Part shown: one piece after another, positions 1 to 64,000 of the stretch | Position numbering within the stretch: the stretch's first letter is position 1 | Layout: the number at the start of each line of letters is the position of its first letter | Assembly: GCA_033439255.1 (NCBI GenBank) | Contig: CM065885.1 | Location: forward strand, 1,178,001-1,242,000 | Length of the DNA stretch: 64,000 nucleotides | Direction: 5' to 3' | DNA from: Hericium rajendrae | Taxonomy: Eukaryota > Basidiomycota > Agaricomycetes > Russulales > Hericiaceae | Position numbers and translations under genes: made by a program | The notes under the pieces: model-generated | What the model was told of the DNA's origin: nothing | Databases searched by the model: none | Seen by the model: only the letters and a program-made list of their open reading frames with translations

Positions 1-374
1 GACGAACGTGTTCACCGCGACGATGACGAGTTCAGGCTGCGTCTTGGCATAGTTGATGAGGTAGAGATACACGAGCTTCTTCTGCTCGATGTCCTCCGTC
101 TGCATGTTTTTGAGCACATCTGGGAACAAGCCGCTGACATCTGCAAGCTTGTGTGGGTGGCAGGCGTGGGGAACAAGATATGAGCTACGCACCTTTGCCG
201 ACGGTCATGTTGGTGATGACACGTTTGATTGCATCTTTGCGTCTGTCCCTGTACTCGCTGTTCAAGTCGGCGCGCAGCTCAAAGTTCTCGCTACAAAGAT
301 GAGTATGACAGCTTGACGGGAAATAACTGGGGTAACGGACCTTTCTTGGGCGCTGCCGTTGTGAACACGTTCAT
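1..374 (-). CDS. APL2: AP-1/AP-2 beta-adaptin, 5' end (partial)
   Basis: The large beta subunit of clathrin adaptor complexes, which carries cargo at the Golgi, endosome or plasma membrane. Only the N terminus is in the window; the gene runs off the left edge. Three exons can be read on the minus strand: 374-337, 290-193 and 140-1. The joined protein contains [20 protein letters not shown], then a segment with [18 protein letters not shown], then [19 protein letters not shown]. These match the conserved first HEAT-like helices of beta-adaptins, where the known form is KGEIFELKAELN...MTVGKDVSALFPDV...[17 protein letters not shown]. The start was chosen at 374 because it gives an N terminus with FTTAAPKKG, resembling the FTTTKKG of animal AP1B1. 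The first 5' splice site (GTTACC) is weak, so the exact start is less certain than the family. AP-1 versus AP-2 cannot be decided from this piece. Confidence 0.9.
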
Positions 375-928
375 GTTGTGTGTTTACAAGGTCAAGCGAG
401 ATATAATGCCCTTTGAAGGCTTTTATGAGCTTGTAGTACCTGGTATCCGCAGTTGTAGAGTGGAATAGAATGCTAGGGCTTCAAAGTGGTCAGAAAATGT
501 ATAGAGACGAGGTCTGCAACGTGGCGTTTGACTTATTATGGTCATGCGCGATCCCATCTACGTAACGAAGAATAAGCGCCTGTCCGTCGGCGCTTGACCG
601 TTGACGCCTATGCCACAACGACAAGGATCTCCTTCATGTCGCCGCCGCTCCATCGACGTAGATTTCTGCATATTTCTATGCATGTTGTGGGTCACTTGCA
701 ATGCCGACTTTCCGTACCTATTCAGGGGAAGTATGTCACGGGTTGTATGGTGAGCCTGCCAGTTCTGCTTCCGACCTTAACTCCAGCAGTCACTCGTACG
801 AAACAGAAGGAGAAGCCTCTTTCTCGCTGCTTTCGGTGAAGCAATGCATCAATGCCGGTAAGTGACATTGCATTACATTCATGAACACAGAATCCACGCC
901 GACCATTTCATAGATATGTCGTCAGTTT
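375..928. other. Intergenic stretch, no gene supported
   Basis: About 550 bases between the beta-adaptin start and the first orphan-family gene. It must contain the APL2 promoter. Short open frames occur but show neither recognisable protein motifs nor convincing splice patterns. Confidence 0.5.
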
Positions 929-1402
929 CTTTGTCGACTCTCGCTCTATGGCGCGCACCTGTTTGGCAACGTGACCGACGAAGCGCATATACTACGGTTG
1001 GATTCATGTCTAGTAAGTATTGTATCATTTTTATTGCAGAGCAAAGCCAAGTAACATGCTGTCTAGCGAACTCGATTGTCAGCGTCCTTAACGTCCGAGG
1101 CGGCACACTTCTTTCAATGGGTCGAGCAGTCAGCGGGTCTTTGCGCCATTGCTACAGATGCTGAGATCACGCAATTTCTGGACCATTACTTTCCGTCCGA
1201 CAATCCTTTCGCCATAGTTCGTGTTGGTGACCTTCGCCGGCCGATTTATGTCGTCCATGACGTGATCAGGATAGGTGTGGGTCATCGTACCACACTCCGA
1301 ATTCTGGCATCGCAAGACACGCACGGCCTCATTTTTACACCTGTCGGCCCTTATCGCGTAGCCGTCCGTTTCCGTCCTCAATTGTTTACGGTGGAAGGGT
1401 AA
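929..1402 (+). CDS. Orphan family 1 member (copy a), possibly decayed
   Basis: Function unknown. The second exon (1083-1402) reads HFFQWVEQSAGLCAIATDAE, then ITQFLDHY, a PIYVVHDV strand, THGLIFTPVGPYRVAVRF and a stop. This is the same plan as the copies at about 2.4 kb, 3.4 kb and 13.7 kb: FF.W...., a LFTIAT-like core, an I..F aromatic segment, PIYVV and HAQGLTF...GPYRVAV. An upstream exon ending near 1012 (GTAAGT donor) reads FLCRLSLYGAHLFGNVTDEA and parallels the first exon of the other copies. The phase across the 1013-1082 intron does not join cleanly, and no good ATG is obvious, so the copy may be decayed or the 5' model wrong. Confidence 0.5.
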
Positions 1403-2405
1403 TAACAGTTTCCGTGGATGGTACGACCAATCGCTGTCATCTCTATCCAAACTTCATAATCACGAAATATTCATTATATGCAACAGTTATGATATCAACT
1501 ATAGTATTCTCCGGAACTGCGACATAGCGCCAGCTCATACACGCAACACGTGCCTTGACACATAAATGAACCGACCGGGCAAATATGAGTTGTATCGGGT
1601 ATAAGTGATACCCGAGCGATGTCGGTTTCGCGAACAACGCAGGGACAACTGTAGATGCCCGCGCCTGAGGGATCCTTTGACCTCCACGAACACGTCTAGA
1701 TGCCCGGCAACGGCTCCTTGATGGGCGACGAAGGCATGTCTTGGTTGACGTTCACTGAGCGTGTAAACATGCTCATCGCCGTGCTGGATGTCGATGCAGG
1801 GTAGCAGGTGGCGATTACGCGCCGTTACGGCACTAAAGGCCCGTAACTACTTGACGGTCAGCCATAGCATTTTCCGTCACAAACAGCTATACTCACTTGT
1901 CCGCCCAGAGTTAGAATCAAGTGATAATTGTCTGTGATGTGGTGCACAATTGTGGACGACATGATCAACCGAACGCGGAACTTTGTGGGTGGATAGATTC
2001 AATGGTCGTCTATGCCTAGTAGTGGTGCGTCTTATTGGCTTTCATTATGTGTTGACTTTAATGAATTTCCGCACGTATGACGTAGACCAAATAAGCCCGC
2101 GCCGCGAAAAAAAGACTCCGTAGATCTGCTGTTATTGAACCTCATTCAAAGGTGGGTTTACTGACGTCGCACATTCTACGTCCGAACTCAACATTGGTGT
2201 CATAATGGATACATCCGCACATGCAGGCCAAGGAATGCGGTCATCATCGTCAGGAGTGAAGTAGCGGAATTTGAAAACAGGCGTCTGCGCTTCTCGTCCT
2301 CGGGGGTACGAAAGGCCTCCACCACGCAGCCCTTACGCACAACGCTCTTACTACCATGTCGGTCAGTGCTGCCTTTCATGTCTGTCATTGCATCTCACCC
2401 ATGTG
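1403..2405. other. About 1 kb without a supported gene
   Basis: No recognisable protein. A minus-strand frame at 2200-2388 (62 codons, ATG start, with a charged PEDEKRRRLF segment) is the best candidate, but it has no homologue in the window and no splice context. I do not call it a gene. Confidence 0.45.
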
Positions 2406-2863
2406 AATGCGTAGCTCACCGACACCGACTTTATTCGCTTGGCCGTATACAACATCGGCGTTGTACGTACTAGCCGAGTGGGTATTCATGTTTTGTCGTT
2501 CGATGCAGACCATGTCAGTACACTCTAGAGAAATATTCTTTGATGAAACTTACGATTTCATAGGAAATTTCTGCATCTATGCTTCTGCATATCGGCACAG
2601 CATTTGACTGGTTCCGCATTGGAAACGAGTTGTTTACCATCGCCACCGAGACACAAATAGTGCAATTTCTGGATGAAGATGTGATTTGTTCTTTATTGCC
2701 TATTGCCCGCGTTCCTATTTATGTTGTTGTTGACATCAACAACTCTGTTTCTCCCAGTCATGCTACTATTACTGCAGTTGGACCTCACCATGCTCAGGGC
2801 TTGACTTTCGTAGCACGAGGCTGCTTTCAGGTAGCGGTTACTACTTTGGCGCATCCCATGTAA
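2406..2863 (+). CDS. Orphan family 1 member (copy b)
   Basis: Function unknown. An exon that may begin after the AG at 2414-2415 encodes TDTDFIRLAVYNIGVVRTSR followed by VGIHVLSFDADH. An intron of about 50 bases starts with GTCAGT near 2513 and ends at TCATAG near 2562. The last exon encodes EISASMLLHIGTAFDWFRIG, NELFTIATETQIVQFLD, PIYVVVDINNSVSPSHATIT, and HHAQGLTFVARGCFQVAVTT before the stop. It aligns over its whole length with the copy at 13.65 kb that the transposon interrupts. A further 5' exon is likely because the first visible exon is preceded by a splice acceptor rather than an in-frame ATG. Length is about 150 residues. No signal peptide or known domain was recognised. Confidence 0.55.
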
Positions 2864-3364
2864 CTTACAGGTATTATACGGGGTTCTCTTTCTTATTCCA
2901 TCTTCAGCAGTTTGTAAACTGAATGTCCTTGCCAACGAACAGTTTCTCCTCGTGACAAACCTGCTGGCCACCAATCTCACTCATCTCGGCGTCATGGATC
3001 CCCCATGCACCCTTGAGCCAAACTTTGGGATGCAACGGTACGCATGGAAGTCGCGAAGATCACCTTCATCGTTGTCGTAGAGGTAACTGAACTTGACAAT
3101 CATCACGCTCTAGCTGTGATGTTCATGTGCTTCTTGCTCTCAGAAGCATGGTGACCGCCCGAAAACATAAGGGTTGCACGGTTGTTGTCTCCCTTAACTG
3201 TAAAGTAAGTTGCCGTGTATGCGTCTCCCCTGTATTTGAACTGATTCTGTCAACCTTTCACAGGCCTATCTCCTTTCCCTCTCCTTTCATCTAGGATCAG
3301 CCGCTATGGTACGCGCTCGTCCAAAATGTTATGTAGCTCAACAGCTAACAGTACTCAACAGGAT

Positions 3365-3832
3365 ATGTCATCTACGTATTGTCCGAATGACCTGCTGAAG
3401 ATCCTTGCCAAGTACGGCATCACTATTTGTCTGCCCACTGTGGATAATCAGTATATGCTCAATCTTGACTATGAGTTATTGGTACGTATCTAATCTATTC
3501 CTTGGAATTGTCTCTCACCTTTCCATTTCATCCAGTCGGTTGCACGCAGCGCAGACCTCGTTCAGGCTCTCAAGTTTTTCCAATGGATTCCCATTGGAGA
3601 CCACCTGTTCGCAACAGCCCCTGCCTTTGCCGTTCAATGGTTTGTTCTGCAAGCGGAGACGCAGTCTCGTAATGCAATCGAGCTGGAGGCCGAATACCCC
3701 CATATTCTTCTCCAACTCGATGCGAGTAGCGGAGAGTTATGTGCGTTTGCTAGTGTCATACCAGCCTCGCGTTTCAATTTGTTCTCGTTCCTTAATGTTG
3801 GTCCGCTGTTCGTCGCCTACGAATACACGTAA
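3365..3832 (+). CDS. Orphan family 1 member (copy c), apparently intact
   Basis: A two-exon gene of 137 residues (3365-3481 and 3536-3832; intron GTACGT...CCAG). Exon 1 reads MSSTYCPNDLLKILAKYGIT then ICLPTVDNQYMLNLDYELL. Exon 2 reads SVARSADLVQALKFFQWIPI, then GDHLFATAPAFAVQWFVLQ and ends NVGPLFVAYEYT. The order of elements matches the other family 1 copies (FF.W, a LFTIAT/LFATAP core, then a final GP...VA strand), although sequence identity is low. It is the cleanest two-exon model of the family, so it is useful for judging the rest. No known domain was recognised. It lies in tandem with copies a and b on the same strand, which suggests local duplication followed by fast divergence. Confidence 0.6.
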
Positions 3833-4112
3833 CTCGTAATGTCTACCAAATCTTCCACGTCTCTAATCGCTCTCCAAAGCCCTTCCCGCTATCTGTTCTG
3901 CGCGTACTCCTTGTTGCCCCTCGTATTTTCCCTGTCTGCTCAACCTGGATATACAATCGCATATGTTTCGAATTACTGAAATACAATTACAATTTTTTTT
4001 CCTTTTCCTGAACAGTATTTCCCAGAGCGAATATATCTTACACCGCAATCTGAACGCCACGACGAGAGCGGAAAAACCCTGCCAGGGACAAAACCCGCTC
4101 TATGATACCCTC

Positions 4113-5369
4113 CTAATCATCTTCGTCGAAGTACGTCTCATGGACGTGAACAATTCGCGTGGCAGGCGTCGCCTGCGGCGGGGCCAACATCATGCGCTAC
4201 CGAAACCGTCAGTACAACGATCTCGACCGATATCATCCGGCACTCACCGCAGCTTGCTCCGCCATAGGACACAACTGAATTATTTGATCAAATTTCAGAT
4301 GCACCTTCGTCACCGGAATGCCATCATGTCCTCGCGTTGTCGCTATGTCCATTTTAACGCGAACATCCACCAAGTCGCCAGTGTTGAAACGCATGTGATG
4401 AAGAGGTTGAACACGCCAATTCCTTCGGCGCTCACCCAACATGATCTTCGACATCACACGCCATGCGTTGACCATAGCCGGAGTGGTAGTCGCCAGTTCA
4501 GGATCATCCGTCAGAGATAAAACAGATGGACGGTCGCGATTTGCACCGTTGACCTGCATATGTCGGTCAGTAGGACTCGAGAAACATGTCGCAGACACTT
4601 ACCTTGGTGAACAATCTGTGCGATGCATGAATGACATTGTCCTCACGGCCTAACACCGATGGCACGACAGGCGTCGCAAAGATTCCACGCTCCGTAAAAT
4701 CGGATAACTGCCGCAAAGCATCGCGCTGCAAAACGAACTGTTCCGGCAAGTCGCCCGGCACGAGCTCAATGAATTGCACGGTGCGACAAGCATTTCTGAC
4801 TTGCCTAAACGACGTATTAACAATTATCATGTATCAGGACATATCACATACCCATCCCAATTCCCTTTCGGGCGCAAGTTGAAATTTCCAAGAATTGCTA
4901 TCACTCTTGCGCTGACCTCGTAGTGCACCATCAAATCAGTCTGGACCGGAACATGGTACAGCGCCAATTGTCTCGACAAATCCAGGTTTGGCAGAGTGCT
5001 GGCTACGAACGCCCAGTCGGGGAGCTCACGCTCATCTTGCGGAACCTTCAGTCGAGAAGGCATCGTAACGACGTCGGTGGGGTCCTGTTCCAAAGCGCAT
5101 AGATTACCACGGATGGTATCGCGCAACAGCCGACTTCCATCTGCGGCTACAAAGATTGATTTAGTCTATGTCATTTGTAACAGTGTGCAATACTTACCTA
5201 GAATAAAGGACATTTCGATAGCTGCAATATGCACACCGTAGCGTGCGCAAAATATTCCTGTTCTTGAAGCCAACAGATCTGTGACTTCGTCATTTTGCTG
5301 ACACCGGTTCTGGCACATAGGGCCCCTCGAAGTATGAAACTCAACATTGATGTCATCGTACACGGTCAT
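4113..5369 (-). CDS. Multi-exon orphan gene
   Basis: Function unknown. Minus-strand exons join in order: MTVYDDINVEFHTSRGPMCQ...YGVHIAAIEMSFILG; then RLLRDTIRGNLCALEQDPTD...ERELPDWAFVASTLP...KGNWDG; then FRQVRNACRTVQFIELVPGD...REDNVIHASHRLFTK; then NAWRVMSKIMLGERRRNWRV...FNTGDLVDVRVKMD...VHLKFDQIIQL; and a last exon TRIVHVHETYFDEDD with stop at 4113. Introns carry normal signals such as GTAAGT and GTGAGT. The start could lie further upstream (a frame from 5683 opens MCSSYVYQ). The C-terminal GDLV.V...I......VHL....I.L pattern resembles the end of the neighbouring plus-strand gene at 5,814-7,213, so the two may be distant, divergently arranged relatives. Confidence 0.55.
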
Positions 5370-5813
5370 TATTCAATAATTTTGACGCTGACGGGAATCA
5401 TCATCATGATAAGTCTATGTCATTCAACTGTCACATCCCAACCAATGCAACGGCCATATCTGCAACTGAATCTGTCAATGACGCATGCAATAACAATGAA
5501 CTCACCTTCCACACCCTTAGGGTAATAAGACCTGCCACTGTCAGTCTCCTTCGCACCGTATGTGTCGCAGGTAACATGTTCGAATGTGCGCGTCATCGTT
5601 ATGATACTACGTAGAGATGTCGTCATACCGTGGATCACAAGTGCCTCCGTCGCGTTGGCTTGATATACGTATGACGAGCACATCGACTAATAACAAAGAT
5701 ACGATCCCGCTACACGCGAAGACCGAAAGCAGTTGCATAAAGACCTTCCGAAATGATTATCAGCGTTTACGAGTCTCTGAATTCCATCTGAACTCTCACC
5801 AACATGGCACCGA

Positions 5814-7213
5814 AACGAAAACTCGAGAGCATCGTCAGCAACAGCACGGCAGCTGTGATGAATAAACCTCGGTGAGTACCACTGCCCTAACATGTACGTT
5901 ATTCATCTTCCATTGTAGCGGCACTCGTAGCAGTATTCACACCAACACGCCAGCGCATGCCGAGGTTACTGCTGCTCACGCAGGGAGCGATGAACCTTCT
6001 GCAATAACTCACACCGCGGAGGGCAGTGCTTTGGGTGAAGTCAACATGCCAGTGCATGCCGAGGTCGCTGATGAGCGCACAGACGGCGACGAACCTTCTG
6101 CGCTGTCCCAGGCCGCGGAGGGCAGTGTTTCGGATATAGCCGAGTGCGTGTTTTCCGTCAACATTGCTACCTCCTACTGATTGATTTCCTCAGTAATGCC
6201 CTCCGGTCGGTGTCATCAACCGCTACTGCTCAGTCTGAGGATGCAGTCGTCGATGGATCACGGACTGCAACAGCAGCCGTGTTGCCTCTCACCCTCGACA
6301 CGGCCATGGAAGATCACCAGCAGGCGGTCGCCGTCAATACCGACGCCCGTCCTCCTGCATCGCCGAAGGCTGTGGGGGACGACACGGCAACCACGAATAT
6401 GCAAGGTCAACAACAGTCTCCCGTTCCTGTCGCGGCCCCTCCTCTCCCCGCTTTATCATTCACCATGACCGTCAATGAAGCACGGCATATTCTACAGAAC
6501 AGACATTTCTTCGCATCGGACGTAGCTCCGTACGTCGCTCGCTCGTGCCTCTCTGGCTCGTACTCACACATTTGGATCAGACACGTTCAAGAAATCCTCA
6601 CCTGGAGCGATGTCGACACACACACGTTTTCTGTACACCGCATGCCCACCGACCTTGTCTGGGAAAAAATGGTGAATGGGAGAACTGTTCCTGCCAACAT
6701 TATGTACATGCCGGGAACGGCAGATCCTTGCATTGTTTGGATTCTCGGTCAAGTCGTTTCGACGTGGTTCTTCGACGGCGAGGGCAATCCACAGCGTATC
6801 CCGGCGATCACCCTGAATCCTCTGCATCCACGCACCCTTGAAATCACCCGTGGTGTCTTGGGCACAGTACCTCCTCAACAATGTTCTATTCGGGCGTCTA
6901 GGTTTTCTACCGCACGCGTCCGTGGCGAACGCGCGTCCAAAGTTCATCCCCATGCCGCTTCCACATACTGACGCTGCTCATCATCGCCTCTTCGTAGCCC
7001 GTCGCACTACAGAACGTTTTTGACGCTACCAATCCCGAACTCGGATATCGTGCCGGAGGTCTAACTCGATCTATTGATCCTTCGGAAATAGCTACTGATG
7101 ATCTAGTTCTTCTCGAAGCCACTGTTTCCCGTTACCGCGATAGTAACGGCGAATGGCGAAGGACCCTGAACATTCACAGTATCTCCCTCCTGGTGCGGTC
7201 CGACAACGTGTAG
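5814..7213 (+). CDS. Orphan gene with basic N terminus and Ala/Thr/Pro-rich linker
   Basis: Function unknown. Exon 1 opens MAPKRKLESIVSNSTAAVMN, a possible nuclear localisation signal. A low-complexity region follows, with two degenerate repeats containing HAEVTAAHAGSDEPSA and HAEVADERTDGDEPSA. The folded part contains FTMTVNEARHILQNRHFFAS, SYSHIWIRHVQEILTWSDVD, FSVHRMPTDLVWEKMVNG and PCIVWILGQVVSTWFFDGEG. A probable last exon reads PVALQNVFDATNPELGYRAG, then IATDDLVLLEATVSRY, NIHSISLLVRSDNV and a stop at 7213. The last intron is best placed with a GTCCGT donor near 6918 and a TCGTAG acceptor near 6996. It is divergent to the minus-strand gene at 4,113-5,369. Confidence 0.55.
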
Positions 7214-7425
7214 GTGGCGAGGAAAAAAGAACGGCGTCATCCTTGTCTCAGTGTATCTGTAATGTACAGCAGCAACCACATAATACTGCATTTCGTGAAT
7301 ACGATTAGCTTTCTGCACCATGCACTGAACTCCATTTCAAACCTGCCAATGCAAGATATATCTGTCCCTGGTACGAATCCTCTGACACTCTTTCACCACC
7401 ACTCCATCGCCGTTCCCTAATTGAA

Positions 7426-7852
7426 TTACCACGTTTTGACAGTGGTTTCTACAAAAATCGAGCAGTCTTCAACTGGTGACTCGTACTCCACGTAGCATGC
7501 ATCCTTTGTTCTCCTTCTGTGAGAACACAGAAGTGACACCTCGGCGTGACCTTCACGAACAGACGTGTAAACCGTAACAAAAGCTGTGCGGACGGGCAAC
7601 GCATCGCGACCATACGGTGGTTCGTCGCTTGGAGTGTGGTCTGCACACACAGTGAACACTCGCCGACCATCAAACTGAAGAAAAGCACAACGCCGCAGCG
7701 AACGATTTCTACCTGCTGCGAACTCGAGGACAGTTATCTGTTTGATATGTCAGTTTCATTTCGTTTCTTGTAGCCAACGTACTTACCTGCGCATCTCCAT
7801 CAAGTAACAATTCGCAGTCATTGTCGATATTGACCATGATGTGGAATGGCAT
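7426..7852 (-). CDS. Orphan family 2 member (copy a)
   Basis: A two-exon gene of 125 residues (7852-7787 and 7737-7426; intron GTAAGT...ACAG). Exon 1 is MPFHIMVNIDNDCELLLDGD plus AQ. Exon 2 runs ITVLEFAAGRNRSLRR to a C terminus of DCSIFVETTVKTW. The short first exon has the pattern M..I.V.....E(L/I)....Q, interrupted by an intron immediately after Gln. This is shared with the genes at 8,475, 11,681 and 37,955 and defines the family for me. The second exon diverges fast but keeps a central (A/C)(F/Y)V.V. strand. Function is unknown and no domain was recognised. Confidence 0.6.
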
Positions 7853-7982
7853 TGTGGCAGTACAAGTAAGTGCTGGCTTCACCATTCTCTGTCCCCTATT
7901 ACTTAAGTAGTCCCTTTCGCGGATAACCCGCCCATGCGCATACTGTCAAGACTCGGTCGTAGACAGCAGAGAACCACCCAAG

Positions 7983-8474
7983 TCACCAGCGATGATGGGA
8001 GCGAGAGAGCAGAGAGCGACTAGCAGCGCAGTGACCTGTATTGGAGGTACAGTACGGTACAGACGAAATGGACAATCTAGGGAAATAGGCGAGCGACAGG
8101 GAGCCTATAAGTACTGGGACGACAATGGGAAAAGAACAATGGACACCATAACGGGTCGAACAATAGAGTGAGAACAATGGTGGCCAAAAGGAGAACAATG
8201 GGAGGGAGAACAATAGGATGTCCCAAAGGGGAACAAGGGCATGGGTGAAGGATAGCCCCAGGTCATGTGAGGAAGTGAACATGTGATGGGGCTGCTGGAG
8301 CACATGACCGACGCGATGCCTTGATGGCAGAGAAGAAGGCGGAGAGAAATGGAGCGATCCGTGACACATACCATCCCTGATCCGTCCACCAACAGTCTGC
8401 TGCACGAACAATCTAACCATCGCTGTTGTGGCAAAGTCATCGCGTACTCCGTTGGCATTATCCTTTGCTTTCAC
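7983..8474. repeat. Short GAACAATG-rich stretch, no gene supported
   Basis: Between 8120 and 8245 the word GAACAA(T) recurs at least six times in degenerate copies within purine-rich sequence. This keeps long frames open on the minus strand, so they are likely artefacts of composition. I see no splice pattern or protein motif. Confidence 0.35.
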
Positions 8475-8898
8475 ATGGCTTCCATTCATGTCAACTTACC
8501 GACTATCGGTCGCATGGAACTCGACCATAACACCCAGGTACGAGACCGCGCATTGTGCTCGTGACTCTCCTGACACTTAACAGAATGAGCTCTTACATAT
8601 CGTGGACACAGCCAGCCAAGGCACTCTCGATCTAAGTGCCATACACAGCGCACACCAAACTCCGTCGTACTGTTTCCGACCACTTACATCCAACGCCACC
8701 TTCGCGCCTCTGACGGCCGGCCCCGACGTATTCTGCAATATTGTCTGTCAAGATCATAATGATGGACCACCTACTCTTACCCTGTTTGTGAGCCGTACAT
8801 ACTTCACCTCTCTTAATACAGGGAACTACTACGAAAGATTTCCGACCTCGGTGATAGGCAGATACATATTCTTGGGCCGTCTCGTACGTCACATCTAG
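8475..8898 (+). CDS. Orphan family 2 member (copy b)
   Basis: Two exons (8475-8537 and 8584-8898; intron GTACGA...ACAG), about 125 residues. Exon 1 is MASIHVNLPTIGRMELDHNT plus Q, with the intron directly after Gln as in the rest of the family. Exon 2 reads NELLHIVDTASQGTLDLSAI and later DVFCNIVCQDHNDGPPTLTL, FVSRTYFTSLN and SVIGRYIFLGRLVRHI. It is closest in layout to the copy at 37,955 on the far side of the transposon (MTSIHLHLMNVGCIELNPTD...; ...VPGRHIYLRHI). The two therefore belonged to one array before the insertion. Function unknown. Confidence 0.62.
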
Positions 8899-9063
8899 TC
8901 TACGGACTCATACGACATAAGTATTTTCTCACTGCGACAATCATAATTTCACGATGCAACCTTACCTTACAACAATGTCTTTCCTGACTGAGCACTGTTC
9001 TCCGAGTCTATTCTATGAGACTTCCTCCCCTCGTTTTGCTAAGCGCTGTCTTATTACATAACC

Positions 9064-9731
9064 ATGGCCGTTGCCACCGCCAATGTCGCAACGCACTCCA
9101 TGACTACCTCCTCCTCCCAATCATTGCTGAACGCGTGTACTCTATCCTGCATCCGTTTTCGACGCTTGTACCAAAAGTCATCGCCTTCCATGGCTTCTCC
9201 CTCACGAAGGTCCGTATCCTCTATAATGGTCGTACGATCTAGAACCCATCTTCTCACAACTCTCACAGCACGACCAACGACAATGCTGTTGTAGTCCATC
9301 CCGATCATTCACAGCAAGACTCTCTCTTTACCCGCGACCGTATCCTTAGTTACCTGGAGCCATGTCAACTCGATATCGACGACACAGGTCACATCTCCGA
9401 TCAAACCATCCACAGTGTCCTCGGCAGCGGACCTATTATCAACTGCGCGAATATCTATGAAAGCAAACCACTCGCTCACGACTGGTATTATTCCTTCTAC
9501 GCCATCCATCCCGATATAAATTTCAATCAGCCTTGCAATTCCATCACTTCCAGCATACGGAAACCTAACTGCCCACCTCTGAGGGGTCGAATACTCGTCC
9601 TCCACGACGGACCAAAAAGCGATAAATGGTCCGCCACTGATGTCATCGACTCCACTGCCCTCGCCAAGTGCCTTTGGTGGTATCACCAGAGCGGTTGCTC
9701 GGTGTCGAGGTTCACGGGGAACGAGAATTGA
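9064..9731 (+). CDS. Orphan two-exon gene, 202 residues
   Basis: Exons 9064-9209 and 9269-9731 (GTCCGT donor, CACAG acceptor) join in frame. The N terminus is Ser/Thr-rich (MAVATANVATHSMTTSSSQS). The second exon is a coherent coding frame with SLFTRDRILSYLEPCQLDID, INCANIYESKPLAHDWYYSF, NCPPLRGRILVLHDGPKSDK and LAKCLWWYHQSGCSVSRFTG. The opposite strand also has an open frame here, but codon content and the clean splice junction favour the plus strand. The element CPPLRGRILVLHDGP recalls the (P)(V/L)RG..I....L strand of orphan family 2, so a distant relation is possible. Function unknown. Confidence 0.55.
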
Positions 9732-9872
9732 GTTGCTTTCTGACTAACCTTCAGTAGTTTCCTACCGTCATCATCAGCGTCATCGCACTGCCTTCCGCTT
9801 CAGCCTGCAAAACACCATATCTTCGCGCGCATTTCCACGCAGGTAGATGACATTACCAGTCACTCACGAAAA

Positions 9873-10802
9873 ATGCCAACCGATAACCCCATCATTTTCA
9901 CTCACAGCCCACTCAACCACGTCGGGATTGACGTTCACATGCTACTTCTCGAATACTGCTGCTTCGAGACATTCGCCATGCTCCGCGGGACTTCCAAGTA
10001 CTGGAAGTATCGTGTCGAGTCGTACATCAATGCCATGTGGAACGCCCAGCTCCGCGTCTTCTTCTCCGACGCGGTTGCTTTTTGGACTCTCCTGGACGAC
10101 ACCCACTCTATCGTGTCTGGATCACTCATCCTATTCCTCATTCTCCACGCCACTACATTACGTGAATGGTTGCCGAGTGACATGGACCTGTACTGTCCGA
10201 TATATGCCGTCATGCACATCCTCCAGTACCTTCACGATGTCGAAGGCTATCAATTAGTCGACACCACTCGACAACTCTCTTCACTTCCCCTCCAAGACTA
10301 TTATGGCGGCATCGCTATCGTGCTCAAACTCTTCCATCCGGCGAGGGGTACCCATGTCGACCTCATTTCCAGCTCGCGCACAGCATCCGACTTCCCTTTG
10401 ACTTACTTTTGGGGAACACCGGTTATGAATTGGTTTTCAGGACACTCCTTCTGCATCGCGTACCCATTATGGACCCTGCGCGGATTAGGATGTGTGCGAC
10501 CTACCACTGTTGACGACAGAAAAGTCGACAACTGCACGCTGAAATATGCTGCACGCCACTTCTACCTCGCCTCCTTCGTCCACGCGCCTTGGCGTTCCGT
10601 CAGGCATGCCGAGCAGACACCATACTGCCCACACCACCCGCGTAGCTTCCACGACAGCGCATGCCTCACGATTACATTTTCCCGCTCTGCCATCACCCAA
10701 CGTCGACCGTTATCTATTCCATTCTGGACCTTCGGCGGCGACAGATGCTCCGACTGTGGGGAATCGTCTAACGGTTATATTCTACTTGCACATAGGGCTT
10801 AG
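9873..10802 (+). CDS. Basidiomycete SGS/DLDLY-domain protein (309 aa)
   Basis: A single-exon gene starting at the ATG at 9873. It belongs to a large Agaricomycete-specific family often annotated as F-box-like or hypothetical. The N-terminal part (LLLEYCCFETFAMLRGTSKY) sits where F-box-like helices lie in relatives. The hallmark core follows: FFSDAVAFWTLLDDTHSIVSG, then SLILFLILHATTLREWLPSD with MDLY. This corresponds to the family pattern ISGS.AL.F......W.P.DLDLY, reminiscent of a nucleotidyltransferase fold (an inference). Further on, HVDLISSSRTASDFPLTYFW, GTPVMNWFSG and FCIAYPLWTLRGLG match the family's (I/V)DLI.S...PL.F...T.VMN.IS....AYP..T. The frame is open throughout, so the copy looks intact. 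Molecular function is unknown. Confidence 0.7.
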   Translation: MPTDNPIIFTHSPLNHVGIDVHMLLLEYCCFETFAMLRGTSKYWKYRVESYINAMWNAQLRVFFSDAVAFWTLLDDTHSIVSGSLILFLILHATTLREWLPSDMDLYCPIYAVMHILQYLHDVEGYQLVDTTRQLSSLPLQDYYGGIAIVLKLFHPARGTHVDLISSSRTASDFPLTYFWGTPVMNWFSGHSFCIAYPLWTLRGLGCVRPTTVDDRKVDNCTLKYAARHFYLASFVHAPWRSVRHAEQTPYCPHHPRSFHDSACLTITFSRSAITQRRPLSIPFWTFGGDRCSDCGESSNGYILLAHRA

Positions 10803-11680
10803 TTATTATTCGTCAGCCATCCTTCATTCCTCCCGTCTCCATCATCCGTTACGTATCTTGACTTGTCCTTCAGTCTATTCAGAAAATCGAGCTATTTACT
10901 TTTAAACATCCATTTATTCATGGTCGATCTCAAACTATTCACAAATACACTTACTATTGTATTCTCGCCACTGTGTACCGCGCTCCCTTTATATTATCGT
11001 CCGACAAAAATACCAAACTGCGTGCACTGGTCACTCGCAAATTCAGATGCATAATTGCGCACGTCGCGGCGGCAAGGGCGACGCGCCGAAACTGATCCAC
11101 CACACTATGCCTCTCCGTAAGACTATGCTATCATTGGATCCCCGGCACCTGCACGCATGGATATGGCTAGGGCCCCTTGTCTTGCAATACCTGCGCGCGT
11201 CTTTACATCAACCAACTGCCAGTTCCCCTCCCTGTCGACATGTGATCTCCTGTCCAGCGGCACACAACCCACAATATGCCTGCCTTCCCCTTTTCTCTCT
11301 CGTCCATGCCTTTTCCGGTCCGATCGCACGCCATCCCAGACCCACTACCTCACTTCCCGGAAGGCGCCGCAGATTCCCTCGAAATGATACGATATCCGTG
11401 GCTGTTGCAATCACTGACGCAGATACCTATACAATCCTTCAATTTGCTTCTCCCACATCACGTCAGATTGCCTGGCACAGACAACATCGATCAACATGGC
11501 TCGAACGACGGTCACCCTACATACTCATGAACACCACAATTCTAAATACTTCCGTGGCACGTCCAAAACAGTAGCAGTGGCGATGTCATCACCCAACCAG
11601 ATACGCAGATCTACTCTGACAGAGTTCGTATATAAAGACTCACTATTGCAGAAAATGACAATCCAGCCTGTCCACCTCCT
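10803..11680. other. About 880 bases without a supported gene
   Basis: Open frames up to 205 codons exist here (for example 10957-11574), but they lack motifs, plausible splice patterns and family resemblance. A short frame from the ATG at 11,496 could be an unrelated upstream exon. I see nothing firm. Confidence 0.4.
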
Positions 11681-12386
11681 ATGGCAGATATAACATTAAT
11701 TATCCCAGAAGTCGGAGAGATCAAAATCTCCGCCGAACATCAGGTATGTCGCCAGCCCCGCCACCGTCCTAGTACTTATACCTTTCACCAGGTTCGACTT
11801 TTTCATCTTATCTGCCGTACCGACCCCGTCGACATAATGTTGTGTGCGCAACAAGAGGGCTACTCTCATCGAGTATACCGTCTTAGCCTAGCAGCTCCGA
11901 CACGCGTACTGCCGCCAACGTCCTGCGATGCTTACGTGGAGGTCTACGTAGATCAGGCGAGGAACCCACCCGCTGTACTGCTCGTCGCCAGCAAGTTCTG
12001 TTCATGCAACTCCATGCAGAACAACGTGACAAAATACACGGAATACTGCACGCCACTGAGAGGAAGCCATATTCTAATCGCCAAGTTGGTAAGGCATCAT
12101 TGCGTCAACTGTGCAACAGGGCAAAGAGGTTAAAGGTCGAGCGAACAATGTACGTATTTCACCTCCCGACCTCGATGTTTTCAACAAATACCAATTTTCC
12201 CCTCAGCGCCGTATCATATCTATTGTCGAATCTGCCATCCTACGCCTCCACCATGTTATTACTACGAAAAATGAGATTTTTTGGCTACGCCGCACTGAGT
12301 TAACCCAAATGCGTAGCACATGCATTGAAACAATCAATCTCGAACGGCCTGATCTCATGTCACGCTGTATATGCAATGCCTATTAG
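11681..12386 (+). CDS. Orphan family 2 member (copy c), four exons
   Basis: Exon 1 (11681-11743) is MADITLIIPEVGEIKISAEH plus Q, with the intron right after Gln as in the other family 2 genes. Exon 2 starts at 11792 and reads VRLFHLICRTDPVDIMLCAQ, then CDAYVEVYVDQARNPPAVLL, VASKFCSCNSM, TEYCTPLRGSHILIAKL. A micro-exon (GKEVKGRANN) follows between a GTAAGG intron and a GTACGT intron. The last exon from about 12,209 is RRIISIVESAILRLHHVITT...ERPDLMSRCICNAY, stop at 12386. The protein is about 220 residues, longer than the other copies because of the extra C-terminal helix-rich exon. Function unknown. It gives the fullest view of the family plan. Confidence 0.6.
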
Positions 12387-12537
12387 AATACTTTCACCGG
12401 TCGCATTCTCACCATGAATAAAGTCTCCTTGACGAGCACATTTCGACTGATAGCAACCTTTCAGCTCTCCTTGCTGTGTTCCCGCTACAATTCCGTACCG
12501 TTCCGCGAACAAATACACACTCACACACGTGACTACG

Positions 12538-12993
12538 ATGGCACAGTCTCGCAAAAGCTCAGTGTCTTCCTCCTTACGCCACATTCTCAATCGCTTCTCA
12601 TCCTTTGTACCAGTTTTCCATCTAAACATGCCTACCATACGCGCCGTTTTAATCGACGATGAGCATGAGCCTCGATCCATCACAGTACCTGTCACACATC
12701 ATAACGCCTCCACGCCATACTCCACCGCACGTCTCCCAGTACCATTCAACGACTCATCCACGACAAGCACAGACCATGCCATCGTCCGCGACGACCACGA
12801 CCACGCCATTCCTTTCATCGCTTACATGGTTGCAAACTGTCATAATCAACACCCTTCTTCAGCCATACGAACCCATCTTCACGGCCATCGATGGCGCGGA
12901 CAGATGATCGTGTTCGCTCGCAGTCGCCGTTCGTTCCGCCTGATCAACTTCAGGCCTGAACACCGCAACTATCTGTGGCATGCCATACAATAG
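12538..12993 (+). CDS. Small orphan ORF, 152 residues
   Basis: A single open frame from the ATG at 12538, or from a second in-frame ATG at 12628 that begins MPTIRAVLIDDEHEPRSITV. The C-terminal part has a coherent stretch with AIPFIAYMVANCHNQHPSSA and RGQMIVFARSRRSFRLINFR. No family was recognised; a distant relation to the other orphan genes nearby is possible. Composition is ordinary for the region, and no opposing gene competes for the locus. Confidence 0.4.
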   Translation: MAQSRKSSVSSSLRHILNRFSSFVPVFHLNMPTIRAVLIDDEHEPRSITVPVTHHNASTPYSTARLPVPFNDSSTTSTDHAIVRDDHDHAIPFIAYMVANCHNQHPSSAIRTHLHGHRWRGQMIVFARSRRSFRLINFRPEHRNYLWHAIQ

Positions 12994-13649
12994 TGAGATA
13001 TCCGTCCTCGATTTATCCTCACACAAACTCACATGCACAGCCTGCTTTGTGGACCACCAGCTCAGCATCGTAGGCATACTGCGACACAAAACATATTACA
13101 CCACATAATTCAAACCATCTCTTAAATTCCCACCACATGGCGCATCACCATCCCACACGATGCATGGTACAGAGCAGACCTCCCTCTTCGCATCCCGTGT
13201 TCACAGTTAGCTTGTTCTTGTCCAGTCCATTACCACCAGCCATTATAACACGAAGTTTCCGATTTTTCACAATAGATTGCATGTCAGAGTATGAATGGCT
13301 CTGTTCCCGCATCGTCATTGCCATCATGGTCCGCATCTTCGTCATATCGCCCCCACCACTAATACCAGGACACCCCTCTGATCATCGTCATCTTTGCATC
13401 ATACTACCTCATCCTACAAAACATGACGACGTGACGGATGCCTCCGTCCGGACACTAATTCCATCATCAACGCGTCATACTTAGAATTGACCGACGCCAA
13501 GATGCCAACTTGGTACGGTACAGAACCGTGCAGGAGCATACATATGGCGAGTTAATCATCATTTCCGCCACGCACGCTACACATGACTATCACGGCTGTT
13601 CGTTCGTCTTTTTTTTTTCAATGGCCGACTCTAATATTGCACCCATCAG
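12994..13649. other. Intergenic or 5' region of the interrupted family 1 gene
   Basis: No gene supported. The T-rich run at 13,608-13,619, followed by a CTAAT-like branch sequence and an AG at 13,648-13,649, looks like an intron end. A 5' exon of the next gene probably lies upstream, perhaps ending near the GTTCGT at about 13,600. Confidence 0.4.
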
Positions 13650-14050
13650 ATAACTGATCACAATTTACAACACCTCGCGGCGTATGATGTCCACCTCGTA
13701 CGAACAAACAGTGTAGGTGTTCATTTACTGCGAATGGCTCCTAGCGAGGTTCGTGTTACAGACTCGACCACAGTGAGCCATTTCTAACCACGTTGCAGAC
13801 GAACACATCTTGTTCTGCGCTCTGCGAGATGGGCGTGTTCTTCAGATGGGTTCACGTTCAACGTAGCCTCTACACAATCGCCAGCGACGTTCAAATTACT
13901 GACTTTGTCAACTACGGCCTCAATGCGCGCCGCACCAGGCGAACTTATCCATCCGCTACCTCTCACCTCATCAAATACGTCGTCTTCAACCTCAACCTAT
14001 CCGTCCATCCACCGATCGCCACATCACACGTACTCGACGTGTACCACGCT
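13650..14050 (+). pseudogene. Orphan family 1 member (copy d), 5' part, split by the KDZ transposon
   Basis: Exons 13650-13748 (ITDHNLQHLAAYDVHLVRTN, then SVGVHLLRMAPSE) and 13799 onward (TNTSCSALCEMGVFFRWVHV, RSLYTIASDVQITDFV, VFNLNLSVHPPIATSHVLDV, YHA) align end to end with copy b. The frame runs into the left end of the transposon at about 14,050. The missing C terminus (HAQGLTFSELGPYRVALTT) is found at 37,622-37,698 on the other side. Removing the element and one copy of the 8-base flanking repeat gives an uninterrupted reading through YHAQGLTFSELGPYRVALTT, matching HHAQGLTFVARGCFQVAVTT of copy b. The gene was therefore probably intact until the insertion. Confidence 0.75.
14043..14050 (+). 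repeat. Probable target-site duplication, left copy
   Basis: ACCACGCT immediately left of the element. Its partner TCCACGCT lies immediately right at 37,622-37,629. Collapsing the pair restores the reading frame of the interrupted orphan gene. Confidence 0.6.
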
Positions 14051-14099
14051 CCACATGAAACAGTCACTTAGTGCATTGAGGTAATGCCAGGCGAACCTG

Positions 14100-15690
14100 A
14101 CAAAGTGCCATTGTTGATTGGCCATCCTGCGCCGGCCCGTCGGTCACAATGTAGCAGTTACTCAATGACAGGCCTGCTCCCCTTATGTACCAATAAGTCA
14201 TTGTCTGGCCTCTGGTCATTTAATCTGTAGTGTCCATTTATCATTGACTGGCCTGGTTCACTATGTACCAATGGGTCATTGTCTGGCCCACTGGATGTGG
14301 TGGGAGGTCATTGGCTGGCCCGTACTCATGAAGTATCTACTATCCATTTCCCATTGACGGGCCTGTAGTATATACCAATGCATCATTGACGGGCCGGTCC
14401 TCTCACAATACCGCTGTACATTCATCATTGACTGGCCCGTCCTCCAACGTCCATTGGGTCATTGACCGGCCCATTCCATCCCGCGGGTTGTCAATTGCTC
14501 GGCCCGTCCTCCAACATCCATTGGGTCATTGGCCGGCCAGTCCTTCTATAATACCACTGTACATTCATCATTGACTGGCCCGTCCTCCAACGTCCATTGG
14601 GTCATTGGCTGGCCGGTCCTCTTACAATACCGCTGTACATTCATCATTGACTGGCCCGTCCTCCAACGTCCATTGGGTCATTGACCGGCCCATTCCATCC
14701 CGCGGGTTGTCAATTGCTCGGCCCGTCCTCCAACGTCCATTGGGTCATTGGCTGGCCGGTCCTCTTACAATACCGCTGTACATTCATCATTGACTGGCCC
14801 GTCCTCCAACGTCCATTGGGTCATTGGCTGGCCGGTCCTCTTACAATACCGCTGTACATTCATCATTGACTGGCCCGTCCTCCAACGTCCATTGGGTCAT
14901 TGGCTGGCCGGTCCTCTCACAATACCGCTGTACATTCATCATTCACCGGCCCGTCCTCCAACGTCCATTGGGTCATTGACCGGCCCATCCTCTCACAATT
15001 TCTACTATCAATTCCCCATTGACGGGCCTGCAGTATATACAAATGGGTCATTGATGGGCCCGTCCTCTTAGAATATACCATTGTACATTCATCATTGACC
15101 GGCCCACTCGATCCCGCGGCATCACAATTGCTCGGCCCGTCCTGTACCGTCCATCGGGTCATTGATGGGCCCGTCCTCTCACAATAACACTGTACATTGG
15201 GTCATTGGCCGGCCCGTCCTTTTACAATGTCTCCTGTACATTCATCATTGACGGGCCCGTCCTCCACCATCCAATGGGTCATTGGCTGGCCTGTCCTCCT
15301 ACAATTTTTACCGTTTATTCATCATTGACGGGCCCGTCCTCTACCGTCCATTGGATCATTAACGGGCCGGTTCTCTCACAATGTCTACTGTACATTCATC
15401 ATTCACCGGCCTGTCCTCTGACGTTCATTGGGTCATTGACAGGCCCATTCCATCCCGCGGGTTGTCAATTGCTCGGCCCGTCCTCCAACATCCATTGGGT
15501 CATTGGCCGGCCGGTCCTCTTACATACCGCTGTACATTCATCATTCACCGGCCCGTCCTCCAACGTCCATTGGATCATTGACCAGCCCATCCTCTCATAA
15601 CACCACTGTTCATTCATCATTCACCGGCCCGTCCTCCAACGTCCATTGGGTCATTGACAGGCCAGTTCTCTTATAATACCACAGTGCACG
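14100..15690 (+). repeat. Subterminal CATTG..GGCC motif array (left)
   Basis: Dozens of degenerate copies of TCATTG(A/G)C(C/T/G)GGCC on both strands, often in the frame of a unit of about 76 bases (clearest at 14,581-14,945) that includes GTCCTCCAACGTCCATTGGG and TACCGCTGTACATTCATC. Such arrays next to transposon ends are the usual place for transposase binding, so a binding role is a reasonable inference. Long plus-strand frames here (VHWVIDRPIP..., HSSLTGPSS...) are repeat read-through, not genes. Confidence 0.8.
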
Positions 15691-15834
15691 CTCGTTACTG
15701 GGGTGAAGGTGGGTGATACCGTGTTAATATATTCCATGAGATACAATGGAATTGCATGAATTTTGAAACCTAATGAGACAAGTGCGACATCATGGAAACA
15801 TAAATTAGAACGCAGCAGGCTGCTCCTGGTCCGT

Positions 15835-16050
15835 GGGTAAGGCAGGGACAACCCACCTGCCGCGGATGAGGCAGGGACAACCCACTTGCCGCCCACCTGC
15901 CAAGGCAAGGACAACCCCACCTGCCGCGGGTAAGGCAGGGACAGCCCACCTGCCGCGGGTAAGGCAGGGACAGCCCACCTGCCGCGGGTAAGGCAGGGAC
16001 AACCCCACCTGCCGCGGGTAAGGCAGGGACAACCCACCTCCCGCGGGTAA
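15835..16050 (+). repeat. 29-30 bp CCGCGG-bearing minisatellite (left, block 1)
   Basis: Seven to eight tandem units built on GCCGCGGGTAAGGCAGGGAC plus AACCCACCT. Related blocks lie at 16,245-16,400 and in brief at 16,655-16,700 on the left, and at 35,670-36,005 on the right in the opposite orientation. The unit contains the palindrome CCGCGG that is scattered over the whole element. Long frames on both strands ([15 protein letters not shown] and [10 protein letters not shown]) are read-through. Confidence 0.85.
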
Positions 16051-16114
16051 TCAGCCGCCGCCGGTGATTGACTCACAGGATATATCAGACAAGTGCGACA
16101 TGATGGAAACATAC

Positions 16115-16242
16115 GGGCTGACCGGAGTGGATCATGAAGCCGTCGGTGAACTTCATCGACTTGGCACGGGCAGCACAAAGCTTGCCGGAAACAACGACTT
16201 CGCAACCCTTGGCACCGGACTCCATAACGAAGCGGAGCACAC
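16115..16242 (-). pseudogene. RPS3: Captured ribosomal protein S3 (uS3) exon fragment, left arm
   Basis: The minus strand reads [20 protein letters not shown], then [20 protein letters not shown] and QP, followed at 16,114 by a GTATGT donor. Eukaryotic uS3 has YGVLRF(I/V)[15 protein letters not shown]...RAKSMKF.DG.MIHSG.PV at this place, so the match is close to full. The fragment starts abruptly at VLRF because minisatellite takes over. Only this exon is present and it cannot encode a working protein. Confidence 0.85.
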
Positions 16243-16244
16243 AG

Positions 16245-16400
16245 CACGGACAACCCCACCTGCCGTGGGTAAGGCAGGGACAACCCCACCTGCCGCGGGT
16301 AAGGCAGGGACAACCCACCTGCCGCGGGTAAGGCAGGGACAACCCACCTGCCGTGGGTAAGGCAGGGACAACCCACCTGCCGCGGGTAATCAGCCGCCGC
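16245..16400 (+). repeat. Same minisatellite (left, block 2)
   Basis: About five units directly next to the truncated RPS3 exon. It separates that exon from an inner copy of the spacer and the short coding-like tail at 16,471-16,562. It has no counterpart at the same place in the right arm. Confidence 0.8.
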
Positions 16401-16470
16401 CGGTGATTGATATATCCTGTGAGATACAATGGAATCTAATGAGACAAGTGCGACATGATGGAAACATAAA

Positions 16471-16562
16471 TTAGAACGCAGCAGGCTGCTCCTGGTAGGC
16501 AGCTGGCTGCTCAAATGCAGGGTCAGCCGCCTGGTACGCAGGCTCCTCAGCCGCCGCCGGTG
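16471..16562 (-). pseudogene. Coding-like tail, possibly a C-terminal exon of a captured ribosomal-protein gene
   Basis: The minus strand reads SPAAAEEPAYQAADPAFEQP, then AAYQEQPAAF and a stop (TAA at 16,471-16,473). It is preceded by a CACAG acceptor-like sequence and by the same spacer that follows the RPS3 exon. The Ala/Pro/Glu/Gln-rich end looks like the acidic tail of a fungal ribosomal protein, perhaps S3 itself. I cannot prove the origin from the sequence alone. Confidence 0.4.
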
Positions 16563-16704
16563 ATTGATATATCCTGTGAGATACAATGGAACCTAATGAG
16601 ACAAGTGCGACATGATGGAGACATAAATCAGAGTGCAGCAGGCTGCTCCTGGTCCGCCGGTAAGGCAAGGACAACCCCACCTGCCGTGGGTAAGGGGTGG
16701 GTGT

Positions 16705-16755
16705 AGGTTGGGGAGCTGGCCGTTACCGAGCACCTTGCTGAATGTGTGCTGCAGC
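16705..16755 (-). pseudogene. RPL28: Second short copy of the uL15 KVLG segment
   Basis: The minus strand repeats the FSKVLGNGQLPN-coding stretch, with small differences from the copy at 16,915-16,985. A local duplication inside the element is the simplest reading. Confidence 0.6.
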
Positions 16756-16914
16756 ACATCGAAAATTTAGATAATGTCATATCATGCATGGTGGGCTTCT
16801 TTGCCTCCAGAGCCACCCCATTCCGCGGGCCATAGGTTCCGCGGGCCATAGGGTTGGGGGGACAACCCAATTGCCGCGGGTAGGGGAAGGGTGATGTCTG
16901 GGTGGGTTCCAGGA

Positions 16915-17105
16915 AGATTGGGCAGCTGGCCGTTACCGAGTACCTTGCTGAACCCGTGTTGTAGCACACACCACACCAGGATGGTATTTATCGAAGTTGA
17001 TTCTGTGGTGCTGCAGACCACCAGCAACCCGAACCCCCTCCATGCTTGCCGACTCGTCCGTGACCGGCGGGGACAAGGCCACAGTGCTTGCAGGTCTTGG
17101 GACAA
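16915..17105 (-). pseudogene. RPL28: Captured ribosomal protein L28/L27a (uL15) fragment
   Basis: The minus strand contains KTCKHCGLVPAGHGRVGKH, a GGG-rich loop, then in another frame LQHHRINFDKYHPG and GFSKVLGNGQLPNLP. These line up in order with uL15: KTRKHRGHVSAGHGRVGKH, GGQHHHRTNFDKYHPG, and (further along in the intact protein) GY.KVLGKG.LP..P. The stretch between YHPG and the KVLG segment is missing, and the frame is not continuous, so this is a decayed piece. Several Arg codons have become Cys (CGN to TGN), as expected from deamination of methylated CpG. Confidence 0.75.
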
Positions 17106-17508
17106 ACGAGCCACCATTTGCTTTAGGATGTTTTCGTGATGTGCCGCGGCATCACAATTCCGTCCCTTTCCTCAGGCCGCCCGTTTCCGTGCATGTGCAG
17201 GGGCAGCGGCAAATGCACGATTCCCCCTGCATGCAGCAACCTCGCCCGTGTTCTTATCTACCAATCCCGGGGTATCTCGAACAAGGGCTGTTTCTGACCT
17301 TCATGATTGCCTTTACTCTTATGAGTCGACCCATAAGCCAAGGGTCATGCCCCAGTCTGGTACACTGCTAAGGACTCATTCATCATTTTCACAATTGGCT
17401 CTGGACTGCGATCATGCACAGCGTTTGGATCGGACAGTGTCTACTACCACCATTTCCTATGATGCTTGAATATTGTCCGTCACAGATCAGGATCCTACAG
17501 CACATTGA

Positions 17509-18645
17509 TTAATGATCCCAACGACGATCCTCGCGCCATGCAAAATACTGATCCTTCAAGTGCTCCAATGATTCCTCTACCTTCTGGTGGATGTCAATCA
17601 TGTCCTGAAACCTCTTGCTGCTTCGCGCCGCATTGTCCCTCTGGGAAGCCATCAAACTAATGGCGGACTGCATGATGACCGCTGCCGGGTGTCCAACTTC
17701 ACCGGTATTCAAAAATGGCTGGTCCAGGGGTGGGAGACTCCTCTCCAGATCTGTCTAGATGGAGAGTGAATGGTCAACCTTCAATCACATAAATCATAAT
17801 TTACCATCGTGGACAACGCGGCCTGTCGGGCCTCTGGATCCCCCTTGGGACCAATATTCGTGGTCCAGAAACCCTAAATGTCTATGAGACCCAATCATCA
17901 CATAGTCCATATTTTCTTACCGGTGCATTGGAGCCTTGGTCTACAGCCTTGCCCTTGCTGTTAGATGGCAACGGATTGCCGCGGCATGAAGATGAGCCCT
18001 GTGAGTCAGTGTTAAGACTGATTATGTAGTCTCAATAACGGCCCCTACTGCTGTGGTATTGCCACCCTTGACCTGAAGGACCTCCATCAGTAGGAGGGTC
18101 GTCATGATATCCAAACAACCACCTACCGCGGCTTCGCTGCCTGCTGGAGCAGTCTTCCGCTGTTGAAGAATTTTGGTGCCAGCATGATTGATGAATGCAG
18201 GAGACATACCTTTTTCTTTGGCCTGTCTTCATCAGAGTCCGGAATGATGATGACTTCTCTCTCCTGATCTGTTGGACGTAAGGGTCCCAGTTTGGAGGCA
18301 ATGAGCATCCCGCGGGATCTAGTCCTTGGTTGGCCTACCTATGGACATTGTGTTTGCCGCGGCATTCTGTGGGCCATTGGCGAGCAGCATGTCGAGTTCT
18401 TCCATCAAATCGACAGGCTCCTGGGCCTGGTTTTCATTTTTCGCAGGAGCCCACAACGTGTCCGGGGCATCCTCCAACATCGCCGCCCAATCGTCATCGT
18501 CTGGAGCATTCACCCTGCTCGCATTGCTGGTGTCCGGACCACGAGAAGGTGGCAAGTCGTCTACTGGCATGAAAGGAGACAGGGATTCTTCCTTCGGGAT
18601 GGTGTACAGCCCGTCGAAGAGAGAGAGATCAAAGTTGGAATTCAT
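17509..18645 (-). CDS. Transposon gene A: acidic/coiled-coil protein of unknown function
   Basis: Start ATG at 18645 (MNSNFDLSLFDGLYTIPKEE). The first exon encodes an acidic, disordered region with NAPDDDDWAAMLEDAPD and DLMEELDMLLANGP and ends near 18,347. The next exon carries EREVIIIPDSDEDRPKKK, a likely nuclear localisation signal, then RKTAPAGSEAA. After two or three more introns the last exon gives PPLDQPFLNTGEVGHPAAVI, MQSAISLMASQRDNAARSSK and FQDMIDIHQKVEESLEHLKD with stop at 17,509; this part is probably a coiled coil. It is transcribed away from gene B with 188 bases between the starts. No domain was recognised. Its place inside the element and its CCGCGG-containing introns suggest a transposon-encoded accessory protein. 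Confidence 0.6.
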
Positions 18646-18833
18646 CAACAAGTTGACCAGATTAGGTAGTTCGCGTGTTGACGTGGCGAGCCACGGATTA
18701 CCCGATCGAGATCACGTGATCAGCTGTCAGAGACGCGGCGCAAGTCAACACGACGCGGTGAACTCCGTCGCGTCTGATCTCTTCTGTCCACATCCACTCC
18801 CCATTGCTATCTGCTCAGTTTGCTCTCTTTACA
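18646..18833. promoter_or_regulatory. Divergent A/B promoter with an E-box palindrome
   Basis: 188 bases between the two start codons. It contains the perfect 12-base palindrome GATCACGTGATC (18,710-18,721), which includes the E-box CACGTG, directly followed by CAGCTG. A bHLH-type regulator could act here, but that is inference. Confidence 0.4.
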
Positions 18834-21800
18834 ATGTCCACTCCAGAACGCACTCTCACCCCCTTGCAGATCCAGCACGTCGTGCGGGTTGCATACGTGG
18901 CACAGGCCATCGCTTGTTACAAGCAACAGGACAACCCAGATGTGGCCGCTTGGACTGCCCTTCTGGAGAACCACGTTGTATGCTACCTTCAACTGATTTT
19001 TTACGACTACTTTCTTCTTACCGTGCGCACACCGACAGCGTGAGGTACATGCCGGCATGAAAAAGATCATGATTGCCGGTGATCATTGTGGCCTCTCGGC
19101 CTTGTTTCTCAGCTATGTGGCCGAAAGCCAAAAAGCCAAGGAACAAAATCGTCCCATCCGCATCTGTGATGTCTACGAAGATGATCCGCGTATTGAGCCG
19201 CGCAAGGCTTGGGTTCGTATTTGGGCCACGATGGAAGAGGCGGCGGGTCCCGCGGGGCAGCCGGATGGCTCAGGTATCTGGTGGGCACACTTAGGTATTT
19301 TTCATTCCAGCATATTTCTTTTGTTTTCAACATTTTCTGATATCCCTTCTGCCCCACAAGCAGCGCCCCACCATCCACCTGGCCCTGTGGTAGACAGGCC
19401 TGTGGTCCCCACCGGTGCCCAAGCCCCCACAGCAACCCCGCCTCCAGCAACGGCGAGGCCTCCTGAGAGCACAAATGCACCCGCGGCACCCGCGGCATCC
19501 TCGGCACCCACAGCACCTGCAGCACCCGCGACACCTGCAGCACCTGCGGCACCCGCGGAACCCGCGGAACCCGCGGAAACCGTGTCACCCTCGGCACCCG
19601 CTGGGCGCACGACACGCGGGATACCTCCAGCCCGGACGACACCCGCGGCACCCGTGGCACCCGCAGCACCGGCACCCGCAGCACCCGCGACACCTGCAGC
19701 ACCTGCGGCACCCGCGGCACCCGCGGAAACCGTGTCACCCTCGGCACCCGCTGGGCGCACGACACGCGGGATACCTCCAGCCCGGACGACACCCGCGGCA
19801 CCCGTGGCACCCGCAGCACCCGCGGCACCCGCGGCACCCGCAGCACCCGCGACACCTGCAGCACCTGCGGCACCCGCGGCACCCGCGGAAACCGCGGCAC
19901 CCACCGCACGCCGGGGACGCCCTGCACGCACCACCCCCGCACCACGCACAGCACTGGATCCCGCCCCACCGCGCCGTCAGCCCAAAACGCGGAAGAAGCT
20001 GGATTTCGTGGAACTCGACACCCGGCAGAGCCGCAAGCATGCGAATTCGGACGAGGAGACCAACACGATGATGGAGCAGGGCCGGAAGCGTGCCCGCAGC
20101 AAGCCCACCCAGTCGACCAAGAAGGATGAGGTGAACGCTGGACCTAGTGGCCAGGGGACCTCTCGGCCGAAGAAGAGGGTGTACAAGACGCCGGCCCTCG
20201 TTCCCACTGAGGACGAGGAGGAGGATGAGGAGCCCATGCCGGCTAAGAAAGTAAGCTGCAGCCACAACTATTTTGTGCCGTGCACTGATCCCGCGGGTTC
20301 CAGACACGCAGAAGCAAGCCGCCTGCCACAATAGACGAAGATATGGCTGAGGGCGAGGAGAACGAGCATGAAGACAAGGTCCGGAATGAAGAGGAGCACC
20401 AGGACGAGGAGGACGAGGATGCCGCCGCCACCGAGGATGACGACGATGATGACGACGATGAGCCTTTGGCCAAGGTGATGCCCCACCTTCAAAGATGATT
20501 GCACTGCTGACCATAACATCTGCTGTGCAGCGTCAAAGGGTAAAGGGCCCTACTAGCCAGGCAGCAGAGCCCGAATTACCATCAAGCAAGGTAAGTACCT
20601 CTCGATGCCTTGAGGTGTAGACACCAATGCCGCGGAATCTAGAAGGGCAAGAACACAAAGCGGGTAGCATCGCCTGACAATCAGGGTGATGCTCCTCCCA
20701 CCAAGGTACTTAGTATTTCAAATATCAGGATGACACAAATTGACTTGGTCCACCATTTACAGAAGCAGAAAGGTAAGCAGGCAGCAAAGCCTGTTGAAAC
20801 AGAGGCGGAGATCCCCATCGTAAATGTGAGTGGCATTGTTGCATTGTTGACCAGGACTGATCCTGTCATGAACAGAAGGACAAAGGGAAGCAGCGTGCAT
20901 CACCACAAGAGACAGTGCAGAAGGTGCTTCGGAGTAAGGTGAGCAATGATCATTGCTGACCGTTGTTTGCACACACTCAGCCCTTATCCCGCGGCATATC
21001 ACAGGCCCCTCCCGCGGATCCTGCTCAGAAGGTAGTGGAAAGTCATACTCTAAAAGTCTTGCGAGGCTGATATTAGGAGTAGCAGAATGAGGTCAAGGAC
21101 AAGACAAAGCGGTACAGCGACAGCCAGCTGAACGAGGCTGAACTCCGGTTCCGACTGGCTGCCAAAGCAGTGAAGGTACATCCCTTCGCTGTTTCCATTC
21201 CACGACACTGACCAGTGTTGCCAGCTGAGTCCTTGTGGGAACTGTATTGCGCACGGCAAAAAGGAACTGTGCTCCTACCCAGGAGTGGGGTCTGCCTGCC
21301 TCCTGTGCACCGCCGGCAAGAAGAAGTGCTCCCTCCGACCCTGTGGTGTCACAAGTGGGGGGTGGTCAACTACACCACACCCGAGCTCTGGGATGTCCTC
21401 ATTCGTCATGGTCAAGGCCCTCTTCCACCCCTTCCTCCTGGGTTCGAGCACCTGCCGCCGCCTCCCAACCACATGCCGGCTGGCGTGGCATCCGCTGCTT
21501 CGCAAGATCCCGCGGCATCGACGTCCTCGGCTCCCGCGGGATCCCAACCCGTGGTATCTCGCACAGAGTACGATGGCCTTGTCTCCCGAATGGAGCACCT
21601 CATCATGGAGGTTCGCACCCAAGGCGGTGTTATCGAGCAGCTCCGCGGGATGGAGCCAAAGTTTGCGAAGCTGACGTATGACATTGACGACCACAAGACC
21701 GCGATGGCCACGAGATTCGAGGACATCGATGCCCGCATGGACTGCATCAACACGGCCCACTTCAACGACATGGAGCGCATGGAGCACCGGATGGCGGACG

Positions 21801-22294
21801 TAGAGGGGAAGTCAAAGACGATCGACCCCGCGGTTCTCGAGGAAGTGGGAAACCACTTCCAGAAGACAATGCAGGATGGCCAAAGCCAGCTCAAGCAGGA
21901 CCTGCTGGAGTCTTACCGCGAGATGCTGCAGAACGACTTGGGTCGCATGAGGGAGGAGGTAGCCGCGGAACGGGCTGCAGGAGGTGAAATGCGAGCTGAA
22001 CTCGCTAGACTGACTGCTACTCATGCGGAGAGGCTCCCTCAGTCCACATCAGATGGCGGTCAGCTCCCAACTATAGCGGCCTCTCCAGCTCCGAACAAGG
22101 CATTGACCCTCGGCTTCGGGTGGGCTTCCCGTCAGTCATTGACGCCCTGTCCGTCTGGCAGTGGTGCCGCGGGTGGTGGTCAGAGTCCGGCCTCCCAGGA
22201 GTCCAACGGTGCCGCTGGTGCCGCGGGTTCCCACTCCCCCCGGGACTTGCAGGAAAGTGCCAATGAGGACTCTGCAGGTGCCGGGCATGCGTAA
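18834..22294 (+). CDS. Transposon gene B: Ala/Pro-repeat, cysteine-cluster and coiled-coil protein
   Basis: Exon 1 (18834-18977) begins MSTPERTLTPLQIQHVVRVA. Exon 2 (19039-19294) encodes REVHAGMKKIMIAGDHCGLS...WVRIWATMEEAAG. Exon 3 from 19361 holds a long (A/T)PA repeat in which a block with RTTRGIPPARTTPAAP is duplicated, then basic and acidic tracts. A chain of short exons follows, each ending in Lys at an intron (KGKNTKRVASPDNQGDAPPTK-like). Next is a cysteine cluster CGNCIAHGKKELC...ACLLCTAGKKKC, which resembles fungal zinc-knuckle clusters. The C terminus (LVSRMEHLIMEVRTQGGVIE, FEDIDARMDCINTAHFND) is a coiled coil ending at 22,294. Between the cluster and the coiled coil (about 21,330-21,360) the frame changes without a plausible intron, so one frameshift is likely. 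A nuclear DNA-binding role is inferred. Confidence 0.65.
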
Positions 22295-22615
22295 TTGACA
22301 CCTGCTTTCCACTCGCATCTAATTGTTTTGTTCTGCATATCACTCGATTGTCGGTTTACGTGTCTATTTACGATATCATCATCTTGAATTAATCGTGATC
22401 TTTGAATTAATCATGGTCTTTGAATCAATCATGGTCTTGATGCTCTGCAAACAGAACTGACATATATTGAGATGGGAGGTAAGGTAACAATCGTTTCAGG
22501 GAGTCATGAATGTCCAGTAATTTCGTATGGAAGCCTCTATGCAGTGTTGAAACCACACCAGTATCTGTTCCCGTGGAGTTGAAACCGCGGGATATCACCA
22601 TGGTCGGTGCCCATA

Positions 22616-25600
22616 CTAACGCCTTCTGTGGCTGCTAGCACCTTCCTTCCCACTGGTGCCTGATGCTTTATCACCGGTCGTTCGTGCAGCGGGTTTCTTT
22701 CGCAGTGCTGGGGTCTCAATAACCACCTCCAGAGGGCGCCCCTTCCTTCTTGCAGATCGTTCGAGCTCTTCCGTACTAATCCCACGGCTTGATCCAGCAG
22801 CAGGAACATCGATCATTCCCGCGGGATTCATGCCACTAGGTCCTGCTGCACTCTTCCGAACAGGACCAGCTGCCTTGGCCTTACCCCGTTTTGCCTTCGA
22901 AGCATCCTGCGCCATCGCCCTGCCTTGCTGTTAGTACCAAATAAACATAGCAAGGGATGACAACAAACTCAAGGACCCGTTGGCTGGGCTTTGGTTGACG
23001 GGGCACCTCAAGGATGTTGGCAGAGGTAATGTCTGCCTGCGTGTGATTCTTGTTACGTTTGGGGGCTGGCTGCCCTTCCACTTCATCTCCACGGCGACGC
23101 TTCTTGCCAGTGTCAGACGACTGCGTCAAGCCATTCCCCCTCTGGACACAACTCTGCAGTCAGTGACCCATGCCGCGGGATCGTATGAGAAGTGGTACCT
23201 TCTTGGCACGCGGCTCTTCCGCGGCATCCTGCTCTTGACGCCTCATGAGCATCTGCGACGACTTGACGGTGGCCTGTTAGTGAGACATGGCTCAGTGGTT
23301 AGTTACTCATGTGGCTGCATCTTAGCAGGAGTCACACCTTTGGTGCAGGTTCCTGTTCAGCTTCGGCAATATCTCCAGTCTTCCTCGTCGCAGACTGCTT
23401 ACTGGGCCCCTTACACACATAGCACCGTGATAAGTGACCAATGTGGCCAGGTCTTAGCCAGAGACATACCTTCTTGGCAGGTGGCTGTGCCCCATCTCTC
23501 TGTCCACGCCGCGTCTCAGTCCGAGATGACTTTGCACCACCCTGTTTCTAAACAAATAGTTCCAGGTGAGTCATCGATACCGCGGGATCCTGGCAGAAGA
23601 CGGACCTTTGGTGCAGGCTCCTCTTCAGCCTCCTGGTCATCGTCTTGATGCTTCTTGCTGGTCTCCGACGACTTGCCGGCCACCTAGAGATAGTTTCCAG
23701 ATCAGAAACCCGTGGCCCGATTGGAATAGAATATGAACCTTTTTGCCAGAACGAGCCAACACAGACGACATTCGTTTAATCGCGGCAACCAACACGTGTT
23801 CATACTGTTCTTCAAACCAGCCTGACTGATGCACATGCTTTGGCGCATTTTCGTCACGATATGTCTTCGCTTCCACATCATGCATCAGCATGCCCAGAAG
23901 GAGTGCCAACACTAACAGTGCCCTCTTTGAGTATAGATCCCGCGGCTTCGTTGACTTGCCTTTGCTCTTCTCAGAAAGTGGAATGTACCAAGGCTCACCA
24001 TCGATCCACTCTACCACATGTCGGACGCTTTCTTTGGTATGCAGGGATTTTGGAAGCCACTCCTTCTGGAAAGACCATCCACCCCACTTTGTGTCCCACC
24101 CTTCAGGCAGATGCATTGCCCGCGGGGGGTAGGAATTCTACAATATCATCCAAGTTCAGATCGTGTAATGACAATTAATGACCACATACCTTAGAGCTGT
24201 TGATGGCATCCAGAAGGTCGTGGTACTCTTTAATCATGCTCAAGGAACGAAGATAATCCATCCTATTTGCATCGGAGGTACCAGTCGCCGCTGGGCTGTC
24301 ACCGGTAGTTGGGCGACCAGCACTTCTGTTTGGTGCCATAAGACGCTCGACATCTTGTTCGCTGCCAGCCTCCTCTTCACCCATTGATATGTCATCTTCG
24401 AAGTATGATCCATGAATTGCGGACAGGGGGGCTGGTGGGGGTGTGGGGGTACGCGACCGTTCTTGCAGAGCGGGGGGGATCCCGCGGGTGGGTTGCGCAC
24501 CTGCTGCACTGTCGGAGTGAACCGCACTGGCTGCTCGACCGTGGTCAGGCCTTCCACTCGACTTCGCACCGACGGCTAATGGGCGGGAGGGTGTGGGGGT
24601 GGTCCCAGGTGCAGCTTGCCCTGGACTATTCCCCTTGTTGGTAGCCCTGGGCCGACTGGTCACCACAGGATCCTCATCCTCATCGCTTCCACCTCCATTG
24701 GTTCCCTCTTGTACATACTGAAGTAAGTCCTCGAACCCAGTGTCGGAGTCCTCTTCCAAGTCTGACCGAGCTTCCTTGCCTTGCCTGCCATTGCCCCCGT
24801 CTGGAGCTGGCGAGCTTTCCTCTGGGCCTGGAACATGTTCTTCCTCGTCGTCCTCTTCCATGGGCACAGGTTCTTGTGATTCGTCACCAAAGATGTCAGC
24901 CAGATCCATCATCTTCTGAAAATCTTCCTCTTCCTCCTCGCCTTCCAGTTCCTCTTCCGGATCCTGCTCCTGTTCCTGTTCCTCATCTTCGTCTGAGTTG
25001 CCGCTGGATTGAGGTTTCCAATCGTCAGACGCAGAGCTCTCAGATCGCTCCGGGGTCGAGCGAGCTGATTTCTCGGATGGAGAACGTTGCCGAGATTTCC
25101 GTGGCTTCTTTGCGGTGCTGGACGCTGATGCCGCGGGTGCTGATGCCGTGGGATGTGACGCCGCGGGAGCCGATGCCGCGGGACGAGCTGGCCGATTCTT
25201 GCGGGGCAGCACAGTGCATGGCCCTTGCCCAGGGACCGGATCAAGGGCACGTTTGGGCACCGCCTTGCCACGTACAGTGTCAGCCCAAAAAGACCAGCGG
25301 AATGGCATCTTGTTGTCATCGTCCCTCTCTATCCAGTGCTGGTAGATTTTGTTCATCATTTTGACAGTCCATTTTGAGGGATGGTGCCAAGTGTCCCAGC
25401 CATCTGGAAGGTATTCGGCCTTAACGTACCCGGTTCCAGACTTCCAAACATCACCCCAGGGGACAGGTCCCTGGTTCACACCTTTAGAGATGTCTTCTCA
25501 AATGTCAATATCTGCAGAGCATGGTATACGATGCCGCGGGACTTACGGTAGTGTGCTGTGAGCCAACCCCGATGAACTTCTGTTGCGTCGTGCGGTCCAA

Positions 25601-26737
25601 CACCTTCCACTCGTCCATCGGCAAAAGGACAGGCCAGCCGCTGTCTACATCGTACTTGATCTCCATGATGCTCACGTCCTCTTCATCGATGTCGTCGTAG
25701 CCTTGAACTTCTGGATCTAGAATTCATCAAAACGACATGAGGGGGAGCCATGAGAGAATGCCGCGGGATGGAGATAATGCACTCACTCAAAGCGAACTCT
25801 GCCCACTTTCCGAATGCATCGGCCACGTTGGGTTCCGTTATCCATTTCGGGTTGGTGTCCGTAAAACCTTTCTTGTCCGGGATCAAGTTATTCGTGTAGT
25901 CATGTCTGCAAATAGTTAGTAAAATGACACATTCCAACAAATACGAACTTACTCTGCTTGGCACAACATGCCCTTGCTATTCACATGGGCGGACATCACA
26001 ATGAGGGTCATCCCGCAATGCCGGAACATCTCCTTTGAGAAATCCTTGATGTATTTCACTGCCCGGTTGTCCGCATTTCTGGGTAAAAATCAGCATTGCA
26101 AGACGAGATCATTGCGGAAAGCACTCACTTCCGCTGGACCTCAACTGGCGGCCCACTTTCCGACCATTCCTGTGCCAATGCAGCATATCCCTCCATCTCA
26201 TCTGCATCCACATGTTCTTTGAGGAACGCAGACAGTAATTGTTGCCAATTCGAAAAGAGGTTAACGTCAGGAGCATGGTGTGCTATGAATGCGTCCAAGT
26301 CTGCTTTTCTAACTTGCGCTGCGACCAGCCGCTTGTTGTACTTGCTGACGAAGTGATGGTCGGGGCCTGTCTCCTTTTTTCTACCATTGTTGTTGAACCA
26401 CTGAGCGACTGCCTGGTGCAAGGATTAAATATGGAAGGAACGACATGATGTGGTGCACGCTTACCCGCTTCACAAGAAACCTGTCTTCCTTCCAGTCCTT
26501 GAACTCCTTCGGATACTTATCCCTCATTGAATTCATGGCATTGTTGATGACCGTCTGTCGTGCCTGCTTATCGCCATCCCGGAACTCTTCGACATATGCC
26601 TTGATGACCTTCTTGTATCTGTCCGGGAGCGAAAGGGTCTTAGGATCGATACCCTTGGGAGGGGGAACGTCCCGCGGCGCAGTTGACTTGGGCTTCTTGC
26701 TGTTCGTCTTGCCCTTGGAAGGTCCGCGAGGTGCCAT
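22616..26737 (-). CDS. Transposon gene C: large multi-exon protein with acidic and Lys-rich micro-exons
   Basis: The start at 26737 gives MAPRGPSKGKTNSKKPKSTA and a basic N terminus. Exons 1 (26737-26465) and 2 (26412-26129) encode a helical domain with LPDRYKKVIKAYVEEFRDGD, KEFKDWKEDRFLVKR and AVAQWFNNNGRKKETGPDHH. Exons 3-5 give FRHCGMTLIVMSAHVNSKGM, NNLIPDKKGFTDTNPKWITE and VDSGWPVLLPMDEWKVLDRT. A long exon (25,48x to about 24,187) holds GYVKAEYLPDGWDTWHHPSK, then highly acidic tracts. The next exon repeats the theme: MHLPEGWDTKWGGWSFQKEW. After 23,740 come short exons ending in PAPK or AKK separated by ~50-base introns, and the last exon ends GKEGASSHRRR at 22,616. Length is about 1,150 residues. 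I could not fix every junction; the one near 25,490 is unclear. Function unknown. The duplicated GWDT...W motif suggests a tandem domain. Confidence 0.6.
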
Positions 26738-27303
26738 TTTGTCAGATGGAGGTAGGAATGAGGATGTGGGAGGGTAAGGGTGTAGGTTGACTTGTTGAGA
26801 GGACCACGTAGCACTTACCCAAGCGAATGCCGTCGGTATTAAATCACCCGGTCGGTTAGCGTGAAGCTATCGTAAGTCTGGGGCACAGCAAGACGTTGCA
26901 GTGGCCAACAGTCAGGTAGTAGGCAACGGTCTCAATCTACAGCACACAGCAAACTATTTATATTCTTGTCTCTGAAATGTCGATGAGCAAGAGACGTCGT
27001 CAGTCATGCAGTCCAGCGACACTGCACTATGCAGCAAGGGCTGTCCCTGCCACGGAGTGGTGCCAGCAGCCATTTGATGATTACATACAAAGCATAACAC
27101 AGCTTCGATGCCTCAGCAATAGATGCGGTGATAAGAAACCCACAAAAACACATTCCGCCCCGAAAAATGAATTTAAAGATGGCAAGGCAGCACGATGTAT
27201 CTACGCCCAGCAATAGCCGCGTAGGAACCAAACATAAGCAATCATTAATGAACGCACCATCAATAGAACCTGTGTCGTTGCTGTCACCCTGCCTGCCCCT
27301 GCC
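26738..27303. promoter_or_regulatory. Divergent C/D intergenic region
   Basis: 566 bases between the starts of gene C and the TET/JBP gene. There is an AT-rich TATTTATATT near 26,955 that could serve as a TATA-like element for D. Notably there is no CCGCGG from 26,738 to about 27,410, one of the longer gaps in the element. Confidence 0.4.
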
Positions 27304-28640
27304 ATGTCACCTCTCCTGCCCATCCCTTATTCCAGAGCGGTTGCATGCCCATACGAGGTTGAAATGGCAGACTATCTTTCTGCCCGCTTTGCAAATGTTC
27401 TGGCACAGAGGGGAGCCGCGGGATCGAGCATTAGCGATGTACGAAGGCCTGCAATACTACCTCTCCATGTCCTGATCGAGTTGGACTTCATTGCCCACAA
27501 ACTGGCAGATGCCGCGGAAACCAGAGGTATGTTTACGGCATCGTACCGCGGCATCTGATTGACGTGCTTGGCAGTACAAGTACATTGGGACATGGCTCGC
27601 TACGCAGAGCGGAGGAGGACTGAGGACACCCCTGCATTCTTGAAGCGCTATCCGCCTCTATCTGACCGCCCAGTGCAGACCAATCCTTGCGTCGGGGTCG
27701 ATATCGGGGAACAGGCCTTCTTGTGGTACTTGCCTGACTTGTTGTCAGAGGAGCGTGAAGTATGCCTAGTTTCAGTTGCGATATGCAATATTTTTATGAT
27801 TTTCACATGCAGAGGAAGATGCTAGAGGCTACAGAGCACCTCAATGAACACTTCAAAGTCGCTACCAGCGCCAGCCAGGCAACATGGCGTGAGTATGCTG
27901 GGCTCTTCATTGATCCCGCGGCAACCCATCGCTTCTCACCTGGCACGGTCACCCTCTCTCCAGGATGGTTTGCACAGGGTCATGATGTATGTGCAGTGGA
28001 TATATGCGTATACGTAGGCTACGTTCTGACGTATGTACAGATGCCAGGTGATGATTGGACGGTGTCAGCAAATTTGAACCCAAAACGTCGCAACAAAATG
28101 ACAGCGAAACCATTCAAATGGCTCCGAGATATTGCGGAATCTGCGGCTCTTATCAGTGCAATTCTAGCAGTGGTCAACCCAGACCTTTACCGTGCCGCGG
28201 CTTCCGTGATTGGCGTACAGAGGGAAGACGAACACTTGGCTTCAGTTGCACATCGATGGAGTTCGGTATTCAACGGAGTCTCCATCATATCAAATCGCAT
28301 CACCCCATCACACAGAGATAGCCAAGGCCTGACTGGAGGCTACGACATCTTGTGTACCATAGGAGACTACTCCGGGGCCCGATTCAACCTTCCTGGTTTG
28401 AATTGGACCCTGAACTACCCCAGGCGCACAGTCATAGCCGTGGCAGGGAAGTCCCTGAACCATGCTGTGGGCCCATTCCGCGGAGAGCGTATCTGCTATG
28501 CGTGGTTTTTGAGAGACAACGTTCACGAACGGGCAAAGGTTATTTCTCCAGGCTGGATGAACCTGCGGGAGTATTCGGATTTATTGCCGCAGGATAGAGA
28601 TGGTCTAGCTGATGAAGATGGTGATAATTGCCATCGATAA
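27304..28640 (+). CDS. Transposon gene D: TET/JBP-family 2-oxoglutarate/Fe(II) dioxygenase
   Basis: Predicted to oxidise 5-methylcytosine (or another pyrimidine) in DNA, using iron and 2-oxoglutarate. Four exons join in frame (27304-27526, 27575-27759, 27813-27986, 28041-28640) into 393 residues; introns have GTATGT/GTATGC donors. The catalytic double-stranded beta-helix is in the last exon: NRITPSHRDSQG supplies His285 and Asp287 (HxD iron ligands), YDILCTIGDYSGARFNLPGL forms the core strands, and LNHAVGPFRGERICYAWFLR supplies the distal His335 and the 2-oxoglutarate-binding Arg344, followed by DNVHER. This matches fungal KDZ-linked TET/JBP proteins (NR.TP.HRD.QG...GDY...H....G.R.C.A...RDNVH). 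All key residues are present and the frame is open, so it looks functional. The transposase gene starts 92 bases downstream. Confidence 0.88.
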
Positions 28641-28732
28641 GAGTTACGAATACCATCGATCAAATTTACACATGTTCTCGTCGAGCAGGTTTGCTGTGTT
28701 CTTGTATTCTACAGTCATCTTCACCCAATCTC

Positions 28733-31700
28733 ATGGTAACCAGAAAGAGTACTACCAGGGTTCGTCGCAAGGAATTTGGCAATCCAAGTCAACCCGCTCG
28801 AGTGGCACTAGTGCTCAAGGAGACGTCCCGCGGATATCGCCAAGTTGCGATTCCAATCCGTAATGTGAATCCCAGCAACCCGGCCCGCCGGGCCAGGAGC
28901 ACACCACTGCGCGGCGCATCCGGTCAGCAATCTGGAGAGGGCCCGAAAGAGGACACCATACCGGATGTGGATCCCGATCGTGTACCCCTTGCAAATACAT
29001 TAAGGAAGGTAAGTATTGAATTGGCATCGAGTCACGTAGTGCGGCGGCATGACTGGCTTTACAATAGGGCCAGCATGACTTCCTACGGGAATGGCTTGAT
29101 GAGCGTCAGGATTATCTCCATATCCTGTTGGAGCATGAATGTCGGCCTGCGGATGGCAAGTGCATCTCATGCAAGGAGCGCCCAGGTCTGTGGAAATGTG
29201 GAGATTGTGTGGGCCGACCCTTTGAATGCACGGCATGCTGCGCACGGCGCCATCTGGCACTTCCACTCCATCGCGTTGAAAAGTGGACTGGCGAATTTTT
29301 TGCACCTTCATGGCTGCGTCTAGCTGGTGTTCGGGTCCACCTTGGTCACGGTGGAGAAGCATGTCCACATGCCGCGGGAAGCTGGAAGGGAGATGGAGTC
29401 CGGGTTGAGGATGAGGACGATGATGCGGAGGATGATCAGACGAACCAGAGTAACGAAGACAACACACTGCACTTCCAGACAGATTCAGTCCGCAAGCAGG
29501 ACATGGATAATGAAGGCAATCCCATTCTCTGCTTGATCGATTCGAACGGAGTCCATCAGCTGCCAGTCGTATGGTGTCAGTGTCCAGATGCAGAGGCACC
29601 AGCAAAGCAGCTGTTTCGGATGGGCTTCTTCCCAGCCTCCTTCAATGCACCACAATCTGCATTCACGTTTCATGTTTTGGATGACTTCCGACTGGATAAT
29701 TTAGAATGCAAGACCACAGCCTGGCATTTCTATGCGAAACTGCGTCGGCTCACGAGCAGTGCATTTCCGGCCAGTGTACCGGTGAGATACATACTTTCTT
29801 GTAATCAGAGGGAAATTTCTTTGATCAGATATTCCTCCAGAATCGGTACAGAGAGCTTCTCAGAGTAGAAAGAGAATGGCGCGATATGAAGTTGAGAAAA
29901 TGGTTTGGGGCTGGCCATACGGACTTGGACAAGCCAGATGCCGCGGGTGCATTTGCGCTGTTTTGTGCAGCATGCCCTCAGCCAGGGTTCAACTTGCCGG
30001 ACAATTGGAAGGAATTAGATCCACGGAAGTAAGCTGCATGTCACCTCAAGAATATTCCTCTCAGATTCATACCTCGTCAGGTGGATTTTCTTAAGAACAT
30101 TTGTCATGGATGGCAATTTTGACTCGACTGGGGTGAAGATGCGAAAGCCAGAGAATGATGTCCAGCTCAGTGATGGCACCGGATTCATGGTGGGAAGGAA
30201 AGAGTATCAGGAACATCTTAAAGTTGCTTTGGAGGTCACCAAGGTAGGGTGGTTCAGCATTGCCGCGGGTCAAGGTTGCTTGACCATGTTTTAGCGCTCC
30301 ACCTGCAATGAGCACCGCGCTGTAAACCGTGTCAACTCGGATCGTCACAACATTGAAAACACCGGAATCGGTGCTACCGCCTGTGGCCATGGTGCTTACT
30401 ATCCCCATTCTGTTGTTGACTTTCAAAAAGGCGAAAGGTGCGTCCCGCGGGTTCCATATCGCTATCCCGCAGCATGGCTCATGCACCCCCTCAACCAGAC
30501 AAATGAACATGGACTACTCCATGCCAGGCCATCAACCACAATACTGAAGGGATAGAAATCATCTTGAAATACTATGACGTCATTTGTCAATGGTGGAAGC
30601 ATTTCGATGAGCGAGTAGAGAGAAGTCCATATCTCAACCTTCCAACGAGTTTGAAGGAAATGAAGAAGGCGATTGGGCTGTTCCATGTCCACGGACACAA
30701 GGATACTTGCATCCCGTCGTTCTCACCAAACTACATCATTGGAGCCAGACAGTTTGATGGGGAAGTCGTCGAAACACTCTGGGCACCACTGAACGAGATT
30801 TCTCGCAGTACGTCTGGTATGACGACTTCTCATCGCCGAGAGGTCCTGGACGACCATATGAATGACTCAAATTGGAAAAAGATGACAGGGATGGGTGGGT
30901 TCATTCACTCCCGAGCAATAATCATTGATCCTGATCATGGTGCACAGTATCGTACCTTACCCGCAAGTATAAAGAGGGCAAAGCAGGCATTGCGGAGGCA
31001 CGTCTTGGGTTCGAAAATATCGACGCAACAGTCGGGGCTGAGAATAGGGACACGTGGCTCAAAGCAGAGCAGCGTGCGCAGGATAAGCGCAGCGATAAGC
31101 CTGAAGTCATGGTCCCGATATATGACACAGTAATCAAAACAGGTGCGCGTAACCTGGTACGACGTGTTCCCGCGGCAAGGGGTTGATTTCCGCGGGATAC
31201 ACAGCCCCTTCAAGAGCAGAGATCCTATCCAAATTGAATGAGCGAGAGCGAAAGAAGGAAAAGGGGCAAGGTGCCGCGGCATGGATTACTCTAGGACTTC
31301 GCATTCAGGAAACTCAGTAAGTCTTGCCAAAGAATGCCTTATTCATTCAGCATTTCATTCTTTTAATGGAACTGGCAGGCTATCTATCCTAGCACATCTG
31401 CGCAAGTTGGGAAAAAACCTTACCGCGGAGCAGAAAAATGATCTAGCAGACCGCAGACGTCGTCTCCAGGCCAGGGTTTCGACATTTGAGAGGGCGGCAG
31501 GCGACTATCTCCCACAGGATACAGATGTCACAGGTGGTGGCATCCCATTGTCTGAAAATGAAGGGGAAGACTTCGACCTTGTAGGTGAAGATGGCGAGGA
31601 TATCGAGCAGCCGGAACAGCAACATGCTCCAGGGAATGCTGCAGCAGACGGCACAAATGTGTATGTCCCAGTGGAGAGGGTCGCCCTGTCAATCCCATCC

Positions 31701-32467
31701 TGCCTGGACGACGAGTTGCGCGCGTTGCCGGAGATGCGCTCGCTTGTTGCCAAGGAGGCCGAGTTGAGGGAGGGCCAAGCAAATGATGCGTTGCAGAGCC
31801 TTCGTCTAGCATTGGGACATAAGGCGTTTGTTTTCAGACATGACGTCCGCAATGCTGGCAGTCAACGCGGCAAAACCCGAGCCTGGGCAGATGTCATGTC
31901 CATCGAAAACACAGTACAACAGCAGGCCCGCATATATCGGAAGGCAAGAGAGGCATTAGTTACATTGAAAGTCAAGTCGTCGGTCCTGAAACGACTTCAG
32001 CTGCTGGAGAGGGCACAGCTCAAGGTCCATACCGCGGTATTGGATCCCGCGGCAAGGGGGCTGCGGAATGCAAATCTGCCATGGTTCTGGAGTGTAGATG
32101 TGAAAGGGGACTCCGCTGAGGCTACATGGCTGGCAGATTGTGAGCCAAAATCATTCTTGCATGTCCGATTGTTCATCCTTGTCTTACAGTCCATCGTGTC
32201 CAATGGCTCCGCGCCCGTGCTCGGTTGCATCGCTGGGAGGAGCAAATGGTAGTGCTTCCATTTGAAATGGAGTGGACTGTCCGCGGGTTCAGGACACGTG
32301 GAGCAGCCTGGAATGCTAGGAAGATATGGGCTGACAGGAAGGGGAAACTGGGTCACTTGGCATATGCAGCCCGTCAGAGTGCAATGTGGGCAGAATTCGC
32401 AACCACCGCAGAAGCTGCATTTGCTCTTGCTAGAGGCGACGATCCTCTATCGCAGTTTGGCATGTAA
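28733..32467 (+). CDS. Transposon gene E: KDZ transposase with CxC2 cysteine cluster
   Basis: DDE-type transposase of the Kyakuja-Dileera-Zisupton superfamily. Ten exons: 28733-29008, 29068-29781, 29829-30028, 30081-30243, 30295-30437, 30499-30894, 30948-31142, 31205-31316, 31379-32139, 32190-32467; about 1,079 residues. Residues ~117-163 form the CxC2-like cluster (CRPADGKCISCKERPGLWKC, CTACCARRH, PLHRVEKW). Then come RYRELLRVEREWRDMK, AACPQPGFNLPDNW, FVMDGNFDSTGVKMRKPEND (first catalytic Asp likely in MDGNF), TACGHGAYYPHSVVDFQKGE, YYDVICQWWKHFDERV, AIGLFHVHGHKDTC and DGEVVETLWAPLNEISRSTS (Glu likely in ETLWAPLN). The end is FHRVQWLRARARLHRWEEQM. The summed exon length is one base over a multiple of three: just after QMNMDYS, near 30,521, the frame must change to read CQAINHNTEGIE. 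One frameshift is therefore present, so this copy may depend on a transposase made elsewhere. Confidence 0.9.
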
Positions 32468-32596
32468 TATATTCAGGTTATTGAGTTCGAGTCGGGTCCA
32501 AATCAATGCATACATTTGTCCTAAGGCAGTAGTTATGTCTTTGATGCGATTCCGCGGCATTAAATCCCACGGCAGCATATCCTACCGTATGGTACC

Positions 32597-32663
32597 ACGT
32601 CCCGCGGCACTGTATCCCATGTCCCGCGGCACTGTATCCCATGCCCCGCGGCACTGTATCCCA
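32597..32663 (+). repeat. Tandem CCGCGGCACTGTATCCCATG repeat (3 units)
   Basis: Three near-perfect 22-base units, each centred on CCGCGG, in the short convergent gap between genes E and F. A fourth CCGCGG lies just upstream at about 32,552. Confidence 0.85.
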
Positions 32664-32676
32664 CTGCCTATCATAT

Positions 32677-33690
32677 TCACTTGTCACATATATCCCCAGA
32701 GCTGCCCGCCATGTTTTCGATACCATGATACGCTTTGCTTATGTTGGCCCATTTGAGCAGGGCCCCCATCTCCATTGCCATCTGATCGTCTTCACCCTGC
32801 CTTGATTTCAGACCGGTTATCATGTTCTTGGTCAGGGTAATTGCACTGTCGATGTTCTGCACCATGGGGTCATTGCGTCGAATCTGTATGAATACAGAAG
32901 TAAGTAGAGTCCAGCAGCATTGGTCGTGGCTCACCTCTGTCACAGCCAGTTGGATGGCGACGATGAGATGGTCCAGAACGTTTGGCGGTATCGAGACCCC
33001 TCCCTTTCGGAAAGCCTTATCCAGTGCTGTTGCCTGGGTATTCACTTGCTTCTTTGAAAGCCACTCCCCCCCACGTTCCATCCACCACAATGGCATGTAA
33101 ATTCTGGTCAGGGTAGTCTTACCCCTTTGAAAGGGTATATGAGACACAGAAACAGGGGTCTTATGGGCCTCGTATGCCTTGGTGCATATGTGGAATGTGT
33201 TGTACGCATTCCTTAAATAGTCGTGGACTAGGAGGGGTTCGCAGTGGAAGGCTGCCCACCCGATGATGAAACCCGCGGCATCCTAGTCGGGTTCAGCATC
33301 AATCAGAATCCAATCAGATCAATCACCACTTGCCAATTCTGCCTTTATGCCGGCATAGATCTGATCCTTCATAATATCATAATCTGGGTAATCCACCTTG
33401 TCTTTCAGCCATAGGATGGCATCACGAATGCGCCAAGCAGACTCGTTGAGGAGCTGTTGTGCGAGGCAATGCGGAGGTGCTTGGGGAAAGTCCGTGTCTT
33501 CTGGATTTAGGGGAGGGGGTCCATCCCACTCCTCCTCATCATATCCATATTCGTCTAGGGTCGGCCAGCTACTGTCTACACTACTGATTAGCAATGCCAG
33601 GATCTCGACAATTCCGCACACACCTGAGCCGCGGGTTTGGTCCGTCAATGGATTGATATCCTGGTCTGAACCGTCGTTGCTAGGATGGCT
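32677..33690 (-). CDS. Transposon gene F: orphan protein
   Basis: Minus strand. A likely start is MQSHPSNDGSDQDINPLTDQ near 33,694. A following exon is acidic (WPTLDEYGYDEEEWDGPPPL) and then helical (LAQQLLNESAWRIRDAILWL, YPDYDIMKDQIYAGIKAELA). The next exon reads DAAGFIIGWAAFHCEPLLVH, DYLRNAYNTFHICTKAYEAH, KTTLTRIYMPLWWMERGGEW. After an intron (GTGAGC...ACAG) the last exon reads IRRNDPMVQNIDSAITLTKN, MITGLKSRQGEDDQ and ends DICDK at 32,677. The junction near 33,600 is uncertain. No domain was recognised. It converges with the transposase (210 bases apart) and lies downstream of gene G on the same strand. Confidence 0.55.
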
Positions 33691-33851
33691 CTGCATTTGG
33701 CTTGTTTTCCAGCGAACTTGGTCAAATAGAACGAGATGACAGAGGGTGCGGAAGTGTGGACAAAATACCGAAAGGGGCATTGATCAGATCATCGGACTGT
33801 GGAATACTACTGCCAGATTTGGATAACGCTTTAGGCTAAAGAACAAAAGGT

Positions 33852-34656
33852 CTATGAATTTGTGCGTCCGTCTGTATCATTGCCATCGGTGACGTCCTCT
33901 GCATTGGCACCACGTGTACTATGATTACCCTTCATCGCCGCCCCTATTTCGCTATTCCACTGCTTCACCTTGGTATCCTCGGCAGCCAACGCCCTCTGCA
34001 GCATACCGCGCGCTTCCTGTTGGGCTGTTTCTGACTCGTTCAAAGCCTCCAAAAAACTTTTGTTTGTTTCCTCGAAAAGATCTGCAGGAGGTGCAGAGCC
34101 AGGTACAGTATAGTAACCATTCTAGATATTTGGTAGATTTGAGAATTTAGTGTGTATGATCTGGCAAGAAACATTTCAACTCACTCTCGAGAAGAGGGCG
34201 GCGTTATACCGCGGGAGTGTATCGGTCAATGGTGGCATGCCGTGGGTGAGTCCTGGGCTAACAATGCCGCGGGATGTGTGCGCACGAGCTGCACGAGCAG
34301 TCATGGTTGAGGTGGATTCAGGAATGAGAGGATGCCATGAACGATCCATATCTTCTATGAAGCGATGATAAATAGATTGTTGGACTTCATCGGAACATTG
34401 GATGCTATCATGGCTCAGTTGAACCAAGCCAAAATCTCTGGCAAGTACTACCTAAAACGATGGTGATAGTGTGATTAGCACATTGACATGGCTTTGCGAA
34501 GATGGATTGCTGTACCCATTGCTTCACATTCAGGTTAGTGTCACCGACTTCCGATGCCTGTAGTGCAGCAAGAGACTTTTCCACCCGACGTTTTCGTTCC
34601 TGTATATCGCGGGTGCGGAACTCTTCAAGGGGGTCTGGTGAGGGACTCGTTGACAT
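33852..34656 (-). CDS. Transposon gene G: orphan helical protein
   Basis: Start ATG at 34656. Exon 1 reads MSTSPSPDPLEEFRTRDIQE, RKRRVEKSLAALQASEVGDT. Exon 2 reads VVLARDFGLVQLSHDSIQCS, DEVQQSIYHRFIEDMDRSWH, PLIPESTSTMTARAARAHTS. Exon 3 starts NGYYTVPGSAPPADLFEETN and continues SFLEALNESETAQQEARGML, TKVKQWNSEIGAAMKGNHST, ending GRTNS at 33,852. Introns have GTGAAG/GTGAGT donors and TTAG/CTAG acceptors. The protein is about 200 residues, mostly helical, with likely short coiled coils at both ends. No family was recognised. It lies tandem with gene F and just inside the CCGCGG satellite at 34.9 kb. Confidence 0.55.
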
Positions 34657-34861
34657 ATGGAAAGTGATGGATGGAGATGAAGTGTAGACCTCGCCGCGAA
34701 ACCGTACCACATGACAATTCAGGCACGTGCGCGATACCAGTTGTGATTGTTAAAGTTAGTGTTTTATGCAATGCGCACATGTGCGGGTATATGTTATATA
34801 CCATACGGCTGGTTTATATTTTGAATGACTAATTTTGTCTGCAGTGAAACCCCCCACTGTG

Positions 34862-34978
34862 ATTGATCCCGCGGCATCACGCTGCAATTGATCCCGCGGC
34901 ATCACGCTGTAATTGATCCCGCGGCATCACGCTGTAATTGATCCCGCGGCATCACGCTGTAATTGATCCCGCGGCATC
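34862..34978 (+). repeat. Tandem 25-bp satellite centred on GATCCCGCGGCATCACGC (5 units)
   Basis: Five units of ATTGATCCCGCGGCATCACG plus CTGTA repeat almost without change. Each contains the extended palindrome seen elsewhere in the element as single copies. The array sits between gene G and the inner patch of subterminal motifs. Confidence 0.9.
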
Positions 34979-34984
34979 AAGTGG

Positions 34985-35360
34985 GCCTGCCAATGACCCA
35001 ATGGTACGTAAGGGGACTGCCCGGTGAATGAAGAATGTACACTAAATTTTTAGAGGACAGTGTGACCAATGACTCAAATGTCATGATGAGGCGAGCTGGT
35101 GATGACCCAATGGATGTCAGAGGATGGACCGGTGAATGATGAATATACAGTGGTATTGTAAGAGGACCGGCCGGCCAATGACCCAATGACCAGTAGAAAT
35201 TGTTAAGAGGATGGTCCCATTAATGACCCAATGGACGGTAGGGGACCAGCCGAGCAACTGAAAACCGGCGGGATCGAATGGGCCAGCCAATGATCCATTG
35301 GACATAAGAGGATGGGCCGGTCAATGATGAATGAACCGTGGTATTATAAGAGAACCGGCG
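34985..35360 (-). repeat. Inner patch of CATTG..GGCC motifs
   Basis: About eight motif copies (GCCAATGACCCAATGG and variants) lie inward of the right arm with more divergence than in the arm itself. They look like an older, displaced piece of the subterminal array, separated from it by the ribosomal-protein fragment and minisatellite. Confidence 0.65.
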
Positions 35361-35377
35361 TGTGGGGGTATATGTTA

Positions 35378-35601
35378 TACAAGCTCATTAGTGGCCTCGC
35401 CATCCGTCGGTGCGTGCTTCAATCGATTTGGGTGTTGTGTTCAGCATCTGAGCCTCTTGCAGTGCATGCTACGGTGTGCTCCGCTTCGTTATGGAGTCCG
35501 GTGCCAAGGGTTGCGAAGTCGTTGTTTCCGGCAAGCTTTGTGCTGCCCGTGCCAAGTCGATGAAGTTCACCGACGGCTTCATGATCCACTCCGGTCAGCC
35601 C
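35378..35601 (+). pseudogene. RPS3: Captured ribosomal protein S3 (uS3) two-exon fragment, right arm
   Basis: The exon end YKLISGLAIR (35,378-35,409) is followed by a 53-base intron (GTGCGT...TTGCAG, 35,410-35,462). The next exon, 35,463-35,601, encodes [40 protein letters not shown] and MIHSGQP, and ends at a GTATGT donor. Splicing in silico gives [10 protein letters not shown], as in uS3 of other eukaryotes ([19 protein letters not shown]). The retained intron shows that genomic DNA, not a processed transcript, was captured. Within the uS3 segment a C stands where most species have R (KLCAARAK versus KLRGQRAK). Confidence 0.88.
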
Positions 35602-35669
35602 GTATGTTTCCATCATGTCGCACTTGTCTGATATATCCTGTGAGTCAATCACCGGCGGCGGCTGATTAC

Positions 35670-36005
35670 CCGCGGGAGGTGGGCTGTCCCTGCCTTACCC
35701 GCGGCAGGTGGGGTTGTCCCTGCCTTACCCGCGGCAGGTGGGGTTGTCCCTGCCTTACCCGCGGCAGGTGGGCTGTCCCTGCCTTACCCGCGGCAGGTGG
35801 GGTTGTCCCTGCCTTACCCGCGGCAGGTGGGGTTGTCCCTGCCTTACCCACGGCAAGTGGGTTGTCCCTGCCTTACCCGCGGCAGGTGGGCTGTCCCTGC
35901 CTTACCCGCGGCAGGTGGGGTTGTCCTTGCCTTGGCAGGTGGGCGGCAAGTGGGTTGTCCCTGCCTTATCCGCGGCAGGTGGGTTGTCCCTGCCTTACCC
36001 ACGGA
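35670..36005 (-). repeat. Same minisatellite (right block)
   Basis: About eleven units in the opposite orientation (TACCCGCGGCAGGTGGG and variants). The array is longer than block 1 of the left arm, so unit number is variable between the arms. Confidence 0.85.
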
Positions 36006-36149
36006 CCAGGAGCAGCCTGCTGCGTTCTAATTTATGTTTCCATGATGTCGCACTTGTCTCATTAGGTTCCAAAATTCATGCAATTCCATTGTATCTCATG
36101 GAATATATTAACACGGTATCACCCACCTTCACCCCAGTAACGAGCGTGC

Positions 36150-37560
36150 ACTGTGGTATTATAAGAGAACTGGCCGGCCAATGACCCAATGGATGTTGGA
36201 GGACGGGCCGAGCAATTGACAACCCGCGGGATGGAATGGGCCTGTCAATGACCCAATGGACGTTGGAGGACGGGCCAGTGAATGATGAATGTACAGCGGT
36301 ATTGTAAGAGGACCGGCCGGCCAATGACCCAATGGATGTTGGAGGACGGGCCGAGCAATTGACAACCCGCGGGATGGAATGGGCCTGTCAATGACCCAAT
36401 GGACGTTGGAGGACGGGCCGGTGAATGATGAATGTACAGCGGTATTGTAAGAGGACCGGCCGGCCAATGACCCAATGGATGTTGGAGGACGGGCCGAGCA
36501 ATTGACAACCCGCGGGATGGAATGGGCCTGTCAATGACCCAATGAACGTCAGAGGACAGGCCGGTGAATGATGAATGTACAGTAGACATTGTGAGAGAAC
36601 CGGCCCGTTAATGATCCAATGGACGGTAGAGGACGGGCCCGTCAATGATGAATAAACGGTAAAAATTGTAGGAGGACAGGCCAGCCAATGACCCATTGGA
36701 TGGTGGAGGACGGGCCCGTCAATGATGAATGTACAGGAGACATTGTAAAAGGACGGGCCGGCCAATGACCCAATGTACAGTGTTATTGTGAGAGGACGGG
36801 CCCGTCAATGACCCGATGGACGGTACAGGACGGGCCGAGCAATTGTGATGCCGCGGGATCGAGTGGGCCGGTCAATGATGAATGTACAATGGTATATTCT
36901 AAGAGGACGGGCCCATCAATGACCCATTTGTATATACTGCAGGCCCGTCAATGGGGAATTGATAGTAGAAATTGTGAGAGGATGGGCCGGTCAATGACCC
37001 AATGGACGTTGGAGGACGGGCCGGTGAATGATGAATGTACAGCGGTATTGTGAGAGGACCGGCCAGCCAATGACCCAATGGACGTTGGAGGACGGGCCAG
37101 TCAATGATGAATGTACAGCGGTATTATAGAAGGACTGGCCGGCCAATGACCCAATGGACGTTGGAGGACGGGCCGAGCAATTGACAACCCGCGGGATGGA
37201 ATGGGCCGGTCAATGACCCAATGGACGTTGGAGGACGGGCCAGTCAATGATGAATGTACAGCGGTATTGTAAGAGGACCGGCCAGCCAATGATGCATTGG
37301 TATATACTACAGGCCCGTCAATGGGAAATGGATAGTAGATACTTCATGAGTACGGGCCAGCCAATGACCTCCCACCACATCCAGTGGGCCAGACAATGAC
37401 CCATTGGTACATAGTGAACCAGGCCAGTCAATGATAAATGGACACTACAGATTAAATGACCAGAGGCCAGACAATGACTTATTGGTACATAAGGGGAGCA
37501 GGCCTGTCATTGAGTAACTGCTACATTGTGACCGACGGGCCGGCGCGGGATGACCATTCA
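36150..37560 (-). repeat. Subterminal CATTG..GGCC motif array (right)
   Basis: Complement of the left array. A longer unit of about 150 bases, containing GAGCAATTGACAACCCGCGG, is repeated three times at 36,178-36,540. This amplification is different from the one in the left arm, so the arrays have expanded independently. Confidence 0.8.
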
Positions 37561-37621
37561 ACAATGGCACTTTGTCAAGCTCGCCTGGCATTACCTCAAT
37601 GCACTAAGTGACTGAACATAC

Positions 37622-37629
37622 TCCACGCT
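37622..37629 (+). repeat. Probable target-site duplication, right copy
   Basis: TCCACGCT, differing from the left copy ACCACGCT at the first base only. An alternative reading puts the element ends at the CAG/CTG termini (14,061 and 37,614). Then no perfect duplication is visible, only TGAAACA versus TGAACA overlapping the ends. Confidence 0.55.
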
Positions 37630-37698
37630 CAGGGCTTGACTTTCTCCGAGCTCGGTCCTTATCGCGTCGCACTTACTACATCTACCACTACCTTGTAA
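37622..37698 (+). pseudogene. Orphan family 1 member (copy d), 3' part
   Basis: Continuation of the gene at 13,650-14,050. It encodes HAQGLTFSELGPYRVALTTS plus TTTL and a stop (TAA 37,696-37,698). The match to the C terminus of copies a and b (THGLIFTPVGPYRVAVRF and HAQGLTFVARGCFQVAVTT) is what places the insertion site. Confidence 0.75.
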
Positions 37699-37954
37699 AA
37701 TAGCGTTAAATTTTATTGTCGTGAACTTCTTTTGACCACTGAATGAAGCCAATTCCCTCACTAAATACAATACGCCCACCCGAGGATCGCGCGACATACA
37801 ACGAAGTCCCCGATTTCCCTTTGCGATCATTCCCGCCCGTCCCCTGTCCTCTTGCTCGTATCTCCTCCGTCTCTACCTTAATGTCCACAAACTTCACCAT
37901 CATAATTCCTCAATCAAATTCTGTGTCGTCAACACTCCATTCTCGTCCACGACC

Positions 37955-38555
37955 ATGACCTCCATCCATCTACACCTGATGAACGTCGGCTGCATCGAAC
38001 TCAACCCCACCGACCAGGCACGCGTAACCCTATCTTCCCACGAGCCATCTCATGCGTCTGCAGAACAACATACTGCAATTCACTGAGGCCACTTCTCGCC
38101 TCACTCTGTCTATGGAAACATTACACCCTACGCCCGACTCACCCCGTTGGCGATTCGGCCTTTCAACCTCGCCCAACACTCCTGAAGCTGACGGGCCCGA
38201 TGCATGGTGCACCATCGTTTCCCATCACAATCCGAATGGTCCGTCACGGGTAAACATAGTCATCACCCGTGCCGACCAAAGAGATTATGAAGAGAGGCCA
38301 TACTACTCACGCTTCGACAGTCCCGTACCCGGCCGACACATCTACCTTCGTCATATTCATCAAGGCGAAAGCGAAGACGGGCCTCAATTCCATGCCGATG
38401 ACCTGTCCGCCAGGTTCGATGACGAACCAAACTCATCCGAAGACGGTGACTTACAGCAAATGCAAAGACTCTCGCGGCGTATACGGCGGCAGAGGCGACA
38501 ATTTCGGTTTAGAATGCATGGGCGAGGGAGAAGCGGTCAAGGAATGCACGGTTAA
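37955..38555 (+). CDS. Orphan family 2 member (copy d), 3' of the transposon
   Basis: Two exons (37955-38017 and 38064-38555), about 184 residues. Exon 1 is MTSIHLHLMNVGCIELNPTD plus Q, closest to copy b (MASIHVNLPTIGRMELDHNT). The intron after Gln starts GCACGC instead of GTACGC, so it would be a GC-AG intron, or the donor has mutated. Exon 2 reads NNILQFTEATSRLTLSMETL, DAWCTIVSHHNPNGPSRVNI, VITRADQRDYEERPYYSRFD, VPGRHIYLRHI, then a long acidic and Arg-rich tail (SRRIRRQRRQFRFRMHGRGR) not seen in the other copies. Function unknown. Confidence 0.6.
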
Positions 38556-39156
38556 CGCAATGTAGTAACTAAAAACATTGCCTAACTATCTTACATCTCC
38601 TCCTCGACCATAACTTCTTGAAACACCAAGCTCGCACCACGAACGAGAACCAGGTGGTGCCCGTAGGGCCGTGCTATCAACTACCGCGGGCGTGACATTA
38701 TGTAATCACCTGTGGCCGCAGGTGGCGCAGGTGCTCTCAAGTTTTCTGCGCCGAAGGTCACCTTCGAGTCGACCTTCGCCTTCGACCTTCGGTTTTACCT
38801 TCGGCAGGTTTGAACTGAGCTATTGAACCTGTCTCCGCGGATGAACCGGTCCCCACCGGGCCGCCATCTCGGCCTTGCCCGGACTCTGTTACCAGGATGG
38901 CGAGGTTCAAGACAACGAATGGTTGTGAGTCGCTAGTACAGTTACAGTACAGGTTTGAGGACGATGACACAGGTAGATAGACACATCATAGCTGCATTTC
39001 ATGCAGAGCAATCAGGGATCTTTTCTTTATCTAGACGTACTTACATTCGGGCACCAATTGCGAGCCCTTGGATACAGAGTTTCCGACGCGTAAAAAACAA
39101 TGGATGAAGTCCAAAAGAATACCTCATAACGCCCTTTCTTGACTCCTACCAGCACT
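38556..39156. other. Intergenic, with a short CCTTCG-rich run
   Basis: No gene supported. At 38,745-38,812 the words ACCTTCG/GACCTTCG recur about six times in both orientations, a simple local repeat with hairpin potential. The rest is ordinary 3' flank shared by the convergent orphan and PriA-like genes. Confidence 0.45.
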
Positions 39157-40246
39157 TCAGTGCTTGAGCGGGACGTGCTCCAGTCCATACTCCATGGCTG
39201 AATCCTTGCTCTGCCATTCCTTCGCCACGAATGAGGCGGCAAGGGGCATGTGCTGGCGCACGCACTCGGACGAGTCGGCGGAGCGGACATAGCCCGGCAA
39301 GCAGCGATGGACGATGCAGGAGCCAGATAGGCACGACACGTCGGCGACGCCGGGGATCGCGGTACAGTCCGTGCCGAGAGGCGTGTAGGGCGTGAGCGGG
39401 AGCGTGCAGCCGCCGCCTGGAAATCCAGAACGATGTAAATGCCAGTGCACTATGAAAATGAGAAACGCTATACTCACAGCTCTCAAGATCGCTGATGGTG
39501 TCGACGCACTCCCATGCGCGTGCGGCGCCGCCGAACACGCCACACGCGAGCCAGCCTTCGCCGCGGGACGCGCAAGCGCCGCTGCCCTCGAGCAAGCTGC
39601 GCTTCGCGAGCGGCTTCGCGGATGCACAGTGTGGGAAATTGCCGCAGACGCCGTTGCAGACCGTCTTGGGCAGGTCGCAGACACACTGCGTAGGTTTCTT
39701 TGCGGGGGACGGCGTAAAGCCATCCTTGCAGTCAAAGCCGCATGGGTTGCCGTTGAGACAGATGGGCGTGGCATGTTCGGGGAAAGTGCAGTGGGACTTC
39801 GGGGCTGCAGTGTTGATCTGGGAGACAGAGTAAGAAAAATGAGAGGAAAACACGTGTGCTTGGGCGGACTGACCAAGCCTTCTATGATGGCTGTCACAGA
39901 GGCTTCTCCCACCAGCCCGACAGCAGCAATGACGACAAGGTTCGTCTTGAGGAAGAGCGGGATGGCCGAGAGACACAGACAGACGTCTGTCCATCGCCGA
40001 TTCAAGTATAAGTCAGCATGATTTACCTTGCAACGCTTCCTGGACAATGCAAGTATGTAACATACCGAGTTTGCCTACGATGATAGGGATACCCAACAGC
40101 TCGACCTCGAGATCGACGTCAATGGCCGCGCAGACATCGATCAGGGCGCGGTCATCCAGAGCAGGAGAGCGTATTTCGAGTGAACGAGTGGCTGCACGGC
40201 CAGCAGCGAGCAGAGCAACGAATGGTAGGGAACGAAGAACGCGCAT
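39157..40246 (-). CDS. Secreted cysteine-rich PriA/CPL1-like protein
   Basis: Four exons (40246-40066, 39986-39874, 39817-39478, 39416-39157) join in frame. The N terminus MRVLRSLPFVALLAAGRAAT is a signal peptide. A hydrophobic segment follows (FLKTNLVVIAAVGLVGEASV). The cysteine-rich part has HCTFPEHATPICLNGNPCGF, CKDGFTPSPAKKPTQCVCDL, CNGVCGNFPHC, then AWECVDTISDLESCGGCTLP, GTDCTAIPGVADVSCLSGSC and RCLPGYVRSADSSECV. The last block is the CPL1-like domain (C(V)DT..DLESCGGC....GTDC..IPGV..V.C..G.C.V..C..GY) known from Lentinula PriA and Cryptococcus CPL1. The family is extracellular or cell-wall associated; exact role unknown. Fourteen or more cysteines, likely all disulphide-bonded. The extra hydrophobic exon 2 could be a membrane segment. 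Confidence 0.85.
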
Positions 40247-43200
40247 CTTGGTATGTTTCGGCACGATGATAGGTCGAGAGATGACCTGGTCCCGCAGAGC
40301 TCTGTCGGGGTGAAGAAAAGCCTACCAGACAGACCACCATCTTTAAATCATACTGTCGGAATGATCCAGGCCACGCAGGAAAGGTGGAAACATGCGAGTC
40401 GCTGGGCAAGAGCGCTGATAGTGCGGAAAAGAGGGATATAGAATCGAAGTGTCCGTGCGTTCTACGCTGCAGCATGACTGGCAAATGAACTGGCCGCGGA
40501 CATCGCTCGACAAACGCCAGGCACATTGGTGAACCGGTGACAGGCCATCCCTTGATGAAGCCAGTTATTCTGCCGACATACGAGGCGAGGCGCGGAGACA
40601 TGTTGCAGAAACTGGAGTGTTTTCGATCAAAAGATAGCATCGCAGACTTACCATGAGTTCGTGACATGGCAGCTTCGCTGAACACGCCCGTGCCGCAGGA
40701 AACATGTGAAGTACGATGTCATTTCTTCGGCGCTACATAGCATCTGGTCCACTATGACCGACAACGTGAGTAACGGCACTTTGAAAGGGCAAATGAATCG
40801 ATCTTATCGACGCTCTGTCCGAGCGACAGACGGTGGAAGCGGATTGTGAAGGCAGCAGCAAGATAAGGACACTGATACCTTGCTGACACCCGGGGGAATC
40901 TGAATCTGTTTGCAGCGCGTTCCCATGTGCACTTATCTGAGTCACAGCGATAGAGTTGTTATTGATGTCAGAGTAGTATGGAACGTGCTTACCCTGATGC
41001 CTACCCTGATTTCTCTGGCATGCTTTGACATGATGGTCTAGAGGAACGATGAGACGAGATAGAAGAATCAATCAACCGGATGCAGTTGGTCACAACGTAG
41101 CATGGGGTTAAGGTTATTATCGACTTCCAACTTGTTGAAATTTCCATGCTTGACTGACGGTGCTAAGCTTCAGTCCTGCACAAACCACGGCAACCAGGTG
41201 CGAATTATATTCGTCTGAACTCTACGTGTCTGTAAATGATCTCATACAGCGGCTACGACGCCACGATTCTTCACGGTTACGTTAATCCAGTACTGCCATG
41301 CTGTCCTCGTCCCCATCGAGTTCTTTACAGCCGCACTCTTGCAGAGAGCGCTCAGATGGCCGAGATGGCCTCCTTCCTGAATACGAGTCTTGCATACCTG
41401 AGCTCCAGGCCTCACAAGCTTTAGCCTCGACCCACAGTTGCTCGCTGTGTGCTTGGAGGCAGATGCCCAGTACTTCTAGACTCTAGCAAGGTTTCGTTCC
41501 TCCTTCGTACTCTGTCATTCCGAAAGTGCCCCAGATAACGCCATTCGAGCAGTAGAACTATCTCCGTCAATGTCCGCAAGTCAAGCGGCAGTCCATGCCG
41601 ATCCGACTACACGCTTCCCTGTATACTCTTGGCACATGCCTCCAGGTCGTCTGCTCTCAGAATATACGCCAACCAAATGCAGCTCACGTAGTTCCTGTAC
41701 TGGCTGCGATACTTTGATCATGCCTCCATTGCTCCACTGCTGGTCGCACGTCCTTGACGGTATCATGCTAGACGGTGTGTTGTGCACCAACCTAACGGCT
41801 CCTCAGATAAGGTTTCCCAGCTTCGACCGATATCCCTGGACGGCCGTGATCCTTCGTGAGAATATCTTGTCGACATCCCGAGGAATCAACTTTCCTGCAG
41901 CGTCACCCCAGTTCACGGCTGTCGAGCCCCAATCTCATCTGGCACGGCCACCAGCTGACTCCACCTTTGTGAAAGTGTAGAAGTGGAGCCTTGTCGCCGC
42001 GTTGATCCCCCTTGATTCCTCGAATCGACCTTTTCACGGGTCGAAGAATCCATTCTGGTGTTTGCGACCACGCGCAGGGCATACATACCGCTTCAGCGCT
42101 TCGTCGCTCGACAGAACGCATCGGCCGTACACGCACGTTTCTGTCAATCCATAGGTATTTTCCTCGCTAACGCCTCATGTTACCTGCTGACGCGCCTCGT
42201 GCGGCCCTCAATGCACTGTCCGTCTAACGACATTCTGTCGATGGGATCCGGAAGCTCAGGATACTTGTGTCCTTCGATTACCAGTGTCGGTCAAACTGCG
42301 ACATCCATCTTCTCTGGAGCACATGGCGAGTTCTTGGCTAATAATCTCTATTCTTCGCCTGGCCTATGCCAAGCTTCCGTCCTATATGCTACATGAATGT
42401 TCTCCCATGCTCCCAGCGACTCCGATACCCTAAAAGTCGGGTTTATTCCCTCCGTTAGAGCATGAAACAAGGATTACATCACTCTTCCCGCTTCAGACAC
42501 ACGAGATTATTGGATCGTCTGCCAACCGAATTGCATTCCTAACAGACACGTTCGGTCCGACAGATCTACACGGGCGCCGGACCCCTTCATACTTAGACGA
42601 ACATCTTCCACCTGTCTGCTGCCGCACGGAGGCCTCTTACCGGCGCACCTGCAAGCACGGCTGAAAAGCCTAAGCTCAAGTTCCGTGGATTTCTCGCACA
42701 CGCGACCTGTTCAGCACCCGAGACTGTCCAGCCCCCTTCATCCGTCATCTAGTGCTTTCTTATAGTCGATATCTTTGGCAACTTGCGTCGACGGTCTCTT
42801 CGGGGCTTCTGACTCGAGGCGCTTGGCGCTGCCGTATGCTTCAAACCCAAACCGATGCCGACGGTTCCCATGCAATGGCATGCGTCAGATGCGTTCCTCT
42901 ATGCCTTCGCGGTTGTACTTATCGTTCAGTTATAAGCGTGTCATTGATTCGAGAAATCGCAGCGAGCCTTCTTCGAGAATGTGCAAGTGTATGTATATTG
43001 AAAGTATGTAAACGTCCGAGCGTGTATAGACCCGACGCCGTTATCTACTACACAATGTGGAGACCGCGGTGTGGGATGCTAAGTAGTACAAGGAAAAGTC
43101 GTTCTAGGTCAACGACGTGTCAGTCCGTGAGCTTGTATAATGATAAGTGTAGATGCATATGGAGACAGATGAGTGATGAGAGATAGAAGAAGAAAAAAAC

Positions 43201-43296
43201 AGGACAACCATGCAGAAATGCAGACATCACACAACGCCGGGGATCCATGTAGACTTCCTACGGCCAATCGCTGCGACACTACCGAAGGCAGATCGT
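40247..43296. other. About 3 kb without a supported gene
   Basis: Upstream of the PriA-like gene and downstream of the 841-aa orphan. The longest frames (for example 41,570-41,980 plus and 42,752-43,186 plus) lack recognisable motifs, clear splice structure or codon bias. Sequence composition is close to that of the orphan-gene zone, so decayed genes are possible. Confidence 0.45.
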
Positions 43297-45983
43297 CTAG
43301 AAGGGCTTGCAGAGATGGGCGGTGCCCTCGTTGGCGGGGACGAACCGCGGCGAGTAGTTCTTCTTCTTGCGCCCGTCAGAGTGAAGCACCCCGTTCTCGC
43401 TCTCGTCCTCGGGGAGAATACGGTCAAAGTCCTCGCGCGTCCACCGCCAGCCATACCGCTGCGCAGCACGCAGCGCCTCATCCGAAGGCGGAAACGCGCC
43501 CGCCGCGTCCCGGATAGCCGTAACGCGCTCGTCCAAGTAGCTCGCCACCTCCGCGGTGACGTGCTCCTGCGTCGGGAGGGGCGCCTCCGCAGGGTCCCGC
43601 CCCTCCTCCACGAAAGCCGTCTTCTGCGCCTCGTGCAGCTCGTGGGCAATCGCGTGGCGCACGCGCTCGACGAAGAACACGCGGTTGCGCTCCGCCGCCC
43701 AGTCGGTGACGTCCCAGTAGGTCCGTCGTTCCGTGCTCATGTTGGTCGATACGGCCTCCAACGGCGAGACGTGGGGGTGGCGCATGCGAAGGTTGCCCGC
43801 GCGCGGGACGGCGCGCTCAACGACGAGGGCGGGATCGTCCATGATATCCCGGGTGTCCTCGTACTGCTGCAGCTGCGTCAGCTCCAGCGCAACGTCTGCG
43901 TGGTCGCGGTGGCGCGCGGCCGCCATCTTCTTCAGCTGGATATCCCACGACTCGTTCTTCCCGCGCCCGAATTGGTCGCGCGCGGCGTCGTGCGGGATCT
44001 CGCGGTAGTAGAACTCCCGGAGGTCCGAGTCGAGCCACTTGGCGTCCTCTCGCTGGAGCGGCCGCTTGCCACTGGCGGCAGGGCTGCTGGGAGGAACCGG
44101 CGAAAACTCGTCGACGAGCTCGAGGTACCTCTCGGTCCCGTAAGATCGCTCCTGTAACATGGATGCCATTGGCTCTGGTGCGGGTTGAGCCGAAGAGGCA
44201 GTCGAAGCAGGAGGCACAGCTGGAGACGCAGATGCCGGGGCCAACGACTGAGAAGACGGGGCAGGAGACACGGCGGGGGGTGGTGTGGTTGGGGCTGGCA
44301 CCGAGTGAGAAGTGGCCGGGGATGAGGGCAGGTTGGAAGGGATAGGACTCGACGAAGGCAGAGAGGGACCCGCCGACAGAGAGCGGGCGAGACCAGATGG
44401 ACCTGCAGCAGAAGATTGAGCCTTGTTAGCTGCAGCAGGATTCAGCTTCGGGTCACTGGAAGTCTGGACCAGCATGAACGCAGCCTCCCGACGAGGAACA
44501 TGACCACCCATGAATGCGTCTAGACCATAACGCGCGATAGTATCTTGGTCCATCTGCCTCTGCTTCGCCCGATACTCCTCATATTGCTCATCGGTGAACT
44601 GTGTGCGCAGCTGGGGATGGAGCGCGGTGGGCGGAAGGAGCCGCGTGGGCTGGCGAGAGGGAGGGCCCTCATGCTGCTGCACATACTGATGCTGCCTGCC
44701 TCGCGGGGTGGGCGAAGACGACGTTGCACCCATAGGACCGGGAACGGAAGGCGGGGACGGGGACTCCGAACGGCGTGCACGTTTTGCCGCAGGCGTCAAT
44801 GTCGAAGGGTCAGCGTTGTCGGCCGCAGGTGCCGGAGATGGAGAGCGGGCACGTTTCGCCTTCGGAGAAGCCTGGAGCTTGCGCCTCAGAGAGTCGCTGT
44901 ACCCGGCGAGCGCTTCTTGGGCGGTGACGCGGGACGATGAGGGCTCGACGGGAGAAGCCTCGCGAGACGGCGTGCGCACGTCGACTCGGCGCGCCTTGCC
45001 TTTGCCCTTGTTTTTGCGAGGAGAACGCTCTGGAGGCTCTGAAACGTGTCGTCGCTTGGGGCTCGGAGAACCCTCAGACTCGTCTGAGCGAATTCCGGAC
45101 GCCTTGCGCTTGCGAGGAGCCATACTACCGAGCGCCGAACTGTTGATCAAAGTCAGACAAGAAAGAACTCAGGTGTGAAGGAAGACGAACCTCGTGTCGT
45201 TCTGCACAACATCATCCTCGTCCGGGGAGGGCAGATCACTTAGCTGGCGAGAAGGTCTATGAAGACAGTCAGCGAGAAGACGATAATCCGAGAGGCAAGG
45301 GCACGCACCCTGCCACAGGCTCCAGATCGTTCTCTGGGTTATGACCGTCCTCCTCGAATCCCGTCAACATATGCCTAATCATGTCTCTGGTGGAATCCGG
45401 CATGTGAGGCCACGCCTCGCGCAGCCTCGACATCGTCTTCTCCCACAACGCTTCCTCGCTCTCGCTCTCGAGCCGGTGCTCCTCGACCTCGCGAAGCGTA
45501 TCCAACACGTCATTTTGGAAGGCAGCGAGCTCCTCCGAGAGTTGATTGTCACCGGACGCGGGAGAGACATTGTCGTCGTTGAGTTTCTTCTTGCTGGTGG
45601 AGGCTTCCGCAGCCGTAATTGCCGCAGAAGTGCTGGCCTCGCCGGCTGCGGCGTTCAGCCTCGCGCTGCGTCGGGGCTGCGGCGTGCTAGGCGGCCCGAG
45701 AGGGCGCGTCCACAGGCGGGCACTGTCGCCGACGTCCTCGGCGGGACGTGGAGAGCGGTCGCCGCCGGCTTGCTGCCTAGATGGAGTAGAGTGCCTGCTG
45801 GCGCTGCTCGGAGGCAGCATCTGTCCCTGCGACGATAAGCGGGTTGAGTGATAATAGGTATGGATGGCAAGGAAGGAGGATCACCTTGCTTCTCGTGGAG
45901 AGTCTGCCTCGTCCAAGGGCGGGAGTGGTTGGGGGCTTGTTGCGTTGGGGAGTTTTGCCCCTGCTTGAAGCGGTCCTGGCCAT
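43297..45983 (-). CDS. 841-residue orphan protein, disordered N-terminal half
   Basis: Four exons join in frame: 45983-45885, 45826-45309, 45256-45191 and 45139-43297. Exon 1 is MARTASSRGKTPQRNKPPTT... (33 codons). Exon 2 is basic and Ser/Ala-rich with an amphipathic stretch ELAAFQNDVLDTLREVEEHR and RDMIRHMLTGFEEDGHNPEN. Exon 4 begins SALGSMAPRKRKASGIRSDE, has several nuclear localisation-like clusters (SPKRRHV, KRARSPSP, PAAKRARRSES), a long Pro/Ser/Ala-rich linker, and a folded C-terminal part with ELVDEFSPVPPSS, AKWLDSDLREFYYREIPHDA, YWDVTDWAAERNRVFFVERV and YGWRWTREDFDRILPEDESE, ending AHLCKPF. The C-terminal domain looks conserved but I do not recognise it. A nuclear, probably chromatin- or transcription-related role is inferred from the basic clusters only. 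Confidence 0.7.
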
Positions 45984-47613
45984 TGCTGAGAGGTTGTGGC
46001 GAGAGTGTAGAGGTTAGAATCGAGTGTTTAGAAGAGTAGAGTGTTGGATGGGTGATAGAGTTGGAAGTGCACCTATAACCGGTAGAGATGCGAGAGTAGT
46101 GCGGGTCGTTGTGAGGGAGGAGAGGAGAGAGCGAGGCGTCCTATATAGTTTCTGGGAGAACGTCAAAGCGTCGGCTGGGGCGCACCTCGAGCGCTTTGAG
46201 CAGCGACGTATTGATCGCTATGATCGCTATTGTCGTCAGTTCACCCAAGTCCACCCTAGTCACGCGGCGGTGCTGCCTCGTGCCTGCATGGTTGCCATTG
46301 TTCTCCGGCATCGGGCTCCCAAGTTCACGGCCCTACCTGTAGGTCCAAGGTGCGACTTTTGCGAGCGTCCGCACAACGTCTCAGACATAGCCTTCATCCT
46401 AATCTGGAAGGAAGCAGCACAATTGTGCTCGGTATATCCCAGCGGCCATTCGTCACTGCATCAAGTCGCTTGCATTGTCAATTGCTGTAGGTGACATGGG
46501 CAACGGCGGGCACAGGCGGCCGGGTAACGGCCCAGTACCGGAGCATCAAGACACGAGGATCTCAAAGCCTTACTGGGAACGTCAAAGCGTCGAGCAAAGC
46601 TACGCACAAGCGCCGAAGGTCAAAGCGCAAATGCCTTGTATTAGGGCACCGTAAGACAAGGCCTGTGCAAATACGATGAGCATCAATTGTTCCGACTTGG
46701 GGCAAACAGGCACGTCGGCTGACCTCAGAAAAAGCGTCTCGGGGTATCATTCTGAGATGGGCGTATTGTCTGGGAGGGTACGCACACTTCACTGCATGGA
46801 GAAGAAGGGATCGAGCAGAATTGTAATGCTCAGACACTCGAGGTATGTCTCGCATGGAAGTGAAGCATCCAGTCAAACAAAAACATTCCGCACAGCAGAG
46901 CATATGGTTATCTTACTGTGGAATGCATCGCGGACGAAACGCCAGAACACCCCTGGGATGAGTGGGAGCGTACGTATCGGAAGTGGTTCAGCTGGATAAT
47001 ACCGAACGCAGGCGGCGATGTCCATGATTGACAGTGACCGTCCTCACATGGGATTAATGGATTTATGATAACAGAAAACGCTCACATATCACCAGCTTCG
47101 ATTCCTAGTACCTTGCTACCGTCGAGAGGGGCTCTAACAGGGCAAGTCCACCGAAGCCCATCCAAGTCCACCCGGGGAAGCCGCCGAATATGTGCGTATC
47201 TGGTCCGACGGCGCACAAAGCATCGCGGGCGCTGCCTTGTGTAGTTTTTGGCTTCTGGTGAGTAATTCTGACAGGAAGATGCGCTCAGCGCAGTCGTCGC
47301 CGATGGTAGTGGAGAAGCTTGCGCTAGCGAGCGAGCGAAACATACGACTGCCACCTCAACCCAAAGAGGAAGGAGTGTTTTAAGGGTCTGCTTGGAGACT
47401 AAGCGAAACACCCATCACCCGAAGCCTGATCCCAATTTGGCAGTCACCCAGTCTGATTTGGGCCGCCCTTGCGCTCGACGACGTCAAAGGCAGCGAAATA
47501 CACCACACAAAGTCTGATTTACAGCCGTAGTTCCAAGAAAGGTGATAGCAGGACAACCAAGTAACGATGATACAGACATATGAGGTGGTATACAGAAATA
47601 CTGGCCGAAACAG
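45984..47613. other. About 1.6 kb intergenic, no gene supported
   Basis: Lies between the start of the 841-residue gene and the end of the C2H2 gene. Frames at 46,024-46,494 (plus) and 47,134-47,343 (minus, MFRSLASASFSTT...) are open but isolated. The latter resembles a mitochondrial presequence by composition only. Confidence 0.45.
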
Positions 47614-48786
47614 TCATCTATATGTCTCTGGTGGATAATATCCCTGCGGTTGATACTGATTAAACTGGTGCACAACCGCAAGCGGCGCAATCAACGGGTC
47701 GGCTTGAGGTCTACGCCAACCAAAAGCATCAGTACATCCACAAATCCCAACGACAGCAGTAAACACGCACCCAATCTCCATGCGCATGACTTCGTCCAGC
47801 GCCGAATCCTTCATCTCGCGCATCTCACTCTCCGCCGCCCGCAGCACGCGCAGCTCCTCAATCAGCGCATGGTGCTGCTCGAGCGCGAACCGGTGCTTCG
47901 CCTTCATGACGAGGTAGCGCACCGCCGCGGGCGGGCGGCCCAGGATGAGGCCCGTCGCGGGGTCGGCCGCGTGCGCGAGGTGCGGCGGGAGGCCCTCGTC
48001 GTCCGTGTCGCCCGGGCTCGGCGAGCGCGCAGCGAAGTAGTCGTCCGCGGCGTCGTCCGGCTCGTCCGGCTCGGCGGCGTGCGCGGGGTGCTCGGTCGGC
48101 GTGCGCGGCTCGACTTTGAAGGTGCTGAAGGACGTGTCGCCGGCAGCGGCGCTGGTGTCCTCGTCGCCGCGCTTGCGCTTGCGGTTCCCGCCGCGGCCGG
48201 GGAGGGGCGGGCTGATGTTGTGTTGGAGACGCATGTGCTTCGCGAGCGCGTCGGAGCGGGTGAAGGACTTGTCGCATTCTGGCGGTGGGGTCAGTAGAGT
48301 GGCTTTGTGTGGATGAAGAGTGTACGCACCTGGTCTGGAGCAGATGAAGGGCTTTTCACCTGTGTGTGAGCGGATGTGGGATATGAGGGCGAATCGGGAA
48401 GTTTGGGCGAGGCCGCGGCGGTTGCATGTCGCCCATTCGCAGGTGTAATTGGACTTGTGAACGCCGATGTGTACTTGGAGGATATGAGCTGACTGCTTCT
48501 TAAACCTGAGAGCGAAATTGTCCGCACCATGGTGTATGTGCTCGATCAGCGTCGGCAGGTGGTTAAAGACAACCCCACAATCCTCCCATTGACAAGTGAC
48601 CGTATCCTCCTCGTTCGCGTCTACGATGTCTGTGCCTGTCGGAGACGGTTGTCGTGAGATGGCTTGAGCATAGTCGGCTTCGTCGACAGCTACAGGTGCA
48701 TCGTCCTCGGCAGAGCTATCACTAAATGTGGGTGAAAGTGGCCCAGGACCGGGAGATGGTGACAGGCTATAGATGCTGCGCGCCAT
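47614..48786 (-). CDS. C2H2 zinc-finger protein, INO80 subunit 1 (Iec1)-like
   Basis: Start ATG at 48786 (MARSIYSLSPSPGPGPLSPT). Zinc fingers: TCQWEDCGVVFNHLPTLIEH with HIHH; then YTCEWATCNRRGLAQTSRFA with LISHIRSHTGEKPFIC; then PECDKSFTRSDALAKHMRLQH. The fused CxWxxC...QTSRFAL..H.RSHTGEKPF..PECDKSFTRSDALAKH.R..H pattern is that of fungal Iec1-type proteins, subunits of the INO80 chromatin-remodelling complex. Introns whose lengths are multiples of three keep the frame open and hide in translation: about 48,474-48,527 (54 nt, first finger), 48,279-48,329 (51 nt, before PECDKSF) and a 60-nt one near the 3' end. The region after the fingers is basic (GRGGNRKRKRGDED), then acidic with a DEPDDAADDYF stretch, then a helix (HRFALEQHHALIEELRVLRA). 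The gene is divergent to TAF11. Confidence 0.75.
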   Translation of the reverse strand: MARSIYSLSPSPGPGPLSPTFSDSSAEDDAPVAVDEADYAQAISRQPSPTGTDIVDANEEDTVTCQWEDCGVVFNHLPTLIEHIHHGADNFALRFKKQSAHILQVHIGVHKSNYTCEWATCNRRGLAQTSRFALISHIRSHTGEKPFICSRPGAYTLHPHKATLLTPPPECDKSFTRSDALAKHMRLQHNISPPLPGRGGNRKRKRGDEDTSAAAGDTSFSTFKVEPRTPTEHPAHAAEPDEPDDAADDYFAARSPSPGDTDDEGLPPHLAHAADPATGLILGRPPAAVRYLVMKAKHRFALEQHHALIEELRVLRAAESEMREMKDSALDEVMRMEIGCVFTAVVGICGCTDAFGWRRPQADPLIAPLAVVHQFNQYQPQGYYPPETYR

Positions 48787-49064
48787 CCGGAAGTCTGAAA
48801 GTTAATGTTGCGAATCCAGAACGTTGTAGACTGATAACAACTAAACGGCGAAGAGCACTACACTGCAAAATTGCGGTTATGTAGATCGTAGGTGGTCGTG
48901 GTAGCCGTAGTGGATGGCTTATAGCAAGCGCTCGCGCGTGGCGGAAGCATTCGCGAACTTCCTTCCTCCCACCACAACTCACTCAAAACATATTGCAACC
49001 AATTGCTCATGCAGACACCTGCAGACACATCTTCAAACTTTACTGACGCCACGCGAACATTACG
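48787..49064. promoter_or_regulatory. Divergent promoter between the C2H2 gene and TAF11
   Basis: 278 bases separate the two start codons, which face away from each other. The region is AT-richer than the genes and must hold both promoters. No single element stands out. Confidence 0.5.
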
Positions 49065-50092
49065 ATGAGTAATAACAACAACTCCCCATTCACGACCTTC
49101 CCCGCACCAGAGCGCACCTTCATCCCCACCAACCCCGGCACACCCACCCCTCGCGGCCGCGGCCGCGGTAACGGCCAGCCCTCAAAGCGCGGGCGCAAGC
49201 CCCGTGGCACGCTCATGGGCTCAGCAGGCGACTCGCCGCACGTCCAGTTCGCGCAGACACCCGGCGCAGGCCCGAGCACGAGCCAGTCGGCGACGTCTCT
49301 GCAATGGACCGCGCCGACGACGCCTGGCGCGGCCGGTCCGCTACCGAGCCCCACCGGGTCTGCAGACGGCTCACGGGGCGCGGCTGAGGCGGCGGGGGTC
49401 GTCCTGCCTGCACGGACGCCTATTGGTCTTGGTGTGGGTGTGGGTGCACCGAGGCCGGTGGGGGCGCAGGAAGAGGAGGGCGAGGGCGAGGACGAGATGT
49501 TGCCTGCCATGGCCGACGACGAGTACTCGACGCAGCTGTCGTGGCAAAGCCAGTCGAAGGACAATCTGAAGTGTGTTGCTTTAATCTTGTCGCTTTGCCC
49601 GTGTGCTGTGGTCACGAAGTGTCTTATTTAGACGATTCACTGACGGGATCTGTCTCTAGAGTGCTCATGGAAAACTTGACGCCAGAGCAGTACGAGCGAT
49701 TCGAGGCTTACAGGCGGCATGCGCTGCCTAAGCAAGCCGTGCGTAAGGTCAGTGCTCATGATTCCCTCAGCACGGCTCTTTGTTCATATATGTTCAGGTG
49801 ATACAGCAAACCGTTGGCCAGCAAGTCTCCCAGCCTGTGGCCCAAGTCGTCGCAGGTATTGGCAAAGTCTTCGTCGGTGAAATCGTGGAGAAAGGTCTGT
49901 ATTCTCTCGTCTTACTGTCGTCAATCCAGTAACTGATCCCTATGTCCAGCACGTGAAGTGCAAGAGCGTCGCGGCGATACCGGTCCTCTCTCGCCAGACC
50001 ACCTGCGCGAGGCGTATCGGATGTACCAACAGGAGACAGGGCGCGTGGGTGCAGCAAGGCCGCTGAAAGGCAAACGCCTGTTCAATCGATAA
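49065..50092 (+). CDS. TAF11: TFIID subunit 11 (TAFII28), histone-fold protein
   Basis: A subunit of the general transcription factor TFIID that pairs with TAF13 through a histone fold. Four exons (49065-49570, 49660-49747, 49798-49894, 49950-50092) join in frame to 277 residues. The N-terminal 170 residues are low-complexity ([40 protein letters not shown]). The TAF11 domain follows: [80 protein letters not shown], then [10 protein letters not shown]. This matches TAF11 of other eukaryotes over the whole histone fold, with introns splitting the helices. All structural positions look intact. The ending GKRLFNR is short. Confidence 0.93.
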
Positions 50093-50733
50093 CCGCGTAT
50101 TCGCAACGCGCCTATCTGTACGATCATCGCTGCGTTATTGTATTTTATAGACAAGGCTTCACTGTGTCAAATCACACCCGTGCCTGATCCATGACGTTCT
50201 CCTCTAGCTATAGCTCGCACTTTGCGAACCTCCGAATGTCATTTCAGTGTACTATTCTGAATCTCCTTGCGACTGTTCGATCGAGGCATGCCCGCTCGCC
50301 GAGGCCTCGACTCCCTCGAGCGCAAGTTGGTTCCAAGCATATCGCGTAGCGCTCGAGCATCATCGTAACATATGAAATCATTAAGCGCCGTGGGGGAACC
50401 GTGTAACTTGGTCTGCACTTTTTGGTCATCGTGATCAAAAGTTACACCCTCTGGGCCTCTCCCGACCTGACCCCGCTGTTATACACGTACTTATTCCTGG
50501 CTCGCGGACCTTTGCCCATCCCGAATGGTTTCATCTCCTGTTGAACGGTCCGCTCGGAGACTAGGACTCAGGGTCATTTACGCCAAGTGCTCTTCACAAT
50601 CAGCAAGTCGGTGATATATAAGTAAGGCGCTACTGCGGGCTCGAGATTACTCGAGATCGACATCTTCGCCTAATAAGCTATCCTATCTCGCAGGTAGTGC
50701 TGAAAACTGGTTACCAACTACGACCACTTGGAC
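50093..50733. other. Intergenic between TAF11 and the mpaB-like gene
   Basis: About 640 bases, with the 3' end of TAF11 and the promoter of the next gene. Nothing else is supported. Confidence 0.5.
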
Positions 50734-52681
50734 ATGGTCACCTCGCTCCCCGCCATGCCCTTCGACCTGGGACTTCTCGTCGACAAAGCGCGCCTTCTCC
50801 TCGACAGGACAGGCTGGTGGGGCCCAGCCGCAGCAGGCGGCCTCGCCTATCTCGCCGCCGTGCAGCTCCTCCGCTGGCGGCGATACCGCGCCATGCACCA
50901 CAAGTACGCGGGGCGGCTGCATGACCTGCGGCCCGAGGAAGCGCAGGAGGTGCTCACGCTCGCTGCGGAGTGGGACATGCCGCTTCTGGCGTACTATTCC
51001 GTCGCGCTTGCGCTGTTCAAGACGTACGGGATCGTGAGTTCTGGATTGGATTGCGCGTCGCGGGTGCGGGCTGATGTGTGTGGTGGGTAGCCGTCGATTT
51101 CGGGGTTGTTGGTGAAGACGGGGGAGCTGGGGACTGAGGATAGCGTGTCGAAGCGATATGCCGATGTGCGTTCTGGTGTTTGATGGATTGTTCGGAATGC
51201 GCATGCTAATATATTGTATTTGCCGTCAGACAGGGATTGTGGTCGGTATGCGCGCATTATAGGTCCTTCAGCCATGCCATGCGCTGATGTGGCTTTTGTT
51301 AAAGCTACGTTTTCGACGAGCCCGCTCCTGGAGCCGCCGCAGCCCACCTCGAAGGTAGACGACGCGAAGCGCAGCGATATCGCTGAGCACGACCCCCGGG
51401 CGTACCTCGCTGTTGCGCGCATGAACTGGCTGCACCGCAAATACAAGATTGTGCGTTCATAGCTGTCCTACATCGCCTTCCAAGCTGACCCGTGTGCAGA
51501 GCAATGACGACTACCTCTACACGCTCAACCTATTCATCCTTGAGCCCATCGTGCGTCACCCTGTGTCGCTCGGCTTCATTGGGTTTGGACCTTGCTAAAA
51601 CTCCCGTCGCAGCGCTGGGCCAAGCGCTGGGGCTGGCGCGAGTTGTCCCCGCTGGAATGCCAGGTAACGCACCAGCTCGCATGAAGCAGACTTAGCCCGC
51701 TGACTCGTCGCAGTCCCGTCTCATCCTCTGGCGCGAAGTCGGCCAGCTTATGAACATTGCGGACATCCCGGAGACCCTCGAAGAGCTAGACGTCTGGGCG
51801 ACCGTAAGCCGCATGTTCTCAATACTGTATTGCGATATACCAATCACCCATATTCCAGGCATACGAAGAGCGCTACATGATCCCCGCGGACTCAAACCAC
51901 GAACTCGCAATCCACACGCTGAACGAGGTGACCTACCAGGTCGCGAATATCCCCGGCCTCAAAGCGCTCGTCGAGAGCATTTTCATCTGCATGCTCGAAG
52001 AGCGCGTCCGCATCGCCATGAAGTGCGCCTCTATCCATCTGCCACCTGCCTCGGCGCTGATCTCACTCTCGACGCGCAGGCTGCCGAAGCAGAACCTCGT
52101 CATGCGCACGCTCTTCGCGGCGCTCATGCGCAGCGCCGCCTTCGCGCAGCGCTGGCTGCTCCTCCCGCGCCCGCGCCCGCACCGCTACCTCCCGCGCGAG
52201 CCGCCCGCCTCGTCCGCCGGCGCCCTGCCCCGCCTGCGCCCCAACTGGTAAAGCATAACCCCCATGCCCAAACCCGTGCGCCGACGCCGCTGACACTGCT
52301 GGTAGGTACACTGCGAAGCCGTGGTACAAGCCCGAGCAGCGCGGCGTCGCGGGGCTCGTCGAGCGCGCGCAGGTGCTGCTGGGCGTCGTGAAGGCGGACG
52401 ACGTTGCGGGGCCGAGGTATAGGTCGCGGGGATACCGCCTCGAGGAAATCGTGCGTCTCCCTCTCTGCCAACTGCTGATGCCGGCCCTTGCTGATGCGGC
52501 GCATAGGGCCCCTTGCGTTTCGAGCAATGTACGTTTTCTCTCGAGTTGAGTTGGGTTTGTGATGAGTGCTCATTTAGGTGCAGCGGGACACGAACAGGTT
52601 ATCCGCGAGGCTGGCGATATGCTCGGCTGTCCGCTCGCGGGCCATTGGGCGCTGCCTGCACACTCTGAGTATCAGAAGTAG
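50734..52681 (+). CDS. mpaB / rubber-oxygenase-like membrane oxygenase (DUF2236)
   Basis: Member of the ER-bound oxygenase mpaB/mpaB'/rubber-oxygenase family, haem proteins that cleave or oxidise terpenoid-type substrates. Eleven exons: 50734-51033, 51091-51165, 51230-51245, 51305-51450, 51500-51550, 51613-51663, 51714-51803, 51859-52247, 52306-52450, 52507-52528, 52578-52681; 462 residues. The N terminus has a membrane segment (WWGPAAAGGLAYLAAVQLLR). Family marks follow: ALFKTYGIPSISGLLVKTGE, SKRYADT, EHDPRAYLAVARMNWLHRKY, NDDYLYTLNLFILEPIRWAK, RWGWRELSPLECQSRLILWR, EVGQLMNIADIPETLEELDV. The His of NWLHRKY is a likely haem ligand. Start: the ATG at 50734 (MVTSLPAMPFDLGL). The last exons encode a Cys-containing tail ending SEYQK. 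The natural substrate is unknown. Confidence 0.85.
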
Positions 52682-55600
52682 TGCCCGCCTGCGAGGTGGA
52701 AGGGCGTTTCGGGAGTGTGGCGTCGGCATTGCGTTTTGCACATCTATCTTGGATCTTGGTTATATCATCTGCGGACAGGGATTGTGTCATTGGAATACAC
52801 GTGAATAGGAGGAGGACATTTACTCTAGTTCATCCAGTCCATCATGTAGATCGTGTGCTTCCACCTACCCCACTTTCTTTCCTATATAATTTAGCTCCTT
52901 TGGGTGGCCGGACGCACCATGTCGCGTCGGCAGAATCACTGCTTGCGGGGTGGAAAGCATTTGGATCTTGCATCTCAATTCTTCGTCAAATGATTTTGCA
53001 TTTCCGGTTCCAGAGACTGAATACCAATGGCAGCTTGTAATATTCACACTATGGCGACTGTATGATATATGAGACCTGTTTCACGAGTAACGCTATCCTT
53101 AGTCCTGTAGGCATACTTGCAAACATATGGAAAATCATGCCCCAGCTGTTGCAGGACCGGCAAGGCCTCCATTTAAACGATGCAAGCCAGTCTCCAGAAA
53201 ACCTTTACAAACGAGGAGATGCTCATTGGTCGAACGTCGGTAAAACGCAGGCTTCTCTCATGCGCAAAGCTCACCATATAAAAAAGCGGCGCAGGCGCGG
53301 CACTCCGACCTTTCCCCGTGCGGGGCCCGGAAATCAAGCTTAAAGCCTCTGCATGCCCGGCATGCGCCTTTCTTGAATGAACGCCTACGCTAAAATGCGC
53401 TCGGTCATCATCACTGGCACTGGCTCGCCGTGAACAGGGGTACCATTCACCCACGATCCTACCTACTGCACGCGCGTACGCGCGATCGTTGCGGAATGGA
53501 ACCCCGACGCTGACACCGAGGGTTCAAGCGAGCCAGAACGCGCCCCGACCCTTTTGCGGACTTGTAGTGCTGATAGCAGCCCGGATGCGCTGAAGGTCGG
53601 ACAGTGAGGTGGCGGCATGCAGGCGCGGTCGTGTGAGGCCTGTGCACAATCCAGAGTACGGTGGTTGCTCTGGGCTGGCGTCCAGACGATACGACCCACG
53701 CACCCAGTCTCCTTCCATTCTCCTCCATATCCGGCGCAAGATCGAGAGGGCCGGGCCACCGAAACGGCGGGGACGCGGGGATGCGCTGTGTGAGCGCAGA
53801 GTGGGGAGGAGGAGGGCAGAGCGGGCTCGGACGCACCAGCTCGGGCTGCCGGCCGCGGTGCTGCGCACGGCACAGCACGGCATATCGCCCGCTGGATCTG
53901 GGCCGGAGCAATCGAGCAGACAACTGTATTGGCCACGCCGTCATCGAGATGCGCGCCGTGCCATGGATGCCCATATGCGCATGAACGCTAACTGCGCGTC
54001 ACGTCTGTTTCAGGCTGGACGCGAACTCAGCTTGATCCATGCCGCAGGTTGCGTGCTCAGCGACGCCACGCCGCGACGCGTAATGGTCAGCCCACGATAT
54101 GCGCAACGGAAGTAAATCCGTGCGAGCAGCGCCGCGTTTCGGTGGGGTTGCCGGGGCAACCTGCACATTCTTGGCCCAACTCAATTGAATGCTGCCCGCT
54201 GAGTGAGCCCCGTATTTGGGGCTGTGCGTAACGGGGAGTTGGTGCGCATTTGCTTCCGCGCCACGACGTGGATCGACGCGTGGGACGACGGTCCGCCACA
54301 CTTGAGCCTGAGGCCGGCGAGAGGTGATGGTGAGAGGATGAACGGTAATGGTGTGGATATGTGCGGATGACAAAATCATAGAAGGCTAAGAGACGCTAAG
54401 AAGTACAGTATACAATGGAAGGCTTAATCGTTCGTACCGTTGAATGGCGCGCATTCCCGCTAGAGGCACTGTATGCATACAATATGTGCGGCGGGTCCGG
54501 CTAGCGCAGTAGAGGGATGACATCGTCGATGAATAGGAATGTTCCTCCGCACTGTACGGCGTCAGCATCATTAATTGGCCAGCGTCATGTCATGATGTCT
54601 GCGCAGGGCGTACAATGAGATATGATGATCGGTGCATTCAAGACCGCCGTCACGAGCTGCTTGCGAGATGGGGAGGTTAAGGTCAGTGTTGCTAGGCATA
54701 GGGCCGATGATGGAAGATGTGGAATCTTGTTTGTTGGACGCCACATCGTTCCGTCTGTTTCCGTTGCTGGATCGATGTTCGGCAACACCCTGATCGACGT
54801 CGGTCGCTGCTCGCCGCCGATTCGTCTGATCCCACTCGTTGCGAATGACATAACCGAGAATCGATGTCGGTCCTGCACCACACCGATCCCCTGCTCGTAA
54901 CGTCGAAGGACGGGAGATCGACAGAAGAGTCCACGACTTGCGTGGAAGAAATAGCAACGAGCAGGTCCACGGGTTTGAATTCGGCGACTCGTAACCGCAA
55001 GTTACGATGATCTTGATTGCCGATCCATTCGAAGCCCTTCGCTTAATTACCTGTGATCTCATGGGTCCCAGAGACTCGGCCAGCTGCCCTTTCTGGCGAA
55101 CCTGAGTGGTTCTCGAATGCAACCGCTATCGATTGGGCCGATGTTGAATTCCCCAGTTGTCGGCACATACAGTATGACCGCGCGCCCGTGCGTGTTGCAT
55201 TGACAACAACGAGGCAGGCATCGAGTTTTCGTCAGCTGAAGGACGTACATTTGACTACAAGGACGTGGCGAGCCAACTGGTTGCTCCAGCGCAGATATCC
55301 TACATATGAAAATCGGACAGTACGCATTCGCCGTGCTAAAATGTAGCGGTAGCTTTGTACTGCAGTATAAACATCCAGCACACTTCAAACCTTAATTCTA
55401 GCTGCGAAATCTGAGCACAACACACTCACAACACCCTTCTTTCGCCCTCCGAGGAGGCCTCCATATTGCCTCCATCCCCAACCCAAACACAATGCGGCAC
55501 TCACCCTCGGGTATCACTCGGGCACCCTCCGTTCGTTCCGCCTGCTCAACTCTGCCCAGCCCTGCCGAGGCGCGCCGCGAAAGATGATCCTAGTCCACCG

Positions 55601-58600
55601 GGCGCACGGTTCAGCCTGGTCCCCACCCCAGTCGCCCCCAGATGCCACAACGCCCGCACCGGATCCAGGGGCGCCGGTCCAACGGCAGGTTCGAACCGGC
55701 CGCGTGGCGCGCGCAGGCGGGATGTCGTCAAGTCGACTGGCGTGAAACGCGTCCGCGCGCGGCGCGATCACTGCAAAGAGGCCCGCTGGTCGTGTGCGGG
55801 ATGAGGGCGGCGGGGTCGAATTGGGTCTAGGCTGCTGGTGCTGCTGCGAGTGAAATCGCGAGTGTGCTAGGGAGGTTGAAACGTACCATCCAAAGTCCAC
55901 TAGCACGAGGCGCGTGCGTGGATTGCAATTGATGTGCATTGTATACTTACCGTTGAGGGCACCGGATAATACTGGTGCGGTTGAGATCGAAGGTGTTGCC
56001 ATCTTCAGCGGGATTAGCTGGCCCAATAGGAACTTATGACCTGTGCCACGACGCTCTGACGATGCCCATGCGACCAACGCAGCTGGATGGCCCTCCTGCA
56101 TTCTTGACTAACCCGATCTCGAGGTCAGAGACCGCTCCCGGCGGCTCGCACGTCGCCCGCGCAGCGTCCTGCACACATCAGTCCTCCCCACCGACATCGC
56201 TGAAAGCACCACTCACGGATCCACTGCGGCCGCACCTCGACGTGCGATTCAGAGCAAGTCATTCGGGTGCGACCAGCGCAGGCGCAACGGCTGCAGTCTG
56301 ACTGGAATGCAACTCGAAACGTCGGCCCCGAGGCACGCGCTCCCCGGGGTCCGCCCGCCCACTCGCCCGACCGAACTGGCGGCCGGACCCATTCTCCGCG
56401 CGCCCCGCCAGGTTCCAGCGACGCCTGCCATCCAGCCAGCGCAACATCCATCTACCGCACACCATACATACCCCGATCGACGACTGACGAGGTGGGATTC
56501 TGGGATTCGCTGTGGCGGCAGAGCGTGCACCGCGGTTGGAGCGGCTTTTGAAGTCGGTTGCTGGCTTGGGTGCGGCGCGAGTGAGTGGGAAGCGTGATGA
56601 TCGTGTCGTTGGTCCAGCTGCGCGGTTGCTCTGGCAATTCGATCTCGCAGGTATGTACTTACTCGTCGTCAGCAGCGCAAGCGACTGACTGGCTCTCTAG
56701 GAAGTTGGCAGGCGGACACTTCGAATGTACGTTGTTTTGATGCCACGCTGCGTCGGGCTTCTCTGAGTTCGCATCATGTAGACACTCTTCTCGTCCGACC
56801 ACCCCCAGCGCTGCGGAACCCTTTTGGACGCCCGTATGCATGTGAGTACGACATGACATGATTCTACACGTTCATCCCGCTGAGTTCGAGGCAGGCACGC
56901 AGGGACACGGGGCTCAGACTGGATGTATGCGCACCGCCAACGTCGACATCGCGTTCCTGCGCGCGTAGATGGATGGACAGTTGGATGGATGAACAGAACG
57001 ACAGTTTTGCGACAGTTACGTAGGGCAAGGTGTTGCATGGAAGACCATCGTTTCAGCAACGTGGTCTACGGAGGTGCATACGCTCCTACTCTCCGATAAG
57101 TCAGGTCTCGGCTTTTGCGGACAGCGTCTCAGGCCATCCCTTGCTTTCACTTAATCTGCTGACATATCGATGCATGGTGGCGCAAGAGCGCCGACTGGCG
57201 ACATGTTCCTTTCTTTCGCCGGCGGTCCCTGCGCTGTCAATGTCCGTCGCAGACAGCTGTCACGCCCCGCGCCCCGCGGTCGATCCTTTCGCGGAAGCTC
57301 AGATCTTGCTGATTGCTTGAAGCAAGATCTATGATAGCAGCGCCTCGTGCTTTTTCTGCACGACGTGGATGCTGCCGCCGCGGACCTTGCGACGGCGCTA
57401 GCAGGTGGCATGTTCCTCGACTGTCAACCCCACAGATGCGGAGCGGGCGCGACACGACACCTTCGATCTCGATGCCCGGTTACTTCTCCACTCCCGGACG
57501 AATAGCGCTGCACACACCGGCGCAGCAGTGCCATTGCTGCCTGCTCTCGACGGCCCTTGCTTACGCAGCGGAGTGCCCCGACACCGGCTCTCAGCTTCCA
57601 ATCCAAGAAGCCTGGTTCTGCACCGCACCGGCGTGCCGCGGGTGGGGCAGGCGCACGCCTTCCTATGCGCGAAGGGCTGGGTTTTCGTGCCCCACTCCGC
57701 AGGGCCGGGCTGCGGGTCGTTGGCTCCGGGCAGGAGGAGCATTCTGGCTTCCTTTGTGTGCGTCCCGCCGTTGCGCACTGGGATTTTGTGTGTTCTCGCC
57801 GGTCGTGGCCCTCGCGGAGGCGGATCCTCGAACGCCGCGACGTGTGCAGGCTCCGCACGCCCTGCTGACGCCAGCATGGAAAGGCAGAAGCTGCGTCCGC
57901 GATGTGGGTTGCGCGCTGCTGTCACCGCGCTCCGACGACATACAGCATGCCCCGGCTCGGTTATGTCGAAGGCCTGACGCACCGCGCTGCTCTATCCGTC
58001 CACTCTGGCCCTCGACCCCGGCGCACGCGGGAGCACGGCTCGAGGCACTGTTTGCGAGATCTGGCGTGCGATCGGATGTCCCGAGGTCGATCCGGGGCTC
58101 CATGTGCGTCTGCGCGCCCGCTGTGACGTTCCTGCCATCTTACACTACAGTACATACATACACTTTGCTGTACGATTCGAGCCCGACGTCTTCGATGCCA
58201 ATCTGGCGCTCGATCTTGTCATGTCCCGATGTCTCTCAACTTGACCCTTGCTGTCCGCGCCCATACCGGCTCGGGTGCGTCTGGGCCGCTCGACGCCACG
58301 CTCACTAAAGCTGCGCTGCGCTGGTATGCATTATACCTCCGCTGCCCAGACGGTGGCAGAGCGCCGAAACCGGCTCGGCAGGCGCCGCGTACCCGAGCGC
58401 GCAGTGCCGAGGCCGCGCACAGACTCCCGTCGAGGAGAGGAGCGGAACCGTTTGACATGTACAGGATCCATTTGGGGAGGCGCTGCTGGCGCGCTGGACG
58501 TGTTCCTCGTGCGCTTCGGGGTCTTGATGAGTTGTGCGGACACGGGAGTCCAGATGCGGAGGCTGGGCGCCCCGGCTGGAGGAGGGAGCCCGTATGCGCA

Positions 58601-59595
58601 TGTGTACGTCGGCGCTGCGCCACGACGGCGTCGGTCCGTCGTGCTAGCACCGTGGAGCTTTGTTCTCAAACGTTCGAGCGCGGCCAGAGTACGCCGCTCC
58701 CCGCCCCGGCCCTCGCCGCGATCGATGTCTGTTACGGCGAATGCACATTCATTCCGTGCGGGCGCGCCGATCTCACGCCTGGGCTCGACGGTAGACGCAC
58801 ACTACAGGCAGCTCGCGAATGCTGTGAACATCGGTCTGGATGCGCCCGATGCCCCATACACGGCGCGCCCTGGCGTCGGACGTCCGACGCGCGGATCCGT
58901 GTCTCCGCGCTGCTAGTGTTTCTGTTTCAGTGCACGGACCGCGTGCGCCGGTGGCGGTCGTAGCACGCTTGTATCGCGCGTTGAGAGTGGGCTTAGAGTT
59001 ATGGGCGCGTGTTGCACATTCCGTGCGATGGCCGAGTGGTGGTAGCGCGAGCGCCGTGGGTCAGCGGATGGAGCTGGCTTGATGGGATGTGCTGCGTCTC
59101 GTATGAGAATGTCAGGAGCGATGTGCTTGTGGTGCTGGATCGAAGGTCGTGCGCAGGCGCTGGCAGGTAGCTTTAGATGTGCATGTGCTGGAATCGATAG
59201 GATGTACGCTTGTAGCGGCCATCACTTCGGATTGCCGCTTGGGCAATGGTAGCAGCGTGGGCTGCCGGCTAGATAGATTGTCGTTTGCGACGCGAGAGAT
59301 TGGCGGGCGACGAGGAAGGGGCTCGAGTCGGCGGGCGAACCGATCAGCCGGTGACGGGGGTCCGTCGGTTAAAGACATGAAGCGGGGTTAGTCAGCGGTG
59401 GTGGACCGGTCTGGGGACCTCGGTAGGCAGTGTGGCTCGGGCGGTGGAGGACGAAGCGGAGCCGGGGACGGGAGTGTGTGGTCGTGTTTTGAGATCTGGG
59501 GGGATCTTGGGACAACGATCGGACCGGGGGGGAGCGTGTGCCTAAATACGAAGCTGAGCAACCTCACCATCCCACACTCGCCCTCCTCCTCAGCC
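52682..59595. other. 6.9 kb GC-rich region without a supported gene
   Basis: Many long frames on both strands (for example 53,459-53,974 minus, 57,313-58,308 plus, 58,229-58,963 plus) exist because of high GC content. Several overlap one another, and none shows a recognised motif. From about 56,000 the sequence becomes rich in CG dinucleotides with little internal repetition. I see no RNA gene, array or terminal repeats here. Confidence 0.5.
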
Positions 59596-61170
59596 ATGTC
59601 ATCCCAGCCCATCGCCCTCCCCAACGGCACAGACACCGTCCCCACTTCCTCCTCCGCCTTCAATCCCGCGTCTTACACCCGTGCCTTCTTCGGCTCCCCC
59701 ATCTCCTGGCGCGCTGGCTCCTTTGGCTCGCGTTTCTATCCCGGCACGTCTCCTGGCCAGCTGCTTGCGCCTCTCGAGTCAGTACATCCTTCCTCTCCTC
59801 ACCCGTCGTGTCTCACGTGCAGCAGCGCCAGTGAACTCCGCACGAAGCTCTCATCGAGCATCGACAGCGATCCCGGGTCGCTGCTCAACGCGCTGAACGC
59901 GCTCGAACGCGAAGATGAACTCGTACGTGCGACGCCTTCATGTCGTCGCGCCACCCTGACATCCTCTCAGTGCCGCAACTACACATGCTGTGGCTTGCAC
60001 CTTAATGACCTCCATGCACTCGTAGAGCACTTCGAGGAGTGCCACGTTGTCGTCCTGGACCCGAATGCACCCCCGCCCTCGCACAACCCCCCTCCCTCCT
60101 ACCCGACGCCACCCCCGTCCACCCCCGCGTACGCCCAGCAAAATCCACCATCGTACTACCCGCCACCGGCGCACGCGCCACCGCACACGACCGACGACAT
60201 GGAGCTAGACATGGAACTAGACCTCGACTCGTCTCCGGCCTCGAGCAGTGCCTCGTCGCCACCCCAGACGCCCCTCGCGCCCTTCCCCCTTCCTCTTAAC
60301 ACGCCTTACCCCCACAACTCCCACTTTGCGCCGCCGTACTCCGGGCACGCCGCGACCGCGCCCTCATCGCCCATTTCTGCCTTTGACACGACGGCGGTCC
60401 TCCCCGCGCAGCAGTACCCGCACCAGGCGTTCAACGCCTACGCGGGCTACGCAGACTTCAGCCGCGGCATGCCCGGCACCGACTCCTCCGTCGGCGTCCC
60501 CCCCGCGCTGCTCTTCGGCTCACACCACCCCGCGCCCGCGCCCGCACCCTCGAACGCGCCCGCACGCCCGCCACAAACGCCCGCGTCCACGCCGAGCAGC
60601 AGCCGCGTCTCCTCGCCCCTCCCCGCCTCCACCCCGCGCGCCAGCACGACGCTCTCGCGCCCCGCGTCCTCCCTGCTGCTCTCCAAGCCCTTCCGCTGCC
60701 CCAAGCCGAACTGCAGCAAGAGCTACAAGCAGGCGAACGGGCTCAAGTACCACATGACGCACGGCAGCTGCAACTTCGCGCCGCCGAAGGACCTCGAGGC
60801 GCTCCAGGCACTCTTGGCCGAGCGCGGCGGCAACGCCGCGGACCTGCGCGAGGGCGAGCTGCGCGAGGTCGAGCGCGAGGCGGAGCGCCGCCTGCGCCCG
60901 TTCGCGTGTGGGGTGGCCGACTGCCAAAGGCGCTACAAGAACATGAACGGATTAAGGTACCACTACCAGCACTCGGGCGACCACGGCGCGATCGGGCTGC
61001 GCCTGCTCGCGAGCGGGCAGCACGAGTGCCTGCAGGGCGCGAAGCGCGGTGCGAGGACTGCGCCGCCGACGCCCGTCGTGCCGGCCCCCGCGCAGGCGCA
61101 GTGGACGTACTTCGACCCGGCGCAGGCCGCGAGCACGCAGTACTACGTCCCGCGGGCGCAGGCGCAATAA
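59596..61170 (+). CDS. SFP1-like split C2H2 zinc-finger transcription factor
   Basis: Start ATG at 59596 (MSSQPIALPNGTDTVPTSSS). Three exons, 59596-59777, 59823-59922 and 59971-61170 (GTCAGT and GTACGT donors), give 493 residues. An N-terminal finger RNYTCCGLHLNDLHALVEHF with EECH is separated by about 230 residues of Pro/Ser/Ala-rich sequence from a C-terminal pair: FRCPKPNCSKSYKQANGLKY with HMTHGSC, and FACGVADCQRRYKNMNGLRY with HYQHSGDHG. This layout (CCG...LH.L..HFE.CH, then SYKQ.NGLKYH..HG.C, then RYKN.NGLRYH..HSG.HG) is that of SFP1/JAZF1-type proteins; yeast SFP1 controls ribosomal-protein genes and cell size. All zinc ligands are present. The linker has a YSP-type Tyr/Pro-rich tract and an acidic DMELDMELDLDSS patch that may activate transcription. 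Confidence 0.85.
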   Translation: MSSQPIALPNGTDTVPTSSSAFNPASYTRAFFGSPISWRAGSFGSRFYPGTSPGQLLAPLESVHPSSPHPSCLTCSSASELRTKLSSSIDSDPGSLLNALNALEREDELVRATPSCRRATLTSSQCRNYTCCGLHLNDLHALVEHFEECHVVVLDPNAPPPSHNPPPSYPTPPPSTPAYAQQNPPSYYPPPAHAPPHTTDDMELDMELDLDSSPASSSASSPPQTPLAPFPLPLNTPYPHNSHFAPPYSGHAATAPSSPISAFDTTAVLPAQQYPHQAFNAYAGYADFSRGMPGTDSSVGVPPALLFGSHHPAPAPAPSNAPARPPQTPASTPSSSRVSSPLPASTPRASTTLSRPASSLLLSKPFRCPKPNCSKSYKQANGLKYHMTHGSCNFAPPKDLEALQALLAERGGNAADLREGELREVEREAERRLRPFACGVADCQRRYKNMNGLRYHYQHSGDHGAIGLRLLASGQHECLQGAKRGARTAPPTPVVPAPAQAQWTYFDPAQAASTQYYVPRAQAQ

Positions 61171-64000
61171 AAGCCGTGCGCGCGGCGTGTGTGGATTTTC
61201 GGTTGTTGTTGTTGTAATGTCTAAAAGTACATAGTGCATACTACTACTGCGTATATACTCTTCTCGCTCCGCTCTGCTTGGTCGTACATAATGGGTCTGG
61301 GTTGTGTTGTGTTGTGGTGATTAATGGGGGGTGTGGGGTGGGGTGGGGTAATATAGCTGGTTGTTGCTTGGTTATTGGTATCTTTGTGCGTTGTGTGAAG
61401 TTGGTCTCAATGGTGTGTCGTCTTGCTGTAGTGCGGGCTGTGGGCACGGTGGAACGTGGATCTCACCAGCGGTCGGTGAGATGCGGAGCGGAGTCGATGC
61501 CAGCCGAGCGTACGGCATCAGTCGGAGGTCGAATGTCCCGCCCAGCCGAGCTTGAGAACCAAGAGATCGCAAGGCAACGACTTGCTGGACACACAGATTC
61601 GGACATGGACGCGGACGGCGCGTCGATCGACATTTGCCATTTGGGCACCCGTTCTGCGCGATCGTGGTTGTCGCCTCGCAACGGCTCTAAGTATGCGTTG
61701 TGGCGCTGGCCTTTTCGGTCGTAATTTGGGGTTCGGGGAAGGACTGGAGGTCGTGCTGCTGCTTTTGGGGTGTGGGTGATGAGTGCAGATCGGATATGAT
61801 GTTTTTGGGTAGCGCGATGAGTGTATTCTGAATGACGGGGCTTCGCGCCTGTATGTATACTTGAGCTTGGACGATGGAGGTGGCAGTCGACCTCCTTGTC
61901 CGTGGCCCCACTGCAGCTGGTCCTCGACGTAGTGCGTTCAGCCTGGGATACGATAAACTACATGCGCTTCCTGCTTCGGTCTGATCTACACGAGCGTAAC
62001 ACCTAGCTGTCCAATAACTGTCCATCTGCGCACGCAAGGGCGGCGCTTCCGAGCGTCGAGCGCTGCGACCGCGATCCTGCACGGCCGTCGTCGACGGGCA
62101 CGCACGCCTGACAATGTGCAGCGGAACGGTGTGTACTGTGCAGCCAGCCCAAATCGTGCGCACTAGCACCCAAAACTGCCGCAATCTCCGCGCGGCGAGC
62201 ACGACCAGCGCCGCCATGGATCGACGACGCCGCAGACATCACGCACTGCGCACCCAGAACCTGCCGCAATCTCCGGCGCAGTGACCAGAACCACGACCAG
62301 CGCCGCCATAGATCGATACCTTCGCTACAGACGCCATGTCCTGTCATACAGCGCGCGATCGATGCAGCGGAAACGCCCTCCGCACGCAACACCCATGCAT
62401 GTGAATACGCCTCGCCCGCACCCCAGCGCTCAGCCGGCCGCAATCTCCTTGACGGCGATCAATCGCGTTTATCCAAACTGTGCTTCGCTGGATACGGATC
62501 GATGGCGGCGGCAGGCGATCTGCCGATAACGTGCGTGGTGTGGAGGAAGACGCGGGGGCGGGCGCCGTCGCCGACGCAGCTGCCGCCTCGAGGCGCGAGA
62601 TGTCTGATTAGAATTAGAATCCTGCTAGCGTGCTAGCGCAGCGGGACCGCCCGCGGTCCATATGTCCACGGCGCAATTCGGAATTCGGGCGCGCGCATCA
62701 GGAAGGAACGCGTCGCGGTGCCTGGCCGCGTTGCAGAACTGTGATGCGCGTGGCCGGGTGCGTGCTGCGTGGATGATCATGCATCATGACGTACGGTGTG
62801 GGGCGGATCGGCGCGACGGATGGCGATGGCGATGGGGCGCAGGCGAGGCACGACGCTAGCAGAGCAGGAGCAGCGTTACGCGACGATGATGTGCGGTGGT
62901 AGGGCGCGTGCAGCGTTACGGTTACGGCGTGCCCTCGAGGCTTACGGCGCGCATCCGCAAGAGGCGAGGGACGCCATATGCAGCATGCATCAGGCTGGCT
63001 CTCGTAACGCAGCGGAGCACACGCCGCGTGCACGACGACGGAACGCGCGCGTGGGCTGATCCCATCGCCACGATGCCGCAGAAGCAGCATCTCCATTTCA
63101 GCGAAGCGTATCACTGTATCGGCGGGAGATCAGAGCCCGCATCGGGCTGCCTGCGCCTCTGCGCAGTCCGCCCGGGCACACTGCGAGTATACATAGCGGG
63201 CAGCTGCATCGGGGGCGGTGGGGACGGACGGACGGAGGCGTGGTTTTGACGCCGCGCGGAGGGGGGGTCGCGTTAGCCTGTCTGTCAGATGATGCGATCA
63301 GCGCGAGGCAGGGAAGGCGAAGCGGCGCGGAACTCGGGTGCGCGCCGAGAATCTGCCGCGCCCGAGGGAGGATGCACGCATGCGGCGGTGTGCTGCCACG
63401 GCTGCGGCTGCTGTGGGGGCCGGATGGCGCGGGGCGGGGGTGATTGGCTGGGATCGGCGTCGGACGGGATGATGTGGACAGCATCGAGCACGGATAGTGG
63501 CACGGATGCTGTGCGCCGGGCTCTATCTTGAGGCCGTATATTGGGCCGCGAAGCTTCATGACGCGCGCTCGGGGGATGTAGTGCCCTGGCGTCCGTCGAC
63601 GGGTGCGGACCTCCGCGGCGCGCGCAGCATGGGGCCGGTGCGGCTGCAGAAAGCAAGCGGTCTCGGACCTGGAAATAGACGGTATGAGTGCAATTCGCGA
63701 CCGGGCGCTCTCTCAAGCTGCAACAGAGATATGGGAGCGGACTCGTGCTCTCTGCATTCCTCGGATGTTGGCTCGATGATCCGCAATGTCTCAACGATCG
63801 CGGCACCATCTGCTCGAAGGCGATGGACCGATACAGCATGCACGCTGTGCGTGCTGTCGGCAACGTGGGAGGCCTTGAGAGACCGGGATAGCACGAACAC
63901 GGCAGGCACCCTGCGCTCGAGCGGTTCGACTTTGCGCGCGAAGAAGAATCAGTACGCGAGCAGGTATCCCGGGTCCGCTGTCCATGGACATGATGGACGG
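61171..64000. other. 2.8 kb at the right edge without a supported gene
   Basis: A GT-rich 3' flank of the SFP1-like gene to about 61,450, then GC-rich sequence. A near-duplicate of about 25 bases (CAGAACCTGCCGCAATCTCCG / CAAAACTGCCGCAATCTCCG) occurs at 62,170-62,190 and 62,260-62,280, each followed by ACGACCAGCGCCGCCAT. Long frames are composition effects. Confidence 0.45.

What the first reader, a model, noticed from the sequence alone, without database searches (positions are those of the whole stretch)
14478..37190. About 100 copies of the CpG palindrome CCGCGG saturate the element, including its exons and introns
CCGCGG, often within GAT(C/G)CCGCGG(C/G)ATC, occurs about once per 220 bases inside the element but about once per 4-5 kb in the orphan-gene DNA to the left. 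It is found in unrelated contexts: many short introns hold one or two copies, exons hold it as DPAA or AAG codons, and the minisatellite, the 22-bp and 25-bp satellites and the terminal arms contain it. Selection seems to have placed one short DNA word everywhere regardless of coding. An element encoding a TET/JBP enzyme has an obvious use for regularly spaced CpG sites: marking, protecting or reading its own DNA. A binding site for the cysteine-cluster protein of gene B is the main alternative.
Basis: seen in the sequence. Interest (0 to 1): 0.95.

Follow-up and report, generated by a model that had tools for sequence, protein, structure and literature searches.

The report
Palindrome-saturated TET-carrying fungal transposon
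A large fungal jumping gene that carries a DNA-demethylase-type enzyme is peppered, in its genes as well as between them, with one exact palindromic DNA word that looks like a landing site for a protein, perhaps its own way to find and un-silence its DNA.

Summary
CCGCGG occurs 106 times in 22.9 kb (about 6 expected), the most enriched of 2080 6-mer classes under order-1 and order-2 nulls. Repeat spread is only half of it: 52 copies lie outside tandem arrays (3.7 expected), with unrelated flanks. The fuller site is a dyad, about ATS-CCGCGG-SAT. Density is the same in exon-like and other DNA (2.67 and 2.79 per kb). With protein and codon usage fixed, exon-like pieces hold 23 copies where about 4 are expected, again rank 1 of 2080. 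Zero-spaced CCG/CGG half-sites dominate, and 7 of 9 kinds of tandem array carry the word. This is DNA-level selection for what looks like a protein-binding site. CpG as such is depleted (0.75), so extra TET substrate is a poor reason. Best reading: an element-encoded dimeric protein coats the element and brings its TET/JBP enzyme there, a fungal parallel of plant VANC anti-silencing, but with sites inside exons. The binder and the TET link are inferred; no related element was found to compare.

The parts
14061..37614 (.). The element as bounded by its inverted arms; termini CAGTCACTTAG...CTAAGTGACTG (CA..TG)
   Evidence: self-blastn of arms, reading of both ends; the 7 bases on either side, CATGAAA and AACATAC, do not match, so no target-site duplication was seen
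14061..15682 (+). left arm with repeats of about 76/143/219 bp, 4 CCGCGG
36155..37614 (-). right arm, inverted copy, 5 CCGCGG
   Evidence: 94.2% identity of 14713-15680 with 37248-36298; count
15831..16389 (+). 29-bp minisatellite, left copies (arrays 15831-16050 and 16244-16389), 9 CCGCGG
35666..36004 (-). 29-bp minisatellite, right inverted copy, 9 CCGCGG
16821..16852 (.). 16-bp tandem pair, 2 CCGCGG
19477..19902 (.). 9-bp array (about 48 units), 14 CCGCGG, inside an open frame rich in Ala and Pro
25124..25183 (.). 15-bp array, 3 CCGCGG, inside the minus-strand open frame 24175-25497
32595..32663 (.). 22-bp array, 3 CCGCGG
34857..34979 (.). 25-bp array, 5 CCGCGG
16874..34272. 52 dispersed CCGCGG sites outside tandem arrays (positions listed)
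27759..28640 (+). TET/JBP oxygenase open frame; sites at 27916, 28195, 28478
   Evidence: Pfam Tet_JBP E 8.9e-23; CcTet of Coprinopsis (PDB 7vpn) E 1.6e-22; sites
29068..29868 (+). CxC2 cysteine-cluster part of the transposase; site at 29372
   Evidence: Pfam CxC2 E 2.8e-26
30507..31133 (+). KDZ transposase core; no site in it
   Evidence: Pfam KDZ E 6.9e-24
31280..32252 (+). open frame after the KDZ core, taken as its C-terminal part; sites at 31423, 32032, 32047
   Evidence: no Pfam match above cut-off
21216..21365 (+). cysteine cluster of gene B (C-x2-C-x8-C-x8-C-x2-C-x6-C with a KKK run), candidate DNA-binding part
   Evidence: sequence; Pfam Zn_clus only E 2, DUF3716 only E 0.17, both below cut-off; model pLDDT 59.6
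21362..22291 (+). gene B long frame with predicted helices of 84 and 69 residues (coiled-coil-like); 7 sites
   Evidence: lies in another frame than the cysteine cluster, the join is not established

Best explanation
CCGCGG (about ATS-CCGCGG-SAT) is the recognition site of a sequence-specific, probably dimeric DNA-binding protein made by the element. Selection has built and kept sites throughout the element, by base substitution in unique sequence including exons, and by amplifying site-bearing units as tandem repeats. The dense sites mark the element's DNA as self: the bound protein, best candidate gene B (cysteine cluster plus long coiled coil), brings the element's TET/JBP dioxygenase along the whole element to undo host 5-methylcytosine silencing. 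Shown here: enrichment, DNA-level selection in coding sequence, dyad structure, fixed half-site spacing, array amplification, presence of a TET/JBP domain. Inferred: that the binder is element-encoded, which protein it is, and that it acts with TET.
For: 106 copies against 5.7 expected; 52 outside arrays against 3.7. Synonymous-codon shuffles of 11 exon-like pieces: 23 seen, mean 4.0, largest of 1000 shuffles 11; on 10 of these pieces, rank 1 of 2080 6-mers; host-flank control of 6 long open frames: 14 seen, 8.0 expected, rank 85. In the four TET, CxC2 and KDZ pieces alone 7 seen against 0.76. Same density in exon-like (20 in 7,501 bp) and other sequence (32 in 11,471 bp), p = 1.0. Frames used: 3, 16 and 4 sites in frames 0, 1 and 2. 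Half-sites: everted CCG-N0-CGG 52 against 3.7, no convergent CGG-Nk-CCG above z 2.2 for k 0-17. T at -2 in 0.71 of half-sites at the word, 0 to 0.44 at 15 comparison words. Seven of nine kinds of tandem array carry it, P about 9e-8 at body density. Longest site-free stretch 911 bp, P 0.004. The word is the everted CGG repeat bound by the yeast zinc-cluster dimers Pdr1/Pdr3 (PMC3091778, passages). Gene B has a 6-Cys cluster and two long helices at pLDDT about 70-85. Precedent: VANC21 binds YAGTATTAY, dense and in tandem repeats in its own transposon, and causes methylation loss (PMC5735166, abstract and three sections).
Against: No binding or methylation data. The gene B cluster is not a recognised zinc cluster (Zn_clus E 2, cut-off not met), its model is of low confidence, and cluster and coiled coil lie in different frames. 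VANC motifs lie mainly in noncoding DNA, these do not avoid exons. Kojima (PMC12730594, section 4.2) argues from oxidised methylcytosine also found on retrotransposons in Coprinopsis and Laccaria that AG-type TETs act without target specificity. Two of nine kinds of array, the KDZ core and the cysteine-cluster piece have no site; three pieces of 11 (33319-33783, 26381-26866, 32677-33282) are not individually significant (P 0.43, 0.19, 0.07) and CxC2 is marginal (0.05). Five of the pieces have no family match, so their coding status is assumed.
Confidence: 0.45

Rival explanations
1. The KDZ transposase itself (through its CxC2 or other zinc-binding part) binds CCGCGG; sites serve transposition, for example synapsis of ends and choice of own DNA, as with subterminal transposase sites, and any anti-silencing is a by-product.
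For: The arms and the minisatellites beside them carry 27 of the 106 copies; the transposase has a CxC2 cysteine cluster. MURA and TnpA show that transposon-encoded proteins with roles in transposition can also lower methylation (PMC10398659, passage).
Against: Transposase sites are expected near the ends, but the interior has the word at even density for over 17 kb, exons included. The outermost 420 bp of each arm have none (14061-14480, 37195-37614; positions).
Confidence: 0.2
2. CCGCGG is a modification site: the CpGs are methylated and oxidised by TET as an epigenetic mark that the element or host reads.
For: The word holds two symmetric CpGs in an element with a TET/JBP gene. CCGTGG variants in 5 of 20 units of the 29-bp repeat and 4 of 20 site CpGs differing between arms are what methylated CpGs would give.
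Against: Selection is on an exact hexamer with AT flanks, not on CpG: CpG o/e is 0.75, and CGCGCG, GCGCGC and GGCGCC have 2 copies each in the element. CcTet-type enzymes are not known to me to need this hexamer (recalled).
Confidence: 0.15
3. A host factor binds CCGCGG (a zinc-cluster activator, a remodeller or an insulator protein) and the element exploits it to stay open or transcribed.
For: CCGCGG is a known fungal zinc-cluster target (PMC3091778, passages).
Against: Host activators need few sites near promoters; here there are more than 100, in exons and at no preferred place. Flanking DNA is near background.
Confidence: 0.13
4. Not selection but composition, repeat spread, or insertion of a small mobile word.
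For: About half of the copies lie in tandem arrays; order-4 expectation reproduces the count.
Against: 52 copies outside arrays, flanks no more alike than random places (best pair 56% of 50 bases; mean of maxima in 200 random sets 51%). Rank 1 with amino acids and codon usage fixed. Two of the three TET sites align to CcTet without an indel. Single-base neighbours are near expectation, apart from CGGCGG (17 against 7.4) and CCGTGG (16 against 10.0).
Confidence: 0.05

Closest known systems
VANC/VANDAL sequence-specific anti-silencing (Arabidopsis VANDAL21, motif YAGTATTAY; PMC5735166)
   Same: One short exact word at high density in one transposon, rare outside; often amplified as tandem repeats; the transposon carries a factor that can lower DNA methylation.
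   Different: Here a palindrome, at equal density in exons and elsewhere; the candidate effector is a TET/JBP dioxygenase; the binder is not identified; superfamily KDZ, not Mutator-like.
TET-positive KDZ transposons of Agaricomycetes (Kyakuja, Zisupton; PMC12730594)
   Same: KDZ transposase and TET/JBP gene together; CA..TG ends as in Kyakuja.
   Different: Long inverted arms, whereas the two Laccaria Kyakuja families are described without TIRs; no 7-bp duplication seen; a saturating word is not mentioned in the parts of that paper I read.
Pleiotropic drug response element CCGCGG of yeast Pdr1/Pdr3 (PMC3091778, passages)
   Same: Same zero-spaced everted CGG core.
   Different: A few promoter sites for a host activator, against more than 100 sites along a transposon; preferred flanks here are AT-S; the element's cysteine cluster is not a recognised zinc cluster.
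Maize En/Spm TnpA (PMC10398659, passage; site details recalled)
   Same: Transposon-encoded protein whose activity correlates with demethylation of its element.
   Different: TnpA sites are subterminal (recalled), not throughout the element.

Membership tests
KDZ (Kyakuja-Dileera-Zisupton) DNA transposon with TET/JBP | KDZ transposase domain | tested here: met
   PF18758 E 6.9e-24, 85.2 bits, cut-off 26.6
KDZ (Kyakuja-Dileera-Zisupton) DNA transposon with TET/JBP | TET/JBP oxygenase domain in the element | tested here: met
   PF12851 E 8.9e-23; CcTet 7vpn E 1.6e-22 with HRD and downstream H retained in the alignment
Kyakuja (as described for Laccaria bicolor) | CA..TG termini | tested here: met
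   CAGTCAC..GTGACTG (definition)
Kyakuja (as described for Laccaria bicolor) | 7-bp target-site duplication | tested here: not met
   CATGAAA against AACATAC; a lost or recombined end is possible
Kyakuja (as described for Laccaria bicolor) | no terminal inverted repeats | tested here: not met
   long inverted arms
Kyakuja, Dileera or Zisupton | place in the transposase tree | not tested
   no fungal transposases at hand; the lineage is left open
VANC-like sequence-specific anti-silencing | short word dense in the element, rare outside | tested here: met
   for the flanks only; the rest of the genome is not held
VANC-like sequence-specific anti-silencing | word amplified in tandem repeats | tested here: met
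   7 of 9 kinds of array
VANC-like sequence-specific anti-silencing | word mainly in noncoding DNA | tested here: not met
   equal density in exon-like pieces
VANC-like sequence-specific anti-silencing | element protein binds the word and methylation is lost | not testable with these tools
   needs EMSA, ChIP, methylation data
VANC-like sequence-specific anti-silencing | related elements have their own word | tested here: inconclusive
   no relative found in viral contigs, genome contigs or plasmids; no fungal collection available
Zn(II)2Cys6 binuclear cluster protein (gene B) | match to the zinc-cluster model | tested here: not met
   PF00172 E 2, 9 bits against cut-off 21; none in the PDB sequences with E up to 10
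Zn(II)2Cys6 binuclear cluster protein (gene B) | coiled-coil dimerisation region | tested here: inconclusive
   long helices predicted from a single sequence, but in another frame than the cluster

The most novel reading that the evidence does not exclude
A eukaryotic transposon has rewritten its whole body, exons included, with the binding site of its own protein, so that a captured TET/JBP dioxygenase is steered along its full length and nowhere else: a self-addressed DNA demethylation system whose address is written into the protein-coding sequence.
Probability: 0.3. Interest if true: 0.93.

Novelty: new variant of a known kind. Interest (0 to 1): 0.74.

Why it matters
What transposon-borne TET/JBP genes do is an open question; Kojima (PMC12730594, section 4.2) leaves it between targeted and untargeted oxidation. 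A self-address word makes this testable: find the binder, see whether TET follows it, and see whether methylation of this family alone changes. It would also give a second, independently evolved case of sequence-specific anti-silencing outside plants, and a compact palindromic address for an epigenome-editing module.

Tried and rejected
Rejected: compositional GC or CpG signal; spread as copies of a longer sequence; a helical-phase signal (vector strength 0.11-0.13 for 57 points, no signal); other half-site spacings as a second motif: CCG-N1-CGG is raised (14 against 3.4, z 6.3), but 3 of the 14 are one repeated sequence of the left arm region and others lie beside the arms (list); direct CGG pairs at N0 (17 against 7.3) and N3 (14 against 6.9) are mildly raised and unexplained.

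Protection from decay: I asked whether sites decay like other CpGs. In the body, if site CpGs had been lost like CpGs in general, 45 to 62 single-hit products would be expected beside 52 intact sites (it assumes a host-like CpG content at the start), while the excess of CCGTGG and CCGCAG over background is about 4 (25 against 20.8). That fits selective upkeep. In the arrays and arms the opposite is seen: CCGTGG in 5 of 20 units, site CpGs differ at 4 of 20 places against 7 of 70 for other CpGs (small numbers, shared descent). So I do not claim that the sites are chemically protected.

Led nowhere: structure of the cysteine cluster (pLDDT 59.6), so no fold search was made; Pfam on the unknown open frames of the element; searches for related elements. 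Paper searches for the word in KDZ or TET transposons listed nothing on it; only listings were seen for most papers.
Full report
What was checked. CCGCGG was counted in the window: 133 copies, 24.2 expected in dinucleotide shuffles, largest of 100 shuffles 36. In the element (14383-37292, 22,910 bp) there are 106, one per 216 bp, against 5.7 (order 1) or 7.4 (order 2); it ranks first of 2080 6-mer classes under both, second at order 3, and 470th at order 4, where its own sub-words set the expectation. The left flank has 3 in 14.4 kb (2.7 expected), the right flank 24 in 26.7 kb (17.1 expected).

Not just repeats. Tandem arrays hold 54 copies, and 52 lie outside them. In that array-free body the word still ranks first at orders 1, 2 and 3 (52 against 3.7, 4.0 and 18.1). 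The flanks of the 52 sites are no more alike than those of random places. Of nine kinds of array, seven carry the word (arms, 29, 16, 9, 15, 22 and 25 bp) and two do not (12 and 18 bp); at body density the chance of seven or more is about 9e-8 (unit lengths were taken by me, 143 bp for the arms).

The site. Aligned on the core, both sides prefer A at -3 (53%), T at -2 (71%) and C or G at -1 (79%). T at -2 is on at least one side in 48 of 52 sites and on both in 26; it is commoner on the left (43) than on the right (31) (Fisher p 0.016). Fifteen comparison words show T at -2 in 0 to 0.44 of half-sites. Everted CCG and CGG at zero spacing stand out (z 25); the next is one-base spacing (z 6), partly from arm-region repeats. 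Single-base neighbours are near expectation except CGGCGG and CCGTGG. This is how a site for a protein dimer looks. The same core is the target of the yeast zinc-cluster dimers Pdr1 and Pdr3 (PMC3091778, passages).

Selection on DNA in coding sequence. I took 11 stop-free exon-like pieces: TET, CxC2, KDZ core, the frame after the KDZ core, two of gene B, and five on the minus strand without family match. Synonymous codons were shuffled within each piece. 23 sites were seen, 4.0 expected, at most 11 in 1000 shuffles. Three of the 23 lie in the 15-bp array. On ten of the pieces (7,560 bp) the word ranks first of 2080 (23 against 3.6); in six long open frames of the right flank, some of them overlapping on opposite strands, it ranks 85th (14 against 8.0). 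The four TET, CxC2 and KDZ pieces give 7 against 0.76. Outside arrays the density is 2.67 per kb in exon-like pieces and 2.79 elsewhere. Two of three TET sites align to CcTet without an indel, the third at a two-residue insertion, so most of these were made by substitution.

Spacing. From 16390 to 35665, with each array counted as one point, 57 points have a CV of 0.76 (random 0.97, P 0.02) and a longest gap of 911 bp (P 0.004). This is coverage rather than strict regularity.

CpG. The body has CpG o/e 0.75 (0.70 without the sites), the flanks 1.09 and 1.12; 104 of 983 body CpGs lie in the word. The element has thus lost CpGs in general, as methylated DNA does, and kept this word. In the arrays the word does decay to CCGTGG (5 of 20 units), and between the arms its CpGs differ at 4 of 20 places against 7 of 70 for other CpGs. 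Site CpGs are therefore probably methylated at times, and upkeep is by selection rather than chemical shielding.

The element. TET/JBP (close to CcTet), CxC2 and KDZ transposase domains lie on the plus strand. The arms are inverted and end in CA..TG at 14061 and 37614 with no duplication beside them. Gene B has a six-cysteine cluster with a KKK run (21216-21365) and, in another frame, a long piece with two predicted helices of 84 and 69 residues. Pfam gives no accepted match for the cluster (Zn_clus E 2, DUF3716 E 0.17). It is the best candidate binder by architecture only.

Mechanism. I favour self-addressing: an element-encoded dimer binds the word all over the element and brings TET to it. 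The nearest precedent is VANC21, which binds YAGTATTAY at high density, often in tandem repeats, in its own transposon, and induces loss of methylation (PMC5735166, abstract and sections 8, 9 and 11). Differences: here exons carry the word as densely as the rest, and the element brings its own oxidase. Why exons too? VANC's effects spread beyond its binding regions (PMC10398659, passages); if a tethered TET acts only locally, sites would be needed everywhere (inference). Against: oxidised methylcytosine on retrotransposons in two mushrooms led Kojima to suggest untargeted action (PMC12730594, section 4.2).

Limits. One element, no genome, no relatives, no binding or modification data. The host was not identified; the KDZ-TET pairing, a CPL1-like protein beside the element and the CcTet match suggest a basidiomycete. 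Most papers were seen as listings only; those cited were read in the parts named.

Noticed in passing
14061-16389 and 35666-37614: Long inverted arms (parts 94-95% identical) made of nested 76/143/219-bp repeats plus a 29-bp minisatellite; unusual beside the Laccaria Kyakuja families, described without TIRs.
   Followed up: partly
14054-14060 and 37615-37621: No target-site duplication (CATGAAA, AACATAC), and flanks of different GC content (0.50 left, 0.59 right): possible recombination between copies.
   Followed up: partly
21350-21365: The gene B cysteine cluster and its coiled-coil frame are in different frames across a run of six G; intron or frameshift not resolved.
   Followed up: partly
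23637-25497, 26381-26866, 32677-33783 (minus strand): Further open frames of the element without an accepted Pfam match, all with CCGCGG.
   Followed up: partly
19477-19902: A 9-bp array encodes an Ala/Pro-rich stretch and holds 14 CCGCGG copies, so array growth adds sites inside a reading frame.
   Followed up: partly
15831-16389 and 35666-36004: In the 29-bp repeat the core varies at one position only, C4 to T (CCGTGG, 5 of 20 units), a CpG-transition signature.
   Followed up: yes
16874-34272: T at -2 is commoner on the left (43 of 52) than on the right (31 of 52) of the palindrome; unexplained.
   Followed up: no
39160-40074 and 47617-48801 (minus strand): Right flank: CPL1-like protein (E 3.3e-14) and a C2H2 zinc-finger protein.
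   Followed up: no
6075-6968, 9744-10799, 10906-11571: Left-flank open frames without Pfam match at E 0.01.
   Followed up: no
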